A stretch of DNA of 64,000 nucleotides from Bdellovibrionia bacterium (GTDB lineage: Bacteria; Bdellovibrionota; Bdellovibrionia; Bdellovibrionales; JAGQZY01). The stretch lies in assembly GCA_030424715.1 (NCBI GenBank), contig JAUHWH010000004.1, positions 96,437 through 160,436 on the forward strand, read 5' to 3'. Positions 1-64,000 of this stretch are shown here, piece after piece. The position numbers and the translations under genes were made by a program. Within the stretch, counting starts at the first letter, position 1, and the number at the start of each line of letters is the position of its first letter. The notes beneath the pieces are model-generated. The model made no database searches, was not told the DNA's origin, and saw only the letters and a program-made list of their open reading frames with translations.

Positions 1-1
1 A

Positions 2-739
2 TATTTTTTCTTTTTATTGCTCCTTTTCCCATTACAAAGTTTTGCAAAACCGATCTGCCCGATTGGAGAGCATTGGGTCGCCTCTCATGTTCGAAGGACC
101 TACGTTAGAGACGATGGCAATAGGGTGAGAGCTGCTCAAGTTAAAGGCCATTGTCGGAAAAATCCAAGAGGCTATGAGAAGTGGCACCAAAACCTATCAA
201 ATAATCGGCCAAAAATTTGGGGTTATAAACAAGAAGAATCAAAGAAGTGGTCTGTTGATGAAATTGAGCGACTTCATGAGGCATTGTCCGTACTGCCTGA
301 TGTTTTTTTGAATCTGGCCAATGTAAAAATTTATAGGATGCACAAGTCGCAATTCCCTGGCAATCCAGCGACATCCAATAATAAAGATATAACCCTTTAC
401 GATTTAGCATTTCAGCGTAAACAGTCGTTGGCCCAAATTGTAGCACACGAGTTGTCGCATGTGCTGTATCGAAAATTAAGCGAAAAGGAGAAGTCGTCAT
501 TTAGACAGGCATCAGGTTGGATAGAACACCCCGAATTCAAAGGGGCCTTAACAACAGAAAAAAATAAAAAATTTATCCAACCAGATAGTCGACTTTCTGT
601 CGATGAAGATTTTTCGAACCATCTTGAGCATTTTCTATTCAAGAATAAGTCATTAAAAGAAACATCTCCAAAAGCCTATTTGTGGATTTGGGACAAATAT
701 GGCTTAGGTTTTAAGATTAAATTAGGAGTTAAAAAGTGA
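2..739 (+). CDS. Exported metallopeptidase-like protein, 5' end cut by window
   Basis: The reading frame is open from the first bases of the window and begins inside a run of Leu and Phe that looks like the core of a signal peptide ending near QSFA, so the true start lies to the left. A TTG at 17 is the first possible start codon inside the window but would cut the signal peptide. About two thirds along is AHELSHVLY, a HExxH-type motif that in many metallopeptidases binds zinc (seen motif; activity inferred). It is followed by a charged region with a second acidic stretch (DEDFSNHLEHF) that could supply the third ligand. Codons are AT-rich compared with genes after 2.6 kb. The next gene starts in its stop codon (GTGA), so the two are probably co-transcribed. 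The family is not recognised beyond the motif. Confidence 0.7.
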   Translation, partial: YFFFLLLLFPLQSFAKPICPIGEHWVASHVRRTYVRDDGNRVRAAQVKGHCRKNPRGYEKWHQNLSNNRPKIWGYKQEESKKWSVDEIERLHEALSVLPDVFLNLANVKIYRMHKSQFPGNPATSNNKDITLYDLAFQRKQSLAQIVAHELSHVLYRKLSEKEKSSFRQASGWIEHPEFKGALTTEKNKKFIQPDSRLSVDEDFSNHLEHFLFKNKSLKETSPKAYLWIWDKYGLGFKIKLGVKK

Positions 740-1407
740 AGAATGTTATCAAAAGTTCCTTTATTTTCTATATTGTTTTCTGTGTTATTGGCTGTGAGTC
801 TTTAAAACCGTGCAAGAAAAATTTTAGTATAGACCATTTTAATCAAATTGAAATTAGCTCAATGAATAAAAACGAGGTGGAGCAACTGCTTGGAAAGCCT
901 GATAGAAAATCAGACAATCAGTGGACATTTGAATCCCAAGGTTCTGAAAAGATATGGATTAGTTTTAAAAATGATTTTGTTGATTCGGTTTCTATGGCTA
1001 TTTGGGAAAGAGACAACGTCAACTCTGTCAAATTACTATTAGGTCAGCTTGCTGGGCAATGGAGAGTTCTAAAAGAGCCTGCGTCGAACCCTCATTCGGC
1101 CCCGTCACTCTGTTATTTAGAGGATCTTAACAGAGGTTATCGAGTCCGAGTTGGAGGATACAAAAAAAATGTTGAGCAAATTTCAAAATGGAAACCAACA
1201 AAAGACAAAAAATCCATAAAAGAATTTTTAAATAGAAATGTTGGAAGAGAGTTTTGCATCGAGGAAAGTTGCTCGAAGATTACTAATCCAGGTGCTTGGG
1301 AACATAACCATTGTGATTGGTTGGAAAACTTGGTTGCAGAAAAACAGGACCCTGTTAGGAAGAAAAAGTCGAGAGTTAAAAAGCCTAATAAAAGCAATCA
1401 CTTATGA
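736..1407 (+). CDS. Lipoprotein with SmpA/OmlA-like segment
   Basis: The GTG start overlaps the previous stop codon by the GTGA arrangement. The first 20 residues form a lipoprotein signal (hydrophobic stretch ending VIGC, Cys at about residue 20). Residues about 35-80 contain the pattern [16 protein letters not shown] followed by a Trp-rich strand, which resembles the SmpA/OmlA fold, where a helix-turn before a G-K-P-D loop is typical; this is a weak match. The C-terminal half has four Cys (FCIEESC and two others) and ends in a Lys/Arg-rich tail. It is AT-rich like its neighbour. The function is unknown; a periplasmic role together with the upstream metallopeptidase-like protein is inferred from coupling only. 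Confidence 0.65.
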
Positions 1408-1489
<82 letters not shown>

Positions 1490-1995
1490 ATGTTTTGAGT
1501 GAAGGGGCAGTTATCAGAAATTTCCGGGGGTTTGTCAATCCCAAGTATCCGAGGCTTGATCGTGAAGGGCGGGTCATTAGCTGCTTCTAAAGCCCTAAAT
1601 TTATTAAATTATTACTGCGAGTGACCCGGTGAGTGTAAAGCATCATTGATGGGTCAAGCGCCCACCCATTAAGCACATTGCCTAGTGGGGTGCCCTCTGC
1701 CTCATCAGAACTTGTCTGGTTGCAGCTCCACGTTGAGGGAATAGCGTCCCATGGCCCTGTAAAAACGCAATCAAATGTGAAGTGATTTCGGATGGATTGG
1801 GGCTCAAATATTGTACTTTTTAGCAGGGCTCCGCACCGATCCTGCATCTAGGGATTTGTTAATAGGGTGAATTTTTAGATACCCCTTGGGGCGGGGGAGT
1901 TTTGGGACTCCCAAAGGTTTTCGATGAAATCCAGGTGATGGCCCAGGGGCAAGCCAACATTGGAGGGGGCCTGTACATGAGAGATTGCGGAAAAC
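1490..1995. other. Gene-poor spacer between tRNA-Pro and the toxin-antitoxin pair
   Basis: About 500 bases without a convincing gene. Open frames on the minus strand have no ribosome binding site and no recognisable protein character. A small hairpin (GGGAGT/ACTCCC near 1904-1922) is visible, not followed by a T-run. It could be the remains of inserted DNA, but nothing here proves it. Confidence 0.4.
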
Positions 1996-2024
1996 TTGAC
2001 GAGTACGTACATTTAACGTACTGT
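1996..2024 (+). promoter_or_regulatory. Promoter and palindromic operator of the toxin-antitoxin operon
   Basis: A perfect inverted repeat AGTACGT-(7 bases)-ACGTACT occupies 2002-2022, ten bases before the toxin start. A -35-like TTGACG lies at 1996-2001, and 17 bases on is a weak -10-like TACTGT (2019-2024), so the palindrome fills the spacer. This is the usual place for the antitoxin (Xre-type) to bind and repress its own operon; binding is inferred. Confidence 0.6.
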
Positions 2025-2032
2025 GGTGCAAA

Positions 2033-2308
2033 GTGAAAGTCGGGGTTTCATCGAAAGCTGCGAAGCAGCTCAAGAAAGTCCCCGATCCTATCAGAATAAA
2101 ATTTGAGTACTGGTGTGACCTTATCAATTTCATCGGTCTTTTAGAGGCTAGAAAGTACAAAGGGTTTCACGATGAACCACTGAGAGGCAAGCGTAAGGGG
2201 CAACGCTCCGTTCGGCTTTCTAAAGCTTATCGGGCGATTTACATCGAAGTGGACAAAGAACGGTACGAAATAATTGAAGTCATAGAGGTGAACAAACATG
2301 AGTATTAA
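2033..2308 (+). CDS. higB: HigB-type toxin (RelE/ParE superfamily)
   Basis: A 91-residue basic protein starting at GTG. The order RGKRKGQRSVRLSKAYRAIYIEV in its middle matches the HigB/plasmid-maintenance killer pattern, where a Gly-Arg-rich loop precedes a S-x-R-L-S-x-x-Y-R strand (shown here in part). Such toxins cut mRNA at the ribosome; the activity is inferred from family. The toxin gene comes first and overlaps the antitoxin gene by 11 bases, which is the order typical of higBA and the reverse of relBE. No strong ribosome binding site precedes the GTG, which would keep toxin translation low. Confidence 0.82.
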   Translation: MKVGVSSKAAKQLKKVPDPIRIKFEYWCDLINFIGLLEARKYKGFHDEPLRGKRKGQRSVRLSKAYRAIYIEVDKERYEIIEVIEVNKHEY

Positions 2309-2555
2309 GGCTAAGTCTTTAGGGGAGTTTTTAAAGGCTCATCGCCTCGGCGAAGAGATGTCGCAAGTGGAATTTGCCGATTTCCTGGGCGTTTCTAAAC
2401 AGCGTTTGTGTGATCTTGAACACGATCGATCGAATGTTAGCATTCAACTCTGTAAGGAGCTTGCAGAGACTCTTGGATTGCCTCCGGAGTGGCTTGTTAA
2501 GTTAGCGCTGCAGTACCTTCTCAATAAAGAAGGACTGAACTTAAAAGTGAGTTAG
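2298..2555 (+). CDS. higA: HigA-type antitoxin, Xre-family helix-turn-helix
   Basis: An 85-residue protein beginning at ATG inside the end of the toxin gene, with GAGGTG seven bases upstream. Residues about 20-65 form a Cro/C1-type helix-turn-helix (MSQVEFADFLGVSKQRLCDLE, then a second helix pair). It would neutralise the toxin by direct contact and repress the operon through the palindrome at 2002-2022. The C-terminal leucine-rich helix probably mediates contact with the toxin or dimer formation (inferred). Confidence 0.82.
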   Translation: MSIKAKSLGEFLKAHRLGEEMSQVEFADFLGVSKQRLCDLEHDRSNVSIQLCKELAETLGLPPEWLVKLALQYLLNKEGLNLKVS

Positions 2556-2589
2556 AGGCGTAACACTCAACTCCAACAGTGGCTGTCTT

Positions 2590-3933
2590 CTAGCGATCCG
2601 AGCTTGTGCCGCTGCCGCTAGTGCCACTGGCAGACCCTGAAGAGCAGTAGATGGGCTGTCCGCCGACATTGGTGGTGTTGAAGCTGTTGGTCTGAGCACA
2701 CATAGCCTGGGTCAGGTTGGGGCCGCGGCACAGGTTGTGTGCGATGGGTGTTTGGGCGTTGTCAGTGGGGCCGGGGTCTGAGTCTTGCTTTAAGCAGCCC
2801 TGGTAAAAGCCGTTTCGAAAAGCCATGTCTTTGTCGTCATGTTCGGCGTCGGTATGGCGATCGAGGTCGCAGCTGTTGTTTGGGTCTCTCATAAACACGT
2901 GGTTACCAACACAGACCGGTTGTAACGCACTGTCGTTGGTGGCCATGGATCTCTGGTAGATGTCGATCAGCGTGCCCGGAAGTTGTGACAGGTTCGAGAA
3001 CCACTTCGTTGAGACGTAATAACGATAACACTGCAACATGGGGTCGACCACTTGTGGAACCTTGTTGCTATCCAGGTTGTAAGAGCCCGCAGCCAGTGTC
3101 AGGGCCTCAAGCCAAGCGCGGCGATCTGCCGGTTGTCGACCAATGCGCACGTCGGGCTCCACCTTTGGGTTCGTCCACGAGAACTGACTTTTGGCAAAAA
3201 CCACTTCATGAATGGTCGGGTCGTTTTTATTGGTTAAAGCATTGCCGCGGGCACGGTTGATTGTCACCTCGGCAACAAGCTTTTTGCCCATGTGCCCTTC
3301 ACTACGGGCCTCCCAGTGCAGGTTGCAGGCCAGCGCCAAAAAGTCGTTGTGTCTAACAATACTGCTGCGACAGTTAAAGTTCGGGTCTTGCACAAGAGTC
3401 TGCCAACTCACCCCGGGTGGGAGGAGATGGTTAAAGTGACACTTCGCGGGCTCCTGTTGTTGTGGCTTTCTCTGAAAGGGACAATCGCCGCCGTCACAAC
3501 GCACTTTCCACTCATTGTTTATTTTTTCCATGGTCATGGCGGTGCGACTTCCGAAAGCGCGGGTTGTGACCACACGCCGTCGGCAAGGCTGGCCTTGGTT
3601 GGCTAACAGTGGGATCTGCATTTGAGCGCGTGAGCAACCGGCGGGGATGCTGTTGTTCCAGGTCTGTGCGTCCACATAGTGGGGGACGATGCCACCTTTG
3701 CCGTTACCTACAAAGACCTGCACGAAACCTTTTGCTGTCGGGTGGGGATCTTGAACTTGCGAGAGGATGGCTAGTGCTTGAGGCGCTTTAGCCAAAACCT
3801 GGGCTTCGTTGTATTGGTGGCTCTCTAAGACTTGCAGAGCCTGCTGTTGCTCGAGGGTGAGCTCGGCAAAACTTGTGCAGCAGAATATCAAAATCAGTTT
3901 TAGTAAGATCAACTGTTTCACCCAATAGAACAT
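2590..3933 (-). CDS. Exported SleB-type cell wall hydrolase
   Basis: The start at 3933 is chosen because GGGAG lies eight bases upstream; an ATG six bases earlier is too close to it and a TTG further out has no site. A signal peptide (WVKQLILLKLILIFCCTSFA) opens the 447-residue protein. The segment LACNLHWEARSEGHMGKKL followed by VAEVTINRA is the core of the Hydrolase_2/SleB family, with the catalytic Glu in the N-x-x-x-E-A-R region. SleB enzymes are lytic transglycosylases that cut peptidoglycan glycan strands. The N-terminal 160 residues and the Cys- and Ser-rich tail (ending in a low-complexity GSASGTSGSGTSS) are not part of the known domain. It probably shares a transcript with the gene at 3993-5012, 59 bases upstream. 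Confidence 0.8.
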   Translation of the reverse strand: MFYWVKQLILLKLILIFCCTSFAELTLEQQQALQVLESHQYNEAQVLAKAPQALAILSQVQDPHPTAKGFVQVFVGNGKGGIVPHYVDAQTWNNSIPAGCSRAQMQIPLLANQGQPCRRRVVTTRAFGSRTAMTMEKINNEWKVRCDGGDCPFQRKPQQQEPAKCHFNHLLPPGVSWQTLVQDPNFNCRSSIVRHNDFLALACNLHWEARSEGHMGKKLVAEVTINRARGNALTNKNDPTIHEVVFAKSQFSWTNPKVEPDVRIGRQPADRRAWLEALTLAAGSYNLDSNKVPQVVDPMLQCYRYYVSTKWFSNLSQLPGTLIDIYQRSMATNDSALQPVCVGNHVFMRDPNNSCDLDRHTDAEHDDKDMAFRNGFYQGCLKQDSDPGPTDNAQTPIAHNLCRGPNLTQAMCAQTNSFNTTNVGGQPIYCSSGSASGTSGSGTSSDR

Positions 3934-3992
3934 AGTCATGGCTCCCGTTATCAACTCTTTTAATCGGGGTTTTTGGCCACAAACTTAAGGGC

Positions 3993-5012
3993 TTAGAGCT
4001 CGATTTCGCTTGAGGTGCCGGGGGCGTTTCCGCCGTCTTTGCAAGCTTCCGCGGTGCCGCGGACGGTTTTACAATAGAGACCACGGGCCGCTTGCTGAAA
4101 GGCCGGATCGGGCTCGATAAAGATCTTGTTGCAAGCGCCCACCGGGTGGTCGGCCTTTAGCGAGGTCTTTAGGTCTCTGATGAACCGACGAGCCTCCATA
4201 ATCGCAGGGTTTTTGTCGGGGTTGTTCGGCTCGCTGGTGTAGGCGCCGGCAAGAGAGCCTCCAATAGTTTCGATGATGTCGTTGTAGTGGTCGGCCATAT
4301 AGTTGAGGTGGGCAGCGATGGCCTTTTTAGCTCGGCTTTCAATCTCCTCATGGTTCACTGGCTGCTCTGAGAGGGGGGTGTTTGAAAATTTCACTTGCGG
4401 GGCACAGGGGCTCGGCACCCGGCTTCCGTTGACGGTTTTTAGCTCTGAGCCGAGGTTTAAAACAACACCCCCGCAGGAGTCGGGCTTGCCTTCACAGGTC
4501 CGAGCCACTGGAATTTGAATTTGGTTTTTCAAATTTGTGCCACAGTCAGCGTTGGTGATCCGCTTGTTTTTGATGCTCACAGTTTGGCTTATAAATTCGT
4601 CTTTCTGCACAAAGAGTTTGTTGATCAGCTTACCCAGTATTTTATCTTTCAGTCCCGGTTGGGCAAAGGGGCGCTGCTGAATCACGGTGACCTGAGTGTT
4701 TCCGGGGCGACGCGTGTCAGGCTGCTGAATCACCAGTGCGTTGACGGTAACACCCACGGAGTTTGTGGAGTGAGGGCTCGCGCCTTTCTTCACCTGTTGT
4801 TGTTCCACAAATCGGATGGTTGGCAGAGAGCTTAGTGCGTTTTGCCTGGGAGGTCGGTGCCGCAGAGCTTGATAGCATTTGTTAAGGTTGCGAAAATCTA
4901 GGGTGCGAGCCTCAGCGGCTTGTCCATGAGAGGTCAAGGGGGCAATTAAGGAGACAAGCAGGGCTGTAACAAAGATTCTATCCATCCTTCCATTATGCCA
5001 CAGGCTTTTCAT
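3993..5012 (-). CDS. Exported Cys-rich protein of unknown function
   Basis: Two starts are possible: ATG at 5012 (used here, with a basic n-region before the hydrophobic core) and ATG at 4985, which directly follows GGAAGG. Either gives a signal peptide (IFVTALLVSLIAPLTSHGQA). The mature protein of about 300 residues has eight Cys, suggesting disulfides in the periplasm or outside the cell, and a Gln/Pro-rich N-terminal third. No family is recognised. It lies upstream of the SleB-type hydrolase in the same direction and may serve the same envelope process. Confidence 0.6.
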   Translation of the reverse strand: MKSLWHNGRMDRIFVTALLVSLIAPLTSHGQAAEARTLDFRNLNKCYQALRHRPPRQNALSSLPTIRFVEQQQVKKGASPHSTNSVGVTVNALVIQQPDTRRPGNTQVTVIQQRPFAQPGLKDKILGKLINKLFVQKDEFISQTVSIKNKRITNADCGTNLKNQIQIPVARTCEGKPDSCGGVVLNLGSELKTVNGSRVPSPCAPQVKFSNTPLSEQPVNHEEIESRAKKAIAAHLNYMADHYNDIIETIGGSLAGAYTSEPNNPDKNPAIMEARRFIRDLKTSLKADHPVGACNKIFIEPDPAFQQAARGLYCKTVRGTAEACKDGGNAPGTSSEIEL

Positions 5013-5281
5013 AGAACACAATTTGATCTTCCGAAAGCCTGGCGAGGCAACGACGGCTGGACAAAGAGCTGAACCCAAAAGGCGAGGCCCATCGTGGGCT
5101 GCAAAAAAAGTGAGAAAGAGGTGAAAATGGAGAGCCTTGCCCCCAGGGCATCACCACTGAGCAGCAGCCTTGGTCAGAGCCGCACAAAAAGCCAGCGAAG
5201 GTCAGGGGGAGAGGGCGGCATGGGCCTTTGTCTCGCAGAACCTTAGTCTCACCGACCTAAACAGGGGAGGTGCTGTAGGGG

Positions 5282-5310
5282 TTCCATCCGTGGGCAAGAC
5301 ACTTTATAAT
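5282..5310 (+). promoter_or_regulatory. Sigma-70-like promoter of the porin-like gene
   Basis: A perfect TATAAT at 5305-5310, with a weak -35 (TTCCAT at 5282-5287) 17 bases before it. The ATG of the next gene follows at 5318, where transcription would begin, so the mRNA may have almost no leader. The rest of the 305-base gap from 5013 holds no gene that I can support. Confidence 0.55.
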
Positions 5311-5317
5311 AGGTCTT

Positions 5318-6724
5318 ATGTCGTTAAAACAACTTGGATTCTTCAGCGTTCTGTTGCTCTTATGTTTTTCTGTCTTTGCAGAAGAAGAAAAGAAAAACCC
5401 CTATCAACTCTTAGCAAAAGATGTCTTCTTTCAGCCCGGCGGCGGCATGCGAGTGCGTTACGACAACTTACGCAATGCCACGGGTGGGGGCTTTCCAGAA
5501 AACGAAGATGAATCTCAAGCCAGTCATCGGGCCCACTTTGATTTTAAAATGTACAAGGGCGAATACATCGAAACCATTTTTCGTTTTATCAACTTTGCCG
5601 ATTGGGGGAGTTCCACCGGAGACACCAGTGGTGGTCAGCACGACAGCTTCTCGAGAACCAATGGGCTGCTAGTGAACCAAGCCTACGCTCTCTGGAAAAC
5701 CGATGAGTATGTTGATTACTTAAAGTTTGGACGCGCTCCCCTTCATATCGGGCTGGGTTTTACCTACGGTGGCAACGACTGGTTCAACGTGCCCTATTCT
5801 TTTGATCAGATTGGCTTCGGTTGGGATTGGACAGGAGTGGAGCTTGAGCTGGTGGCTGCAAAGATCCAAGAGTTCTCGACCTCAGCGGGTCAGACCTTAA
5901 GTTCAGACCCCGAGGAGAACCACATCATTATCTCGCTCGATGTGAAAAACTCCTTTGATGCCCTCGAGTTTTTAACTTTTAGTATCGTGCAGGTGAACAG
6001 AGACCTGGGTTCTCCTGATGGTGGGGCCACATTACTCAATGGTCTGAACCAGCAGCGCTTGGCTTTGGAATCAAAAATATCCGGTAAAAACTTTTTTGGT
6101 CATGCCTTCTTGACCTACATCACCGGAGAAGAAAAGGTGGCCCCGGTCAACCAAGTGAACAACGTCGAAAAGCTTGAGTTAAATCAAAGCGCCTTAGACA
6201 TCAAGCTCGGCTATGGGCTTGCTCAGTGGAGCAACCTTAAGTTCTGGACGGGTATTCACTATGACTCGGGAGATAGCGACAGTAACGATGCCAACTCGCA
6301 GTCTTACCAAAGCTTTTTCTACGAAGTCTACGGTCAAGCCGGCTTAATGGATCTGATCCGTTGGGGTAACTTGAATTTCTATCGCATTGGTTTGTCGGCC
6401 GATATCATCCCCGGCTTCACCCTGGGGGCGGAGTGGCTGTCCATGCGCCGAACAGAAGGTTCTGACGGGATTCAGTTTGGTGATGCTGGGCGATTTTATC
6501 GTGCCAATGTGAAGTCGGGTGATCTTGTTTTTAGTAACGAAACCAATCTGGGCAACGAGTTTGATATATGGATCGATCGCAAGTTTCAAAGTGGTATGGA
6601 TGTTAGAATCACCTTCGCCAACTTTTTTCCCGGAGATGTGTTTTCAAGAGCGACAACCACCACGGGTAAAATCCCAGACTCTGACTTCTTCCAGTTTTTA
6701 GCTCAAGTCGGCTACAGCTTTTAG
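5318..6724 (+). CDS. Outer-membrane beta-barrel, porin or alginate-export-like
   Basis: A signal peptide (LGFFSVLLLLCFSVFA) is followed by a 448-residue mature protein made of alternating amphipathic strands rich in Tyr, Trp, Phe, Gly and Asp. It ends in QVGYSF, with the terminal Phe that the BAM complex recognises. Segments such as YDNLRNATGG near the N terminus and GADWLS-like strands near the end resemble alginate-export/OprD-like barrels, but the match is loose. It sits in the outer membrane and probably passes small solutes. The membrane-anchored protein that follows starts right after the stop codon. Confidence 0.78.
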   Translation: MSLKQLGFFSVLLLLCFSVFAEEEKKNPYQLLAKDVFFQPGGGMRVRYDNLRNATGGGFPENEDESQASHRAHFDFKMYKGEYIETIFRFINFADWGSSTGDTSGGQHDSFSRTNGLLVNQAYALWKTDEYVDYLKFGRAPLHIGLGFTYGGNDWFNVPYSFDQIGFGWDWTGVELELVAAKIQEFSTSAGQTLSSDPEENHIIISLDVKNSFDALEFLTFSIVQVNRDLGSPDGGATLLNGLNQQRLALESKISGKNFFGHAFLTYITGEEKVAPVNQVNNVEKLELNQSALDIKLGYGLAQWSNLKFWTGIHYDSGDSDSNDANSQSYQSFFYEVYGQAGLMDLIRWGNLNFYRIGLSADIIPGFTLGAEWLSMRRTEGSDGIQFGDAGRFYRANVKSGDLVFSNETNLGNEFDIWIDRKFQSGMDVRITFANFFPGDVFSRATTTTGKIPDSDFFQFLAQVGYSF

Positions 6725-7342
6725 ATGTTGAGCTCGATCATCTTATACATTCAGCGCATGCCAAAGCTTTTGCTGGGTTTCTTGGTCTTGCTAGGGGTAC
6801 TCGCCGTGCTGGTCTATCGCGATCCACCAAAAACAGTTTGTGACATTCAAATGAACGAGGTGAACAAGCGCCTGGCCGATGGATTTTTTGTTAACGACAC
6901 CCGTGGCGGTGGTTTTGAAAAAGGCGTGATGACGGCCTTTAACAATTGTTTGAACTCCAATGCTCCAGGAGGGTGTCACGAAATGTTCTCGCGCTTGGAT
7001 TACCTTGAGGAGTTGATTAAAACCATCCCAGCGGAGTGCGGCAGCCATCCGTCCACCGCAGCGGTTAAAGGTTTTGTGGCCAAAGGGTTGCGCCTGTTTG
7101 GTATGATCGCCTGGGGCGAGGCCAAGCCGATCAACAAGTACAACAAAACCTCTTGGCTCGACACCTCTGATCTCGGCCTGTACTGTCGGCTGAAGCGGCA
7201 GTACCAGCGGCTTTACGGACAAGAGGCATGGCGCCAGTTTGTCTGGGGCTTTTTGCCGGGGCTCCCAGAGGCCAAGACCTTGCAGAGAAAAGAGATTTGG
7301 GATTTGGGCCTATTCTCTTATCCCTGCAAGGGACTCTACTAG
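6725..7342 (+). CDS. Membrane-anchored periplasmic protein of unknown function
   Basis: The ATG comes directly after the stop of the barrel gene, so translation is coupled. One transmembrane helix (residues about 12-31, LLLGFLVLLGVLAVLVY) anchors a periplasmic domain of about 170 residues with seven Cys and many Trp and Tyr. No family is recognised. Its pairing with the barrel suggests it acts with it, for example as an accessory subunit (inferred). Its stop codon overlaps the convergent gene by four bases. Confidence 0.65.
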   Translation: MLSSIILYIQRMPKLLLGFLVLLGVLAVLVYRDPPKTVCDIQMNEVNKRLADGFFVNDTRGGGFEKGVMTAFNNCLNSNAPGGCHEMFSRLDYLEELIKTIPAECGSHPSTAAVKGFVAKGLRLFGMIAWGEAKPINKYNKTSWLDTSDLGLYCRLKRQYQRLYGQEAWRQFVWGFLPGLPEAKTLQRKEIWDLGLFSYPCKGLY

Positions 7343-7557
7343 TAAGAGAGTAAAGTCATGCCTTGGATTCGATAGGATTCTCCCTCATTCTTCAACTGCC
7401 CCAGAAATCGGAACTCAACATCGTGTTTGTTCTCGATGATGGCTGTTTTCTGGCGCAGCAGAGAGTGAGTGGAGCGGATCATCCACTCTTTGGGATTCAA
7501 GCCAAATTTGATAAGATCTTTCGCGATTGATTCGGTTTTTAAGATTTGGTTTTTCAT
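7339..7557 (-). CDS. Small protein of unknown function
   Basis: A 72-residue protein starting at the ATG at 7557, which has AAGGGGG six bases upstream; a longer frame to 7593 has no site. It is basic, without signal peptide or membrane helix, so probably cytoplasmic. No family is recognised. It overlaps the end of the convergent gene by four bases. Confidence 0.55.
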   Translation of the reverse strand: MKNQILKTESIAKDLIKFGLNPKEWMIRSTHSLLRQKTAIIENKHDVEFRFLGQLKNEGESYRIQGMTLLSY

Positions 7558-7698
7558 AAAGCCCCCTTTCCGGACGAACTTTATGAAATGCAATGGGATT
7601 GCCGGATTTTTGACGGCGGAGGGGTGTGGAAGGCAAAAAAAATCCGGACACTGTCCGGATTTCGATAAATGCTCCTATTTCTCGGAAGGGCCCAGGGC

Positions 7699-7980
7699 TC
7701 AGTCGATCGAGAAGGGCTGCGGAGAAACGAGCTCTGGGTAGCCGTGAGTGTCGTAGGCCAATGAACCAACGGGTAACAGGCTTAAATTACGAGCTTTTTT
7801 GATGGCCTTGCCCAGTTTCTTTTGCTGGTTGAGGCTCAGTTTACTGATTCTGGCGGGGGTGATTTTACCACCTTCAGAGACGAAACGGGTGAGGGTCACG
7901 GGATCTTTATAGTCGAAAAAGTGATCTCCACTGAACTCCGGACGATACTTCGAGCGACGCCCTTTTTTAAATAATGCCAT
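7699..7980 (-). CDS. rpsR: Ribosomal protein bS18
   Basis: A 93-residue protein of the 30S subunit, somewhat longer than the usual 75-80. The run [17 protein letters not shown] followed by [20 protein letters not shown] is the S18 core, which sits on the platform next to bS6. The C-terminal 20 residues (TAYDTHG-like, ending QPFSID) extend beyond the common length. In many genomes rpsR lies between rpsF and rplI; here it stands alone and is divergent from rpmB. Confidence 0.95.
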
Positions 7981-8082
7981 AGATAATCTCCAACAGTTAA
8001 GACGAGCGTTTTACGACAGTTTATGGTTGCCATCAAGTGCCTTTTTCAATATAAACGGGTTTTCTTGTGAATCGGAGGATCT

Positions 8083-8379
8083 ATGGCTCGCTGTGAGTTA
8101 ACTGGAAAATCGCCTGTTGTGAAGAACTTGGTCAGTCACTCAAACATCAAGACCAAGTCCATCGCTATGCCAAATATTCAAAAAAAACGCATATATAGCA
8201 GCGTTCTCGACGAATCGGTCACTCTTAAAGTGGCTACTACGACCTTAAAAACCATGGAGCACACCGGAGGATTCGATAAATATATCTTGAATCAACCCAC
8301 CCAGGTTCTTTCTAAAAGGGCATCGGCTGTACAAAGTCGCATTCGTAGAAAAATTACTAAAGCGAAAAAAGAGGCCTAA
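8083..8379 (+). CDS. rpmB: Ribosomal protein bL28
   Basis: A 98-residue basic protein with the L28 opening MARCELTGKSPVVKNLVSHSN and a later ST-rich strand (TTTLKTMEHTGGFDKYIL). It has a single Cys, so it is the form without a zinc-binding Cys quartet. GGAGG lies four to five bases before the ATG. It is followed after three bases by a KOW-domain gene, and the two are surely on one transcript. Confidence 0.93.
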   Translation: MARCELTGKSPVVKNLVSHSNIKTKSIAMPNIQKKRIYSSVLDESVTLKVATTTLKTMEHTGGFDKYILNQPTQVLSKRASAVQSRIRRKITKAKKEA

Positions 8380-8382
8380 GTC

Positions 8383-8646
8383 ATGAAAAAGCTAAAAATC
8401 AAAAATGGTGACAATGTTCAAGTTATTACGGGCGACGACAAGGGTAAAACCGGCACCGTACTTAGTATCGACACTGACGACATGAAGGTTCAGGTGTCTG
8501 GTGTTCGCATCAACACAAAGCTGAACAAGCGCGAAAAAACCTTCTACAAAGAAGAGGGCTGGTTGGACTATTCCAATGTTAAACTTGCCACCGTTAAAAA
8601 GAAGGCGAAGAAAAAGACTAAGAAAAAAGCAACAGCTGAAGCCTAA
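8383..8646 (+). CDS. KOW-domain protein, ribosomal protein L24-like
   Basis: An 87-residue protein opening with a KOW motif (KNGDNVQVITGDDKGKTGTV) and continuing with GVRINTKLNKRE and a late DYSNVKLA strand that parallels the H-x-S-N-V strand of uL24. It ends in a Lys/Ala-rich tail. uL24 is normally encoded in the S10-spc region; whether this is the only copy or a paralog cannot be told from the window. If real L24, it starts 50S assembly on 23S rRNA. It is encoded right after bL28. Confidence 0.8.
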   Translation: MKKLKIKNGDNVQVITGDDKGKTGTVLSIDTDDMKVQVSGVRINTKLNKREKTFYKEEGWLDYSNVKLATVKKKAKKKTKKKATAEA

Positions 8647-8664
8647 TTGGTCATGGGTGGCAAG

Positions 8665-9537
8665 ATGGATCCACTAAAGTTGGCTATACTGCCGATGACG
8701 TCGATCGACGATCCTGTCACCAATCTACAATTCGTTAAAAAAGCCATAAAAAAATTAGACGACGATGTCCGACTGTTCTGCTTACCTGAGAACAGTCTGT
8801 TTTTAAATCTCGATAAAAAGCCGATCCCCAAAGAAGCGGCTTTCTCAAAAAGTTCTTCTGAAATTCAGACTTTGCAGCAATTGGCCAAAGAAAACGACTT
8901 GTTCATTCACCTTGGGGGCATCCCCTGGCTGATCGACGACAAGGTCTATAACGAAGCCCTTGTGATTACCAGCTCAGGAGAGCTAATTGAAAGTTACGAG
9001 AAGATCCATTTGTTTGACGTCAACTTGGGCCCAGGGATCGAAGTTTGTGAGTCGAAGAGCTACAACAAGGGCGATCACCTTGCGGTTTTTGAGGTCGACG
9101 GCTGGAAGTTCGCCACCTGCATCTGTTATGACCTGCGGTTTCCAGAAATCTTTGTGAATTATATGGAAACCGAAAACGTCGACGCCTTTATCGTGCCGGC
9201 GGCCTTCACCACTAAAACCGGTGAAATCCATTGGAAGCCCCTTTTGCAAGCCAGAGCCATCGAGTGTCAGGCCTATGTCTTTGCACCGGCCCAGGTGGGC
9301 TATCACAGAGACTTAAAGCTAGAGAAACTCCGTAAAAGTTGGGGCCAAAGTCTCGCCATTAGCCCATGGGGGCGGATCGAGGCCGAAACAGCGAACTATC
9401 GTGATTTTTTGGACTCTAATGTTTACGAACATGAGCCGATAACTATTGTGTTAGATCGTGCTAAAATAAATGAATACCGCAAGGCTATTCCGGTGAAAGA
9501 TCACCGTCATTACAAAATGGAGCTCGTGCAAAAATGA
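8665..9537 (+). CDS. Nitrilase-superfamily amidase (Nit1/Nit2-like)
   Basis: A carbon-nitrogen hydrolase of about 290 residues with the full catalytic triad: Glu42 in PEN, Lys112 in EKIHLFD and Cys153 in ICYDLRFPE, counted from the ATG at 8665. The EKIHLFDV and CYDLRFPE contexts are typical of the Nit branch that includes deaminated-glutathione amidase and omega-amidase, so a metabolite-repair role is likely (inferred). An ATG at 8653 is an alternative start. It follows the ribosomal protein genes closely, and the next gene starts inside its stop codon. Confidence 0.88.
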   Translation: MDPLKLAILPMTSIDDPVTNLQFVKKAIKKLDDDVRLFCLPENSLFLNLDKKPIPKEAAFSKSSSEIQTLQQLAKENDLFIHLGGIPWLIDDKVYNEALVITSSGELIESYEKIHLFDVNLGPGIEVCESKSYNKGDHLAVFEVDGWKFATCICYDLRFPEIFVNYMETENVDAFIVPAAFTTKTGEIHWKPLLQARAIECQAYVFAPAQVGYHRDLKLEKLRKSWGQSLAISPWGRIEAETANYRDFLDSNVYEHEPITIVLDRAKINEYRKAIPVKDHRHYKMELVQK

Positions 9538-9887
9538 TTTTTAAGTCCGTCTTTTTTACCATGATTCTTTTCGTATTCACGGGAGCCTTTGCTGAAGTTG
9601 GCGCCGACCGCGAGGTGAGCTCAAGTTCTGATCACGCGGTGATCGAAGATCAGTATTTTGCAGGGCTTTCATTAGAAGAGCCGGTTTTTCCGACGCGTAA
9701 ATACGAGCGCAACGTGGCACGCCTACACGGCGATGACAGTTCCCCAGACTCGGAGTGGCAGGGTCAGCTGTCCGTGGTCAAAGAGATTCCCTACAGTTAC
9801 CCGTGGCTTTCCCATAGCACTATGAGTTTACGAGCCCTCAATGAAATTGAGGAACGGGAACGGAACAAAAAAGAGTCCGCTCAGTAG
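9534..9887 (+). CDS. Small exported protein of unknown function
   Basis: The ATG overlaps the stop of the amidase gene (ATGA). A clear signal peptide (FFTMILFVFTGAFA) precedes an acidic, 95-residue mature protein with a charged C-terminal helix. No family is recognised. Only the first gene partner is known, so nothing can be said of its role. Confidence 0.6.
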   Translation: MIFKSVFFTMILFVFTGAFAEVGADREVSSSSDHAVIEDQYFAGLSLEEPVFPTRKYERNVARLHGDDSSPDSEWQGQLSVVKEIPYSYPWLSHSTMSLRALNEIEERERNKKESAQ

Positions 9888-9921
9888 GCGACGCCCCCGC
9901 CTTGTCATAGCGACTTGAGCC

Positions 9922-9950
9922 TTGAAATATTCCAATATTTTCAATATGTT
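9922..9950 (+). promoter_or_regulatory. Sigma-70-like promoter before the ETF oxidoreductase gene
   Basis: TTGAAA at 9922-9927 and TATGTT at 9945-9950 are 17 bases apart, in an AT-rich stretch 30 bases before the ATG. Start of transcription would be near 9957. Confidence 0.5.
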
Positions 9951-9979
9951 TTCACCATTCAGATCAGAAGGGGTGAAGC

Positions 9980-11677
9980 ATGGAGAGTTCGATTCAAAGA
10001 GAAGAAATGGAAGTTGATGTTGTCATCGTCGGTGGAGGATCGGCAGGTCTCTCGGCAGCCATCCGCTTTCAACAAATGGTGGAAGCGCACAATTCGAAAA
10101 ATCCAGACAATGTTATTGAACCCATGGTGGTGGTTTTAGAAAAAGCAGCCGAAGTGGGGGCGCACTCATTGTCAGGAGCGGTCATGAACCCCTCGGCCCT
10201 TAACGACTTGATCCCTGATTACGCTGAAAAAGGCTGCCCCATCGAAAGTGAAGTGACCGAAGAGGCCGTTTATTACCTGGGCGAAGATTTTAAGGTAAAG
10301 GCCCCTATTCTACCGCCGCCCTTTCAAAACCATGGCAATAAAATCATTTCGATTTCTAAAATGAACCGCTGGCTTGCTGAACAGGCTGAGGCCATGGGTG
10401 TGAACGTGTTTGCTGGCTTCTCTGCTGTTAAAGCGCTCTACGATGGCGACAAAGTCATCGGCGTGCAGACGGGTGATCGCGGCTTAGATAAAGACGGCAA
10501 TCCCAAAGAGAACTTCGAGCCCGGTATGATTATCAAAGCCGGCGTCACAATTTTTGCCGACGGCACCCGTAGCCCCCTTTTCAAACGTGTTTGTGAAAAA
10601 CTTGATCTTCGCAAAGGTAAAAATCCAGAGGTCTTTGAACTTGGAGTTAAAGAGGTGATCCAGCTGCCGAAAGGCCGGGGAGTTACAGGCGAGGTGATAC
10701 ACACGGCCGGCTTCCCTCTCAGCAAAGGAGTGGGGGGTACCTTTATTTACGGACTTCCGGACGATCAGGTGATTGTAGGGCTTTGTGTTTATCTCGACAC
10801 TGCCGATCCTTTGCTTGATCCCCATCGTGAATTGCAACGTCTAAAAACCCATCCCTTCTTTCAAGAAAAGTTGGCCGGTGGTCAGGTGATTGCTTATGGT
10901 GGTAAGACCTTGCCGGCTGGTGGTTGGTACTCCATGCCGAAGCTGTACAGTGACGGTATGCTAGTTAGCGGAGACGCCGCTAGCATGGTGGATGTTAAAA
11001 AATTGAAGGGCGTGCACTTGGCCATGAAGTCGGGGAGCCTAGCGGGTGAGACCGCCTTTGAGGCCGTGGTGGCTGGAGACTTTTCTGAAAAGCTATTGGC
11101 CTCTTACGATCAGAAAATTCAAAACTCTTTTGTCAAAGAAGAGCTGTGGCAAACCCGTAACTTTCACCAAACCATTTCAAAGGGGATCTTTTTTTCCGCT
11201 CCGGAGATCGCTTTACAAGAGATGTTCGGTGGCCGGGCCTTTTCTGACAACTTACCCATTGAACACAAGGATTATGAGACCACCTTGCCGGTGCTGGATG
11301 TTTGGGGAGCTGAGGGCCTTGATCATAAAAAAAATCAACTGCCGGAGCCTGACAACAAGCTGTTTTTTGACAAACTCAGTAGCGTCTACATGACCGGAAC
11401 CATGCACGATGAGGACTCTCCGAATCACCTCAAGCTCCAGGATGGCAGTATTTGTCAGGATGTGTGTCATCCCAAGTACAATTCGCCCTGTAATCACTTT
11501 TGCCCGGCCAATGTGTACGAAATGATCGACGATGAGACCCAGCAAGATAAGAAAAAGTTACAGATTAACTACACCAACTGCATTCATTGTCAGACCTGTG
11601 ATATCAAATGCCCATTCAATAATATCGATTGGACTCTGCCTGAAGCTGGTGGGGGCCCCAGTTACCAGATCTTGTAA
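9980..11677 (+). CDS. Electron transfer flavoprotein-ubiquinone oxidoreductase
   Basis: A 565-residue protein of full family length. It moves electrons from reduced ETF, loaded by acyl-CoA and amino-acid dehydrogenases, into the quinone pool at the membrane. The FAD-binding VVIVGGGSAGLSAA motif is at the N terminus (residues about 14-27), GAHSLSGAVMNP follows, and the [4Fe-4S] site is in the last 60 residues (Cys in NCIHCQTCDIKCP with a further Cys upstream). The conserved end GGGPSYQ is intact. It has its own promoter and no partner etfAB in the window. Confidence 0.96.
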   Translation: MESSIQREEMEVDVVIVGGGSAGLSAAIRFQQMVEAHNSKNPDNVIEPMVVVLEKAAEVGAHSLSGAVMNPSALNDLIPDYAEKGCPIESEVTEEAVYYLGEDFKVKAPILPPPFQNHGNKIISISKMNRWLAEQAEAMGVNVFAGFSAVKALYDGDKVIGVQTGDRGLDKDGNPKENFEPGMIIKAGVTIFADGTRSPLFKRVCEKLDLRKGKNPEVFELGVKEVIQLPKGRGVTGEVIHTAGFPLSKGVGGTFIYGLPDDQVIVGLCVYLDTADPLLDPHRELQRLKTHPFFQEKLAGGQVIAYGGKTLPAGGWYSMPKLYSDGMLVSGDAASMVDVKKLKGVHLAMKSGSLAGETAFEAVVAGDFSEKLLASYDQKIQNSFVKEELWQTRNFHQTISKGIFFSAPEIALQEMFGGRAFSDNLPIEHKDYETTLPVLDVWGAEGLDHKKNQLPEPDNKLFFDKLSSVYMTGTMHDEDSPNHLKLQDGSICQDVCHPKYNSPCNHFCPANVYEMIDDETQQDKKKLQINYTNCIHCQTCDIKCPFNNIDWTLPEAGGGPSYQIL

Positions 11678-11736
11678 TGCAAGACTATGTAGCGGCGGTG
11701 ATTTGATACAACGACGCTTTTGAGCGTAGGAGCCTT

Positions 11737-12861
11737 ATGCCTGTATTTTATGCCTCAACCTCAAGAGGACTCAGCGAGGCCTTGGCCGACGAACTCAAAA
11801 GCTTTGATCTAAAGGTTGGTAAAGTGGACAAACAAGGCTGCTCGTTTGAGGGGCCCTGGGCGGATTGTGCGAAAGCCAATTTGAGGTCCCGTATCGCCAC
11901 TCGAATCTCTTTACCGATTTTGGATTTCCCTGCTTATAAAGTTGAAGAGCTCTACGACAACGTCAAAAAACATGACTTTACCCGCTACCTAACCCCTAAA
12001 ATGACCTTTTCGATTAAGGCCAAACTCAATGACTGCGCCATCACTGACCAACGCATATTAGCAATGAAGGTCAAAGACGTTATTGCCGATCAATTCAACG
12101 ATAAGTTTGGTGTGCGGCCGAGTGTTGATAAAAAATTGCCCAACGTTCGCTTTTTTATTTTTGGCTCTAAAAATGAGTACCGATTGTCTGTAGACACCTC
12201 GGGACACTCACTCAGCCAGCGCGGCTATCGAGGGGAAACCGTAGAGGCTCCCATGCGGGAGCATGTGGCCGCTGGACTTTTAAGACTTAGCGGTTGGGAC
12301 ATGAAAACGCCCTTAGTGGACCCCATGTGTGGTTCCGGAACTCTTTTGATTGAAGCGGCGCTGATGCTGAAGTCGGTGAGTCCTGGAACTTTTCATAAAA
12401 AGTTTTCTTTTCAACACTTTGAGCACGTACCACCGGAGCTTTTTGACGATGAGATTGAAAAAGTATTGGCCGAAGAAGCAGAGGGTCCCGATATTAAGCT
12501 TTATGGCTTTGATAAAGTGGGTTTGAACTTGAAGGCCGCCACCGCCAACGCTGAAGAGGCTGGGGTGGGGCACCTTATCGAATTCAAAAAAGCCAATGCG
12601 GTCACGCTCGAGCCGCCCGTGGCCGACGGTATGATTGTGACCAACCCTCCCTATGGTGTTCGGCTGGGAGACGAGTTCTTTTTAGAAGAGCTTTACAAAG
12701 ACTGGGCCCACAACTTGAAAAAGAATTTCTCGGGCTGGCATGTTTGGATGCTCTCTGGCGATCCAAAGTGGACGCAGTTTTTGCGTTTGAAAGCCGAAAA
12801 GCGCTACCCGATTGATAACGGTGGTGTGGATTGCCGTTGGATTCATTACCGCATTAAGTAA
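11737..12861 (+). CDS. THUMP-domain RNA methyltransferase (RlmL/YpsC/Trm14 family)
   Basis: A 374-residue protein with an N-terminal ferredoxin-like/THUMP part (RNA binding, residues about 1-155) and a class I SAM-dependent methyltransferase domain. The latter shows DPMCGSGTLLIEAA (SAM loop), a GYRGETVEAPMREHVAA approach helix, and NPPYGVRLGD, the NPPY motif of N-methyltransferases that modify guanine N2. In E. coli RlmL the same unit makes m2G2445 of 23S rRNA, but there it is fused to RlmK, absent here. AGGAG lies four to five bases before the ATG. Confidence 0.9.
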   Translation: MPVFYASTSRGLSEALADELKSFDLKVGKVDKQGCSFEGPWADCAKANLRSRIATRISLPILDFPAYKVEELYDNVKKHDFTRYLTPKMTFSIKAKLNDCAITDQRILAMKVKDVIADQFNDKFGVRPSVDKKLPNVRFFIFGSKNEYRLSVDTSGHSLSQRGYRGETVEAPMREHVAAGLLRLSGWDMKTPLVDPMCGSGTLLIEAALMLKSVSPGTFHKKFSFQHFEHVPPELFDDEIEKVLAEEAEGPDIKLYGFDKVGLNLKAATANAEEAGVGHLIEFKKANAVTLEPPVADGMIVTNPPYGVRLGDEFFLEELYKDWAHNLKKNFSGWHVWMLSGDPKWTQFLRLKAEKRYPIDNGGVDCRWIHYRIK

Positions 12862-12925
12862 AACCGAAATATTAATAGCTCGTTCAAGCCACTTCTCTTT
12901 GTAGCCTTTAAGGAGTACCAAAGTC

Positions 12926-12960
12926 GAAGACCCATTAATAGGTCTTCTGGTTTAGAATTT
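12926..12960 (+). terminator. Possible terminator after the methyltransferase gene
   Basis: A seven-pair stem GAAGACC/GGTCTTC with an eight-base loop, followed by a weak T-rich tail (TGGTTTAGAATTTT). It lies about 65 bases after the stop codon. Confidence 0.45.
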
Positions 12961-13022
12961 TCCATGGTTACCTTGGTGAGAATTTGACTTAAGGTTTCTA
13001 GATAGATTGATCAATGGGATTT

Positions 13023-13269
13023 AGCGGTAGGGTTTACTGGTAGGGTTTACTGGTAGGGTTTACTGGTAGGGTTTACTGGTAGGGTTTGCTGGTAGGGTTT
13101 GCTGGTAGGGTTTGCTGGTAGGGTTTGCTGGTAGGGTTTGCTGGTAGGGTTTGCTGGTAGGGTTTGCTGGTAGGGTTTGCTGGTAGGGTTTGCTGGTAGG
13201 GGTTGCTGGTAGGGGTTGCTGGTAGGGGTTGCTGGTAGGGGTTGCTGGTAGGGGTTGCTGGTAGGGGTT
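13023..13269. repeat. Minisatellite of nineteen 13-bp units
   Basis: Nineteen head-to-tail 13-base units without any spacer: one degenerate AGCGGTAGGGTTT, four ACTGGTAGGGTTT (13036-13087), eight GCTGGTAGGGTTT (13088-13191) and six GCTGGTAGGGGTT (13192-13269). The variants are in separate blocks, which is the mark of stepwise local duplication (slippage or unequal exchange). The next 13 bases are a decayed copy. It is G-rich on the plus strand. The 13-base period means it could not stay in one reading frame per unit, and the first block brings stop codons on the minus strand. The remaining 150 bases to the next gene hold nothing that I recognise. Confidence 0.97.
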
Positions 13270-13418
13270 GTGGCTAGGTTGCTCAGTGGGGTTCTTCCGC
13301 TGAGTCGTTGATTTTGGCCGTCGAGTTTTCAAGTGCAAGGTAGCGTTTCCGTTAGAGATCCAAATTGCTTTTTAAAGCCAGGCGTGCGGTAATAGTTTTT
13401 TTATCTTTGGGAGGTTTT

Positions 13419-13712
13419 ATGAAATCCAAGTTCTTAATGTGGTTGTTGCCTTTGACCCTTATGGCTTGCTCCAGTGCTCCGCCGGTGAAGCCTGAATCGA
13501 AGAACGTCGAAGCCAGTCGAGACCCCGCGGATGACGATTGCCGTGAGCTCGGTGCTGTCGAAGGACGCAATGATTCCGCCAAAGGAACATTTGAAGAGGC
13601 TTTGGAGAATCTCAAGCTCGATGCTGCCGGCAAGGGCGCCAATTATGTTCAGATCCGTCAGTCGGGTGCCATGGGAACATCGGTTCGAGGCATGGCTTAC
13701 CTCTGTTTGTGA
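13419..13712 (+). CDS. Small lipoprotein, DUF4156-like
   Basis: The start at 13419 follows GGGAGG by five bases. A lipoprotein signal ends in LMAC (Cys at about residue 18), so the protein is attached to a membrane. The mature 80 residues show DDCRELGAVEG, then a helix with GKGANYVQI and a final GMAYLC, the order of Cys, helix, GAN strand and terminal AY-x-C that marks the DUF4156/RcsF-like fold (inferred from pattern). The two outer Cys could form a disulfide. No operon partner. Confidence 0.75.
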   Translation: MKSKFLMWLLPLTLMACSSAPPVKPESKNVEASRDPADDDCRELGAVEGRNDSAKGTFEEALENLKLDAAGKGANYVQIRQSGAMGTSVRGMAYLCL

Positions 13713-14120
13713 CAAATTCGACTTTACTGAGTTCCTTTGTCGTTTGAATCCGACTGACTTTTTTGTAAAGGTGCCGTCGCTCAGTCTAATATGGGCAATC
13801 CCGGAGTGGGGTTCCAAGAACTCAGAGGGACTGAGTCTTGAGTCTGTGTCACTTTTTTGAGGCAGGCTTTTCTAAAAGGCCCCCGAGTGTAGTTTTGTTT
13901 AAGCCTCTATTTCTTGAGTCTCCATACCAATAAGTATTCACTAATAACTCCAATGACATATCTTAGATCTGTCAGCGATGTCCCTAATTTCTCTACTTCT
14001 TAAGTCTCTACAGGGTGTCTAAAGCTTGAGGTTTGGCTGACGAAAAAGGGCTTCGTGGACCATTGCCATTGTGGCCGCCTGTCGAACTGACTGAAATCAC
14101 TCACTTTTCTTTGTCTCAAA
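13713..14120. other. Regulatory spacer with three direct octamers
   Basis: No gene that I can support. On the plus strand the octamer TTGAGTCT occurs at 13838 and 13914 and TTAAGTCT at 14000, about 76 and 86 bases apart, upstream of a sigma-54-type promoter. They may be activator sites; see findings. Confidence 0.4.
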
Positions 14121-14137
14121 TTGGTACTCTCGTTGCA
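14121..14137 (+). promoter_or_regulatory. Sigma-54-type promoter of the first CGEGF lipoprotein
   Basis: TTGGTACTCTCGTTGCA fits the -24/-12 pattern: GG at 14123-14124 and GC at 14135-14136 with ten bases between, flanked by TTGGNAC and TTGCA. Transcription would start near 14148, giving a leader of about 28 bases with GAAGGAG before the ATG. Such promoters need an ATP-driven enhancer-binding protein; none is encoded in the window. Confidence 0.8.
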
Positions 14138-14175
14138 CCTATAGTTGTGGATACTATTTATGAAGGAGAGATATA

Positions 14176-15030
14176 ATGATTAAGATAAAAATCACAATGG
14201 CCATTTTAGCGGTCTTGTCTTTAGGAATGCTCACCGCATGTGGTGAAGGTTTTAAGGCAGTAGAACTTAGCTCCCAGGGCGGAGGCGGAGACGGTGGTGG
14301 CCCTATCATCGAACGTCCTCTCGAAGACCTCCCTGCGGGAGACACCGAGACAAGTATAGATCAAGAGATTGCTGAGCAGTTTGACTCGCAGCGGGTGGCT
14401 TCCCCCAACCCCTCGGCTGTTGTTGATCTGGCTGCAAGCATAAAATCCATTGGCGCCGTTCTGACTCACAGTCAATCACCTGGCGGAGTGGCTCGCGGAA
14501 CGACTGTCACTGTCACCGCTCTTTTGAGTTGTGAAAACAAAATTGAAATCGATCGCACAGTAGATCTCGACGGTATGATCAGCGGAGGTACCGTTTCACT
14601 GGGTGGAGCTTCGAGCTACCAGTTTTATCTCACTTGCTCTGACTCTGAGTGTGACGAGATGGTCGTCACCGTTGAGCGAGCCCTTAGTGGTCCCCATTCC
14701 GATAGTGGTAGCGCCATTGTGCACTACGGTCTTCGGGGTCAGTTGACCTCTCAGATTGGTAATGGCTACACCATGGAATACATCAGTCGTCCAAGCCAAG
14801 CTGCTCACTTTTACTCGACACAAACAGTGGCCTTTATGGAGCGAACTTGTCGCGAAGCCGATGCCGAGCGTTTGGCTGGCGAAGGTCTCTCTGGAAATAG
14901 CAGTAACTCCAACCTCGGCCCTTGGGTCCCACCTGGTCAAAACGAAAACGCCGGAGGCCTTGATGAGTCTCTTTTCACTGAAGACCAAAATGAAGACGGA
15001 TCTGATTTTCCATTTTATGGCCCTCAATAA
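14176..15030 (+). CDS. Lipoprotein of a CGEGF family, first copy
   Basis: A lipoprotein signal ends in LTAC at about residue 22, followed by the unusual run GEGFKAVELSS. The same start (CGEGFRATELAS) is found in the gene at 32394, and both have YxFxxTC-x-x-x-x-CDE-M/L-V segments further in, so they are paralogs with much divergence. After a Gly-rich linker (about residues 35-50) comes a beta-rich domain with paired Cys, and then a C-terminal Asn/Gly/Glu-rich tail. The function is unknown. It is probably exported and made only when the sigma-54 activator is on. A terminator follows. Confidence 0.75.
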   Translation: MIKIKITMAILAVLSLGMLTACGEGFKAVELSSQGGGGDGGGPIIERPLEDLPAGDTETSIDQEIAEQFDSQRVASPNPSAVVDLAASIKSIGAVLTHSQSPGGVARGTTVTVTALLSCENKIEIDRTVDLDGMISGGTVSLGGASSYQFYLTCSDSECDEMVVTVERALSGPHSDSGSAIVHYGLRGQLTSQIGNGYTMEYISRPSQAAHFYSTQTVAFMERTCREADAERLAGEGLSGNSSNSNLGPWVPPGQNENAGGLDESLFTEDQNEDGSDFPFYGPQ

Positions 15031-15056
15031 GTAGTGACCGATAGATAAATCTCTCC

Positions 15057-15086
15057 AAGGCAGGCTCGATGAGTCTGCCTTTTTTT
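15057..15086 (+). terminator. Intrinsic terminator after the first CGEGF lipoprotein
   Basis: AAGGCAG pairs with CTGCCTT, with an inner CTC/GAG after one mismatch and a three-base loop, followed by an unbroken run of T. It closes the single-gene transcript. Confidence 0.88.
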
Positions 15087-15133
15087 GTGTCCAGGCTTTT
15101 GCAGAACCCCGTGGGGTGTGGGAAGATGTTCGG

Positions 15134-16369
15134 ATGAAGACCATGACCGAGCCAGAAATCGATGCCGTCATCCAGCAGCATCAATCGTTGTTGGGTGCGG
15201 AGCTCACCCAGATTGTTTACAGTGAAAAGGCCTTGCAACTGCAACTCAAGCGGGAGGGCCGTTGCACTTGGTTGACCTTCTCGATGAAACCCGGAGTGCC
15301 TTACCTGTTCTTGACAGACAATCGAATCTTCTTACAAAAGACGATGAAAAAGCCTGTGGGGCTTTTTTTGAAAACCCATTTTATGGGTCGCTCGCTCTCT
15401 CGGATACAGCGATTGACTGAGCTTGGGAGAGTCGTCACTCTGGAGTTTACAGCCGACGATCCTTGTCAGCTGCATTTTTCATTGGTCACAGGGCGCGTGA
15501 ACATCGAAGTTCAATATGGTGATAAAAAAGTCAGTGCTTTTAAGCCCAAACCCTTGGCCGCTAAGCCAAATACAGCGGACTGGAGTGCCAATGAGCGCAG
15601 CCTTCGAGACTCAGAGTTCTTTGAGCAGGCATGGCGCGAGCAAAACAGCAGTTCGAGCGCGAGTGCCCCGGTGGATCAGCAAAAGGCTTTAAAGAAAAAA
15701 AGACAGGGTCTTAAAAAAATGCAAGCCAAATTGTCTGAGCTCGACGACGACCGCTGGCGACGTTGTGGGGAGTGGCTAAAGACTCAGCAAAGTTTAGAGG
15801 ACCCACCGAGCGAGTTCGTCGATTTGTTGGACTCTCAGCAGAGCTTGTCGTGGAATGTGGAAAACTGCTTTCAACATTCTAAAAAGAACACCCTAAAGAG
15901 GGCGGGCACCGAGCAAAGAGTTTCAGATTTGAAAAAAGAAATTGAAGATCTTGAATCCTCTCCTAAAAGATCCGTTCCAAAGAAACCTCAGGCGGCAAAC
16001 CTGCTTGCTCAGGCCGACCTCAAGGGAAAGACCCATCAGTTGGCCGAAGGCAAAGTTTACGTGGGCAAGTCTGGTGCTGATAATCTAAAACTGTTACGCA
16101 AAGCCAAGCCCTGGTACCTTTGGTTGCACATTAAGGATTATCCTGGCGCCTACGGTATTCTCGAGAGAAATAAAAGCGCAAAAGTCAGTAATAAAAGTTT
16201 GCAAGAGGCCGGGCGAGCCGTGGTTCGCCAATCGCTGCCTCAGAGTGCCTCAGGTCTGTTTGAGGTTCTCTATACGGAATGTCGCTATGTGCGTCCCATC
16301 AAGGGGGCAAAGTCTGGACAAGTGACCTATTCCCATGAAAAGGTAATAACTGTCAGGATAGAAAAATGA
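15134..16369 (+). CDS. NFACT-family RNA/ribosome-binding protein
   Basis: The start at 15134 has GGAAG eight bases upstream and is preferred to a GTG at 15116. The N-terminal 150 residues resemble NFACT-N, a long charged coiled coil follows (about 180-300), and the last 100 residues are a clear NFACT-R domain (YVGKSGADNLKLLRKAKPWYLWLH, shown in part, then PGAYGILE). Related RqcH/Tae2 proteins bind stalled 60S/50S subunits and add C-terminal tails. This protein is about 150 residues shorter than RqcH, and the helix-hairpin-helix part is not evident, so activity in rescue is uncertain. It is the first gene of a seven-gene coupled run. Confidence 0.8.
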   Translation: MKTMTEPEIDAVIQQHQSLLGAELTQIVYSEKALQLQLKREGRCTWLTFSMKPGVPYLFLTDNRIFLQKTMKKPVGLFLKTHFMGRSLSRIQRLTELGRVVTLEFTADDPCQLHFSLVTGRVNIEVQYGDKKVSAFKPKPLAAKPNTADWSANERSLRDSEFFEQAWREQNSSSSASAPVDQQKALKKKRQGLKKMQAKLSELDDDRWRRCGEWLKTQQSLEDPPSEFVDLLDSQQSLSWNVENCFQHSKKNTLKRAGTEQRVSDLKKEIEDLESSPKRSVPKKPQAANLLAQADLKGKTHQLAEGKVYVGKSGADNLKLLRKAKPWYLWLHIKDYPGAYGILERNKSAKVSNKSLQEAGRAVVRQSLPQSASGLFEVLYTECRYVRPIKGAKSGQVTYSHEKVITVRIEK

Positions 16370-17070
16370 TTGAAGTGAAATCATTAAGCAAACGGTTTGG
16401 TAAACACTGGGCTGTAAAAAACACCACGTGGTCGGTCGAAGACAATAGGCTCTTGGGACTTCTCGGCCCCAACGGAGCTGGTAAGTCAACCACCATGAAA
16501 ATAATGACGGGCCTTCTTTGTTCATCAGAGGGCCAGGTGCTTATTGATGGCTACGATATTTTGACCCATCCCATCGAAGCCAAGCGCAGGATTGGCTATC
16601 TACCAGAGACCCCGCCTCTGTATGAAGAGCTCAAAGTGGTGGATTTTTTTGACTTCGTCTGCGGTATTAAATCGGTGGACTCAAGCCAACGCAGCCGTCA
16701 AATAGATCAGGCCATTGAAAAGATGAGTTTGCAGGAAGTCGCTTTCAAGCCCATCCGTGTTTTATCGAAGGGCTTTAAGCAGCGGGTGGGGATTGGGCAA
16801 ACTTTGATCGGTGAGCCCTCGATTCTGATCCTCGATGAGCCGTCGGTGGGTCTTGACCCCCATCAAGTGGTTGAGCTGCGCAATATCATAAAAGGCTTAA
16901 AAAAAGATCACGTGATAGTCTTGTCGACCCATGTGCTTTCGGAGGTCGAGCAAATCTGTGATGACGTAGTCATTTTAGATAAAGGGGAAGTGAAAATTCA
17001 AGGCACTCTTCAGGAACTCAAGACCGGCGGACGCTCCCTCGAGGATGTCTTTATTGAGGTGACCCGATGA
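16366..17070 (+). CDS. ABC transporter ATP-binding protein, GldA-like
   Basis: A 234-residue ATPase with Walker A LLGPNGAGKST, the Q-loop region YLPETPPLYEELKV, a degenerate signature LSKGFKQRVG and Walker B ILILDEPSVGLDP. The YLPE-x-P-P-LY element is typical of the ABC-2 branch that includes GldA of gliding bacteria and copper-export-like NosF. It drives the permease encoded next. It starts inside the stop of the NFACT gene (ATGA). Confidence 0.92.
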   Translation: MIEVKSLSKRFGKHWAVKNTTWSVEDNRLLGLLGPNGAGKSTTMKIMTGLLCSSEGQVLIDGYDILTHPIEAKRRIGYLPETPPLYEELKVVDFFDFVCGIKSVDSSQRSRQIDQAIEKMSLQEVAFKPIRVLSKGFKQRVGIGQTLIGEPSILILDEPSVGLDPHQVVELRNIIKGLKKDHVIVLSTHVLSEVEQICDDVVILDKGEVKIQGTLQELKTGGRSLEDVFIEVTR

Positions 17071-17837
17071 TGAGTCCTATACTGGCCATATTAAAAAAAG
17101 ATCTCACGGCATTGTTCACCAACTCCATGTTTTATCTATTAACGGGGATATGTTGTTGCCTTTGGGGATTGTTTTTCTCTTTTGAGCTTTATGCTTTCGT
17201 GCAGAAGTCTTACCAATTGTCGACCCAGGTTCAGCAGGGAGGGCTCAATATTCATCAGCATCTGGTGTCGTCCTATATTGTGATTGTTCACTATATTCTG
17301 GTCTTTATCATTGCTGCTTTAAGTATTCGTTTTTTTGCCGAAGAAAAAAAGTTAAACACGTTTCCGGTTCTTCTGACCAGCCCGATCACGTCTTGGCAGA
17401 TTGTCTTTGCGAAATGGTTGGTCGGTGCTTCGCTCATATTTTTTCTTCTCTTTATATCGGCCATTTTTCCACTGTCGCTGCTGACTTTTATGAGTCTACC
17501 GATCAAGCTGTTTCTCTATAGCTATTTTGGTGTGTTTGTTGTTTTGTGTGTTTATATGTCAGCGGGCTTACTGGCTTCCTCGCTAACAGAATCCTTGATT
17601 GTTTGTGTGGTGTTGTCTCTGATGTTCAATATCTGTCTATTGTTGATGGGTGTTGGCAGAGAATTGACGGATTCATTGATTTTTCAAGAGTTGTTTGGTT
17701 TTTTAGCGATTGACCAGCACTTTGCGACGTTCCGCAAAGGGATCTTCAGTTTTTCGTCTATTGTGTACTTGCTTAGTCTTTCCGGCCTCTTTGGTCTGAT
17801 GACCGAACGGGTGGTTGAATACCACAGGTGGCGATAG
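17067..17837 (+). CDS. ABC-2 permease, GldF-like
   Basis: A 256-residue integral membrane protein with about six helices and the ABC-2 features RFFAEEKKLNTFPVLLTSPI (a cytoplasmic coupling region) and conserved SAGLLASSLTES. It forms the pore for the ATPase whose gene overlaps it by ATGA. It has the size and layout of GldF. What is carried is unknown. Confidence 0.87.
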   Translation: MMSPILAILKKDLTALFTNSMFYLLTGICCCLWGLFFSFELYAFVQKSYQLSTQVQQGGLNIHQHLVSSYIVIVHYILVFIIAALSIRFFAEEKKLNTFPVLLTSPITSWQIVFAKWLVGASLIFFLLFISAIFPLSLLTFMSLPIKLFLYSYFGVFVVLCVYMSAGLLASSLTESLIVCVVLSLMFNICLLLMGVGRELTDSLIFQELFGFLAIDQHFATFRKGIFSFSSIVYLLSLSGLFGLMTERVVEYHRWR

Positions 17838-19337
17838 ATGAATGCCTTAGGTAAACTATCCCTCATCTTATCGTTACTATGTTTTCTGTTCACCTTGGGC
17901 TTTAAATTAGCTCTGAGTGGCTGGATCCCTTTTATCTCCGTGGGCTTTTGGTTTGGCTTGTTCTTCTTGCTTTTTGCTCTGGCGATCAATCTTCAGTTCT
18001 TAAGATCTTTGCTGAAGTCGGAGTCCTTGCGGTTTTTGGGCAAGAGCCTCCTTTTGCTCCTCGCTAGTTTTGCGGTGGTCTTTTTTGTGAACTTTATTTT
18101 CTATAAAAAAAATCTCACAGTGGATATCACTGACAATAAAATTCATAGTTTGTCCGAGTTGAGCCAGGCTCTGGTAAAGGCCCTGCCGGAACCCCTTTAT
18201 TTTTACTACTTCCACGTGGGCAACTCCAAGGTTCGGGGATTCGAGCCCCAGGTTCGTGCGGCCCTCGAGCCCTACCTAGCACTAAGCTCAAAGCTTCACT
18301 TTCAAAGTTATTCGATTTTTCAACGCCCTGACCTTGCTGAGAAATTTAAGGTGGGTGATGAAGAATCTTCTCTTTTTATCGAACACAGGGGCCGGATCCA
18401 GAGGCTGTCGGGGCTCGATGAAGCCTCGATCACCAATGGAATTTTAAAAGTGAGCAAAGAGGCGAAGAGGATTTACTTTCTGCAATCTCACGACGAGCGA
18501 AAAATCGAGGACAACTCCACCTTTGGATTAAAAGGAATGAAAGAGCAGCTTGAACGACTGCACTATGAGATAGCTAGTCTGACTAACTTTGATTCTGTCC
18601 CTGAGGATATTGCCATCTTGGTCATGGCCGGCCCGCGAGTGCGGGTGTCTGAGGCCGATCAATCGAAAATCAGAGACTACATCTTAGCGGGCGGCGCCTT
18701 ACTTGTTGCTATCGATCCGGGGGAGGACCATGGGCTGGGTCCACTTTTAAAGTCTTTCGGAGTCGAGGCGCAAGACGTGTTTCTGTTCACCCCTGAAGCT
18801 CAAGCCAGCCAGTCCAATCTTTTGGTACTCACCCATGCGGGGCAATCTTCCCATGAGGTGGCCCTGGGGTTGGCTCCAGGACTGAACCCTGCTTTGTTTA
18901 TATCTTCGTCTCTTCAGGTGTTAGAACAAGAGGGGGTCAAGGTCAGTCCGGTACTGGAGCATTTGCCAAATTCGGTCGCTCGATCTGATATCGATCCCGC
19001 GAGCTCTGTCGTTAAAAGTCATTCATTGTTTGCGGCCCTTTTGTCAGAGGGTCTTAATGAGGGCAATAATTACTTTCGAGTGGCTACGGTTGCCGATAGT
19101 GATTTTATGACCAATCAGTTTTTTTCACGCCCTGGGAATTTCGACTTTATTTTGAGTCTGGTGACTTTTCTATCGAAAGACGAAGACCTTCTGAAGATGC
19201 AGTCACCGGTGCCTGAGACCACTTACCTGATTCTGACCCAAACGCAGTTGAATCTGTATTTCTTATTTTTCGTTCTGCCGATGTGTGTTTTATTTTTCTT
19301 AGTGGCCCTGTTCTTCAAACTTAGGAAGCTGTTTTGA
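17838..19337 (+). CDS. ABC auxiliary membrane protein, GldG-like
   Basis: A 499-residue protein starting directly after the permease stop codon. It has two N-terminal helices and a third helix just before the end (YFLFFVLPMCVLFFLVALFF), with a large periplasmic domain between. That domain has the ABC_transp_aux pattern: LTVDITDNKIHSLSEL, an IYFLQSHDERKIED strand, and LLVAIDPGED. It matches GldG, which in Flavobacterium is needed for gliding together with GldA and GldF. The order ATPase-permease-GldG is conserved. Confidence 0.88.
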   Translation: MNALGKLSLILSLLCFLFTLGFKLALSGWIPFISVGFWFGLFFLLFALAINLQFLRSLLKSESLRFLGKSLLLLLASFAVVFFVNFIFYKKNLTVDITDNKIHSLSELSQALVKALPEPLYFYYFHVGNSKVRGFEPQVRAALEPYLALSSKLHFQSYSIFQRPDLAEKFKVGDEESSLFIEHRGRIQRLSGLDEASITNGILKVSKEAKRIYFLQSHDERKIEDNSTFGLKGMKEQLERLHYEIASLTNFDSVPEDIAILVMAGPRVRVSEADQSKIRDYILAGGALLVAIDPGEDHGLGPLLKSFGVEAQDVFLFTPEAQASQSNLLVLTHAGQSSHEVALGLAPGLNPALFISSSLQVLEQEGVKVSPVLEHLPNSVARSDIDPASSVVKSHSLFAALLSEGLNEGNNYFRVATVADSDFMTNQFFSRPGNFDFILSLVTFLSKDEDLLKMQSPVPETTYLILTQTQLNLYFLFFVLPMCVLFFLVALFFKLRKLF

Positions 19338-20227
19338 AGAAGGTTGTTATCTTTGCAGCGGTTCTTGTTATTTTAGGGGCCTATTCCTACTTTCAGATCA
19401 TTCAGCCAGAGTCGTTGAACAAAACCAAGGTTGTCACGTCTCTTTTACAGCCTGAGTCAGTGGAAGTTTCAGAAATCACCATCACCAATGGTGACCAAGA
19501 GGTGCGCCTTGCAAAGAAAGACGATTTTTGGTGGGTTATGGCACCGCAACATTATTTAGGAAACCAAGAGTATATTGAAAAGGGACTACAGATTATGCGT
19601 GAGTCCAATATTAAAAATTCGTTCGCTTTTAAAGACGACTTTTTTGGTCTCACTCCAGGTAAAGCGTTTTTGTCTCTAAAGTATGGTAACGGACTGAACA
19701 GTCGTTTGCGCGTGGGCACCAAGAGTGCGCCGGGTGAACATATCTATGTCCTCGATGAAGACTCTCAGAAAGTGTCCGTTGTTCACAATGTTTGGGGGCA
19801 ATTTCTGTATTATCCCTTGGAACGCTTTTATCACCCTTTCCTGCCGATTCCCGGAAACTTGGTCAAAACGGTGCAGCTCAAAAGAGCAGGAAAGCAGGTT
19901 TGGCACCTCTCCCCCTCCAAGGGGACAAAAATGGCCGTCCAATTCAAGGGAAAGACTTTGGAGACTCCCAAGGCACAATGGCTCTGGTTTTTTAGTAAGC
20001 TACGAGAGTTCCCCTTAAAAAACATCAAATTCGACCATCGCAAGGACTTCGAATCGGCTCAAGAGCTTGAGATCCGCACGGACAAGGGTAACATAAGATT
20101 TGTTTTTAACGAAAAGGGCACAAAATTGTTTGTTCCAAGCCTGAATGTTTTTGCCGAGGTCGACCCTTATTCGCTAAAATCATTGGATCATGAAGTAGCA
20201 AAGGTTGTTGAAAATGATAAAAAATGA
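19334..20227 (+). CDS. DUF4340-domain protein
   Basis: A 297-residue protein that starts with TTG overlapping the previous stop (TTGA). An N-terminal helix (VVIFAAVLVILGAYSYF) anchors it. The repeated pattern of a residue pair such as EVSEITITNGDQEVRLAKKDD followed by FWWVMAPQHYL (shown in part) is typical of DUF4340, a family commonly encoded directly after GldG-like genes. It probably belongs to the same envelope complex, facing the periplasm. Confidence 0.85.
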   Translation: MKKVVIFAAVLVILGAYSYFQIIQPESLNKTKVVTSLLQPESVEVSEITITNGDQEVRLAKKDDFWWVMAPQHYLGNQEYIEKGLQIMRESNIKNSFAFKDDFFGLTPGKAFLSLKYGNGLNSRLRVGTKSAPGEHIYVLDEDSQKVSVVHNVWGQFLYYPLERFYHPFLPIPGNLVKTVQLKRAGKQVWHLSPSKGTKMAVQFKGKTLETPKAQWLWFFSKLREFPLKNIKFDHRKDFESAQELEIRTDKGNIRFVFNEKGTKLFVPSLNVFAEVDPYSLKSLDHEVAKVVENDKK

Positions 20228-21200
20228 AGTGCTCGTGCAGTCTCCCACTCGGATTGATTTTGCTGGCGGAACCCTTGATTGCTGGCCCATAAACGCTTTG
20301 ATGAGCCCGGTTACGACGATCAACGTTGCCATCAACATTTTCACAACCTGTCGTCTATCGCTGCGTGATGATGAGCAAATCATGGTGCATTCACGAGAAA
20401 CTGGGCAGACCTACGAGTTCAATGACCTTGAAGAATGCCTGAGGTGTGAAAAGCCTGACTTTCAGTTTTTTCGAGAACACATTGATTACTGGAAGCCCCA
20501 GTCTGGTTTCAATTTGTCAGCCCAGAGCGACAGTCCCATGGGGGGCGGGCTCGGTGGAAGCTCCAGTCTGTCCATATCTATGTTTAAAGCGTTTTGTCAG
20601 ATCCATGATGTTGCGATGGATGATTATGAAATCGTTCGGATCTGTTCGGGTATTGAGGCCAAAATTCTAAAAATGCCCACGGGGACGCAAGACTATTTTC
20701 CGCCCCTCAGAGGTGGGTTTAATATTATCGAGTATCGCAGTGGTTGGCCGAAAGTGGAGACCCTGTCGGTTGAAGATCTCGATATCAATCAAAATATTTC
20801 CGTATTTTTTACCGGCAAATCTCATCATTCAGGGATCAATAATTGGCAAGTGATTAAAAAATTTGTCGAGGGTGACCCCAAAACTCAAACCGCTTTGCAG
20901 AAAATTCGCGAGGTGGCGGACGAAACAAAAAAAGTGGTGCTCGATAAAGATTGGTCACAATTGCCGGCGCTTTTTCAACGTGAATTTGAAGCGCGCATGG
21001 ATTTAGCCGAAAGCTTTTCTTCACCAGAGATTGAAAAGCTAGCGGAGATCGCTTTTGCCAACGGTGGTGATGCCATCAATATCTGTGGTGCTGGTGGTGG
21101 CGGTTGCGTCTTCGTGTGGTCGTCTCCAGAGAATCGCCAAGGGGTGATTGAAGCTTGTTCTGAAGCGGGCTTTCAACATCTGGATGTCGAGCTCGTATGA
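20214..21200 (+). CDS. GHMP-family sugar kinase, HddA-like
   Basis: The ATG at 20214 lies 14 bases inside the upstream gene. The protein (328 residues) shows the GHMP phosphate-binding loop SPMGGGLGGSSSLSISMF, an N-terminal PTRIDFAGGTLD and the C-terminal ICGAGGGGCVFV motif 3. The family phosphorylates small sugars; the closest pattern I know is D-glycero-D-manno-heptose-7-phosphate kinase (HddA) or fucokinase-like, but the substrate cannot be read from the sequence. It is coupled to the Gld-like genes before and the DUF429 gene after, so it may serve surface polysaccharide. Confidence 0.85.
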   Translation: MIKNEVLVQSPTRIDFAGGTLDCWPINALMSPVTTINVAINIFTTCRLSLRDDEQIMVHSRETGQTYEFNDLEECLRCEKPDFQFFREHIDYWKPQSGFNLSAQSDSPMGGGLGGSSSLSISMFKAFCQIHDVAMDDYEIVRICSGIEAKILKMPTGTQDYFPPLRGGFNIIEYRSGWPKVETLSVEDLDINQNISVFFTGKSHHSGINNWQVIKKFVEGDPKTQTALQKIREVADETKKVVLDKDWSQLPALFQREFEARMDLAESFSSPEIEKLAEIAFANGGDAINICGAGGGGCVFVWSSPENRQGVIEACSEAGFQHLDVELV

Positions 21201-22030
21201 GTTCGTCAAAGAAGCCGTTTAAAGTTATCAAATTCGCCGGCCTGACTCTCGGCGGTGGCAAGGGCCGCAAAACCAGTCTGACAATCCTTGAATACTATGT
21301 GAAAGAAAAAAAATTATTTTTGTCAGAACTTCACGACGGCATCGAAGAAACCCAGAAAATCTCAGCCGATTCTCAGATCATTAAGATATTAGATAAACAT
21401 GGACCACAGTTGCACACGATCGGCATGGATGCCCCTCTGGGTATGCCGAAGTGTTTGCGTTGTCGTTTGAAGTGTCCGGGCCACGAAAAGTGCACGGAGC
21501 CCGAAATCAAATGGATGTGGAAGCTTCATCGAAAAAAAGCACCCTCGAAAAGACCAAACAAGATTTTTACCCCTTATACAGAACGCTGTGTGGAGCAATA
21601 CATTCAGCATGAACTAGGGCCCGAGCTCGCACCGGATCACGCTTTTGGAAGCAATCGTGCGCCCTTAAGTGCTCGAGGCCTTTACTTAAAGCGACGGATC
21701 AAACAAGGGCGCTTGATCGAGGTCTTGCCGCGGCTCAGTGTCTGGCGACTGGGCCTGAACATGGGGTTGCGGAAAAATCATTTACTCCTATATAAACAGT
21801 TGGCTCGCGGCCCGGCCATTCGCCAGACTTTTTTGGACCAGTGGAGTGAAGAGGGCTTGAGCTTTATTTATCATCGCGATTTTAAATTGATGGTCAAAGA
21901 CGCTTTTGCCTTCGACTCATTCATATGTGCTTATACGGCGTACCTGAAGTACCGTGGGCTTTGTGAACCAAAACCCAAAGACTTTCCTCGATCGGAAAGC
22001 TGGATCGCTTTTCCCGCAGAAGACGCTTAG
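21197..22030 (+). CDS. DUF429-family protein (RNase H-like fold)
   Basis: The ATG overlaps the stop of the kinase gene. The 277-residue protein shows GMDAPLGMP near residue 75 and VKDAFAFDSFICAYTAYL near the end, both typical of DUF429, predicted to be a nuclease with an RNase H fold. It carries a cluster CLRCRLKCPGHEKC (residues about 85-98) that could bind zinc. No function is known from experiment that I can name. It is the last gene of the run; its stop codon touches the stop of the convergent lipoprotein gene. Confidence 0.78.
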   Translation: MSSSKKPFKVIKFAGLTLGGGKGRKTSLTILEYYVKEKKLFLSELHDGIEETQKISADSQIIKILDKHGPQLHTIGMDAPLGMPKCLRCRLKCPGHEKCTEPEIKWMWKLHRKKAPSKRPNKIFTPYTERCVEQYIQHELGPELAPDHAFGSNRAPLSARGLYLKRRIKQGRLIEVLPRLSVWRLGLNMGLRKNHLLLYKQLARGPAIRQTFLDQWSEEGLSFIYHRDFKLMVKDAFAFDSFICAYTAYLKYRGLCEPKPKDFPRSESWIAFPAEDA

Positions 22031-23278
22031 TTACTGAGGGCACTCCGCGGCCATGCCGCTGATTCGGGCGCGGTTGACGAGAACCTCACGAATCGTTTGA
22101 TTGATGGCGCTGGCTTGGCTAGAATCTACCACAGCACCTCCACCAACAGTGTGTGCGGTGGCACGGCTAAGCATCAATCTCCAGACACTTCCACCATCGA
22201 CTGGGTCTTCGTAGGTGATCTCAGCCGTATTAGCATCTGCTAACAGTGCGCCGGTGCGAACTATCTCGTATTGAAGTCCTGATGCTGGAAAAAACACATC
22301 CAACTCAGTGGGCTGCACGGGAACCTCGGTGGCGCAATAGAATGTTGGATCTCCAGCCTCTTTCCAACGCATGTTCACTCGTTGGTTTTCGTATTGTACT
22401 TGGTAGCTAAATGAACTTTCGAATGTACCCATTCCAGATCCGGCTTGGTAGCTCCACTTTGAAGTATTCCACGCGTAAGATGAGTAGGAGTTGCAAAACT
22501 CCTCGCCCCCATCGTTACTCATCTTTTGGGCAACGGAATCTTGCTCATTGTTAAAGATAGCCATAACACCGCCCTTCGATTCGTCGGTGGCGTAATACTG
22601 ACCATCGTCAACACATGCGCGAGGTGCTAATGAGAGCTCCAAGCTGCTGTTCTCTTTATAAAAGAAGAGAAGAGGAGAATTACAGTCAGCGATCATAGGG
22701 TCATCACTGGATACCTGACGATTGAGAAAGCGTAAGCTGCTAAGAGCCGCCAAAGAGTTGTTCTCAAGGGCCTTGCTCATTCGTTTTTGCCAATGGCAAC
22801 GCACGGGCTGATCGGGCTTGAAACATCCGTAACCGACACAAGCATCGCTTTGCATATGGGCGCAGTGGGGGAGGGCTGAGTTTTCACAGTAATCGGTCGG
22901 CAAGTCGGCTTGAAAGGAGACACCGGCTTCTTCATAAATGTGGGTTTCAAAATAGGTGTCGTAAAGCTTGGCGAGAATCCGCGAGGTGGCCAGGTTTAAA
23001 GAGTTACCTCCTCCGACTTTGTAGAAGATGTTGTCCCCGATCGCGAGGTTGAAGCTAAAGTTTCCGCCAACGCCGGGATCGCCGCCACCGTTGTCGCCAC
23101 CATTATTGTCATCGTCGCCAGAGTCTCCATTATCGACGTCGTCGCCGTTAAAGACTTGCACTGGTAGTCCACCATTGTCAGAGCTGGTTGCTTTTAAAGT
23201 GCTACCGCCACAGTTTTGAAAAACCATGGTGACACTCATCCCCATCAAAAAGACAGTCAAGAACCCGATTTTTTTCAC
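22031..23278 (-). CDS. Lipoprotein with Asp/Gly/Asn-rich linker
   Basis: The GTG start follows AGGGGG by seven bases. A lipoprotein signal ends in FQNC, a frequent lipobox in this type of organism. Residues about 45-72 form a low-complexity run of Asp, Gly and Asn that could bind calcium. The main domain has some ten Cys. The C-terminal part ends in INQTIREVLVNRARISG, which resembles the helical tail of proteins that carry a final Cys-containing motif. No family is recognised. It lies head to tail (stop touching stop) with the DUF429 gene. Confidence 0.65.
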   Translation of the reverse strand: MKKIGFLTVFLMGMSVTMVFQNCGGSTLKATSSDNGGLPVQVFNGDDVDNGDSGDDDNNGGDNGGGDPGVGGNFSFNLAIGDNIFYKVGGGNSLNLATSRILAKLYDTYFETHIYEEAGVSFQADLPTDYCENSALPHCAHMQSDACVGYGCFKPDQPVRCHWQKRMSKALENNSLAALSSLRFLNRQVSSDDPMIADCNSPLLFFYKENSSLELSLAPRACVDDGQYYATDESKGGVMAIFNNEQDSVAQKMSNDGGEEFCNSYSSYAWNTSKWSYQAGSGMGTFESSFSYQVQYENQRVNMRWKEAGDPTFYCATEVPVQPTELDVFFPASGLQYEIVRTGALLADANTAEITYEDPVDGGSVWRLMLSRATAHTVGGGAVVDSSQASAINQTIREVLVNRARISGMAAECPQ

Positions 23279-23402
23279 AATAATCCCCCTAAGAATGCTT
23301 CTTATTGTATCAAAACTTATCGGAAAAATCGGGGTAAGAGTTTATTTTGATTGAGAAAATATCAAATTGAGACAGCTTTTGGGCGCTCTCGCTGACTTTG
23401 GG

Positions 23403-24503
23403 CTAGCGGATGGGTTGAAAGAGCTCTTTTAAGGGCTTTTCGTGGTGGGGAGTGTGGCCAAAAGTATCGACCCAGGTCTCAGGGCTTTCCATGCACATAA
23501 AAATACGCCAAGCCGGGCTGTGATTTTTAAACCGGGTGAGAACAAAGTCGTACATCTCTTTACGAAGATCGTAAGAGTAGCGCAGCTTGCCGTCTTTGCC
23601 TTTAAAGGTTTCGGCTTGGTTAACAAAGCTGTCCATGGCGAAACGCTCACGCATCATATTTTTCTGCTCAGGCTGAAATCGCAAAGTGCCCACAGAAAGT
23701 GTGGGAACTTCTTGTGGCGAAAACCGCTGGCAGATTTCATCGACCAAAAGGGCATAGCTGTCTTGCCAATTGGGATGCCAGATCATGGGGTCAATATGAA
23801 AAGAGATTTGAAAACCTTTATCGCGACAACGTTCCGCCGCTGCCAGGCGTTCGTGGAATGTTGCCGTACCATGCTCTTCGTTGTCGATAACCGCCGGCGG
23901 GTTTATCGACCAACTGACAATGGTGTTGCCGTTATGTTCACAGTCCAAGAACTGATCAACCAGAGCCGACTTGGTTTTGAATTCGAGTTTCCATTGGGGA
24001 TAGTCTTTGAAAAAATCGATCAGAGTTCGAGAGTACAGGGTGATTGGGTCCAGGCTTAAACTGTCAATCACTTCACCGGTGCCCACTCGTACGGGTTGGT
24101 CTTTTAAAGATTCGAAGGAAGCCAGCTCAGCAAGTGCGTCCTCGATGTTGGTGTAAACCGTCATATAGTTTGAGTTCAAAAAAGACTGGAGGTAGCAATA
24201 GGAGCAGTCCATGTCACATTGAAACCCGAGATTAAGAACAAAATAATTGCAACAAGCCAAGCCTTTATGAAAGCCAGGGCACTTCTTAAAAAACTGTCCC
24301 TTAAATTCAGTGAGATAAAGTTGTTTTTTACTTTGGGTGAACTGCCCGGCCGACAGTTCTTTTTTTTGAATGTCTTTGGGTTCACCTTCAATAATTTCGA
24401 CTTGTTCACCGAAAACTTCTAAAAAGCGTAGCGCCGTTGGTGAGTCCTTCACCTTGTCGTCAATCAAAACTTTCTCGAACTTTTTTTGCCAGAGGTTTTT
24501 CAT
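23403..24503 (-). CDS. Radical SAM protein of the spore photoproduct lyase family
   Basis: A 366-residue protein with the radical-SAM cluster motif C96-D-M-D-C100-S-Y-C103 in the context NLGFQCDMDCSYCYLQ, as in spore photoproduct lyase, and a later HIDPMIWHPNW. In the Bacillus enzyme the H-atom donor is a Cys about 43 residues after the third cluster Cys. Here I see no Cys between residue 103 and about 188, so repair of spore-type thymine dimers is doubtful. It starts directly after the stop of the gene upstream (24504-25286), so both are in one operon. Confidence 0.85.
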   Translation of the reverse strand: MKNLWQKKFEKVLIDDKVKDSPTALRFLEVFGEQVEIIEGEPKDIQKKELSAGQFTQSKKQLYLTEFKGQFFKKCPGFHKGLACCNYFVLNLGFQCDMDCSYCYLQSFLNSNYMTVYTNIEDALAELASFESLKDQPVRVGTGEVIDSLSLDPITLYSRTLIDFFKDYPQWKLEFKTKSALVDQFLDCEHNGNTIVSWSINPPAVIDNEEHGTATFHERLAAAERCRDKGFQISFHIDPMIWHPNWQDSYALLVDEICQRFSPQEVPTLSVGTLRFQPEQKNMMRERFAMDSFVNQAETFKGKDGKLRYSYDLRKEMYDFVLTRFKNHSPAWRIFMCMESPETWVDTFGHTPHHEKPLKELFQPIR

Positions 24504-25286
24504 TTAGAGATGTTCCATCTCGCTGAGTCGGCCTAGTTTTTTTGAAAGGTCTTTATTGTCAGAATAGAGGATTTGCATTTTTTTAACAATACGATCCCCT
24601 TGCCGCTGATTGTGAATTTGAACGTATTGTGGCCATTGCTCATCCTCCCGGAGGGTCTTATCACGGGCCACGGTCATCGGGTTTCGCATTTTGTAGAGCT
24701 TGTCATACCATGCGGATTGTTTGTCGGGTTCAAGAGAGGTCTGATCATGGTTACTGAGAGTCAAATCAACCAAAAGATCTATAATCATTTTCCCTTGGCT
24801 GCGACTGGGAGCTTGTGACTCAAAGTGCTCAAGGAGAGGAGAGACCACTGCGAGGTCTTTGATCGCCATCAGGGGCTGAAGATCGCGAGGCGAGGCTTGC
24901 TTTTTATGGGCCCAGGCCAAAAACTTCGGTGGTAGTTGAGCCACAGCCTCGCACAGCTGTTCTGTCTTCTCGTTCCACTGCATGTCTTGGCGCTGACAGA
25001 AGAGCGGCCACGATATTTTCTGGATAAACCCTGAGATCTTCGTGCAAGCGGCGTACAGCTCCGCGATTTCCACAAAGCTTAAATCCCCAAAAACATCAAA
25101 TAAGACGTCAGACGGCTCCTCGGCACTCAGGTCGACAAGAGCTTTGGACTCGCAAACCTGCGAGTTCAGAACGATGTCGTTCCACTCGACCCGCGCTTGG
25201 CTAAAGCAGTGGCTGCGAGGGGCGAAGTTCAGTGAAATAAGGTCTGATTTGTCAGCGAAAAACACGCTTAGGGCATACCATGTCAA
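24504..25286 (-). CDS. Protein of unknown function coupled to the radical SAM gene
   Basis: A protein of up to 260 residues, mainly helical and charged, without signal peptide. The start is uncertain: TTG at 25286 and GTG at 25265 are both in frame, neither with a ribosome binding site. The segment LSFVEIAELYAACTKISGFI has the look of the helix-turn-helix in ParB-type proteins, and the tail QRQGDRIVKKMQILYSDN is basic, so DNA or RNA binding is possible; this is only a guess. It ends with no gap before the radical SAM gene, which suggests that it prepares or recognises that enzyme's substrate. Confidence 0.6.
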   Translation of the reverse strand: MTWYALSVFFADKSDLISLNFAPRSHCFSQARVEWNDIVLNSQVCESKALVDLSAEEPSDVLFDVFGDLSFVEIAELYAACTKISGFIQKISWPLFCQRQDMQWNEKTEQLCEAVAQLPPKFLAWAHKKQASPRDLQPLMAIKDLAVVSPLLEHFESQAPSRSQGKMIIDLLVDLTLSNHDQTSLEPDKQSAWYDKLYKMRNPMTVARDKTLREDEQWPQYVQIHNQRQGDRIVKKMQILYSDNKDLSKKLGRLSEMEHL

Positions 25287-25350
25287 ACGGGGGGCGGCAA
25301 TGGCGTTTCTAAGGATACAAAGTTAGGATAATGGAGGATTTGAGGCGTTT

Positions 25351-26424
25351 ATGGAGCATTGGAAATTAAGATCAGAAAAGCTGGGAGATGTGGTTTATTT
25401 CCCCTACGGTGCCGTTACCAAAGGTGATCCTTCTGAAATCTATGTTTGGGATCTCGACAAGACCTACTTGGACACCTCTTGGCACACTCCCAGTGAATTA
25501 ATACGAACCATTTTTGAAAAATCTTTCCAAAAACGCAATGTTCCTGGGACAGCAATCTTGGTGGCTTCGGTCAAAGAGAACTGGATGGTTCAGCATGGGG
25601 ATGAGCACTTTCCCCTGTTTTTTATTACGGCTTCGCCGCCTCAAATGGAAGTGAAGATTAAAGAGAAATTAGAAATCGATGAGATTGTCCCGGAGGGGAT
25701 TTTCTTTAAAGACAACTTACGAAACCTCCACCCCAGCCGTTGGCGACGCCTGACGCAGCAGGTGGGATTCAAAGTGCAGGCCCTAATGCAATTGCGCTGC
25801 AAGTTTTCAAACGAGATCACCCAAGTGTTATGGGGAGACGATAGCGAAACCGATGCGACCATTTACTCTCTGTACTCCGACATCTGCTCTCGGCGCTGGC
25901 CGGAGGCCGAGCTGGTAAAATTGCTCAAGCACTTTGGCGTGACCCGTGCGCAACTGGATACCATTCTTGATTTGCAAGATCAGTGTCTTGAGCATGACCC
26001 GGTAGAGAAGGTGTACATCAACCTGGCGGTGGATACCGACCCGGAGTACTACTTAAAATTTGGCCGCCGAATCGTTCCAACCTACAACTCGTTTCAAACC
26101 AGCTTAGACTTGTTTCAGGACAGCCGCTTGCTAGAGACCCATGTTTTGAAGGTGGCGCAAGATCTTCATACCAATTTTGGGTTCACCAGGGATGAACTGC
26201 AGCGTTCGCTGGACGACCTGGTCCGTCGGCGGATTTTAGCTCAAGAAACCTTAGAGAGAATTTTGCCGATTTTGCAAGCGGGTGAGATTATCACCCCCGA
26301 CTACAAGCCTTCGATCGCACCCGGTCGGGTCGAGTCCCAGGTGGGCGATCGCATCTTTGGTGTCGAAGGCGAAATGGAACCTTGGATTCCTGAGCAAATT
26401 GATTATATGCACGACTACCGTTAG
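25351..26424 (+). CDS. App1-like phosphatidate phosphatase domain protein (DUF2183)
   Basis: A 357-residue protein whose N-terminal half has the HAD-like App1 order: VWDLDKTYLDT (nucleophile Asp and second Asp), FFITASPPQM (Ser/Thr motif II) and VLWGDDSETD (acidic motif). In yeast, App1 removes phosphate from phosphatidic acid. The C-terminal 170 residues are helical and not recognised. There is no signal peptide. GAGGCGTTT precedes the ATG. It is convergent with the giant lipoprotein gene (four-base overlap). Confidence 0.82.
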   Translation: MEHWKLRSEKLGDVVYFPYGAVTKGDPSEIYVWDLDKTYLDTSWHTPSELIRTIFEKSFQKRNVPGTAILVASVKENWMVQHGDEHFPLFFITASPPQMEVKIKEKLEIDEIVPEGIFFKDNLRNLHPSRWRRLTQQVGFKVQALMQLRCKFSNEITQVLWGDDSETDATIYSLYSDICSRRWPEAELVKLLKHFGVTRAQLDTILDLQDQCLEHDPVEKVYINLAVDTDPEYYLKFGRRIVPTYNSFQTSLDLFQDSRLLETHVLKVAQDLHTNFGFTRDELQRSLDDLVRRRILAQETLERILPILQAGEIITPDYKPSIAPGRVESQVGDRIFGVEGEMEPWIPEQIDYMHDYR

Positions 26425-29400
26425 TTCGGAACCGCGTACATTCCCGGAAAGGTCGGGATCACCTGGTCGTAGATTTTACCCAGTCGCCAGAGTGAATAAT
26501 CATAGACATTCCTGTCGGGGATTACTTCACCATCCTGATTAATCTTTTTAGCCTTCATCGTGCTGATGAATGTGTTGAAGTCCCGTTGTCCCCGTAGCGA
26601 CAACAGCCAAACGTGGTTCAGTAGGTTCACGTCGTCGAGCATGTCCCCGGCGGTAAAATGTTGGGTGACGTAGTAGTAGTTCTCACGAATTTTCTCGGGG
26701 GCGGTATGAATTTCTCCATCACAAACCATATAGCCGCGGGTGAGAGCTTTTACGAACCTTGGGTCTTTCGGTTTCACATTCTTTCGAAGTCCCATGCGCT
26801 TGATCTTAAGGTCTTCGATCAAATTGGGTGTGAACTGTAAGGTCAGACACTTTTCGTGTTCAAGAATTTCGATGTCCATCTCGGCTTTTTGAACCACAAG
26901 AAAGGTGGCCGCATTTACACTCGTCGCTACGGCCATGTTTGAGCCCGTGGCTTCATTCACACTGCCCGAGAACATGGAAAAACCACCAAAGCCCGCCAGA
27001 CCAGCGGCTGCGACAAGGGGCCAGCCGGCAACCGCACCGACACCAGCGACAGCCAGTCCGAGCAGGGCCACACCATTGACTCCTGCGGACACCACGTCAC
27101 TGATATCGTCGTAGCTAGAAACACCAAAGTCGATCCCAACATTAATGTTCATGTTTTTACCGGCACGGTGTTCGTAGGTTCCGGTGCGAAGAATTTTGTA
27201 GCGTCTATCAATACTAAAACCTTCAAACACAATTTGTTCGCGATCGGGGAGGTAGGTCAATTTTTTTAGACAAGTGGTGAGTAATTGATCGTGCGCTTTC
27301 GTAGCACCCGATCGTCCCACCCAGCCATCAGAGGCCAGAAGGTCTTGTTCCTCGAGGGAGGAGACCGTTTGGTTGGTCAGAGCCTGGCAGATCTTGAGAG
27401 CTTGGTAAAGCTCGACAGACTCAATGCCGTGGGCGAGCCACTGTCTAACATGTTGTTGGGAAATCTCGGGAATTGTTCCATTGTATTTTGAAGAAATAAT
27501 ATCCTCGGTGACTCGGTTCTGTTTTCCATAAGAACTTTCGACTCGAACAGTTTTGCCGAGAAGCCAGCCGCCGTAGCCCACCGAGCGATCCCATAAGGGC
27601 TGCAGACTATTCACTCGCTCGACGTCTTCTTCGATCTCTAACAGCTTGTCGTAGGAGTTTAAAAAGAAATACTTCTCCATCAACTTTCGGCTGTCCCCGG
27701 AATTCAAGTTGGCGAAGAGGTCCTGGGCAGGAACAACATTCTCTGTAGTGTCTTCAAAGCAATCGGTGCTGATCTCGCCCTCGAAATGGCAACCCTGTTT
27801 GTATTTCGACAGAGCCTTGCCAGCTAATGATACGTAGCTCAAGTTGAAGGCTTCGACAAAGTGGCCCCGCTGCGAGAGAGCCGCCATCTCATTTTCATAA
27901 CGCTCTTCATTTTTTTTATGCATTTCAATGACTTCGTCGACGAACATGCTGGCAAAAGGCTTTAGGGAGTCGTGGTGGGCTGAGTTTTCAAACTCAGAGT
28001 TGTCGGCCGGTGGACTTTTGGGCTCGTATAGGGTTTCACCACAGTCGATGCGATCGCAGTACTTTTCATCAATGGTGTCTGTCGGGCGCATCTCCGACAT
28101 ATTGTCGTTCTCAACGAGAGTGCAAGGACCGATAAAGGTTCGTCTTTTCAACCCAGATTTGTTGCGATAGAGGTTGAGGTCAACAAAAGGGGCAGCTGGG
28201 TTTTCGGTGTAGTTGTTACGTTGATACAGGCGAACGTCGTCATTGCTGACGCTAAAAGGAAGCCCGAAATCTTCATAAAACACCTGCATCGAGGCTAAGT
28301 AGTCGGCGTAGTGTACATTAGACTCAGAGATCATATCGCTGCCACCGTGTAAAGGGATCGGCCCTTGATCCTCAACATAAGTTTTGTTGAGCCAGTCGGT
28401 GGCGTTCCAGTCGCGCCAGTATTCACTCATCTTTTCGTGCATAGAGCTGAGCTCGCTACGCGCTTTTTGTGTGCGGGCATCAAACTCTCGTTGTGGGAGG
28501 TTTAAGATGTTTTCATACTCGGCGCGGTTAGCGGCCGCCTGGCCTTCTGCCACGCTGTCTTCAAGCTCACTGAGTAACTGAAAACGTTTCGACTGGAGAT
28601 CACCAATGCTGTCCCGTTGAGCGCGCAAGATTTCTAATTCCTTTTCGAGGGTGGCTTGAAACTTTTCATGCCCTTGCTCGACCTCGGCCATTTTGGCGTC
28701 AAAGTAGGCTTGCTTCTCAGCTTCTGTCATGTTGGCCGAGCGGGCTTGAAACTCAGTGTACTCTTCGACCAGCTTTCTTATTTTGCCTTCGACGATGTTG
28801 TCACGCAGGAGCTTTTCTTCGTCGATGGTTTCTATTTGCACCATAATGTTCGAACGAATACTCATCATTCTGAGATCACGCATAGAGAATTCGATTGGGG
28901 TGGTGATTCGTCCGGCTTGCACTCGCAACAGCTTTTTAATGACTGTAGTGTACTCACCTTTGCGAGCTTCGCCACCCTCGCGAACCTGTCGAATGCTGTG
29001 CTCGTTGGTTTCTGGATCACGAATCAGGTGGGTTCCACTTTGAAAAGGGTCGATGTAGTATTTAACCAGAGCAATTTTGGCCAGATAAATACCATCGCGC
29101 AGAGGTTCGAATTTGCGGCCGGACATAATGGTGTAACGTTGCACCAGAGGGTCTAAGGCCATCACCACGGCTTTTTTTACGTTGAGGGTTAAGAACTCAT
29201 CGATGACGTAACGAAAACGAATGGTTTGGTAGCGAAAGGCGTCGACCATAAGTAATGGCTCACGCACTTCAACCTCACTCATTTTTTGGTACCAAGCTTC
29301 GTTGCCTCGCACGTCGGCTCCGAAGGTCCAACCTTCATCCCAAGGGTTGATCGCAAGAGTCAAAGGCTGCTGGGCGCGAGAGGCGACTTGCGAAATGGTG

Positions 29401-30809
29401 AATTCGGGGAACATATACTGTTCGGGTTGGTAGTAGAGGTGCGTGATTTCGTTCATCCACCGGATGCGTCCTTCGTGATCGGATTCCACCTGAGCCTCTG
29501 TTTTGTCGGTTTTGCGAACAATCTTGAAGGGCTGAAAGATAACTGGTTTACCGGTCACGGAATCGGTGACCGTAGTGGTCACCCGATAAATGATCGTTCT
29601 CTTCGTGGCTGTCTCACCCGACTTTATGCGGACAAAACGCGGCTCCATTTGCGAGTAATAGACAGGCGGTAAGTCCTTGACCCAGCCCGCCTCTTTTAGC
29701 TCGTCAAAGTTTTTGGCGCCTTCAACAAAGGACGAGTAGTCAAAAGCCGAGCGGCTCAGTGAGCCTTCCACTTGACCGACACCTTTGGCGCCGAAGATCT
29801 CATCGAATGATCCGATGTTGTGTAAACCTTCGTAGTTGTTCATTGGAAAGGGTGCTTCTCGCGGTTCTACTTTCAGAGCCAACTGAACTTGCCCCATGCT
29901 GACGCGTCTTTTTAGGTCGATGTCACCCGTGAAAGTGAGAAGGCCGTCCTCGGTCATAGTGATATCCTGCCAAGGCAGCTCGGTGCTTAATATCAGGCGT
30001 TGTTCAGCGTCGGGCCCTAGGTAGTTGGCGACCAATTGGGCGTAGACCCGAAACTGCCCACGTCGAAAGTAGGTCCTAACCGGGTCGCCGTTCATTTTTA
30101 AGGGTTCAATAAAGGGCTTCATACGAATAATCATTTTCATTCGCTTGCCATCGGCGATGTCCTGTTTTGGGATCAACTGAAAGGCGGGAGCATTTTCAAT
30201 CAGGAGATTTTTACCCGAAGAGCGACCAAAGCGCCCGGCAAGAGCCAAGTCACTTTCCGACTCAGGGACGAGCCGGTTCGCCGCCAGATCACTGCGATCG
30301 AGATCGATCACTTCTTGACCTGTCTCTTGGCGGTACTCCATCCAGGGGTTGATCGCCATACGAATGGTCTCTTGTCCGCGATAAGTACCGGCACCCACAA
30401 TGGTTCGGGTTTTTTCGATGTAGACGGAGTCACCGGAATAGTTAAAGTGCACGACCTCTTTCCATTGCAGGCAGCCGTCTTTGTCGGTTTCAACAACAAA
30501 GTCGGGCTTGTCGGCTTGGGTCACGCGAAATTTTTGACCGATGGGCAAGATGGCGTTGGTGATACGACTGACCACACAGGCTCGAAATTGGTAGTTCTTT
30601 AAGGTCGGAACGGTCCATGTTTCGTTTTGCTCATCGTTAATGGAAGCGCCAAAAGTTTGCAGCACTCGAAAGTCGCCCGTTGCGTCTTTTGAAATCCCGG
30701 CGCTGTCAGGATTGTCCGAGGCGGAGCGCAAGCATGATGTTTGAAAAAACAACAGTCCAAGGGTCGCTATAGTGATAGTCAATGAAGAAAGATTTTTAGA
30801 GGACGACAT
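26421..30809 (-). CDS. Giant lipoprotein with two duplicated modules
   Basis: The ATG at 30809 has GGAG seven bases upstream and lies 14 bases inside the barrel gene before it. The 1462-residue protein has a lipobox ending FQTSC (Cys26). Residues about 70-305 and 405-650 are copies of one module: a beta-sandwich-like part ending in AINPW (residues 152-156 and 486-490), then a strand pair with a GQFRVYAQLV/DGIYLAKIAL counterpart. Residues about 680-830 are a long charged coiled coil. A Gly/Ala-rich hydrophobic stretch near residue 1270 could enter a membrane. No family is recognised. It is probably anchored in the outer membrane and works with the barrel encoded upstream. Confidence 0.78.
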   Translation of the reverse strand: MSSSKNLSSLTITIATLGLLFFQTSCLRSASDNPDSAGISKDATGDFRVLQTFGASINDEQNETWTVPTLKNYQFRACVVSRITNAILPIGQKFRVTQADKPDFVVETDKDGCLQWKEVVHFNYSGDSVYIEKTRTIVGAGTYRGQETIRMAINPWMEYRQETGQEVIDLDRSDLAANRLVPESESDLALAGRFGRSSGKNLLIENAPAFQLIPKQDIADGKRMKMIIRMKPFIEPLKMNGDPVRTYFRRGQFRVYAQLVANYLGPDAEQRLILSTELPWQDITMTEDGLLTFTGDIDLKRRVSMGQVQLALKVEPREAPFPMNNYEGLHNIGSFDEIFGAKGVGQVEGSLSRSAFDYSSFVEGAKNFDELKEAGWVKDLPPVYYSQMEPRFVRIKSGETATKRTIIYRVTTTVTDSVTGKPVIFQPFKIVRKTDKTEAQVESDHEGRIRWMNEITHLYYQPEQYMFPEFTISQVASRAQQPLTLAINPWDEGWTFGADVRGNEAWYQKMSEVEVREPLLMVDAFRYQTIRFRYVIDEFLTLNVKKAVVMALDPLVQRYTIMSGRKFEPLRDGIYLAKIALVKYYIDPFQSGTHLIRDPETNEHSIRQVREGGEARKGEYTTVIKKLLRVQAGRITTPIEFSMRDLRMMSIRSNIMVQIETIDEEKLLRDNIVEGKIRKLVEEYTEFQARSANMTEAEKQAYFDAKMAEVEQGHEKFQATLEKELEILRAQRDSIGDLQSKRFQLLSELEDSVAEGQAAANRAEYENILNLPQREFDARTQKARSELSSMHEKMSEYWRDWNATDWLNKTYVEDQGPIPLHGGSDMISESNVHYADYLASMQVFYEDFGLPFSVSNDDVRLYQRNNYTENPAAPFVDLNLYRNKSGLKRRTFIGPCTLVENDNMSEMRPTDTIDEKYCDRIDCGETLYEPKSPPADNSEFENSAHHDSLKPFASMFVDEVIEMHKKNEERYENEMAALSQRGHFVEAFNLSYVSLAGKALSKYKQGCHFEGEISTDCFEDTTENVVPAQDLFANLNSGDSRKLMEKYFFLNSYDKLLEIEEDVERVNSLQPLWDRSVGYGGWLLGKTVRVESSYGKQNRVTEDIISSKYNGTIPEISQQHVRQWLAHGIESVELYQALKICQALTNQTVSSLEEQDLLASDGWVGRSGATKAHDQLLTTCLKKLTYLPDREQIVFEGFSIDRRYKILRTGTYEHRAGKNMNINVGIDFGVSSYDDISDVVSAGVNGVALLGLAVAGVGAVAGWPLVAAAGLAGFGGFSMFSGSVNEATGSNMAVATSVNAATFLVVQKAEMDIEILEHEKCLTLQFTPNLIEDLKIKRMGLRKNVKPKDPRFVKALTRGYMVCDGEIHTAPEKIRENYYYVTQHFTAGDMLDDVNLLNHVWLLSLRGQRDFNTFISTMKAKKINQDGEVIPDRNVYDYSLWRLGKIYDQVIPTFPGMYAVPN

Positions 30810-31950
30810 CGTTGAACTCCAAGTACAGATTGAAAATATCAAGATCGGCTTGCAGCGGGCGGGCTTCGATCAGGTCGGCCTGAACCCAGGCGGCTTTAAT
30901 TGTGCAGCCCATTTTTTTTAATTGAATATCAAGGCCGTACGACTGACCCTGTCGGTTGTTTCTTCCGTATTCAAAGGCGCTGTATAGAGCGGGGGTCGAG
31001 TCTGATTCGGCATAAAAGCTGGCAAAGTTGGGCTTGATCGCAAAATCATTAAAGTCGATATCAAGGGAAGTTCCCACCCACTGTGAACGGCGGCGATCGG
31101 AAGGCGCTTCAGTGTTTTCGATGATCCCTATTTGGAACTCCTGCTGAATCCGAGACGAGTAGCGGGTTGTTAGAATGTAAGCTTGTGCAAGCCCCGCAAA
31201 TCCATAACGAAAGAATGACTCCGACGGATCAACACCGAGCACAGAGTTCCCCAGTCGATTGCTTTGAAAGGCGACCACTGATGGGAGTTGTGAAAACTCA
31301 AATTGATTGATGTTGGCATCGAGATGCAACCACTCTCGCGGAGACCACTCGGCTTTCAGTCCAACGGAGCGCAAGCTCGGCAGAGGTTCGGCTTCAGTCC
31401 GCTGAGACTCGAAACTGGTTGATGTGGGGATGGCGTATTGCACGTTGGGACGAATCGCGAACGTCTTGTTTTTCAAGCCCGAGGCCACAGCCACGCCCGG
31501 AAAGGAGCGGTCAGCGATGAACATCCGGTTGTTAAAATATTTCTCTTGGTTCACAGAGCCGGCTTTTACGTTAATCCATGTCGACGGCTCGTAGTAGGCC
31601 ACCAGCTCACGCATATTGAAGAAATTGAAATTGGGGTTTTGAAAACGACTTTGGGCGCGGCCTGTGGTGAGATTGAGTTGTAGGTCCGAACGCACTCCAA
31701 AACTTTTTGAAAGAGGCAGGTGGGCTTTCGGGCGAATCGAGAAAAATACGAGTTGAGATTCGTCCTGTCCTTCTTGAAATCCGAACGCCCCCATCTCAAA
31801 ATTGGTCTTGACGTCAAGATCTTTGAACGTTTTTTGAGAAGTTGTGGCTGTGTTGATATTAATTTGTTCGTTATTGGGTTGAGCTGTGGCTGTGAGATAG
31901 ATACAGCAGCCCATTGTAAAAACTAAAATGTTCCCAATAATTTTTATCAT
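30796..31950 (-). CDS. Outer-membrane beta-barrel, partner of the giant lipoprotein
   Basis: A signal peptide (IIGNILVFTMGCCIYLTATA) is followed by about 360 residues of alternating strands with many aromatic girdle residues and short turns. GGGGACT lies before the ATG. The end YLEFNDVVL is hydrophobic but has Leu, not Phe, as last residue. The next gene starts 14 bases inside it, so the two proteins are made together; a barrel that serves as a pore or a docking site for the giant lipoprotein is a natural guess. Confidence 0.75.
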   Translation of the reverse strand: MIKIIGNILVFTMGCCIYLTATAQPNNEQININTATTSQKTFKDLDVKTNFEMGAFGFQEGQDESQLVFFSIRPKAHLPLSKSFGVRSDLQLNLTTGRAQSRFQNPNFNFFNMRELVAYYEPSTWINVKAGSVNQEKYFNNRMFIADRSFPGVAVASGLKNKTFAIRPNVQYAIPTSTSFESQRTEAEPLPSLRSVGLKAEWSPREWLHLDANINQFEFSQLPSVVAFQSNRLGNSVLGVDPSESFFRYGFAGLAQAYILTTRYSSRIQQEFQIGIIENTEAPSDRRRSQWVGTSLDIDFNDFAIKPNFASFYAESDSTPALYSAFEYGRNNRQGQSYGLDIQLKKMGCTIKAAWVQADLIEARPLQADLDIFNLYLEFNDVVL

Positions 31951-32355
31951 TCAATAGTCCCCGAGCTTCTTCCCCCCCGAAAACCTAACACCTGTTTTAT
32001 TTGATAATGACCAATCATGATAGAAACTTATGGCTATTCTGTCATAAATACACACTTTGAACATTTTTCGTGTCAATTAAACGACACTCGTTCGCCCGGG
32101 AGCGGAAGATATTCTGAACCTCCTTTCAAAGGAGACGAGAGGAGAGGCGGGGGAGCTGGCAGAGAACGGGCGAGATTCAGGAGCCTCTCGGCGGCAATGC
32201 TGAAAACCGAATAAAGAGGAGCATGACGGCTGTCTCAATCTGAGACGGCCGTCTGTAGGTACGACAGAGGGGGTGACGAGAAGTGGCTGGAGCCTCTTTC
32301 TAAAGGCTCGAGATATCATAAGTGGTTGAATTTGTTTGCTTATTTATTGGCACTC
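31951..32355. other. Structured spacer with a strong dyad, no gene
   Basis: About 400 bases between divergent genes. It contains a 13-pair hairpin or operator (32225-32253, arms GACGGCTGTCTCA and TGAGACGGCCGTC, loop of three), a small CTCCTT/AAGGAG hairpin near 32120, GTGTC/GACAC near 32070-32087, GAGCCT/AGGCTC near 32290-32309, and a distant pair TCGCCCG (32091) / CGGGCGA (32167). Either a folded RNA or an activator region for the sigma-54 promoter that follows. Confidence 0.5.
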
Positions 32356-32372
32356 TTGGAACGCCTCTTGCT
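32356..32372 (+). promoter_or_regulatory. Sigma-54-type promoter of the second CGEGF lipoprotein
   Basis: TTGGAACGCCTCTTGCT has GG at 32358-32359 and GC at 32370-32371 with ten bases between. It matches the promoter at 14121: in the 24 bases from each TTGG, 17 are identical, including CCTATA just after the -12 element. Transcription would start near 32383, only some ten bases before the start codon. Confidence 0.78.
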
Positions 32373-32393
32373 CCTATAAAGGGTGAGGTGTTT

Positions 32394-33119
32394 ATGATGA
32401 AAAGAATTCAGTTTTTACTTAGCATTACGATGATGGTCTTTTTGACTTCCGGATGTGGCGAAGGCTTTCGAGCCACTGAACTCGCCAGCAGCGATGGCGG
32501 GCAAGACTCGGCCTTCTTTGACTCCGAAGGCAACCGGCGCAGCTTCACTGATCTCGATGTCGATAGAGAAATTCTCATGAGCTACAGCAGTGAGCTCGAC
32601 AATAAAGAAGATGCCACCACTCGACTGGGCTTCATCATCCGCGCTTTTGATATGATCTTATCCACAGACTCCAATAATAATTTCAACTTTCAGGCGCGTT
32701 TGGCCTTGGGTTGTAATGACGCTGAGTTCTTTGATGTGGCGGTCACCCAACAACAGATGCAAACCATGCAGGTCATTAATATGGGACGCCAAGGGGACTA
32801 TGAGGTTGAGTTCCGTTGCACAACCGGTGGTTGTGATGAACTCGTGGCCGGTATTAGAAAGTTCAAAGGCAATGATCAGGGCTTGGTTTTGACCGGCCTC
32901 GCTGTTGGCGGACAAAGAGAAGGTGAGATATTATACGTTAGCCGAAGTGTTGATTTCGCTCCTTATTTTGCAGCTTTTGATCGCATTCAGAACTTTGAGC
33001 AACAAAACTCTTGCTCCATCACGCCTGCTGAAGAAGAGCGGAGTTGGAAAGAACAACTCACCGACCGATTGGCTGAAGAGGCCACTGATCGCCTCAAAGA
33101 CTGGTTCAATAACCTTTAG
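32394..33119 (+). CDS. Lipoprotein of a CGEGF family, second copy
   Basis: The ATG at 32394 (or the next one at 32397) follows GAGGTG. The lipoprotein signal ends in TSGC and continues EGFRATELAS, as in the copy at 14176. It shares the later YEVEF-x-C-x-x-x-x-CDEL motif and the place of two Cys. The 220 mature residues end in a charged amphipathic helix (RLAEEATDRLKDWF) that the first copy lacks. The function is unknown; both copies lie behind near-identical sigma-54 promoters and so are probably switched on together. Confidence 0.75.
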   Translation: MMKRIQFLLSITMMVFLTSGCGEGFRATELASSDGGQDSAFFDSEGNRRSFTDLDVDREILMSYSSELDNKEDATTRLGFIIRAFDMILSTDSNNNFNFQARLALGCNDAEFFDVAVTQQQMQTMQVINMGRQGDYEVEFRCTTGGCDELVAGIRKFKGNDQGLVLTGLAVGGQREGEILYVSRSVDFAPYFAAFDRIQNFEQQNSCSITPAEEERSWKEQLTDRLAEEATDRLKDWFNNL

Positions 33120-33157
33120 CCTTGACCCCGCTAGGGGCTATTGGCAAAAATGATCCC

Positions 33158-33514
33158 ATGGATCAGCGAATTGCCAAAATGGTTGAATTTAAGAATCTCC
33201 AACAAGCAAAAAACTCCGTTTCGGCGGAGTTTTTGGTTGATAAGAGGTTACCTTCTTTCGAAGGCCACTTTCCCAATGATCCTATTTTACCGGCCGTCAG
33301 TGTTATCGATATTTCGCTCTATCTCTTGTCTCAGGGCGAGTTGGCTGTCTCCCACGGGAACATTCAGGTCAAGCGCTCCAAGTTTATGGCCAAAGTTAGG
33401 CCAGAACAGACAGTGGAAATATCGGGCACTTCTCCCGACGGCCAAAACTGGCATTTGACTTGGATGTTAAAAGAAGACCAATCCAAGTTAGCGCAAGTTC
33501 ACTTGGTTCTGTAA
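33158..33514 (+). CDS. FabZ/ApeI-like hotdog-fold protein
   Basis: A 118-residue single hotdog domain. SFEGHFPNDPILPAVSVIDI carries the H-F-P-x-x-P-x-x-P-A turn of FabZ-type 3-hydroxyacyl-ACP dehydratases, with the His that is catalytic in FabZ. The other acidic residue of FabZ is replaced or moved, so it may be an ApeI-like subunit of an aryl-polyene-type synthase, where similar short proteins act. A pseudo-operon with the next two genes is clear from spacing (two bases to the next start). Confidence 0.78.
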   Translation: MDQRIAKMVEFKNLQQAKNSVSAEFLVDKRLPSFEGHFPNDPILPAVSVIDISLYLLSQGELAVSHGNIQVKRSKFMAKVRPEQTVEISGTSPDGQNWHLTWMLKEDQSKLAQVHLVL

Positions 33515-33516
33515 CT

Positions 33517-34542
33517 GTGACCAGTCGACCCGTCTTCTTTCTCAAATCTTTAGACGTCATCGATAAAGCTGCGATTGCATTGATGGAGCAACTAGGGTGG
33601 CCTGTTTTAGTGGAGGCCGAGAGACTCCAAGCTTCTGCACAGAGCGATCTTTTACTCAGTCTATTGGCTCCCAATCAGTTGCAAATTCTATCTGTTGAAG
33701 TTGAGGCTGAGGCAAGTGAATGGTCCCTCATTTTTGACAACGCCACTGAAAAAGGTTGGACCCATTTGATCGTCTTAACCCATCCCACAACCTTGGTTTT
33801 AGAGAAAATCAGTTCTGAACGTGAAAGACTTTTTTCTTCACCCGAGACCGCCGTTTTTTTTACTTCCGAGAACAAACAAGTTTCGAAAGTTCCCAGTTTT
33901 TTTAAAACTCTTATGGATCTCGGCGATGAAGACTTTCGAAAGTTAGCAACCACCAATGCGATTTACCCAGTGACTCTGGTAAAGAAGGTCAATCTCAGAA
34001 AGAAAGAGAAACTCTGGTTCTATCCGCTGTTGTATTGCATTTTAAAAAGTAGGAGAGGCCACTCGGTTGTCACCATCGATATGACTTTTCAAGGAACGGA
34101 TTACGGTCGTTTAGAACGTTGGCGTGCTTCCCTTCATAATTGGTGGCTATTAGCTCTTTCGAGCTTGCATAAAGAACACGCTCCAGCGCATTCGTCCTTG
34201 TCTTTTGCTGTCGGAGCCTTTGTAGCCTGCACGCCGTTTTACGGTTTGCAAACTCTTTTGCTTGTGACGGCCTGCTTTATACTTCGACTGAGTTTTCCCA
34301 TTGCTTTTTTGGGGTCACAAATTTCACTGCCGCCGTTTTATGCCTTGATTGTGCCCTTGCAGCTCTACGTGGGTGCCCAAATTACGGGGCGAGATCTGTC
34401 TTTTGAGGGGCCTGTGTTGGCTGTGGCACAGTCTCATTTTCAGGTCTGGGCGATTGGCGCATTGATAGTAGGCACTGTCATCGCCCTTGTTATGGGATTG
34501 AGTTGGTATTGGGTTCAAAAACGTATGCAACGAGACACTTGA
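33517..34542 (+). CDS. Degenerate glycosyltransferase-like protein with DUF2062 domain
   Basis: GTG start two bases after the previous stop. Residues about 200-320 form a DUF2062 domain with two or three hydrophobic segments (SLSFAVGAFVACTPFYGLQT, and an amphipathic LGSQISLPPFYALIVPL). The first 180 residues look like a family 2 glycosyltransferase in outline: GWTHLIVLTHPTTL stands where GF-x-H-hhh-D-A-D-G-Q-H is usual, but the Asp residues are gone, so transfer activity is unlikely. DUF2062 is often found fused to such transferases in pigment or aryl-polyene clusters. The start ATG or GTG upstream at 33460 gives no better domain. Confidence 0.7.
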   Translation: MTSRPVFFLKSLDVIDKAAIALMEQLGWPVLVEAERLQASAQSDLLLSLLAPNQLQILSVEVEAEASEWSLIFDNATEKGWTHLIVLTHPTTLVLEKISSERERLFSSPETAVFFTSENKQVSKVPSFFKTLMDLGDEDFRKLATTNAIYPVTLVKKVNLRKKEKLWFYPLLYCILKSRRGHSVVTIDMTFQGTDYGRLERWRASLHNWWLLALSSLHKEHAPAHSSLSFAVGAFVACTPFYGLQTLLLVTACFILRLSFPIAFLGSQISLPPFYALIVPLQLYVGAQITGRDLSFEGPVLAVAQSHFQVWAIGALIVGTVIALVMGLSWYWVQKRMQRDT

Positions 34543-34623
34543 CGCAGGATCCCCCTTGCGAATTACCACGGCGCAGAGACAAAGCCTTTGACAACAATAG
34601 CCCTCGCAAAGAAAAATTCAGCA

Positions 34624-35082
34624 ATGACTGTTGATATTCCCGTTGATCAATTGATGAGTTATCTCCCCCATCGTCCTCCCATGGTCTGGGTGGATCGTAT
34701 TTCCAGTGTGGGCAAAGAGTACAAGGGGCTTGCCGGGCGATGCATCGTTAAACTTGATTCGTCCGCTCTCTACGTCAGCAACGGCAAAGAGTTGCGAGGC
34801 TCATCTGCCATCGAGTTTACCGCCCAAGCCTTTGGTTATTTAAAAGCCGCTTATCAAGAGATCCACAATTTCAACAAACCACCCACCCAGACATACCTGA
34901 CGGGAGTTCGGTCCTGTCGTGCCGAGTTCGGCGACCTTGATCTTTCGACGATCGACGAACTGGAAGTGCACATTTCCGTGTTGCGAGAGATTTTGCCGGT
35001 CACCTATGTAAGAGGTGAGATTGTTTTGCCTGGAACAAAAAAAGTGATCGCTGAAGCTGAAATCCAAGTTTACGTAGATTAA
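34624..35082 (+). CDS. ApeP-like 3-hydroxyacyl-ACP dehydratase
   Basis: A 152-residue hotdog protein. LMSYLPHRPPMVWVDRISSV is the ApeP/FabA-like opening, with the catalytic His in PHRPPM, and the FTAQAFGYL helix is in place. In aryl polyene synthesis ApeP dehydrates the growing chain. The start is uncertain: ATG at 34624 (used) or TTG at 34588, both with weak sites. It is the last gene in a run of three and no ketosynthase, acyl carrier protein or ligase lies nearby. Confidence 0.78.
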   Translation: MTVDIPVDQLMSYLPHRPPMVWVDRISSVGKEYKGLAGRCIVKLDSSALYVSNGKELRGSSAIEFTAQAFGYLKAAYQEIHNFNKPPTQTYLTGVRSCRAEFGDLDLSTIDELEVHISVLREILPVTYVRGEIVLPGTKKVIAEAEIQVYVD

Positions 35083-35128
35083 GGAGCACGGGAGTAGCTA
35101 AGTCTCTCGGTTGTCCACTGCCCATCCA

Positions 35129-35908
35129 CTATTGAGGTGGTGAAAACTTGAAGGGAAACTCGACGACCCTTCTTGCTCCTTGATAATTTTTAAAACGAAC
35201 TCGACTGATAACCTCAGACAAGCAATTTTGAAAGGCCTCATCAGACGCCGTGCTTTGTAACAGTTGAATCTCGTCGGTTCGTCCCCTCGGCGTGATTGCA
35301 AACCGAAACAGAGCCGTCACCTCTTGGGTTTGCCCTCCGGTTTTTTCGTAATACTTGATGTAACATTTCTCTAAGAAGCGCTGATGCAACTTGAATGTTT
35401 GATCCATTTGGTTTTGTAACAGACTGTCTTCTTTTGACGTTTTTCCGATGACTGTCCCGTCGTTAACGATCGCTTGCGTTGTTTCCGCGAACTTGCGATT
35501 CTCCACGATGAGCTTTTTTATCTCTTTGCCGTCCACCCAAAACAGAATGAGCGGAGAAAGTTCTGATCTTGTCACTTTGCCTTTTTCAACAGAAACGTGA
35601 ATTTTATTGGCCCGCTTATTAAAGAGTAGAGAGCTGCTCTCACCAATAGTGATCGCTTCTTGCCCGAGTTTCAACTTAAGGGAGCTATTGAACCCGGTTA
35701 GTATTTTTTGGCCGTCATAGATGGATGAATTGAGTTGTGTATTGGTAAAGCTGTCTTGCCACGGCGTTTTACCAAGGACCATTCCATCAACAGAAACCAC
35801 TTGTCCGAGACGCTCTCGATCCTTGGGCTCGAACAAAAAGCTGTCACCGTAAAAAAACAAGTAGACGAGTAACCCAAGCAAAAAAAGAAGAACGGAGGTT
35901 CTTAGCAT
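35129..35908 (-). CDS. Membrane-anchored FecR/AgmX-like protein
   Basis: One N-terminal transmembrane helix (VLLFLLGLLVYLFFYG). Residues about 35-130 have the FecR pattern (GQ-x-V-x-G, IYDGQKILTGFNSSLKLKL, then GESS and VEKGKV). The last 90 residues look like the AgmX/PglI C-terminal domain: FRFAITPRGRTDEIQLLQST, a Cys-x-x-x-V-I-x-R-hR-F helix and a final FPFKFS. AgmX-type tails are known from gliding motility proteins of myxobacteria and resemble the TonB C-terminal fold. It is encoded downstream of secG. Confidence 0.75.
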   Translation of the reverse strand: MLRTSVLLFLLGLLVYLFFYGDSFLFEPKDRERLGQVVSVDGMVLGKTPWQDSFTNTQLNSSIYDGQKILTGFNSSLKLKLGQEAITIGESSSLLFNKRANKIHVSVEKGKVTRSELSPLILFWVDGKEIKKLIVENRKFAETTQAIVNDGTVIGKTSKEDSLLQNQMDQTFKLHQRFLEKCYIKYYEKTGGQTQEVTALFRFAITPRGRTDEIQLLQSTASDEAFQNCLSEVISRVRFKNYQGARRVVEFPFKFSPPQ

Positions 35909-35923
35909 GGGGCTGAGTTGAAA

Positions 35924-36268
35924 CTACTCGGGGGAGGATTCTTCAGAAGGAGCCACGGTCTCTTGCTGAGGCGCTGCTTCGATTTTGGATTCAGTGGCCG
36001 CCGGAACGTTCATTGAATCAAGAACACTGTCGCTTTTGGGCTTGATGAAAATAGTCATTGCAATGCAAGACGCTGCAAAGATCACAGCCACGCCGCGGGT
36101 CACCTTTGCCAAAAAGCTAGGCGCTCCCGTCGCTCCAAAAAGAGAGTTGGATCCGCCACCGCCGCCGAACATACCACCAGCGCCGCCACCCTTAGGGTCT
36201 TGAATAAGAACAAGAATCACCAAAAAAACAGAAAGCACCACATGGACAAGGGCCAAAATAGAAACCAT
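35924..36268 (-). CDS. secG: Protein translocase subunit SecG
   Basis: The ATG at 36268 has AAGGAG six bases upstream. The 114-residue protein has two transmembrane helices (LALVHVVLSVFLVILVLIQ and GVAVIFAASCIAMTIFI) with the conserved Q-D-P-K-G-GG linker and a Gly-rich loop before FGATG, as in SecG. It joins SecYE in the inner membrane and speeds protein export. The tail is longer than in E. coli and rich in Ala, Glu and Pro. Confidence 0.94.
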   Translation of the reverse strand: MVSILALVHVVLSVFLVILVLIQDPKGGGAGGMFGGGGGSNSLFGATGAPSFLAKVTRGVAVIFAASCIAMTIFIKPKSDSVLDSMNVPAATESKIEAAPQQETVAPSEESSPE

Positions 36269-36339
36269 TACCAACTCCTTACAAAGAGCCATCAATATAT
36301 GTGTGTCGAAAAGGGGAGTCTAGTCTTTTTTACAGGGCA

Positions 36340-37278
36340 TCATGCTGATTTCTTCAGCGAACTTTGAACTTCTAATTTCCAAGTCATTGCGAGTAGTTGA
36401 GCCGTAATCTCTGCAATTTTGATATCAAAGAATGAGAGCTTTTTGCAATCTTTAGGCATTCGTATGGAGAGACAGCCCATCAGGTCGCCCTCTTTTTTTA
36501 GGGGAAGAATCATCATGGAATCGAACTGTATGGTCTTCACTTCGTGTTTAACAAAGGACATGCGTTGGTCCTTTTCGAGGCTTTCAATAAACAATCCCTT
36601 CTCTGTTCTAAGGACATATTGCAGCTCTGGATATTTCTCCAGGTCCAAGGATAAGCCCTTTAAACCCTCTTCGTCACTGGAGCGCAGCACTTGGATTTTG
36701 TCTCTTTCAGGTGTGGTGCCAACCACAGAGACACGCACCGCTTTAAGGGCTAAAGAAACCATTTTGGCTAGTTCAAAACGCAGGTCGCTCACTTCTTTAT
36801 TCTGATTGATGGCAGCCACTAAGAGAGAGATCATTTCGAAATAGTTTTTTACTTGGGCATCGTTTTGCTTAGAAATATTGCTAAAATTGTAGCGTTTGGT
36901 TTGAGCCAAGAGTGCCAGCCTTTGCAGCACATCAATCATTTGAACAGGCTTGACCAAAAAGTCGGATGCGCCGGCTTCGAGGCAGCTGCGCACGTTCAAC
37001 TCGGCGTTGTGTTCAGACATCACCACAACTTGAATGCCGCCTTGTCCGGTTAAACCTTTTTCATTCAAAAACTTAAGAGTGCTCTGGGCATAGGAGCCCG
37101 GAAACAAGAGGTCGATGAGTAAAAAGTGTGGGCGCCACTCGAGTAAGGTCTTTTGCAGCAAGTAGTTGGTATTTATAACTTTTGTTTTAAAGCCGCTCTC
37201 TTGCAAATAGCGGGCGATTCGCCCCGATAGGGTGTTGTTACCATCTGCAATAAGAACTCGAATTTCTTTTAGCTCCAT
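36340..37278 (-). CDS. Response regulator with REC and GAF-like domains
   Basis: A 312-residue protein. Residues 1-125 are a receiver domain, with Asp56 (LLIDLLFPG) as phosphate acceptor and the conserved Lys in FLVKPVQ. The usual acidic pair at the start is only A-D, but Asp12 remains. Residues about 140-300 resemble a GAF domain (FDSMMILPLKKEGDLMGCLSI, then FFDIKIAEITAQLLAM, shown in part). There is no DNA-binding domain, so it probably signals through a partner. No sensor kinase is encoded next to it. It is divergent from tmk. Confidence 0.85.
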   Translation of the reverse strand: MELKEIRVLIADGNNTLSGRIARYLQESGFKTKVINTNYLLQKTLLEWRPHFLLIDLLFPGSYAQSTLKFLNEKGLTGQGGIQVVVMSEHNAELNVRSCLEAGASDFLVKPVQMIDVLQRLALLAQTKRYNFSNISKQNDAQVKNYFEMISLLVAAINQNKEVSDLRFELAKMVSLALKAVRVSVVGTTPERDKIQVLRSSDEEGLKGLSLDLEKYPELQYVLRTEKGLFIESLEKDQRMSFVKHEVKTIQFDSMMILPLKKEGDLMGCLSIRMPKDCKKLSFFDIKIAEITAQLLAMTWKLEVQSSLKKSA

Positions 37279-37441
37279 CGTTTACTTATCGGTGTTTCAG
37301 GGCGTTTATTGAGTTTTTTGGGGGACTTACCCATGAATACTCGACCAGAGGCGAGGTCGTGGCTTGTATCGGGGCGACTGACGCTTTGCTTAAGTCTGGA
37401 AATATCGTGACACTGCGCCGAGAGAGGGCAACACCTAAGGG

Positions 37442-38077
37442 ATGCCATTTGTCGTTTTTGAGGGGCTTGATGCCTCAGGTAAATCCACCTTAATTAACAA
37501 AGTTCGCGATTCCTTGGAGGGGGCACAACACTCCTGTGTTTTTTTACGAGATCCAGGCACAACGGCTCTCGGAGAAAAGCTGCGAAAAATCATATTGTCC
37601 ACTGAAGGTGAAGCGCCAGTGCCGCGAGCCGAAACTCTTCTCTATCAAGCCGCGAGAGTGCAGATGGTTGAGAAGAATATCTTACCGGCTTTGCAACAGA
37701 ACCAGTGGGTGCTGTGTGATCGCTTTTACTCAAGCACCGTGGCTTTTCAGGCTTTCGCCAGAGGCCTGAACCTAGATGATATCGAACATCTCAATCATTT
37801 TGTGGCTAGTGACTGCGAGCCTGACTTGTTTGTGTTTCTAGATATTAGCGTTGACGAAAGTCAAAGGCGCAAAGAAAACCGCGCCAGTGATTTGGGAGTG
37901 GCGCAAGATCGTATGGAGAAAGAGGCGATTTCGTTTCAAGAAAAAGTTCGAGAAGGCTATTTGTATCAAGCCCGGAAGCACGCCCAACGTTGGTTGGTGC
38001 TCGACGGAACCCAACCCCCCGAGACCTTGGTAACATCTGTTCTCGATGAGATGAAGAGGCGACAATGGCTGGGATGA
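37442..38077 (+). CDS. tmk: Thymidylate kinase
   Basis: A 211-residue enzyme that makes dTDP from dTMP. FEGLDASGKST is the P-loop, LRDPGTTALGEKLR the region of E. coli-type R-[ED]-P-G-G-T (here RDPGTT), and CDRFYSSTVAFQ the D-R-x motif that binds the base. The lid is LGVAQDRME. AAGGG lies just before the ATG, at a short distance. It overlaps holB by 13 bases, a pair conserved in many bacteria. Confidence 0.93.
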   Translation: MPFVVFEGLDASGKSTLINKVRDSLEGAQHSCVFLRDPGTTALGEKLRKIILSTEGEAPVPRAETLLYQAARVQMVEKNILPALQQNQWVLCDRFYSSTVAFQAFARGLNLDDIEHLNHFVASDCEPDLFVFLDISVDESQRRKENRASDLGVAQDRMEKEAISFQEKVREGYLYQARKHAQRWLVLDGTQPPETLVTSVLDEMKRRQWLG

Positions 38078-38991
38078 TGGAGCAGCTGGTTGGGCATCAA
38101 GAACAAAAGAACTGGTTGCTACAGCAATCGGCCAAGGGTGAATTGCCTTCGTCGTTGATTTTTCAGGGGTCGTCGGGCATTGGCAAAAAGTTTCTAGCGA
38201 AGGCCCTTCTGCAAACCATCAACTGCACAAAGGTGAGTGATGGTGCTTGTGGTCTTTGTTCCGACTGTGTTCGAGTGGCAGAAAATAAAAATGAACTGAT
38301 ACATATCATTGAACCCGAGGGTAAAAAGAATATCGGTGTTGATCAGGTTCGAGAAACTCGCGCGTTTCTATCTCTCCGTTCGATGAAGCCGGCGCGGTTT
38401 ATTATTATTGACCCAGCGGACAAGCTGACCGTGGCCGCCGCCAACTCTTTACTCAAAGTTCTTGAAGAGGCTCCGGAGAAGACTTTTTTTATTCTCATCA
38501 CTGAAAAGATGCGAAGTTTGCTACCGACCATCCGGTCCCGCTCTCATATTTTAAAATTCACCGACCTGACACGCGACGAACTGTCACAAACCCAAGAGTT
38601 TGATGAGGTGGCATTAAGTTGGTCCGACGGACGACTCCATCAAGCACAAGACTTACAAGACAAAAAAATGGTCGATCAACTGAACGACAGTTTACAATTT
38701 CTCTATGCTTTGATCTGTGAGTCACCACAGGACTGGAAAAAGAAAGCCCCTTGGTTTTTTAGTGACGATGCCACGCGAGATTTCACTTTCAATGTTTGGA
38801 AACAAGCATTGGAAAAGCGACTTTACAACACAGGTGAAAATTTGGACTGGTTGCCAGAGCAGCCCCAACACCTGAGTGGTTTGTTTGAAACAATGGAATC
38901 TCTTAAGGGTGACTTAGCAGCCAATATGGATAAGCTTTTGGCCATTGAAGGCTTTTATTACAAAGCGAGATCCTTGGAGTTATACCAGTGA
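38065..38991 (+). CDS. holB: DNA polymerase III subunit delta'
   Basis: A 308-residue AAA+ clamp-loader subunit. GHQEQKNWL, FQGSSGIGKK, a Cys cluster (CTKVSDGACGLCSDC) that binds zinc, LLKVLEEAP and IRSRSHILKF in sensor-1 position fit HolB. The P-loop lacks the final T/S of active ATPases, as in known delta' subunits, which are not ATPases. It overlaps tmk before and tatD after (GTGA). Confidence 0.92.
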   Translation: MAGMMEQLVGHQEQKNWLLQQSAKGELPSSLIFQGSSGIGKKFLAKALLQTINCTKVSDGACGLCSDCVRVAENKNELIHIIEPEGKKNIGVDQVRETRAFLSLRSMKPARFIIIDPADKLTVAAANSLLKVLEEAPEKTFFILITEKMRSLLPTIRSRSHILKFTDLTRDELSQTQEFDEVALSWSDGRLHQAQDLQDKKMVDQLNDSLQFLYALICESPQDWKKKAPWFFSDDATRDFTFNVWKQALEKRLYNTGENLDWLPEQPQHLSGLFETMESLKGDLAANMDKLLAIEGFYYKARSLELYQ

Positions 38992-39803
38992 AAGAACTTC
39001 CCAGTGAATTCAGCGAACAAGCTATCAAAGATATCGGATGGACGGATGTTCATACCCATCTTAATTTTTTAGAGATCTCGCCGGAGCAAGCGATCGCAGA
39101 GGCCAACGCCAAGGGCGTGAATCGCTTTATTACCATTGGTACCGAGCCTGCGGATTTTTCTGTGGTGCTCGATTTGGCCGAGAAGTTCGCACCCCAGGTT
39201 TTTTGCACCCTTGGTGTTCACCCCCATGAAGGCAAAGTTTACGACGATGGGGTCGAAAGCTTTTTGCGCAATCACTTGAGCAATCCACGGGTGGTGGCGG
39301 TTGGAGAGATCGGCCTCGACTACTATTATGACAACTCACCAAGAGAAGAGCAGCTCGATGCTTTCCGCAAGCAACTTCTTCTGGCAGAGGCTTTTCAACT
39401 GCCGGTGGAGATTCACACTCGTGACGCTGAGGACGACACCATTGTCATTCTTCGTGAATTCAAAGGGCGGGTGAAGGGCTTAATCCATTGTTTTACCGGC
39501 ACCCAAGCCTTGGCGACGGCGGCGCTCGATTGTGGATTCAATATCTCTTTTAGTGGGGTGGTGACGTTCAAGAAGGCTGATGAGTTGAGAGAGGTTTGCA
39601 AAAACACCCCTTTGGACCGTATGCACGTCGAAACCGATGCTCCCTTCTTGGCCCCGGTCCCTGTGCGGGGGCAAAAGAATCGCCCGGACAATGTGTTGTG
39701 GGTTGCCCACCGAGTGGCCCAACTCAAAGGCGTCGATCTGCAGACTTTCTGCCAACAGATGAAGAAGAATGCCGAAGAAATCTTTCCAAGACTCACTCTT
39801 TAA
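38988..39803 (+). CDS. tatD: TatD-family metal-dependent deoxyribonuclease
   Basis: A 271-residue TIM-barrel hydrolase. DVHTHLNF (His22, His24), VGEIGLDYYY, EIHTRDA, LIHCFTG and HVETDAPFLAP are the ordered metal-site motifs of TatD. Such enzymes degrade DNA from the 3' end and act in repair and DNA turnover. It starts by GTG inside the stop of holB, giving the common tmk-holB-tatD order. Confidence 0.93.
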   Translation: MKELPSEFSEQAIKDIGWTDVHTHLNFLEISPEQAIAEANAKGVNRFITIGTEPADFSVVLDLAEKFAPQVFCTLGVHPHEGKVYDDGVESFLRNHLSNPRVVAVGEIGLDYYYDNSPREEQLDAFRKQLLLAEAFQLPVEIHTRDAEDDTIVILREFKGRVKGLIHCFTGTQALATAALDCGFNISFSGVVTFKKADELREVCKNTPLDRMHVETDAPFLAPVPVRGQKNRPDNVLWVAHRVAQLKGVDLQTFCQQMKKNAEEIFPRLTL

Positions 39804-39898
39804 CAGAGATTGCCAGGTCGACCGCTCTCAGGATGTGACGCTGATCGCTATTTGTGAGTGAGGAAGTAGCCTTTTGTACTCTTTTCAACCTCTCTGCG

Positions 39899-39925
39899 AC
39901 CAGAGCGAAGCTCGCTTGCTGGTTG
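39899..39925 (+). other. Hairpin in the gap before gap
   Basis: A stem built of ACCAG/CTGGT around AGCGA/TCGCT with a three-base loop, without a T-run. It may be an attenuator or a weak terminator for the tatD operon. The rest of the 283-base gap shows no gene. Confidence 0.35.
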
Positions 39926-40025
39926 GAAAGACCTTCCCTTTCTGGTGCCTCCCCCCACTGTGTTTTCTTTTCGGGTCAATCTCCTCGGGGGCCTGCCGAG
40001 CCCCTCTCCCTGAGCCAGTGGAAAG

Positions 40026-40054
40026 TTGACTCTGTGCAAGACAATCGATAAGAC
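40026..40054 (+). promoter_or_regulatory. Possible promoter of the glycolytic operon
   Basis: TTGACT at 40026-40031 is followed 17 bases later by TAAGAC, a weak -10. The gap gene starts at 40087, with AAGGAG eight bases before its ATG. Confidence 0.45.
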
Positions 40055-40086
40055 TGCGGAACAAAAGAATAAATCAAGGAGATCCC

Positions 40087-41094
40087 ATGTCCCAGAAGCT
40101 ACGTGTTGGTATTAATGGTTTTGGTCGAATCGGTCGTATTTTATTTCGGCATGGATTTGATGATTTCGATATCGTTGGTGTGAACAACGGCTCTGGAAAC
40201 ACAGAAACCCAGGCCCATTTTTTAAAATACGACAGTGCTCACGGACGTTTTGGTAAAAAGGTGGAGTGGGATGAGAAAAGCCTGACCGTTGATAACAAGA
40301 AAATTCCTTTTGCTTTCGAAAAAGACCCCTCTAAAATCCCTTGGGGCGACTGGGGTGCCGACATTGTGTTTGAGTGCACTGGGGTGTTCAAGGACTCAGC
40401 GGCCAACCAAAAACATATCGATGCTGGCGCCAAAAAAGTGATCGTTTCAGCGCCTGCGAAGGTAGATGCGACATTTGTCTACGGGATCAATCATAAAGAC
40501 TATGACCCATCAAAACATCATGTGGTGAGTAACGCCTCTTGCACGACCAACTGTTTGGCACCTGTTGCCAAAGTCTTAAACGACAATTTCGGTATTGAGT
40601 CTGCTTTAATGACCACTGTTCACTCCTACACCAATGATCAACGGGTCTTAGACTCCACTCACAAAGATTTACGACGAGCCCGAGCGGCTGCGGTCTCAAT
40701 GATTCCGACCTCCACTGGTGCTGCGGCTGCCGTGGGCCTGGTGATGCCTGAGCTGGATGGCAAGATTCACGGAATGGCCGTTCGTGTTCCGACTCCTAAT
40801 GTGAGCTTGGTTGATCTCGTGGCTAACTTAAAAAAAGAGACCACCGCTGAGGCGGTGAACGAAGCTTTCGTGAAAGCTTCGGAAGGTGAACTGAAGAATG
40901 TATTGGCCACGACCATGGACTCTGTGGTGAGCGTCGATATGAATGGCGTGAAAGACAGTTCCATCGTAGACATGCAGGTGACTTCGGTCATGGGTGGTAA
41001 GATGGTCAAGGTCATGTCGTGGTACGATAACGAAGTGGGCTTTTCTTGTCGTATGTTGGACCTTGCCGCCTACATGGCGAAGCAGGGCTTCTAA
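40087..41094 (+). CDS. gap: Glyceraldehyde-3-phosphate dehydrogenase
   Basis: A 335-residue NAD-dependent enzyme of glycolysis that oxidises glyceraldehyde-3-phosphate to 1,3-bisphosphoglycerate. VGINGFGRIGR (NAD-binding), the active site SNASCTTNCLAP with its Cys, TTVHSYTNDQ with its His and the C-terminal SWYDNEVGFSCR are all intact. AAGGAG precedes the ATG. The next gene, pgk, starts within its stop codon (TAATG). Confidence 0.97.
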   Translation: MSQKLRVGINGFGRIGRILFRHGFDDFDIVGVNNGSGNTETQAHFLKYDSAHGRFGKKVEWDEKSLTVDNKKIPFAFEKDPSKIPWGDWGADIVFECTGVFKDSAANQKHIDAGAKKVIVSAPAKVDATFVYGINHKDYDPSKHHVVSNASCTTNCLAPVAKVLNDNFGIESALMTTVHSYTNDQRVLDSTHKDLRRARAAAVSMIPTSTGAAAAVGLVMPELDGKIHGMAVRVPTPNVSLVDLVANLKKETTAEAVNEAFVKASEGELKNVLATTMDSVVSVDMNGVKDSSIVDMQVTSVMGGKMVKVMSWYDNEVGFSCRMLDLAAYMAKQGF

Positions 41095-42314
41095 TGGCAG
41101 TAAAATCGTATTTGGATTTAAAAACCATGGATCTAAAAGGGCAACGGGTGTTCTTGCGACTGGATCTCAACGTACCATTAAAGGATGGCAAGGTTTTAGA
41201 CGAAAACCGAATCAAAGCCGCACTGCCGACCTTAAGATTTTTAACAGAGAGCGGTGCTAAAGTGGTGATTGCCTCCCATCTTGGGCGTCCAAAAACCGCC
41301 GAAGATTTCAAGAAACTCTCTCTGGAACCGGTGGCCGAGTGCCTGAACAAAGAGGGCTTTGAGGTGCTGTTGATGGACTCGCCCGATTCAGAAGCGCCTC
41401 TAGAACTTCTGAAGTCGCTGACCGGAAGTCAGGTCATTCTTTTGGAGAACCTTCGTTTTACTGATGGTGAAACAAAGAACTCTCAGGTTCTTGCTGCCAA
41501 GTGGGCTCGTTATACTGACATCTACGTTAATGATGCTTTTGGTGCTTGTCATCGTGCCCATGCCAGTATTCATGCGATTGCCCAATTAGTTCCACGACGA
41601 TGTTTCGGTTTCTTGATCGAAAAAGAAATGAAGGCTCTAAAAACCATTAAAGACAATCCAGCTCGCCCATTCTATATCCTAACGGGTGGGAGTAAGGTCT
41701 CAGACAAAATTCCATTGCTCGAAACCTTCGCCGACAAAATGGATGGAGTGATCATAGGGGGAGCTATGGCCTATACTTTTTTGAAGGCCGACGGAATTCC
41801 TGTGGGACGCTCCAAAATTGAACAAGACTTTGTTTCGAAGGCCGGGAGTTTTCTCAACCGCATGAGAACGAATGGTCGACAAGTATTGCTGCCCATTGAT
41901 CATATCCTTGTCGATGACTTCGGTAGCGATGATTTTACTGTGAGTGACGGATCAGCCATTCCTGAAGGGAAGATGGCCTTGGATATCGGACCCAAAACAC
42001 AGAAACTCTATGCTGAGGCTCTCAAAGAAGCGCGTAGTGTTTTTTGGAATGGTCCAATGGGAGTCTATGAGCGTGCTCCTTTTGCAGCGGGGTCCATTGC
42101 TATGGCAAGAGCCATGGCGGAGACAGAGGCTTTTACAGTTATCGGCGGTGGAGACTCTGCGGCTGCAGCCATTGACTCTGGATTTGCTGATAAAATCGAT
42201 CATATCTCCACTGGCGGTGGCGCCAGTCTTGAATTTATCCAAGGTTCACAATTGCCGGGACTCGAGGTTTTACAAGTTCGCAAACCTGAGGAAGTCGAGG
42301 AGGACGAACTATGA
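41094..42314 (+). CDS. pgk: Phosphoglycerate kinase
   Basis: A 406-residue enzyme that makes ATP from 1,3-bisphosphoglycerate. The start at 41094 overlaps the stop of gap by one base; a longer frame upstream lies inside gap. RLDLNVPL near the N terminus, ASHLGRPK, LLENLRF, FWNGPMGVYE and IGGGDSAAA are the substrate- and nucleotide-binding motifs. It is translated together with gap and tpiA. Confidence 0.96.
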   Translation: MAVKSYLDLKTMDLKGQRVFLRLDLNVPLKDGKVLDENRIKAALPTLRFLTESGAKVVIASHLGRPKTAEDFKKLSLEPVAECLNKEGFEVLLMDSPDSEAPLELLKSLTGSQVILLENLRFTDGETKNSQVLAAKWARYTDIYVNDAFGACHRAHASIHAIAQLVPRRCFGFLIEKEMKALKTIKDNPARPFYILTGGSKVSDKIPLLETFADKMDGVIIGGAMAYTFLKADGIPVGRSKIEQDFVSKAGSFLNRMRTNGRQVLLPIDHILVDDFGSDDFTVSDGSAIPEGKMALDIGPKTQKLYAEALKEARSVFWNGPMGVYERAPFAAGSIAMARAMAETEAFTVIGGGDSAAAAIDSGFADKIDHISTGGGASLEFIQGSQLPGLEVLQVRKPEEVEEDEL

Positions 42315-43042
42315 GCTTTATAATCGCCGCCAATTGGAAGATGAACAAAGCGCCGCAAGACACGGTAGAATTCTTTGAGACTTTTCGGCAAACGAAAGTC
42401 GCAGATAAGATTAAGACTCTATTTTTCGTGCCTGCCGTGAATGCTCTACCCACATCCCAGGCCGGGGTGAACTGGGGACCGCAAAACATATTTCCCGCGG
42501 CCACGGGAGCTTTCACTGGTGAGAATTCACCCAAGGTGATGGCCGATCTGGGAGCTCGATACGTCTTAGTGGGACACAGTGAACGAAGAAGTTTGTTCTT
42601 CGAAACCGACGAGCAGACCAATATCAAATTACACAGTGCTCAGGAATTTGGATTGAGCCCCATCCTTTGTGTGGGAGAAACTCTCGATGAAAGAAAGCAG
42701 GGCCTCACCCTAGAGGTCTTGCAGCGGCAGTTGGTGACAGGTTTATCAAACCTCACCCCCAGCAACGAGCTTCATATTGCTTATGAACCCGTTTGGGCCA
42801 TCGGCACAGGAGAGGTGGCCACCACCGAGCAGGTCAGTGAAGCCCATCGTTTCATTCGTAAATTCTTGCAGGAGAAGCTGCCCCAACACCACCAGAAGAT
42901 GAATATTCTATATGGCGGTTCGGTGAAGCCTGAGAATGCCAACGAATTATCAAAAACCGCTGAGGTCAGTGGTTTTTTGGTGGGAGGCGCTTCATTAAAG
43001 CCGGATTCTTTCCATGGAATTATTGAGGCCGTTCAGGGATGA
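42311..43042 (+). CDS. tpiA: Triosephosphate isomerase
   Basis: A 243-residue TIM barrel. AANWKMNK (Lys), VGHSERR (His), AYEPVWAIGTG (Glu) and ILYGGSVKP form the active site and phosphate loop. It interconverts dihydroxyacetone phosphate and glyceraldehyde-3-phosphate. It overlaps pgk before and the antiporter gene after, both by ATGA. Confidence 0.96.
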   Translation: MSFIIAANWKMNKAPQDTVEFFETFRQTKVADKIKTLFFVPAVNALPTSQAGVNWGPQNIFPAATGAFTGENSPKVMADLGARYVLVGHSERRSLFFETDEQTNIKLHSAQEFGLSPILCVGETLDERKQGLTLEVLQRQLVTGLSNLTPSNELHIAYEPVWAIGTGEVATTEQVSEAHRFIRKFLQEKLPQHHQKMNILYGGSVKPENANELSKTAEVSGFLVGGASLKPDSFHGIIEAVQG

Positions 43043-44679
43043 GCGCCACCCGAGATAGAAAAACCACAAGGGCTGTTGTGCTGATTTCTCTATCTTTTCT
43101 AGCCACTGTTTTTTTTCTGAAAACACCCGCCGCGGCGACGGCATGGGGCCTGCTGCCGCCAGCCTTGGCAATATTTTTGGCTTTTGTTTCGGGCAGGCTC
43201 AGTGTCAGCCTGGGCTCTGCGGTCTTACTCGGAAGCTTCGTCTCCGTGTATGGGAACACCCAAAATCTGTTGGCCGCGGGCACTGGTGCCTTTGTGAAAA
43301 CGGGGCAGTATTTTTATGGTGCGGCCTCCGAGCCTGGGAATCTCCAAATTCTTGGCTTTGTTTTTTTTATTCTTTCTATGGTTCACATCATGACAGTGTC
43401 CGGAGGGCTACATGCTTTGGTGCGGTCTTTACAGCGATGGATCATAGGACGTCGCTCGGCGGAATTTGTCACGGCATTGTTGGGCTGTCTTATCTTTATC
43501 GATGATTACGCCAACACTATGATCGTGGGGTCCACCATGAAAAAAGTGACCGACAAGTACAAGATCAGTCGAGAAAAGCTGGCCTTCCTTGTTGATGCCA
43601 CCAGCGCCCCCATTGCCGGGGTGGCTCTCGTGAGCACATGGATCGGATATGAAGTTGGACTGTTTTCAGATATGGCCGAGAAGTTTTCTTGGGGTGTGGA
43701 TGGCTATTCGGTTTTTCTCGATGCCCTGCACTTTAGGTTTTACTGTTTTTTAATGCTGTTCTTTGTGTTTGTTAATGTTCTGGTGGGCGTTGATTTTGGT
43801 CCCATGAAAGAATTTGAGAAAAGCCCGATTGCTGAGTCAGGAGACGACGACGAAGAGGCGGGTGGGCATCTTTTATGTGCTATCTTTCCGTTGGGCCTTC
43901 TTCTAACCCTGGTCTTCACCTTGCTCTGGCGTGATGGCGGTGGGTTTGCTCCTGAAAAAAGTGTGTTCAGCCTTACGGATTGGCGCCAAGTTCTGACTCA
44001 GTCGGAAAACGGGATCAGCATATTGTTTGTTTCTTCTTTGATCAGCTACGTTTTGGCTTTTCTTTTGGCTTTGTTCCTATCTAAAAAAGGACTCGGTCAG
44101 TTGGCGAAAACGTTTGTTGATGGAGTCAAAAGTGCATGGCTCCCCATCATGATTTTGGTTTTGGCCTGGTCTTTAAAAGAAGTGTGCGACGATTTGAAAA
44201 CCGGTGAGTTTATAGTCTCTGTGCTAAGTGATCGAGTCAACGCCGCTTGGATGCCCCTCTCTATCTTTGTAGTTTCGGCCATCACCGCCTTCGCAACCGG
44301 AACCAGTTGGGGAACCATGGCGATACTGATTCCGACGGTGACTCCTCTTGCGGTGGCGGTTTCTGGCGGATCCTACGGTATCTATGTGTCTCTTTGCCTG
44401 GCGGCGATCTTAGATGGCGCCATCATGGGGGACCACTGCTCACCGATTTCAGACACAACGATCATGAGTTGTATTTCAACAGAATGTGACTTGCTCAACC
44501 ATGTTAAGACTCAGTTACCCTACAGCATGATCGTAGGTGTTGTCGCCCTTCTATTCGGCTATCTTCCTGTGGGTTTTGGTTTAAGCCTTTCGGCCACTTT
44601 GCCTTTGGCACTGATTTTTATAGTGACGTTGTTTTTGCTTGTGAAGAGCTGGTCGAGAAGAGGGAGATTGATTGTATGA
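43039..44679 (+). CDS. Na+/H+ antiporter, NhaC family
   Basis: A 546-residue inner-membrane protein with about 12 helices. GCLIFIDDYANTMIVGSTM, ATGTSWGTMAILIP and GDHCSPISDTTIMS are the signature motifs of the NhaC superfamily. The first carries the D-D that is needed for ion exchange (inferred). It starts in the stop of tpiA and its own stop holds the start of the next gene, so it is made with the glycolytic enzymes. Confidence 0.9.
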   Translation: MSATRDRKTTRAVVLISLSFLATVFFLKTPAAATAWGLLPPALAIFLAFVSGRLSVSLGSAVLLGSFVSVYGNTQNLLAAGTGAFVKTGQYFYGAASEPGNLQILGFVFFILSMVHIMTVSGGLHALVRSLQRWIIGRRSAEFVTALLGCLIFIDDYANTMIVGSTMKKVTDKYKISREKLAFLVDATSAPIAGVALVSTWIGYEVGLFSDMAEKFSWGVDGYSVFLDALHFRFYCFLMLFFVFVNVLVGVDFGPMKEFEKSPIAESGDDDEEAGGHLLCAIFPLGLLLTLVFTLLWRDGGGFAPEKSVFSLTDWRQVLTQSENGISILFVSSLISYVLAFLLALFLSKKGLGQLAKTFVDGVKSAWLPIMILVLAWSLKEVCDDLKTGEFIVSVLSDRVNAAWMPLSIFVVSAITAFATGTSWGTMAILIPTVTPLAVAVSGGSYGIYVSLCLAAILDGAIMGDHCSPISDTTIMSCISTECDLLNHVKTQLPYSMIVGVVALLFGYLPVGFGLSLSATLPLALIFIVTLFLLVKSWSRRGRLIV

Positions 44680-45893
44680 GTGATGATATTCAAATTAGCA
44701 TCGAAGATGTTTGGGATGCGCAAAAGACCATCGGCCATGTGGCCAGACGAACTCCGACCAGTTTGGGCCTTGGTAAATTGCTTCGAGAAAATGACATTCA
44801 TCTCAAGTTTGAGAACCTTCAGCTCACAGGGAGTTTCAAAATCAGAGGGTCTCTCAACAAGATATCCAGTCTTTCCGAAGAGGAGAAAAAACGAGGCGTG
44901 ATTGCGGCCTCTGCCGGTAACCACGCCCAAGGCGTGGCGATGAGCTCGGAATTATTTAAAGTTAATAGCAAGATTGTCATGCCGGAGGGGGCGCCCCTCA
45001 TCAAAGTCTCGGCAACCAAGAGTTATGGCGCCGAGGTGGTTTTACACGGCCGCTATTTTGATGATGCTTTCAAGGAAGCCCAAAAGCTGGCGCTTGCTGA
45101 GAACCGGGTGTTTATTCACCCCTATCAAGACAGACATGTGATAGCTGGGCAGGCGACCATTGGTGTTGAAATTCTCGAAGCGATCCCTGACGTGGCCAAT
45201 GTGATAGTGCCCGTCGGTGGCGGGGGACTGATCAGTGGTATCGCTTTTGTGATCAAACACCTTAATCCAGACTGTCGAGTTTACGGTGTGGTTTCAGATC
45301 AAGCGCCGGGCATGATGCAAATGAAAAAGGGAGTGCGGCAAGAGCACCCTAAAATGATTTCTACAATTGCCGACGGTATTGCTGTGAAAAATCCCAGCTC
45401 TGTTATGTACAAAAACTTTATTGATCCTTACGTTGATGAAATTGTCTCCGTCAGTGATGAAGATTTGGCTCGGGCTATTGTTTACGGCATGGAACTGGAA
45501 AAAACCATTCTAGAAGGCTCGGGCGCCGCTGGTTTAGCGGCTGTTTTAAGCGGTAAACTTAAGCTGTCGGGGCCCAGCTGTGTGGTTCTTTGCGGCGGTA
45601 ACATTGACCTAAATATGGTGAGTTCTGTGATCGATACAGGATTGCGAGAGGCCGGGCGGTTGGCGAGAATTTCGGTGATTGTCGACGATCTCCCAGGGCA
45701 CTTAGCCAGTCTCACCAGAGACTTTGCCGAGATGCGAGCCAATGTCTTAGATGTCCACCATGACCGCGTCAGTCCTGAGCTTTCCTTGCGGCAAACCCGC
45801 ATTGACTTTTTACTAGAGACAATGAGTTTCGAACATATCGTTCAAATTAAAGAAAAGATTCGAGCACGTAACATTTGGATTTTGGAGAGGTAG
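44676..45893 (+). CDS. Threonine ammonia-lyase (biosynthetic or catabolic type)
   Basis: A 405-residue PLP enzyme. SFKIRGSLNKI holds the Lys that binds PLP, ASAGNHAQGVA the phosphate-side Asn, and VPVGGGGLISGIA the Gly loop. Residues about 325-405 form an ACT domain (SVIVDDLPGHLASLTRDFAE), of the single-ACT type found in TdcB-like and short IlvA enzymes. It makes 2-oxobutyrate from threonine. It starts in the stop of the antiporter gene. Confidence 0.92.
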   Translation: MSDDIQISIEDVWDAQKTIGHVARRTPTSLGLGKLLRENDIHLKFENLQLTGSFKIRGSLNKISSLSEEEKKRGVIAASAGNHAQGVAMSSELFKVNSKIVMPEGAPLIKVSATKSYGAEVVLHGRYFDDAFKEAQKLALAENRVFIHPYQDRHVIAGQATIGVEILEAIPDVANVIVPVGGGGLISGIAFVIKHLNPDCRVYGVVSDQAPGMMQMKKGVRQEHPKMISTIADGIAVKNPSSVMYKNFIDPYVDEIVSVSDEDLARAIVYGMELEKTILEGSGAAGLAAVLSGKLKLSGPSCVVLCGGNIDLNMVSSVIDTGLREAGRLARISVIVDDLPGHLASLTRDFAEMRANVLDVHHDRVSPELSLRQTRIDFLLETMSFEHIVQIKEKIRARNIWILER

Positions 45894-45900
45894 GTCGTTT

Positions 45901-47019
45901 ATGCAAGTGTCCCCAGAGATTGAATCACTGATTCCCTACAAGCCCGGCAAGCCCATTGAAGAAACCAAGCGGGAGCTTGGCTTAACAGAGGTGATCAAGC
46001 TGGCCAGTAATGAGAACCCTCTAGGGCCAAGTCCGATGGCTATCGAGGCGATTAAAAAGGCCACCTTGGACCTCGCACGCTATCCCGACCCAACCTGTTT
46101 CAAGTTACGAGGCAAGTTAGCCCAGCAATGGCAGGTGCGAGCCGACGATATTGTGATTGGCAATGGCTCCAACGAGCTCATTGACCTTTTGATTCGAGTT
46201 TTCTGTGAGCCGGGAGACAAGATCATCACTCCCCAAAAATCTTTTGTTGCCTATGGAGTTTGCGCTCAAGCCGCTCGCGTTGGGAAGATGGAAATCACCA
46301 TCGATAAAGATTTTAAGTGGGACGTGGACAAGTTTTTAAGAGACTTCAAAAAAGACCACAACTCCCGAGAAAAGATTTTATTTATCGCTAATCCTAACAA
46401 TCCCACGGGAACCTACTTAACCAAAGATGAGGTGGACCGCTTGCTCTCCGAACTGGGTGGGCGGCAAGACATCTTGGTGGTGTTTGACGAGGCCTACAAC
46501 GAGTTTGTGCGGGCGAACGACTTTCCTGATAGCGCCGGTTTCTTTAAAAAGTATAACAATGTTCTCGTGGTTCGAACTTTTAGTAAAATCTTTGGCTTGG
46601 CCGGTCTCCGGGTCGGGGCATTGATAGGTAATGCCGAGCACACCCAGTGGATCAATCGGGTTCGAAATCCCTTTAACGTAAACACCCTCGCGCAAGAGGC
46701 GGCGATTGCGGCCATGGATGACGTGGAATACCTCAAAAAGTCCCAAAAGGTGGTTTGGGAGGGACTCGACGATTATTATCAGTTTTTCAACGAAGCCGGG
46801 ATTTCTTACACGCCTTCACAAACCAATTTTGTTCTGTTTGATAGCCAAAGAGATGGGCAACTTTTTTTCATTAATGCCATGAGAAAAGGTTTGTTAGTGC
46901 GGCCTATGGGTGGGTATGGTTTGCCTCGGCACATTCGCCTCAGTGTTGGCACCCCAGCAGAGAACGAAAAGGCCAAGCAGACATTAACTCAAGTTTTTAA
47001 AGAGGTTCCCAAATTGTGA
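45901..47019 (+). CDS. hisC: Histidinol-phosphate aminotransferase
   Basis: A 372-residue class I/II PLP aminotransferase. The conserved order is LASNENPLGPSP, RYPDPTCFKLR, NPNNPTGTYL, VFDEAYNEF, and the Lys in TFSKIFGLAGLRVG. It acts in histidine synthesis and may also serve as an aromatic aminotransferase, since hisC beside cmk (often with aroA/tyrA genes between) is a familiar neighbourhood. It ends within the start of cmk. Confidence 0.92.
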   Translation: MQVSPEIESLIPYKPGKPIEETKRELGLTEVIKLASNENPLGPSPMAIEAIKKATLDLARYPDPTCFKLRGKLAQQWQVRADDIVIGNGSNELIDLLIRVFCEPGDKIITPQKSFVAYGVCAQAARVGKMEITIDKDFKWDVDKFLRDFKKDHNSREKILFIANPNNPTGTYLTKDEVDRLLSELGGRQDILVVFDEAYNEFVRANDFPDSAGFFKKYNNVLVVRTFSKIFGLAGLRVGALIGNAEHTQWINRVRNPFNVNTLAQEAAIAAMDDVEYLKKSQKVVWEGLDDYYQFFNEAGISYTPSQTNFVLFDSQRDGQLFFINAMRKGLLVRPMGGYGLPRHIRLSVGTPAENEKAKQTLTQVFKEVPKL

Positions 47020-47678
47020 CTGGTATGAAAGTGATTACGGTGGATGGCCCATCGGCATCGGGGAAGTCCTCTGTGTCTCGGTGGGTGGCAAAAGAGTTGG
47101 GCTGGAAATGGGTCTCCACAGGGGCCTTTTATCGTGGCCTAGCCCTGGTTGCGATGCATGAAAAGGTGGACTCCGCCGACGAGGCCGCGCTTTTAGACCT
47201 CGTTGGGTCTGATCTGTGGCAGGTGGTTCTTAATCCGGTAGACACTGAAGTGCACTATCGCGGTCAAAACGTAACCACCGAGATAGCGGGGGAGCAAGTG
47301 GGGGCTGTGGCCAGCGTCGTTAGTCAAATTCCAAAAGTCAGAGAGGCCCTCTTGGATCGTCAGCGGCGCTGCTATGATCCGGCTGTGGGTTTGGTTGCCG
47401 AGGGGCGCGATTGCGGCACGGTGGTGTTTCCCCAGGCCACGGCTAAAATCTATCTAACGGCTAGCCCGGCTTTACGAGCCCAGCGTCGCTCTGAAGAAGA
47501 AGGCGCGGACCAGCAGGTCACCAAAGAGTTGCAATTACAGAGAGACAACCAAGACTCTCAGAGGAAAGTAGCCCCTTTAAAAGAGGCCGACGGTTCCTTA
47601 AAAATAGACTCCAGCTTTCTCAGTCTTGAAGAGGTCGTCACCGAGGTTCTAAAATACGCCCGGCAAAAGGGGCTCTAG
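47016..47678 (+). CDS. cmk: Cytidylate kinase
   Basis: A 220-residue kinase that phosphorylates CMP and dCMP. VDGPSASGKSSVS is the P-loop, LGWKWVSTGAFYRGLAL binds the substrate, and EGRDCGTVVFP and KIYLTASPALRAQRR are conserved. The GTG start overlaps the stop of hisC; an ATG nine bases on is possible. Cmk directly upstream of rpsA is a very common pair. Confidence 0.94.
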   Translation: MTGMKVITVDGPSASGKSSVSRWVAKELGWKWVSTGAFYRGLALVAMHEKVDSADEAALLDLVGSDLWQVVLNPVDTEVHYRGQNVTTEIAGEQVGAVASVVSQIPKVREALLDRQRRCYDPAVGLVAEGRDCGTVVFPQATAKIYLTASPALRAQRRSEEEGADQQVTKELQLQRDNQDSQRKVAPLKEADGSLKIDSSFLSLEEVVTEVLKYARQKGL

Positions 47679-47827
47679 TCCTTTTTATTTCGATTTGACC
47701 ATTGATTTCGACGCCCTTGGGGCAACCGAACTCCAGCTCGGCGATGGCAGGTCATGGGTTTTGTTTTTAGGTCGGTGCACTTCCAAAAAAACTGGAAATA
47801 TCAATAGCTTACCGATGTAGAATCCCT

Positions 47828-47855
47828 TTGACTTTGAGCGTTTAAGCTTTATAAC
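47828..47855 (+). promoter_or_regulatory. Strong sigma-70-like promoter of rpsA
   Basis: TTGACT at 47828-47833 and TATAAC at 47850-47855, 16 bases apart, give a start near 47862 and a leader of about 120 bases. The 304-base gap between cmk and rpsA holds no gene. The leader may take part in autoregulation by S1, as in E. coli (inferred). Confidence 0.65.
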
Positions 47856-47982
47856 TCTACGTTCACTCTTATGAAGCGCCGAACCCCAAAGCAATGGGCG
47901 GGAGCTCTTTGTGTGTGTGAAATCTAGGGTCTTACATCTCTCACCAGAGTGTGATTCCCACCAAGGAGGTACGAAAAGTATA

Positions 47983-49767
47983 ATGAATGAAACAAACAAT
48001 TTAACCAAAAAACAAAAAGAGGAATTAGAAATTCTTCGACTCTTCAACGAAGGTGAGCAGGGAGAGGATAATAAAAAACAAGGCGAATTCGCTTCAATGT
48101 TCGAAACAGCCGTTAACGAAAGTGATATCAAAGCCGGTGATATCGTAAAAGGATCGATTGTAGAGGTCCAGCCGGATTATGTTCTTGTTGATATCAACTA
48201 TAAATCGGAAGGCTTAATTTCTATGAGTGAGTTCCGGGTTGTGGAAGGCTCTGATGCCATTCAACCAGGTGACGAAATTGAAGTTTACGTCGACAAAATT
48301 GAAAATGATAACGGAATGATCGTTCTATCCAAAGAAAAAGCCGACATGATGCGTGCTTGGACAGATATCTCTCGAGCTGCTGAAAACCAAGAGCATATCG
48401 AAGGAACAGTCATCTCGAAAGTCAAAGGTGGACTCAGCGTTGATATCGGTGTGAAAGCCTTCTTGCCAGGAAGTCAAATTGACCTTCGCCCTGTCCGTAA
48501 TATGGATATGTACATCGGCAAGAAATTCAAATTTAAAGTGATCAAGTTTAACAAAAAACGTGGCAACATCGTTCTTTCTCGTCGTGCTCTTCTTGAAGAA
48601 GAGAGAGAAAGCCTCCGCAGCCAAACCAAAGATCAAATGAAAGAAGGCAGCACAGTCAACGGTATCGTGAAAAACGTAACCGACTACGGTGCCTTTATCG
48701 ATCTTGGCGGTATCGATGGTCTGCTCCATATTACTGACATGAGCTGGGCTCGAATTAAACACCCATCAGAAGTGATCAATGTGGGTGACGAGATCGATGT
48801 GATCGTATTGAAGTATGACACGGAGAAAGAGCGCGTCAGCTTGGGCTTGAAGCAGCTCACTGAAGATCCTTGGTTGGATACAGCTGGCAAATTCCCTGTG
48901 GGCAACAAAATCACTGGTAAAGTGGTTAGCTTGACCGACTACGGTGCTTTTATTGACGTTGGTGAAGGGGTTGAAGGACTCATTCACGTTTCTGAAATGT
49001 CTTGGACTAAGCGTGTGAAACATCCTTCACAGATTTTGACTGTGGGTGATGAGGTTGAAGTGCAAGTCTTGGCTCTTGACCAAGAGAATCGTCGTATCAG
49101 CTTGGGTATGAAGCAATTGCAGCCGAACCCTTGGAACGAGTTGAAAGATGCTTATCCTCCTGGAACCATTATTGAGGGCGAAGTGAAATCTGTGACCGAC
49201 TTTGGTGTCTTTATTGGTATCGAAGAGGGCATCGATGGAATGGTCCATATTTCTGATTTTTCTTGGACGAAGCGTGTGAATCATCCTTCTGAGATGTTTA
49301 CTAAGGATGACAAGGTTCGCGCCGTTGTCCTCGGAGTGGATATCGAGAACGAGAGATTCAGCCTTGGCTTAAAGCAGCTTGATGCCGACCCTTGGGGGGC
49401 TGTCGATCAGAAGTTTACCATCGGAACGCTTCATGAAGTGAAGGTCACGAAGCTTGCCGACTTTGGTGTGTTTGTAGAATTGGCTGAAAATATCGAAGGC
49501 CTGGTTCACATTAGTGAGCTTTCCACGAAACGCGTGAACACCCCTGACGAAGTCTGTCAGGTGGGAGACACCATCAAAGCGGAAGTGATCAGTATTGACC
49601 AAGATGCTCGTAAAGTAGGCTTAAGTGCTCGACTTGCGACTCTTCGTGAACAAAACGCTGATATCTCCGAATATCAGAAGAAAACAGCCAAACCGACCAA
49701 CGCGACGTTGGGAGATCTGTTCTCTGACCAGTTGAAGGATCTTCAGCAGTCAGGTGATCAAAACTAA
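47983..49767 (+). CDS. rpsA: Ribosomal protein bS1
   Basis: The ATG at 47983 has AAGGAGGT 12 bases upstream. The 594-residue protein is made of six S1 (OB-fold) domains, each opening with a G-x-V-h-G-x-V-like strand and holding DYGAFIDLGGIDGLLH, DYGAFIDVGEGVEGLIH, DFGVFIGIEEGIDGMVH and similar runs, with SLGLKQL links between. Domains 3-6 bind mRNA, domains 1-2 dock on the ribosome. The length is a little above the E. coli 557. Confidence 0.96.
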   Translation: MNETNNLTKKQKEELEILRLFNEGEQGEDNKKQGEFASMFETAVNESDIKAGDIVKGSIVEVQPDYVLVDINYKSEGLISMSEFRVVEGSDAIQPGDEIEVYVDKIENDNGMIVLSKEKADMMRAWTDISRAAENQEHIEGTVISKVKGGLSVDIGVKAFLPGSQIDLRPVRNMDMYIGKKFKFKVIKFNKKRGNIVLSRRALLEEERESLRSQTKDQMKEGSTVNGIVKNVTDYGAFIDLGGIDGLLHITDMSWARIKHPSEVINVGDEIDVIVLKYDTEKERVSLGLKQLTEDPWLDTAGKFPVGNKITGKVVSLTDYGAFIDVGEGVEGLIHVSEMSWTKRVKHPSQILTVGDEVEVQVLALDQENRRISLGMKQLQPNPWNELKDAYPPGTIIEGEVKSVTDFGVFIGIEEGIDGMVHISDFSWTKRVNHPSEMFTKDDKVRAVVLGVDIENERFSLGLKQLDADPWGAVDQKFTIGTLHEVKVTKLADFGVFVELAENIEGLVHISELSTKRVNTPDEVCQVGDTIKAEVISIDQDARKVGLSARLATLREQNADISEYQKKTAKPTNATLGDLFSDQLKDLQQSGDQN

Positions 49768-49794
49768 CAGCTCTTTTACAAGCTGTGCTACAGA

Positions 49795-49826
49795 ACGCCA
49801 TCGACTTACCGGTGGCGTTTTTTTTT
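49795..49826 (+). terminator. Intrinsic terminator of rpsA
   Basis: A nine-pair stem ACGCCATCG/CGGTGGCGT (one G-T pair) with a short loop, followed by nine T. It lies 28 bases after the stop codon. Confidence 0.9.
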
Positions 49827-49888
49827 GCTATGTTCATACAAGACAGGGGTTCGAGGGGTAGGTCCCGAGAACTTGATCAGAGGGAAGT

Positions 49889-50443
49889 ATGAAAAAGAAG
49901 TCCATTCGCAATCTGCAATCAGAGATTTGGCCACAGGAGAGGGACGTGATTGAGAGCCCCCATCGGCTGCAGTATGTGCGAAAGGTCATTAAGCCCAGGG
50001 GCTGCGTGTTTTGTGCCGCATCCAGAAACCCTGATCATCCTTCGTCGCTGGTTCTTTTGAAAAGCCGTACAATGCTTGTGGTACTCAACAAGTATCCCTA
50101 CAACAACGGCCACTTACTGATCTTGCCGCGCAAGCATGGTGGAGATTTTGAAACCATGACTGACAAAAACTTGATTGCCATGCAGTTGTTAACCAAGCAC
50201 TCACTGAAGATCCTTAAAAAGGTTTACAAGCCCCATGGCTTCAATACGGGCATGAATTTAGGCAAAGTGGCGGGTGCCGGTATACCAGACCACCTGCACT
50301 ACCATATTATCCCTCGTTGGGGAGGAGACACCAACTTCTTTCCTTTAATCGCTCAAACGAAATTGGTTGTTGAGACCACCGAGCAAAGCTACAATTTGTT
50401 AAAGCCTCATTTTGAGAAACTGGAGAAAAGAAATGTCGTTTAA
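49889..50443 (+). CDS. HIT-family nucleotide hydrolase or phosphorylase
   Basis: A 184-residue protein with the histidine triad H135-L-H137-Y-H139-I-I and a Cys39-x-x-Cys42 pair that may bind zinc. NKYPYNNGHLLILP is the usual substrate strand. The extra N-terminal 35 residues and the PRGCVFC start match the Ap4A phosphorylase-like HIT proteins. It acts on dinucleoside polyphosphates or nucleoside phosphoramidates (inferred from family). It overlaps the epimerase gene by 11 bases. Confidence 0.9.
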   Translation: MKKKSIRNLQSEIWPQERDVIESPHRLQYVRKVIKPRGCVFCAASRNPDHPSSLVLLKSRTMLVVLNKYPYNNGHLLILPRKHGGDFETMTDKNLIAMQLLTKHSLKILKKVYKPHGFNTGMNLGKVAGAGIPDHLHYHIIPRWGGDTNFFPLIAQTKLVVETTEQSYNLLKPHFEKLEKRNVV

Positions 50444-50843
50444 GATCGCTTTAGACCATATAGGCATTGCCACACCGTCTTTGGAGGGGGCCGATTTTTT
50501 TAAAATTTTGGGTCTCCCAGACCAGGGAACTGAAGAAGTTCCCACCGAAAGTGTAAAGGTTGGTTTTTTTCAAACCGATAACGAGGCCATGATTGAGTTG
50601 TTGGAGCCCACCAGCCCAGAGAGTCCGATTGCCAAATTTATGGATAAGCGAGGCCCGGGAATTCACCACATTTGTTTTCGGGTGCAAGGCATAGACGAGC
50701 TAGTCACTGTTTTAAAAGACAAAGGTGTGCGACTGATCAATGAGGAGCCGCGGCCCGGGGCGCACAACTGTCGAGTGGTTTTTATTCACCCCAAGTCAAC
50801 CGGAGGTGTTTTGGTTGAACTTAGTGAAAAGGCGGAGCAATGA
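50433..50843 (+). CDS. mce: Methylmalonyl-CoA epimerase
   Basis: A 136-residue glyoxalase-fold protein starting at ATG 50433 with GGAG ten bases upstream. LDHIGIATPSLEGADFF, an E-x-x-x-V-PTESV strand, IELLEPTSPESPIAKFMDKRG, and PGIHHICFRV carry the metal-binding His and Glu. It interconverts (R)- and (S)-methylmalonyl-CoA in propionate use. No mutase or propionyl-CoA carboxylase gene lies in the window. It is coupled to the HIT gene and overlaps the rhomboid gene by ATGA. Confidence 0.92.
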   Translation: MSFKIALDHIGIATPSLEGADFFKILGLPDQGTEEVPTESVKVGFFQTDNEAMIELLEPTSPESPIAKFMDKRGPGIHHICFRVQGIDELVTVLKDKGVRLINEEPRPGAHNCRVVFIHPKSTGGVLVELSEKAEQ

Positions 50844-51634
50844 ACGGCGCTGGCAGTGGCGGGGGCGGAGGCATGCAGTTTCAAGTCGTGCCGATCAGTC
50901 CCCTGGTAAAAAAACTGATCATAGCCAACGTGGCCATTTGGTTTTTTCTGCAATTGATCGTAGAAAATCTGTTTTTGAACACTCCCTATATCACCCAGCT
51001 TTTCAGCTTCACGCCACGCTTGGTGGTTGAAAATGCTTTTATTTGGCAACCCTTCACCTATATGTTTTTGCATTCAGAAAGTGTTTTTCATGTTTTACTG
51101 AATATGGTGTCTCTCTGGTTTTTCGGCTCTGAGCTTGAGTACCGGTGGGGTGCTCGCAGCTTTCTGTACTACTACGTGGCCTGTGGACTTGGTGCCGCCT
51201 TGATCTATCTGTTTAGTGTTGTGGGCTACGGGTTGATTTTAGGGGCTGAGCCCGCGGTTTATGGTATCCCTGTTTTGGGAGCCTCGGGTGCGGTCTTTGG
51301 AGTCTTATTAGCCTATGGCATCCTGTTCGGTGACCGAGTGATCTACTTTTTTGGCGTCTTTCCCATGAAAGCCAGGTTTTTCATTATGGTGATTGCCGGT
51401 ATTGAAGTGATCTCATTGGTGAGTGCTGGCATGGGAGGCTCGAAAGTGGCTAACATGGCTCATATTGGGGGCCTTATAACTGGCTACTTCTACTTGCTTT
51501 TTTGGACTCGCTGGCAGCAAAAGGGCTGGCGTGGAAGCAAGAAGTCCAAGGCTAGACGTAATTTGAGATTAGTGGTAAACAATAGCCAGAAAAAAAACAG
51601 CGATGATTCGGATGGTCCGAAGTACTGGAACTAG
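50840..51634 (+). CDS. Rhomboid-family intramembrane serine protease
   Basis: A 264-residue protein with six or seven helices. HVLLNM (His84, Asn88), GASGAVFG (Ser149) and NMAHIGGLITG (His208) form the rhomboid active site, so it should be active. The N terminus is Gly-rich and the tail is basic and hydrophilic. It cuts transmembrane segments in the inner membrane. Two tandem proteins with C-terminal anchors are encoded at 53.7-55.3 kb and could be clients; this is a guess. Confidence 0.92.
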   Translation: MNGAGSGGGGGMQFQVVPISPLVKKLIIANVAIWFFLQLIVENLFLNTPYITQLFSFTPRLVVENAFIWQPFTYMFLHSESVFHVLLNMVSLWFFGSELEYRWGARSFLYYYVACGLGAALIYLFSVVGYGLILGAEPAVYGIPVLGASGAVFGVLLAYGILFGDRVIYFFGVFPMKARFFIMVIAGIEVISLVSAGMGGSKVANMAHIGGLITGYFYLLFWTRWQQKGWRGSKKSKARRNLRLVVNNSQKKNSDDSDGPKYWN

Positions 51635-51651
51635 CCCCTAAAGGAGTTGTG

Positions 51652-51927
51652 ATGTCTTACCTTCAACAGCAAATGAATTTTTTGAAATTTGACAAGAGAC
51701 TTCTCGAAATCAACCTGAAAAGTGGTGCCATCACTCAACAAGAGTATGACCAGCACATCCAAAACCTTTCCGACGTTGAAAACAATTCTATGAAATTGGA
51801 TCTTGCAACGGAAGCCGAAGAGGCCTCCCAAAGCATGAATGGTGACAGTCACCCCGCTAGCACAGAAGCTGAAGCCGCGCCGGCGACCATGCCAACGAAC
51901 ACTGACCCCTTTGGCTCGGGCTTCTAG
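51652..51927 (+). CDS. Small acidic protein of unknown function
   Basis: The ATG at 51652 follows AAGGAG by six bases; a GTG just before is too close. The 91-residue protein begins with a helix (YLQQQMNFLKFDKRLLEINL, with a SGAITQQEYDQHI turn) that resembles the short coiled-coil start of trigger-type proteins, and ends in an Ala/Glu/Thr/Pro-rich tail with FGSGF. No signal peptide. It is 17 bases after the rhomboid gene and probably on the same transcript. Confidence 0.65.
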   Translation: MSYLQQQMNFLKFDKRLLEINLKSGAITQQEYDQHIQNLSDVENNSMKLDLATEAEEASQSMNGDSHPASTEAEAAPATMPTNTDPFGSGF

Positions 51928-52080
51928 AGCACTAGCGTCTCTTGCTTTGACTGGAGTCTTGCCTGTTGAGTCGGGCTCCTTTGTTCACTCTTCTTTTTTG
52001 ATTATTTATTTTACATAAAAGGTTTTCAATGGCTCGATTCGATCTGAACGTACCACTCTGAAACACATGATAAGCGCTCC

Positions 52081-52107
52081 TTAAGTCTTAGTCCTTTAGT
52101 CCGATAG
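52081..52107 (+). promoter_or_regulatory. Sigma-28 (FliA)-type promoter of fliL
   Basis: TTAAGTCT at 52081-52088, an 11-base spacer and TCCGATAG at 52100-52107 match the flagellar pattern TAAAGTTT-N11-GCCGATAA at most of the important places. Transcription would start near 52115, giving a leader of about 50 bases. Confidence 0.72.
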
Positions 52108-52165
52108 ACTCTGTAAGTACTAGATAGCAAAAGACCTTGAGTCTTTCGGAATGGGGAGAACTGCC

Positions 52166-52708
52166 GTGGCAGATGAAGCAGATGACAAGCAGCCAGCCAA
52201 AGAAGAAAAAAAGAAGCTGAAAGCTCCGAAATTTTCTATGGCAGCCATCATTGCCTTTTTACCAAAACTTCTATTGATTCTGAATGTGGGAGGCATGGTC
52301 CTCGGCGGCTATTTGGCCTATATGGGAACCGTTGGTTTGACGCCCGAGGTGGTTCGAGAGATGGAATCTCGGAAATACATTTATAACGAAGAAATCTTTC
52401 AAGACAAACCCGTGACTTATTCACTAGAAGCTTTCACGGTCAACCTTGCGGACAAAGATGATCAGCGAATCGTGCAAGTCAAAGTCACACTAGAAATGTT
52501 AGACGAAAACGGCTTTGAAGAAGTGGTCTCTATGGGAGCTCACGCGCGAGACACTATTGTGACCATTCTCAATGGTAAGGAGTTCCCTGAGCTCCAAACC
52601 ATCCAAGGAAAGCTTTTTCTAAAAGATGAGATTACTGTGGCTCTGAACAAGCAGTTAAAACGAAGCTTTATTAAAGACGTCTATTTCTCTCGCTTTGTAC
52701 TGCAATAG
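52166..52708 (+). CDS. fliL: Flagellar basal-body protein FliL
   Basis: The GTG at 52166 is preferred, since GGGGAG lies seven bases before it; an in-frame ATG at 52151 would start within that site. The 180-residue protein has a charged N terminus, one helix (IIAFLPKLLLILNVGGMVLGGYL) and the FliL periplasmic domain: YSLEAFTVNLADKD, the VKVTLEM strand, DTIVTILNGKEFPEL and the final VYFSRFVLQ. It supports the stator around the motor. It stands alone here, with its own promoter; its last 38 bases overlap the convergent protease gene. Confidence 0.93.
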   Translation: MADEADDKQPAKEEKKKLKAPKFSMAAIIAFLPKLLLILNVGGMVLGGYLAYMGTVGLTPEVVREMESRKYIYNEEIFQDKPVTYSLEAFTVNLADKDDQRIVQVKVTLEMLDENGFEEVVSMGAHARDTIVTILNGKEFPELQTIQGKLFLKDEITVALNKQLKRSFIKDVYFSRFVLQ

Positions 52709-53672
52709 TATTAGACAGTTTAAGATTTTCTCTCTCAGGCGCGGGATAGTTGTCAATATAGGTGCGCCAAACTTCCGTTTTCATCAGTAAATTTGAGTTA
52801 TCAAATTCGGTGTTCTCATTGCAGTTATGACCGCCGGCACTGCATCTGTTGATGCGCTCACATTTCCCGTTAGGATCTTTATAGGTATCCACTTCGTGAC
52901 CGGCGATCAAGATGCCGACAACCTCACCTTGTTCATTGAATGCGGGGCCGCCTGAGTTACCACCAAGAGTGTCCATAAATGAAGATAAAGTGGTGTTATA
53001 GCTCTTCGCAAGCCGCGAAAACCCCGAATGTTTAGCCGGCAAGCCGTGGGGATGACCGATGGTGGCCACCCGTTGTCCTCGGCGCATGGACCGTTTGGCC
53101 ATCTGCAAAGGCTGAATGTGGGGCACCGGTTTGTCGAGCTCTAAGATGGCGAAGTCCATGGGGTTTAGGTTGGGGTCGTTTTCTTGGTTGTTAATTGCGT
53201 AGATCACTTTTTTACAATGGGCCACATCGCGTTTCGGAATTTTTGATCCGAGAGCGGCAATCGGTGATTGCGTGTCGTTGTAGTTAAACCAAAAAGAGAA
53301 GTTTTCGCAGTAGCTGTTGGGCTCATTGACAATGGAGCCGGCAGGGATAAGACAGTGGGCGGCGGTGACGATAATCTTGGGATGGATTAAAAAAGCGGTG
53401 CAGTGACCGAAACTCGTTTGTTCCACAAAGCGTTCGTCGGAACACATATTAGAGCTCTCGCCGTATTGTCGTTCATCATGTTCGTCGTGATAATAGTGGT
53501 CTTTGTCAAAGTCTCGCAGATAGTGGGTTGGCAAGGCCACGGCCACGGCTTTGGCTCGAAGTTGCCACGGCGTTCCTGAGCGTGAAATATCTGTTCGATT
53601 GTCGACACCATAAATGGCAGCAAAAGATGGACTTAGACTAAAGCAAAGAAAAAGAAACACAAAAGTGCGCAA
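52671..53672 (-). CDS. Exported trypsin-like serine protease
   Basis: The TTG start follows GGGGGG by seven bases. A signal peptide (FVFLFLCFSLSPSFA) leads into a protein with the S1-family triad: His106 in VTAAHC, Asp173 in MDFAILELD and Ser240 in GGNSGGP. Several Cys suggest disulfides. The closest type is the V8/glutamyl endopeptidase-like group of secreted proteases, but specificity cannot be read. In a predator it could act on prey or host protein (inferred). It overlaps fliL at the 3' end. Confidence 0.88.
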   Translation of the reverse strand: MRTFVFLFLCFSLSPSFAAIYGVDNRTDISRSGTPWQLRAKAVAVALPTHYLRDFDKDHYYHDEHDERQYGESSNMCSDERFVEQTSFGHCTAFLIHPKIIVTAAHCLIPAGSIVNEPNSYCENFSFWFNYNDTQSPIAALGSKIPKRDVAHCKKVIYAINNQENDPNLNPMDFAILELDKPVPHIQPLQMAKRSMRRGQRVATIGHPHGLPAKHSGFSRLAKSYNTTLSSFMDTLGGNSGGPAFNEQGEVVGILIAGHEVDTYKDPNGKCERINRCSAGGHNCNENTEFDNSNLLMKTEVWRTYIDNYPAPERENLKLSNTIAVQSERNRRL

Positions 53673-53726
53673 GATAATCCCCCCGGATAGGGCTCTTGTG
53701 TCTCATATTTGGTCGTAATTTCAAGG

Positions 53727-54473
53727 TTATTTTTTCTTTTTAAACCAGATAAAAACCCCGACAGCGGCTAAGACCATGGAAAACATAAAAAGAAGATAAG
53801 AGAACGAGTCTGAGCGGCCGCCAGGTTCGTTTTTGCCACTGTTGCCGAACAGTTCGTCGGGCAGATCAATGGGGTGAGAGAGAATTTGCTTACCTAACTC
53901 TTTTCTGTCCACCTTTGAAAGCTGAGTCGCCGTAACATTTAAGCTTTTAATCCCTTTGAAAAAATCACTGGAGTACTTGGTGTAGAATTTTTTGTGAGCG
54001 GTAAATGAAACCAGAACTGCCACGTCCCCTTTGATCGTCGAAAGGTAGCGAGTGTAGTAGTGCGGAAGTTCACTGCTGAGGTGCATTCCATCGACCCACT
54101 TGAGTTGCCTAATTCCTACTATTTTATTGTGAATCACTTTTGACTGAGAGGAGCGACCGGGGGCTTTCACGGGTTTTGCTGTACCGAAATGATCACTGAA
54201 TGCCTTTAAAGAGTCGATACTGCTTTTCTGTTTGGCTGCGACTACGATAACGGCCTCGCGCGACTTTTTAATTTGTTCTTTACAGTCTTCCGAGGAGCGA
54301 TTTTTTTTACAAGAGGTGGAAACACGATGACGGCATAGCCAAGCTCGCTCTTTAAGATGACATTGCCACTGGTCCGGCATTCGAAACTCGATGTAGGAAT
54401 TTTTAAAAGACTTTCCAAAACCGAGTTGTGGAAAAGAGGCTAATAAAAAGACCAAACAGAGCTTTTTAAACAT
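53727..54473 (-). CDS. Exported protein with C-terminal anchor, tandem copy B
   Basis: The ATG at 54473 lies five bases after the stop of copy A. Signal peptide LVFLLASFPQLGFG. The mature protein has SYIEFRMPDQWQCHL, paired Cys (WLC, SCKKN, DCKEQ), DGMHLSSELPHYYTRYLST and SFTAHKKFY, all present with changes in copy A, so the two arose by duplication. A Ser/Gly-rich stretch is followed by a C-terminal helix (LFMFSMVLAAVGVFIWF) and four Lys, giving a type I membrane protein with nearly all its mass in the periplasm. Function unknown. Confidence 0.72.
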   Translation of the reverse strand: MFKKLCLVFLLASFPQLGFGKSFKNSYIEFRMPDQWQCHLKERAWLCRHRVSTSCKKNRSSEDCKEQIKKSREAVIVVAAKQKSSIDSLKAFSDHFGTAKPVKAPGRSSQSKVIHNKIVGIRQLKWVDGMHLSSELPHYYTRYLSTIKGDVAVLVSFTAHKKFYTKYSSDFFKGIKSLNVTATQLSKVDRKELGKQILSHPIDLPDELFGNSGKNEPGGRSDSFSYLLFMFSMVLAAVGVFIWFKKKK

Positions 54474-54478
54474 GTTGT

Positions 54479-55273
54479 CTATCGCCGTCCCTTGATCCAA
54501 ATAAAGACTCCGGCGAGGGCCAGCAGAACGGCACCGATGAGCAAGTAGGAGTCAGCCCCAAGACCTGTGTTGCCAGAACTCTCATCCCAGCCAGCGGCTT
54601 CATCCAACGCCGTATCCAGGTGAACATCAATATTGGTTCCCAGTGTACCTTTACTCGAATGCATTTCACGCTTGCTGATGGTTTGTGCTTTTGTGGCCAG
54701 AACACGCAAAGACTTTATCGCTTTAAAGAACTCACTGCTGTATCGAGTGTAGTAGAGTTTGTGGGCGCTAAACGTAACAAGAACGGCAATATTACCTTTG
54801 AGTGTGGCGACGTAGCGCGTGTAGTAGTGAGGAATCTCGCTTCCGAGGTGCATGCCATCAATCCACTTATGCTTCTGAATGTTTATGGGTTTCACATGGA
54901 TAATTTTTGATGTGGAGCGCTTTCCCTTTTTCGTTACGATAGGGCGAGGCGTTTTTAGATGTTGGTAATAGGCTTTAAAAGAGTCTTTGGGGCCTACTTC
55001 TTTGGCCGCCAAAATGATAATCGCCTCTCTGGTTTTTTTGCGTTGCGCTTTACACGACTTGCTACTCGATTTTGCACCCAAGCATTTTTTTGAAATGGCA
55101 TATCGACAGATCCAAGCTGTATTTTCAAGGTAGCAATTCCACTTGGATGGTAGCTCAAAGCTGACATACGAATTGCGAAAAACCTTGGCTACCGCTTTTG
55201 GAGGCATCCCAAAACTGACCATAAAGAAAACCGAGGCGAACAAAATAGGGAGGATATTCTTTTTTATAAACAT
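54479..55273 (-). CDS. Exported protein with C-terminal anchor, tandem copy A
   Basis: A 264-residue protein with signal peptide (PILFASVFFMVSFGMPPKAVA), the shared SYVSFELPSKWNCYL start, the shared DGMHLGSEIPHYYTRYVAT segment and the shared SAHKLYYTRYSSEFFKAIKSL helix. After a GlySer-rich spacer comes a last helix (SYLLIGAVLLALAGVFIWI) and KGRR. The fixed Cys pairs are kept in both copies. No family is recognised. The layout (spacer, helix, basic tail) resembles proteins processed by sorting systems at the C terminus, which is only a possibility. Confidence 0.72.
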   Translation of the reverse strand: MFIKKNILPILFASVFFMVSFGMPPKAVAKVFRNSYVSFELPSKWNCYLENTAWICRYAISKKCLGAKSSSKSCKAQRKKTREAIIILAAKEVGPKDSFKAYYQHLKTPRPIVTKKGKRSTSKIIHVKPINIQKHKWIDGMHLGSEIPHYYTRYVATLKGNIAVLVTFSAHKLYYTRYSSEFFKAIKSLRVLATKAQTISKREMHSSKGTLGTNIDVHLDTALDEAAGWDESSGNTGLGADSYLLIGAVLLALAGVFIWIKGRR

Positions 55274-55414
55274 AGGTTTAGACTACCAAAGTTCTGTCGT
55301 GGGAGTAACGACGATCAAGCACTTGGTCTAGTGAATTGTCTATTTTCGAGAGATGAAGAAGGAGAGGTTAAAAAAGCGGTGGTTGCCGTCCCTAGCATTC
55401 CACCTCTCCCCCCA

Positions 55415-57223
55415 TTAAAAACTGAGTGTTTGATTTGATTGAATATTCACCCTTTGCACATTTTGCACAGCCTCTAGAGCACTTAACACGCGTCCGGAAC
55501 CGACCACTGAGTCTAGCTCGGCGTATTGAGTTCCGCTGCTCATTAGGATTCTGCGAATTTGCACAGGTGTGATCGATGGGTTGGCATCAATCATGAGGGC
55601 GGCCACTCCGGCAACCACTGGCGCCGCCATGGAAGTTCCACCCTGTCCAATAAAAGGTACATTTTCAGGATTCAATGTGGCTAGTGAGTAGAGAGGTTCC
55701 CCTCGGTCACCACCGGGAGCGGCCACATCCACTTCGGCAAGACCAAAATTGGAGTAGCTCGCCAAGTTCTGATCGACACCAACGGCGGCGACGTTCACAA
55801 GGTTGGGAACGTCCAGTTCGCCGGGATAAATATCGTTACCAGGAAGACTGAGATCAAGTCGACTATTACCGGAGGCGCTAATGAAAACCACGTTGTTGTC
55901 GTGTGCGTATTGGAGAGCTGCCTGAAAGGCCGGTATGTCACTCTGAAAGCCACCAAGAGAGGCGTTGATCACCTGAGCACCATTGTCGACGGCGTAGTAA
56001 ACCCCGGCAATCACACTGGCCACATCACCACCACCAGAGGCGGCCATCACCTTGACCGGAAGAATCTTGGCATCCTTGGCAACGCCATGGATATGAGATG
56101 CAGCGAGCCCTGAGACATGAGAGCCATGGCCCTCGTCATCAAATGGTTTGTTGTCGTTGTTAATGAAGTCCCAACCGAGAATGTCATCGGGAAACCCGTT
56201 GCCATCATCGTCGCTATCAGCCTGTCCAAACCTTTCGCTGTTTTTAACGGCAAGGTTGAACTTAATACCCAGGTGATTGTAGTGCAGTCCAGTGTCGAGA
56301 ACTGCGATGGTTACTCCTTGGCCAGTGGCCAACTCCCAAGCTTGTTGGGCTTGGATTCTAGCCAGATGAGTGAAGGCCTCTAACTTGGCCATTGGCTTTG
56401 CATCACCCTCTTTGGCGAGTTCAATTTCAGGATTGTGAGTGACCATAAAGCGGCCGAGTTGGACATCGCAAGCTTTGTCAGCATCTTGCACCACAACGGC
56501 GATGGTATACAGCCCAACCATGTCTGGCGTGACTTCCAGCTCGAGACCTTTTCGAATGTCTTTGGAGATTTTTGACCCCGATGGCGTTATGACTTCCCAG
56601 CGCACTTCTTCTATTGTTGAAGGGCTCAAGTTGCCTCCGTCTATCGGCCCCATCAAACCTGTTGGGTCAATAGAGGCACGGGATTGGCCGCCTAAGCTAC
56701 CGGCTGAACTAAATACGACGGTCTCGCCAAGGTTCATCGTGGGTGACTGGCTTAACACGCCATTGATGACCGAAAGTTTCACCAAGGGTCTCTGTTCGGA
56801 CTGTAGGTCACACCCCAACAAAGCCGGTGGTATATTTTGCTGTTGCGGTGGCTGAAGGTTTACTGGGGGTTGATTGGCTTCGCTGTCTGCGACGAACTTA
56901 GAATAAGGATTGTCGCTCAAGCGGTTGGACTGTGGTTCTATATAAAGGTTCTGTTGAGCACTAACAGAAGGAGCAATGGCCTTGATTGTTGCGTAGTCTA
57001 GGCCTTTTACCGTGTAAATATTATGCTTAACACTGAGCACTCGGTAGCTTGAACTGGCTGCGATCACGGCTTCAGCGTCTTGCTTGCTTGAACTTTTTAT
57101 AATGAATTCAGAAGCGGCTTCTTCTTGTGAGTTGGGAGCGTGGTCCACTTGGACCGGACCTCCGCAAGCCGTCAACAAACTCCAACATACCAAAACAACT
57201 ACAGAATAAGTGACATTTTTCAC
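55415..57223 (-). CDS. Subtilisin-like serine protease lipoprotein
   Basis: A 602-residue protein starting by GTG after GGGGGG. Lipobox LLTAC with Cys20. Residues about 35-95 look like an I9-type propeptide, 150-262 like a beta-sandwich, and 285-595 the S8 catalytic domain: Asp310 in VLDTGLHYNHLG, His366 in GHGSHVSGL, Asn453 in SGNS and Ser531 in GTSMAAPVVAG. All catalytic residues are present. A lipid-anchored protease on the outside or in the periplasm. It is divergent from a LysR gene that may control it. Confidence 0.93.
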   Translation of the reverse strand: MKNVTYSVVVLVCWSLLTACGGPVQVDHAPNSQEEAASEFIIKSSSKQDAEAVIAASSSYRVLSVKHNIYTVKGLDYATIKAIAPSVSAQQNLYIEPQSNRLSDNPYSKFVADSEANQPPVNLQPPQQQNIPPALLGCDLQSEQRPLVKLSVINGVLSQSPTMNLGETVVFSSAGSLGGQSRASIDPTGLMGPIDGGNLSPSTIEEVRWEVITPSGSKISKDIRKGLELEVTPDMVGLYTIAVVVQDADKACDVQLGRFMVTHNPEIELAKEGDAKPMAKLEAFTHLARIQAQQAWELATGQGVTIAVLDTGLHYNHLGIKFNLAVKNSERFGQADSDDDGNGFPDDILGWDFINNDNKPFDDEGHGSHVSGLAASHIHGVAKDAKILPVKVMAASGGGDVASVIAGVYYAVDNGAQVINASLGGFQSDIPAFQAALQYAHDNNVVFISASGNSRLDLSLPGNDIYPGELDVPNLVNVAAVGVDQNLASYSNFGLAEVDVAAPGGDRGEPLYSLATLNPENVPFIGQGGTSMAAPVVAGVAALMIDANPSITPVQIRRILMSSGTQYAELDSVVGSGRVLSALEAVQNVQRVNIQSNQTLSF

Positions 57224-57326
57224 TTTATCTCCCCCCGATTTAAAGTCTTCCCCAAGACTTGGCCCACAAGACCATGGTCCAGGGGGTATGTAAAGTTTTC
57301 TTTTTTATGACCTCGCATAAGAAAAT

Positions 57327-57342
57327 CTTATAATGTTGTAAG
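57327..57342 (+). promoter_or_regulatory. LysR-type box overlapping the -10 element
   Basis: CTTATAATGTTGTAAG is an inverted repeat (CTTA..TAAG) containing T-N11-A. TATAAT at 57329-57334 lies within it and would serve as the -10 of the LysR gene, 28 bases from... the ATG at 57370 being about 35 bases on. A regulator bound here would block its own promoter, as many LysR proteins do (inferred). Confidence 0.5.
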
Positions 57343-57369
57343 TTCTTGAAAATATTGGTAAGGTGACCC

Positions 57370-58281
57370 ATGAATTTTCAACAATTGACCACTTTTTGTA
57401 CCGTTCTTGCCGAGGGCAGCATGACCGCCGCCGCCGAAAAACTCTATCTGACCCAGCCAGCCGTGAGCCAACAGATCCGAAATTTGGAAGATGAGCTCAG
57501 TGTTGAGCTTCTGGTTCGGGGTTCAAGGCAAGCGAAATCCACTCCTCAGGGACAAATTCTGTACGACTATGCGAAAAAGATCATAGCCCTTAATCAGCAA
57601 GCGCAGGTGGCCATTCAAACCATTGGTGAAGCGATTCAGGGAACATTACGAATTGGAACTTTAAATTCTTTAGGGCTCTATATAATAAGCCCCGTTGTGG
57701 GTTTGTTTTTGAAACATAACTCAAAATTAAAAATTAAACTGAATTACGAAGACGGATTGACTCTGATTGAGCAGTTTAAGAATGATCAACTGGATGTCAT
57801 TATTATTCCAGACGCATTGGCCGAGTATCAACTTCCTCTCGAGACCGCCGATAAAAAACTTTTGATGAAAGATGAGATGTGGTTGGTGGGAACCAGCAAA
57901 GACAGCAACATTCCCACTGAAATTTCGTTGAAAGACTTAAGCTCACAGCCCATCGTGCGTTTGTCAGAGAAGTTCCCGAGCTTCCAAAGTGCTCTGAGTC
58001 AGAAAACCCAGAGTTCGCAAGCCGATGTGACACCGGTTTTTGAAACCACAAATGTGGGGACGATAAAACGTGTTATCGAATCTGGCTTGGGCTGGGGTTT
58101 TTTACCAGCTCACAGTATTCGCAAACATGTGCGCACCGGGAGAATGTCATCGGTGCCAATTGTTGATTTTCAATATCCGATGAATGTGCAATTTTATTCA
58201 AAGAAAGACTGTGGCCCCGATCAAGCTAGAGTGTTTGACGTTTTTTACCGTGCCTTGCTGCAACAAATCCAACACAAGTGA
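57370..58281 (+). CDS. LysR-family transcriptional regulator
   Basis: A 303-residue protein with the winged helix-turn-helix at residues 1-60 (FCTVLAEGSMTAAAEKLYLT followed by QPAVSQQIRNLE) and a periplasmic-binding-like effector domain at about 90-295 (LRIGTLNSL, DVIIIPDALAEYQLP). The effector is unknown. AAGG-TG precedes the ATG. It is divergent from the subtilase lipoprotein, with 146 bases between, and the next gene is 130 bases on. Confidence 0.92.
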   Translation: MNFQQLTTFCTVLAEGSMTAAAEKLYLTQPAVSQQIRNLEDELSVELLVRGSRQAKSTPQGQILYDYAKKIIALNQQAQVAIQTIGEAIQGTLRIGTLNSLGLYIISPVVGLFLKHNSKLKIKLNYEDGLTLIEQFKNDQLDVIIIPDALAEYQLPLETADKKLLMKDEMWLVGTSKDSNIPTEISLKDLSSQPIVRLSEKFPSFQSALSQKTQSSQADVTPVFETTNVGTIKRVIESGLGWGFLPAHSIRKHVRTGRMSSVPIVDFQYPMNVQFYSKKDCGPDQARVFDVFYRALLQQIQHK

Positions 58282-58411
58282 TAGTCAGGTCGCTCTTGAT
58301 CTTGTGACAGTGAGTGATGGCCGAATTCCGCAACTCCCTTAAAAAATAGCTGGAAGAGAAGCCTCAAATCCGATAATGATTGGCTTCCATTGATTATCGG
58401 GGGGTGATCTT

Positions 58412-59047
58412 GTGTGCTATCGCGTTTGTGCTTTTGTCTTTGTATCTTTTGTTTCAGTTTTAATACAGGCTCAGCCGGCTTTGGTCGATCTCGATACCTT
58501 TCAACCCGGGGTGACTTGGGTTTGGTCTTACTCGGAGCGCGCCGACGACGAAGGGGCCTGGCCGGCCCCTTATCTTTTTGAAACCTACAAAGTGGTGGAA
58601 CGCCAAGGGGATCGAGTCACTATTGATATGGCCAGTCACGACTCGCGAAGGACACATTGGGATCCCCATCATCGTTTTGTAGTAAACTTGAAGGATTGTT
58701 TGAATTCGAAAAAGTCACTGCGCCGATTGTTTCATTGGAAGATCGCTTTTTATACAAAAACTCGCAGTGCCGACTGGCATTTGGTTTCACGCAAACATGA
58801 CAACTTGGCCTTTATCGAAAAATTCAATTGTTACGACGGACCCATTCCATTTCAAGAAATTCTTCGAAAGACTGTCGGTGAAGTGCGAGTCACCGCAAAG
58901 TGGCTGTCGATACCACTGCAGTCTTTTTATATCGCCGATCAATCTCAGCTTGCCGGCGTAGCGGCTCAGCGCCGGTCGAGAAACTACCAGATGCTTCTGG
59001 ATTCTTCAAATCTTGTTGAAGTTGAGAGGCTGGCAGGACTTTACTGA
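58412..59047 (+). CDS. Exported protein of unknown function
   Basis: A 211-residue protein starting by GTG after GGGGGG. Signal peptide (VCAFVFVSFVSVLIQAQPA). The mature protein is basic and rich in Trp, Tyr and His, with FQPGVTWVWSYSERADD and HWDPHHRFVVN segments, and two Cys. No family is recognised. The stop codon is the first of six in-frame TGA codons made by a hexanucleotide repeat. Confidence 0.65.
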   Translation: MCYRVCAFVFVSFVSVLIQAQPALVDLDTFQPGVTWVWSYSERADDEGAWPAPYLFETYKVVERQGDRVTIDMASHDSRRTHWDPHHRFVVNLKDCLNSKKSLRRLFHWKIAFYTKTRSADWHLVSRKHDNLAFIEKFNCYDGPIPFQEILRKTVGEVRVTAKWLSIPLQSFYIADQSQLAGVAAQRRSRNYQMLLDSSNLVEVERLAGLY

Positions 59048-59077
59048 TACTGATACTGATACTGAGGTTGAGGTTGA
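59042..59077 (+). repeat. Hexanucleotide repeat carrying six in-frame stops
   Basis: Four TACTGA units (59042-59065) followed by two GGTTGA units (59066-59077). The period is six, so every TGA is in the reading frame of the gene before it. The first TGA is the real stop. Confidence 0.85.
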
Positions 59078-59278
59078 GAGGAGTTTATAGCAATTTTCTG
59101 GCTCCACTATCGGTCCTCTGGGGCGGGGCAAAAACTCCCAAATACGTCATATTTTGTAAAAATCGACAGACTCAGAGGCAGCAGGCGTCAGGAGTTCTGC
59201 GACAAACCATTAATATCACTGGAAAAAGTGAGGCTTTGTTTTGTTGGTGTTGGCGCGATTTTTGAATATTCAATAGCT

Positions 59279-60367
59279 ATGGTAAATACGATTCTCCGCT
59301 TTTTCTATGTAGTCATCGGTGCACAGTTGCTGGCGTCGTCAGTAGTAGCCAATGACGGCTATTTTCTATGCACGCCACCGGATCGTTTTATTGATCACAC
59401 TCGAGGGCTTCTCTACGGAACTTTGCAGTACGAGAACCTTGGAGTTTCTCAGCTCGCTGAGGGAACAACGTCTGCGAAAGACGCTTATTTCGCTCTGAAC
59501 TTTAAAAAGTTTCCCTACACGATTGAAGCACATCATCCGAATGCCTTTTTTAAAAGTGGTCGTCAGGTGTTTAAGTCCAGAGATTTGAAACTTGTTAAAA
59601 CGGTGACGAGAACCCACTCTGGGGTCACCCTTTACAAAACCCAAGATCCACCAGCCACATGGAAGATGATCCACGACAGTGCCCGCACCTTGCAGGAGAA
59701 TCTGCTCCCCCGGGATCTCAACCGTATTACCAATAGTGCAGCATACGCTCTTGTGGGGCGACGGGTGGCCTTGGTCGGCTTTCCTAAGCGGGTGAGTTTA
59801 GAATTATCCTTATGTGTTAAGCAAAGCGATCTGGGCGAAGGCCTCTCTGCTGATCGTATCCGTCTGGCCTTTATGCAGTTGATGAAAGACTACAACGACC
59901 GAATAGCCAGTGGTCGATCGGAAAGTCTCATGACGTTTACTTACGATTCGATTTTTCACAAGCCTTTGGACCAACACGAGCTTGTGAGTATGGTTAATCT
60001 TTTGAGTGATCTCTTTGACAATCAAGACTTGGTTTTTCGTTCGCAGTATGGGAACTTTTTAGCAATGGGCGCCTTTTTAACTTCCACTGGTCTACTGAGC
60101 TTGCGGTTCGCCATGCGACGGGCGAATCCGGCACTTTCTATTTTGCCACCTGATATTATTGATTCGTTTTTTACGGTAGGCAAAACGGTCGTGTACGCTC
60201 CGGAAGACCCTGAGTTTCCTTTTTCCACTATAGAAGAGCTTTTTAAAACCAACGACAAAAAGCAGATTATTGAGGCCATCGAAAGCAATCCACATTTAGA
60301 GGCTTATCTCCGTCAATTGGCCATTGTGTTGCACCGGCAAATGAAAACCAGCGATAACGAAATCTGA
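59279..60367 (+). CDS. Exported protein of unknown function
   Basis: The ATG at 59279 gives a good signal peptide (TILRFFYVVIGAQLLASSVVA); the longer frame to 59228 does not. The 362-residue protein has two Cys in its first third and a mixed alpha/beta character, with VGRRVALVGFPKRVSLELSL in the middle and a charged helical tail. It resembles no family that I know. No ribosome binding site is clear. 231 bases lie before it, after the hexanucleotide repeat. Confidence 0.62.
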   Translation: MVNTILRFFYVVIGAQLLASSVVANDGYFLCTPPDRFIDHTRGLLYGTLQYENLGVSQLAEGTTSAKDAYFALNFKKFPYTIEAHHPNAFFKSGRQVFKSRDLKLVKTVTRTHSGVTLYKTQDPPATWKMIHDSARTLQENLLPRDLNRITNSAAYALVGRRVALVGFPKRVSLELSLCVKQSDLGEGLSADRIRLAFMQLMKDYNDRIASGRSESLMTFTYDSIFHKPLDQHELVSMVNLLSDLFDNQDLVFRSQYGNFLAMGAFLTSTGLLSLRFAMRRANPALSILPPDIIDSFFTVGKTVVYAPEDPEFPFSTIEELFKTNDKKQIIEAIESNPHLEAYLRQLAIVLHRQMKTSDNEI

Positions 60368-60627
60368 GGCGACCTCAAATGATTTTAGTAAGTGACGTCA
60401 CCGCAAGAGTGGCAGGGTGAGAGGGCCGGATAGAGCCCCGAACAATCCTCTTCAGTAACAGGCAGAGTCTGCTTTAAGACTTGTTCATCACCGGAACAGA
60501 GGTGCCGATCGTCAGGGTTGGCGATTCTAAGTGTATTGATTCATCAAACGTGGGTTCCCAATCGAGGGAGAGTTCATCGGTTATCGTGAATTTTGCGAAA
60601 TCATGCACGGAAGCTGAGCGACAAACC

Positions 60628-61140
60628 TTAGAAATCTTGCTGCAAACTTAGAACGGGTGCAAATTTCTGGCGCAAGTCGCGATTGTAATGGCGGGCACCC
60701 AATTGAACATAACGAAACCGTATCCATCCCATGATGACGGATGAACCAAGAAGCCCCCAAAAGGCGGTCTCCTGACTTTTTGACATGGAAGAGTCACCAT
60801 CAGAGAGTTCCGAGAATAGCACCACCGTACTAGCAGCCCACAAGCCAAAGCCAACCCAATTCAGAGTGTCAGCTGTGGCAAGTTTCTCCATGGCGGCCGG
60901 CGAAACTTCGTTGATAATGGGTCGCAAAGATTCATCTGTGTATAGGATGCGCTGCTCTTCTCCCATTACGTAAGCTTCACCATATTGGTCCCAATAGTTA
61001 TCGCTGATTGTGAATTTAGAAATTTCTTTTTCGGCTCTGTCGCCCTTCAAGGAAAAATCGGGTTTGGGCCCCTCGTATTTGGTGGCACAAGCCGCCAATA
61101 AGAAAACGCAAAAAACGTTGAAAAAAGGATATATACGCAT
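60628..61140 (-). CDS. Lipoprotein with two membrane-like segments
   Basis: A 170-residue protein with lipobox LLAAC (Cys18). Residues about 95-112 (TLNWVGFGLWAASTVVLF) and 126-142 (AFWGLLGSSVIMGWIRFRY) are hydrophobic and separated by a charged loop, giving a hairpin. The tail is basic. No family is recognised. The 260 bases between it and the gene before, and the 234 bases to the next gene, hold no further gene. Confidence 0.65.
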   Translation of the reverse strand: MRIYPFFNVFCVFLLAACATKYEGPKPDFSLKGDRAEKEISKFTISDNYWDQYGEAYVMGEEQRILYTDESLRPIINEVSPAAMEKLATADTLNWVGFGLWAASTVVLFSELSDGDSSMSKSQETAFWGLLGSSVIMGWIRFRYVQLGARHYNRDLRQKFAPVLSLQQDF

Positions 61141-61342
61141 CGCTAACTTCTAAAAGCACCACGGTTTGGGGTCAAGAGATTAATCCACGGTCATCGAGTC
61201 GGTGCTCAGCGAGTCCTTAAGCATGGACACCTTCGAGATCTGGTGCCCCCTCGTGCTCGACCTTTGCCGCGACTCTTCGATTTAAGAAGAATCCTAAACA
61301 TTCTCTACATATCCCGATAGGGGTAGAAGTTGTCGGTTTGAA

Positions 61343-61348
61343 TATAAT
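61343..61348 (+). promoter_or_regulatory. -10 element before the DUF2945 gene
   Basis: A perfect TATAAT without a recognisable -35. The start of transcription would be near 61355, 20 bases before the ATG, with TTGGAGG in the leader. Confidence 0.45.
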
Positions 61349-61374
61349 TAAGGTTGTGAAGTTGGAGGCAACTT

Positions 61375-61584
61375 ATGATTCGTGAAGGAACAGAAGTAAA
61401 ATGGAACTGGGGCCGTGGTGAAGCCAGTGGAAGGGTGAAAAAAGTCTTTCATTCTGACGTGAGCCGCACCATTGAAGGCAACAAGGTCACCCGAGCGGCA
61501 AGCGACGACAGTCCAGCCTACTTGATCGAACAGAGCGATGGCCAAAAAGTCCTGAAGTCGTCCTCCGAAGTCACAAGATATTAA
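61375..61584 (+). CDS. DUF2945 (HVA1/Tudor-like) small protein
   Basis: A 69-residue protein: EGTEVKWNWGRGEASGRVKKVF, then NKVTRAASDDSPAYLIEQSDG and VLKSSSEV, which is the full DUF2945 pattern (shown in part). The fold is an SH3/Tudor-like barrel, and in many bacteria the gene sits near stress genes. GGAGG lies six bases before the ATG. The PNPOx-like gene follows after 36 bases. Confidence 0.88.
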   Translation: MIREGTEVKWNWGRGEASGRVKKVFHSDVSRTIEGNKVTRAASDDSPAYLIEQSDGQKVLKSSSEVTRY

Positions 61585-61620
61585 TTTCAGAAGCACTCAC
61601 TTTAACGAAAGGACCACAAT

Positions 61621-62100
61621 ATGGGCTCACCTGAACATAAGCAGAAAATTTGGAACTTAATCTCAAAAATCGGTACAGGAATGCTAGTCACCGACGATGA
61701 AGGCTCGCTCCGAGCAAGACCGATGCAATTAGTGCAGGATAGCTATGACGGAAAGCTTTGGTTTTTTACCAGAATCGATTCCTCAAAGTCTGAAGAAATA
61801 TTTAAAGATCGTGACGTTTGTATCAATTTTAGCGACCCCAATTCAAAGACCTTTGTTTCGTTGAGTGGTCGTGCCCGTGTGACCACTGACAAAAAGCTCG
61901 TCGACCGATTCTGGGGGCCGAGTGTGAAGCCATGGTTTCCTGAAGGTAAAGACCACCCCAGTTGCGGTCTCATCGAAATCAAAATTAATTACGGCGAACA
62001 CTGGGATAGCGACGTCAGCAAACTCGGTTTTATCTACGAAATGGCCAAAGCCAAACTCACCGAAAGTCGCCCCGACGTCGGAGAAAATCAAAAGTTTTAA
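61621..62100 (+). CDS. PNPOx-fold flavin-binding protein, general stress protein 26-like
   Basis: A 159-residue split-barrel protein. KIGTGMLVTDDEGSLRARPM, LWFFTRIDSSKSEEIF and VCINFSDPNSKTFVSLSGRA are the order of general stress protein 26-type pyridoxamine oxidase-like proteins that bind FMN or heme. The tail GFIYEMAKAKLT is also typical. The role is probably in oxidative or general stress. AACGAAAGGA precedes the ATG. It is on the transcript of the DUF2945 gene. Confidence 0.88.
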   Translation: MGSPEHKQKIWNLISKIGTGMLVTDDEGSLRARPMQLVQDSYDGKLWFFTRIDSSKSEEIFKDRDVCINFSDPNSKTFVSLSGRARVTTDKKLVDRFWGPSVKPWFPEGKDHPSCGLIEIKINYGEHWDSDVSKLGFIYEMAKAKLTESRPDVGENQKF

Positions 62101-62115
62101 AAACATCTTCAAGCC

Positions 62116-62154
62116 AGCGGGGTCTCGTCCCCCCCCTTACCGAGGCCCCGCTGA
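62116..62154 (+). terminator. Strong hairpin after the PNPOx gene
   Basis: CAGCGGGG pairs with CCCCGCTG and the inner CTCG with CGAG, giving about 12 pairs. The tail is only ACAGTTTCT, so it may act as a weak or Rho-assisted terminator. Confidence 0.55.
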
Positions 62155-62353
62155 CAGTTTCTCAAGATCTCAATCCGAAAAGCATGCCTCTTTCTAAAGA
62201 GCGAAATCTGCGCCCCAGGGGTTTGGTGGTCCTGTTTGAATATGAGACAGAGGGCTTTACCAGACCTTCGTTTTCAATGCTTTAGTCAATGGTGTGGGGT
62301 TGAATTCAGTCACTTTTTCAATAGTTTCAAACATAAAACGCCGATACGGAGCT

Positions 62354-64000
62354 ATGGTCCGCTTTATTTCGACGATCCTTACTGTCTGCGCATGCTACGT
62401 CCCTCTCGGGGCAGAGACCACTCTCCCTGTAGAGCCTGTAACATCTGTTCAGCAGTCGCCGGCGTCCTGTCCCGCCCGTCCCTCAGGCGATGAGGTGCAG
62501 CGTATTCTTCAAACGGGCATGTTTTGTGTCCCCATGGTTCTGGCGGTCGGCGCAAAATATATTCCCGCCACCCAAGCTGCCACCTTTGCCGCTCTCACTC
62601 GTGGAGTTGGCAAACTAGGAGGGCGAATCATCGCAGGGATGAACATTTCCGGAGGCGTCCTTGGCGCCATGGCAGTGGCCGCCGCTTTTGGGCGAGGGGC
62701 TAATTCCATCGAGATGTGTCGAGTCGAGGGGATGGAGCTAAAACGTTACATCATTTCTGAAACAGAAAAAAGAGGCGAACAAATTCAGAAAAATTTAGAA
62801 GCCGCCGGTTTCCAATTGTCTGAAGTGGAAAAGCGAAGGCTGAAATTTCGTCCCTCCTATCATGACCAAGCGTATCTCGAGCGACGTCTGTGTGGCGAGG
62901 TGGTGTTGCATGCTGAATACATGAAAGAGAGACAAAACCGGGTTTATCTTGATCTCGTGAACGGGACCATGAAGAATGTACCCTTTCCATCGGAGCCGCC
63001 TGAAGGACTCTCTGATCAAGACAAGCAAGAAATCGCCGAGTATCTAAGATCTCTAAAGTGTGTGCCCGCCGAGAGATACGTGCAAGGGATCTGCGCGATA
63101 GGGAGCTTTGTTCTGTTTCGAAAATCCCTTCGTGACTCTAAGGCACAAAAATCTGTTGTTACGGCCGTTCGCTCTGATTTACAAACCACAAATAAAGCGA
63201 TGACTCCGGCGCGAGCCCCCGTACCAAAGACTTCTGTAGAATCACCAGCGACTCAAGGGGTGGCACCCCCATTAGTGAAAGGGCATGCATCGATGACCAG
63301 TCCTTCCCCAAATTTGAGAGTCAAGCCTTCGTCAGCAAGTCGTAAAAGTCGCCGGCAAGAGGTGAAGTCAAAAAGTCATGAAAAGCCATTGGCCTATTCG
63401 CAGCGAACCACAACTCCCTTAAAGCCGTTGTCGGACCGCGCGCGATCACCTCAAGAGCAAGTTTTAAAGTCGGCCGTCTTTCAATCACAGAAACCTCTCC
63501 CGGAGGGGCTGACGGACAGTCGCCTTGTTGTCTTGAGTAACGGTCAGAAGGCGGTTTGGAAGCCCCACCGAAAGAGTGTCGATTCCAACTATCGAGCCGA
63601 AGTCTTTGCCTACGAACTCGATCAGAAACTTCAACTGGGATTGGTGCCACCCACGGTCGAGTATCGGTCCGGGGGGCAGGTGGGGAGCCTACAACTGTTT
63701 GTAAAAGGAAAAGACGCCCTTGAGCGAAGGGTGAGTGATCCACAACAAGAATTCAAGCAGAGCTTTTTGGACTACTTGATTGATCATCGCGATCGCCATC
63801 GACATAATTTTTTGACGACTGATGAAGGGCGTTTTGTTTCGATTGACAACACGGACTCAATGACTGGACTCAACGGGCTGCGCGGTCGCAGCTTTGACGA
63901 TCGCCTCGTTGAATTGCATGTCTTTATGGAGTCCTCAGAGGGACGACAGGTGGTTCAAAGGTTACGAAAAACCAGAACCCCGCAGTTCCGCCAAGAGGTC
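62354..64000 (+). CDS. Exported protein with kinase-like C-terminal domain, 3' end cut by window
   Basis: Open from ATG 62354 to the end of the window (549 codons without a stop). A signal peptide (VRFISTILTVCACYVPLGAE) is followed by a Gly/Ala-rich hydrophobic part (residues about 60-115), a charged helix (120-190), a Pro/Ser/Lys-rich linker (275-380) and a kinase-like domain from about 385. It has AVWKPH (Lys403) as the ATP Lys, DHRDRHRHNFL with Asp480 and Asn485 as catalytic residues, and SIDNTDS with Asp498 as metal ligand. This order is that of PI3/PI4-kinase-, HipA- or Fam20C-like enzymes. The substrate is unknown. Confidence 0.75.
   Translation, partial: MVRFISTILTVCACYVPLGAETTLPVEPVTSVQQSPASCPARPSGDEVQRILQTGMFCVPMVLAVGAKYIPATQAATFAALTRGVGKLGGRIIAGMNISGGVLGAMAVAAAFGRGANSIEMCRVEGMELKRYIISETEKRGEQIQKNLEAAGFQLSEVEKRRLKFRPSYHDQAYLERRLCGEVVLHAEYMKERQNRVYLDLVNGTMKNVPFPSEPPEGLSDQDKQEIAEYLRSLKCVPAERYVQGICAIGSFVLFRKSLRDSKAQKSVVTAVRSDLQTTNKAMTPARAPVPKTSVESPATQGVAPPLVKGHASMTSPSPNLRVKPSSASRKSRRQEVKSKSHEKPLAYSQRTTTPLKPLSDRARSPQEQVLKSAVFQSQKPLPEGLTDSRLVVLSNGQKAVWKPHRKSVDSNYRAEVFAYELDQKLQLGLVPPTVEYRSGGQVGSLQLFVKGKDALERRVSDPQQEFKQSFLDYLIDHRDRHRHNFLTTDEGRFVSIDNTDSMTGLNGLRGRSFDDRLVELHVFMESSEGRQVVQRLRKTRTPQFRQEV

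Follow-up and report, generated by a model that had tools for sequence, protein, structure and literature searches.

Paralogous lipoprotein genes behind closely similar sigma-54 promoters point to an exported-protein regulon in a Bdellovibrionales genus

That sigma-54 governs features of the 'bacterial exterior' is well established (Francke et al. 2011, PMC3162934; D. vulgaris regulome, PMC4641369). The exterior regulons described in these studies, like the one considered here, combine -24/-12 promoters with enhancer palindromes, NtrC-type activators and surface-linked targets that include lipoproteins and flagella. Neither of the two papers mentions Bdellovibrio. In B. bacteriovorus, which belongs to the same bacterial order as the source of our sequence, there is an RpoN-like gene, bd0843 (PMC3464611). 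In the attack-phase regulon of FliA (sigma-28) of this species a secondary sigma factor likewise switches surface proteins, and the regulon also covers proteases and motility genes (Karunker et al. 2013, PMC3627812). About a third of the attack-phase promoters of B. bacteriovorus are without an assigned motif (PMC3627812). A description of a sigma-54 regulon in the Bdellovibrionales was not found in the literature searched, most subscription journals being outside its scope.

The window analysed here is a stretch of 64,000 nucleotides from a genome of 18 contigs and 3.13 Mb (G000). It holds two lipoprotein genes on the forward strand, one at 14176..15030 (284 aa, CGEGFKAVELSS) and one at 32394..33119 (241 aa, CGEGFRATELAS). 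The first was assigned from its sequence and its alignment with the second gene and with an ortholog from the same genus (G001), the second from sequence, alignment and a signal-peptide and lipobox check. Both proteins possess a signal peptide, a lipobox, the mature start CGEGF[KR]Ax-EL[SA]S and a later C-x4-C-D-E motif; the predicted lipid attachment sites are Cys22 in LTAC for the 14176 protein and Cys21 in TSGC for the 32394 protein. A longer frame of the 32394 gene, beginning with GTG at 32322, would include the promoter; this start is unlikely.

The initial annotation had described the two proteins as sharing these motifs and differing elsewhere. The shared start and the cysteine motif were confirmed, but the proteins do not simply differ elsewhere: they are 27% identical in the alignment, one finds the other as query with an E value of 4.6e-8, and three more cysteines are conserved between the pair and the G001 protein. 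By sequence, the two are thus homologous lipoprotein genes along much of their length, and because of this homology the common N-terminus and C-x4-C-D-E motif partly reflect common descent. Neither window lipoprotein matched a Pfam family, and a PDB sequence search gave no significant match. A model of the 32394 protein, built from three sequences with a mean pLDDT of 59, contains a beta-rich core at residues 80-183. Its top structural match, the Alt a 1-like protein PevD1 (Z 8.1), and the next ones, the FHbp, NHBA and TbpB barrels (Z 6-7), could not be separated from a common arrangement of such folds and were rejected as assignments. We infer that both products are most likely small beta-rich surface or binding proteins.

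Upstream of the genes lie predicted sigma-54 promoters at 14121..14136 (+, TTGGTACTCTCGTTGC) and 32356..32371 (+, TTGGAACGCCTCTTGC). The earlier observation of near-identical -24/-12 elements with exact GG-N10-GC spacing held up: the stretches TTGGTACTCTCGTTGCACCTATAG at 14121 and TTGGAACGCCTCTTGCTCCTATAA at 32356 agree at 17 of 24 positions, and a search of the 3.13-Mb genome for perfect matches to TTGG-N8-TTGC-N-CCTATA gives these two sites only. With a sigma-54 matrix trained without both sites, the 32356 promoter ranked first in the window (21.1 bits) and the 14121 promoter second (17.5 bits), followed by a site of 14.0 bits inside a gene. By every sequence test, then, the two predicted promoters are real. 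The predicted transcription starts lie about 12 bases past the GC, near 14148 and 32383, giving leaders of about 28 bases for the 14176 gene and about 11 bases for the 32394 gene.

The ortholog of the 14176 gene in G001 (ACGEKFRAMQAAS, 23% identical in the alignment) provides a further homolog with such a promoter. It retains a -24/-12 site (GTGGTATTCGCTTTGCATCA) 36 bases before its start, without CCTATA, which argues for selection on the promoter but not on CCTATA. Synteny of this ortholog was anchored by the NFACT-like gene downstream of the first lipoprotein gene (15116..16369, +; Pfam NFACT_N, 2.9e-10), which is 40% identical between the source genome and G001. The NFACT-like gene is present in 38 of 40 relatives, and among the loci read a lipoprotein of the window family precedes it only in G000 and G001. 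An ortholog of the 32394 gene was searched for in G001 and not found. Across 141 genomes of the order there was no full-length lipoprotein homolog outside the genus; two matches outside it covered the N-terminus only, and one of them (L104 of G087) has a good sigma-54 site of 17.1 bits and weak upstream activator-like sites.

The initial annotation had regarded CGEGF and CCTATA as marks of a regulon of surface lipoproteins. Its proposed search for CCTATA promoters before CGEGF lipoproteins recovered the window pair and no further exact-pattern match. CCTATA as a shared mark had to be given up: it is missing from the G001 ortholog, and after the -12 element the preference in the regulon described below is weak and CTTATAA-like, at about 0.2-0.5 bit for each position. 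The pattern C-G-x-x-F-[KR]-A has seven DNA-pattern matches genome-wide, four of them in a lipoprotein signal context, and CGE[GK]F[KR]A stands behind such a promoter only in the 14176 and 32394 genes and the G001 ortholog. CGEGF was also rejected as a regulon mark, a CGDGFKA lipoprotein (C8:370478, L034/L065) having no recognisable sigma-54 site. Two of the four lipoproteins with the pattern, a subtilase (L312) and this DUF4214-like protein (L034), belong to families unrelated to the window pair, so the shared N-terminus may serve as a small motif for sorting or as a linker. A divergent palindrome is common to the subtilase gene and another lipoprotein gene.

The source genome encodes a single rpoN (PF04552, E 4.9e-65, in a 496-aa frame), whose absence the initial annotation would have counted against its reading. 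About 12 strong Sigma54_activat (PF00158) matches indicate sigma-54 activators, with a GAFTGA-type loop recognisable in 11. The pattern TGGYNYN5TTGCW occurred 83 times in G000 compared to 43 times for the reversed pattern, and 92 times compared to 34 in G001. When all 83 pattern sites and all 43 control sites of G000 were taken in, 23 of the former and 2 of the latter lay 15-80 bases before an SD-preceded open reading frame not open through the site. Lipoproteins or secreted proteins made up 18 of these 23 products and 18 of the 63 window genes (Fisher 4.5e-5), the export call being a simple hydrophobicity and lipobox rule applied in the same way to both sets. Among the members are a VWA-like lipoprotein (CSKKSFRASEG; domain assigned by eye), secreted proteins without assigned function and one FliL-like protein, and the ORF-distance rule missed sites at genes for a PhoX phosphatase (L041/L146) and a flagellar rod protein (L203). 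A point against a regulon of exported proteins is that a few targets appear cytosolic or flagellar. We consider it probable, from an analysis of two genomes of which one is a MAG, that in this genus of the Bdellovibrionales the window genes belong to a sigma-54 regulon of at least about 20 genes, most of which encode exported proteins. The earlier proposal of a regulon of surface lipoproteins is therefore retained as one of exported proteins, but not with CGEGF as the ticket of membership: apart from the family described here the regulon consists of unrelated exported proteins, and most of its members are without CGEGF.

The likeness of the two window promoters could also be the trace of a recent gene duplication, with no wider regulon, as the genes are homologous and have 17 of 24 promoter bases in common. 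This is very unlikely and already contradicted by the data. At the protein level the pair has just 27% identity, and the 60-base stretches in front of the two genes match at 22 of 60 positions, which is near chance. Many unrelated exported-protein genes, moreover, carry promoters of this type.

TGTCTCA/TGAGACA was the top 7-mer in the 250-base regions that precede 37 promoter sites, found in 13 of 37 regions against 1.5 expected, and it extends to the palindrome TGTCTCA-N3-TGAGACA, a putative upstream activator site (UAS). The palindrome was first noticed in its own training data, and the test in G001 is the one to weigh. There, a matrix built from nine G000 sites only found the palindrome, at 10 bits or more, at 7 of 30 sigma-54 sites and in 3 of 261 control windows (Fisher p 6e-6), mostly at -93 to -121. 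Over both genomes the palindromes are mostly located 90-175 bases upstream of sigma-54 sites. In all sequence read from the two genomes, a palindrome stands 20-230 bases upstream at 18 distinct sigma-54 sites, and 18 of 18 precede exported proteins, with two of them assigned from the G001 test and one, L213, by eye. For roughly half of the promoter-like sites no UAS can be recognised; other activators must therefore serve them.

The best UAS match in the window is the near-perfect palindrome TGTCTCAATCTGAGACG at 32231..32247 (+), a proposed activator site that precedes the -24 element of the 32394 gene by 124 bases. It scores 21.0 bits when left out of the matrix; the next matches reach 19.3 and 14.6 bits, and at 18 bits or more none is expected per 64 kb. 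A reading in which the -24/-12 matches are coincidental and both genes are transcribed from other promoters is extremely unlikely: the exact motif is unique in the genome to these two sites, the -24/-12 element of the ortholog is conserved, and this palindrome accompanies the 32356 promoter.

For the 14176 gene, the only candidate within 1 kb of the promoter is a weak UAS-like site (14112..14128, +, TGTCTCAAATTGGTACT; 13.7-14.6 bits, third in the window). It overlaps the -24 element, and its function is doubtful for this reason. The G001 ortholog has a clear UAS (TGTTTCAAAGTTAAACA, 15 to 17 bits) 116 bases upstream of its -24 element. Sequence matches place the 32394 gene in the palindrome-bearing subset of the regulon, along with the ortholog of the 14176 gene in G001. 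The suggestion that one enhancer-binding protein turns on both window genes is consequently well supported for the 32394 gene in so far as a subset has the palindrome in common, while the 14176 gene is tied to this subset only via its ortholog.

A further UAS-like site of 13.7 bits (23358..23374, -) is located about 110 bases upstream of another lipoprotein gene (22031-23278, QNCGGSTLKATSS). No sigma-54 element was found near it, the best nearby score being negative. Together with those at 53699 and 62233, it precedes an exported-protein gene without a sigma-54 element. Such sites would fit a distinct regulator of exported proteins that works without sigma-54, binds the palindrome and meets sigma-54 sites only incidentally. 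We regard this as unlikely, since in both genomes the strongest palindromes favour one range of distances, mostly -90 to -175, relative to independently identified sigma-54 sites and are strongly enriched over controls.

One UAS-bearing target adjoins genes for a soluble PAS-histidine kinase, an NtrC-type regulator and a HAD protein, a cluster that is syntenic in both genomes. The regulator (G000 C17, L309:1443-2840) contains Response_reg, Sigma54_activat and HTH_8 domains, a GAFTGA motif and a Fis-type HTH. It is 82% identical between G000 and G001 with a near-invariant HTH, compared to 35% for the neighbouring target and 40% for the NFACT-like anchor. From synteny and conservation we infer, with slightly better than even confidence, that this regulator binds the palindrome. 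With twelve activator genes in G000, it is also possible, if doubtful, that promoters and exported regulon are real while the palindrome is bound by another activator, or by several related ones, and the kinase-regulator pair controls only its neighbour. Some palindrome-free sigma-54 sites do bear other palindromes, such as CGACACGCGTGTCG (L153) and GAGACCATGGTCTC (the flagellar L203). Against this stand the near-invariance of the DNA-binding part of the L309 regulator and the position of the pair, the only activator locus to adjoin a UAS-bearing target in both genomes in the parts of the neighbourhoods that were read.

The account that we find probable as a whole is that of paralogous outer-envelope lipoprotein genes with sigma-54 promoters in an exported-protein regulon, of which the palindrome-bearing subset would be under the L309 regulator. 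In this account, a signal would lead the adjacent soluble PAS histidine kinase to phosphorylate the NtrC-family regulator, which would then bind TGTCTCA-N3-TGAGACA, loop to the sigma-54 polymerase and open the promoters. Transcription would begin about 12 bases after the GC, the exported lipoprotein would be made, and the cell might thereby switch surface and secreted proteins as a group. A broader and rather doubtful extension is that a dedicated soluble kinase forms, with an NtrC-type activator and sigma-54, a Bdellovibrionales-wide secretome switch for prey or surface contact, which might explain part of the non-FliA attack-phase promoters.

The finding supplies a defined promoter and a defined enhancer site. 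It adds a list of targets in which surface and secreted proteins abound, and a candidate activator together with its kinase. Control of the secretome in a predator clade becomes directly testable in this way, as the first testable switch for the cell-surface proteins of the lineage. Compared with the known systems, the FliA motif TTAAG-N16-CCGATA (PMC3627812) is unrelated to the sigma-54 type of promoter found here. In the Borrelia Rrp2-RpoN system (cited in PMC3162934) an NtrC-type response regulator and sigma-54 control surface lipoproteins, as proposed here. Unlike in Borrelia, each exported-protein target in our genomes has its sigma-54 site immediately in front of it. The Rrp2-RpoN system works mainly via RpoS. 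Targets of the described exterior regulons are biosynthesis pathways, flagella and exopolysaccharides (PMC3162934, PMC4641369), whereas the TGTCTCA palindrome goes with individual genes for exported proteins, lipoproteins among them. Thus, control of the exterior by sigma-54 and its activators is already known, and the sigma-54 regulon described here is new.

Within the window, three further good matches to the TGTCTCA-type palindrome (TGTCTCA-N3-TGAGACA, the proposed enhancer of the sigma-54 activator) lie shortly upstream of genes for exported proteins or lipoproteins, at 23358-23374, 53699-53715 and 62233-62249. A sigma-54 element is absent at all three. At 13026-13270 the 13-bp unit GGTAGGGTTTGCT is repeated in tandem about 19 times (99% match). 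This array is flanked by the RlmL-like methyltransferase gene and by a small lipoprotein gene (MACSSAPPVKPES, about 13420-13713) that lies just upstream of the CGEGF lipoprotein gene at 14176.

Elsewhere in the same genome, the lipoprotein QNCGDGFKATEIGSS (L034, G000:C8:370430) has the same N-terminal motif as the window pair, the products of the paralogous lipoprotein genes at 14176-15030 and 32394-33119 (+). It contains GGDGGS repeats of considerable length, its C-terminus is DUF4214-like, and it shows no homology to the window pair past this motif. Two divergent lipoprotein genes at L312 (G000:C15:237700-240500), one of them a subtilase starting QNCGSQFKANE, have a single putative enhancer palindrome (20.1 bits) in common, with a clear sigma-54 site on only one side of the pair.

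In a genome from another family of the order (G087), the gene for the lipoprotein CGSQTQSLQASS at L104 is preceded by GTGGCACCTCGATTGCT, a sigma-54 site that is strong, whereas the TGTCTCA-like sites there, at -77 and -93, are weak. This hints that the regulon extends beyond the genus.

A sigma-54 site was also observed at a flagellar rod-type gene of the window's genome (L203, G000:C17:128920-128935, minus strand). About 80 bases upstream lies the strong palindrome GAGACCATGGTCTC, which differs from the TGTCTCA type and is perhaps the site of a flagellar activator.
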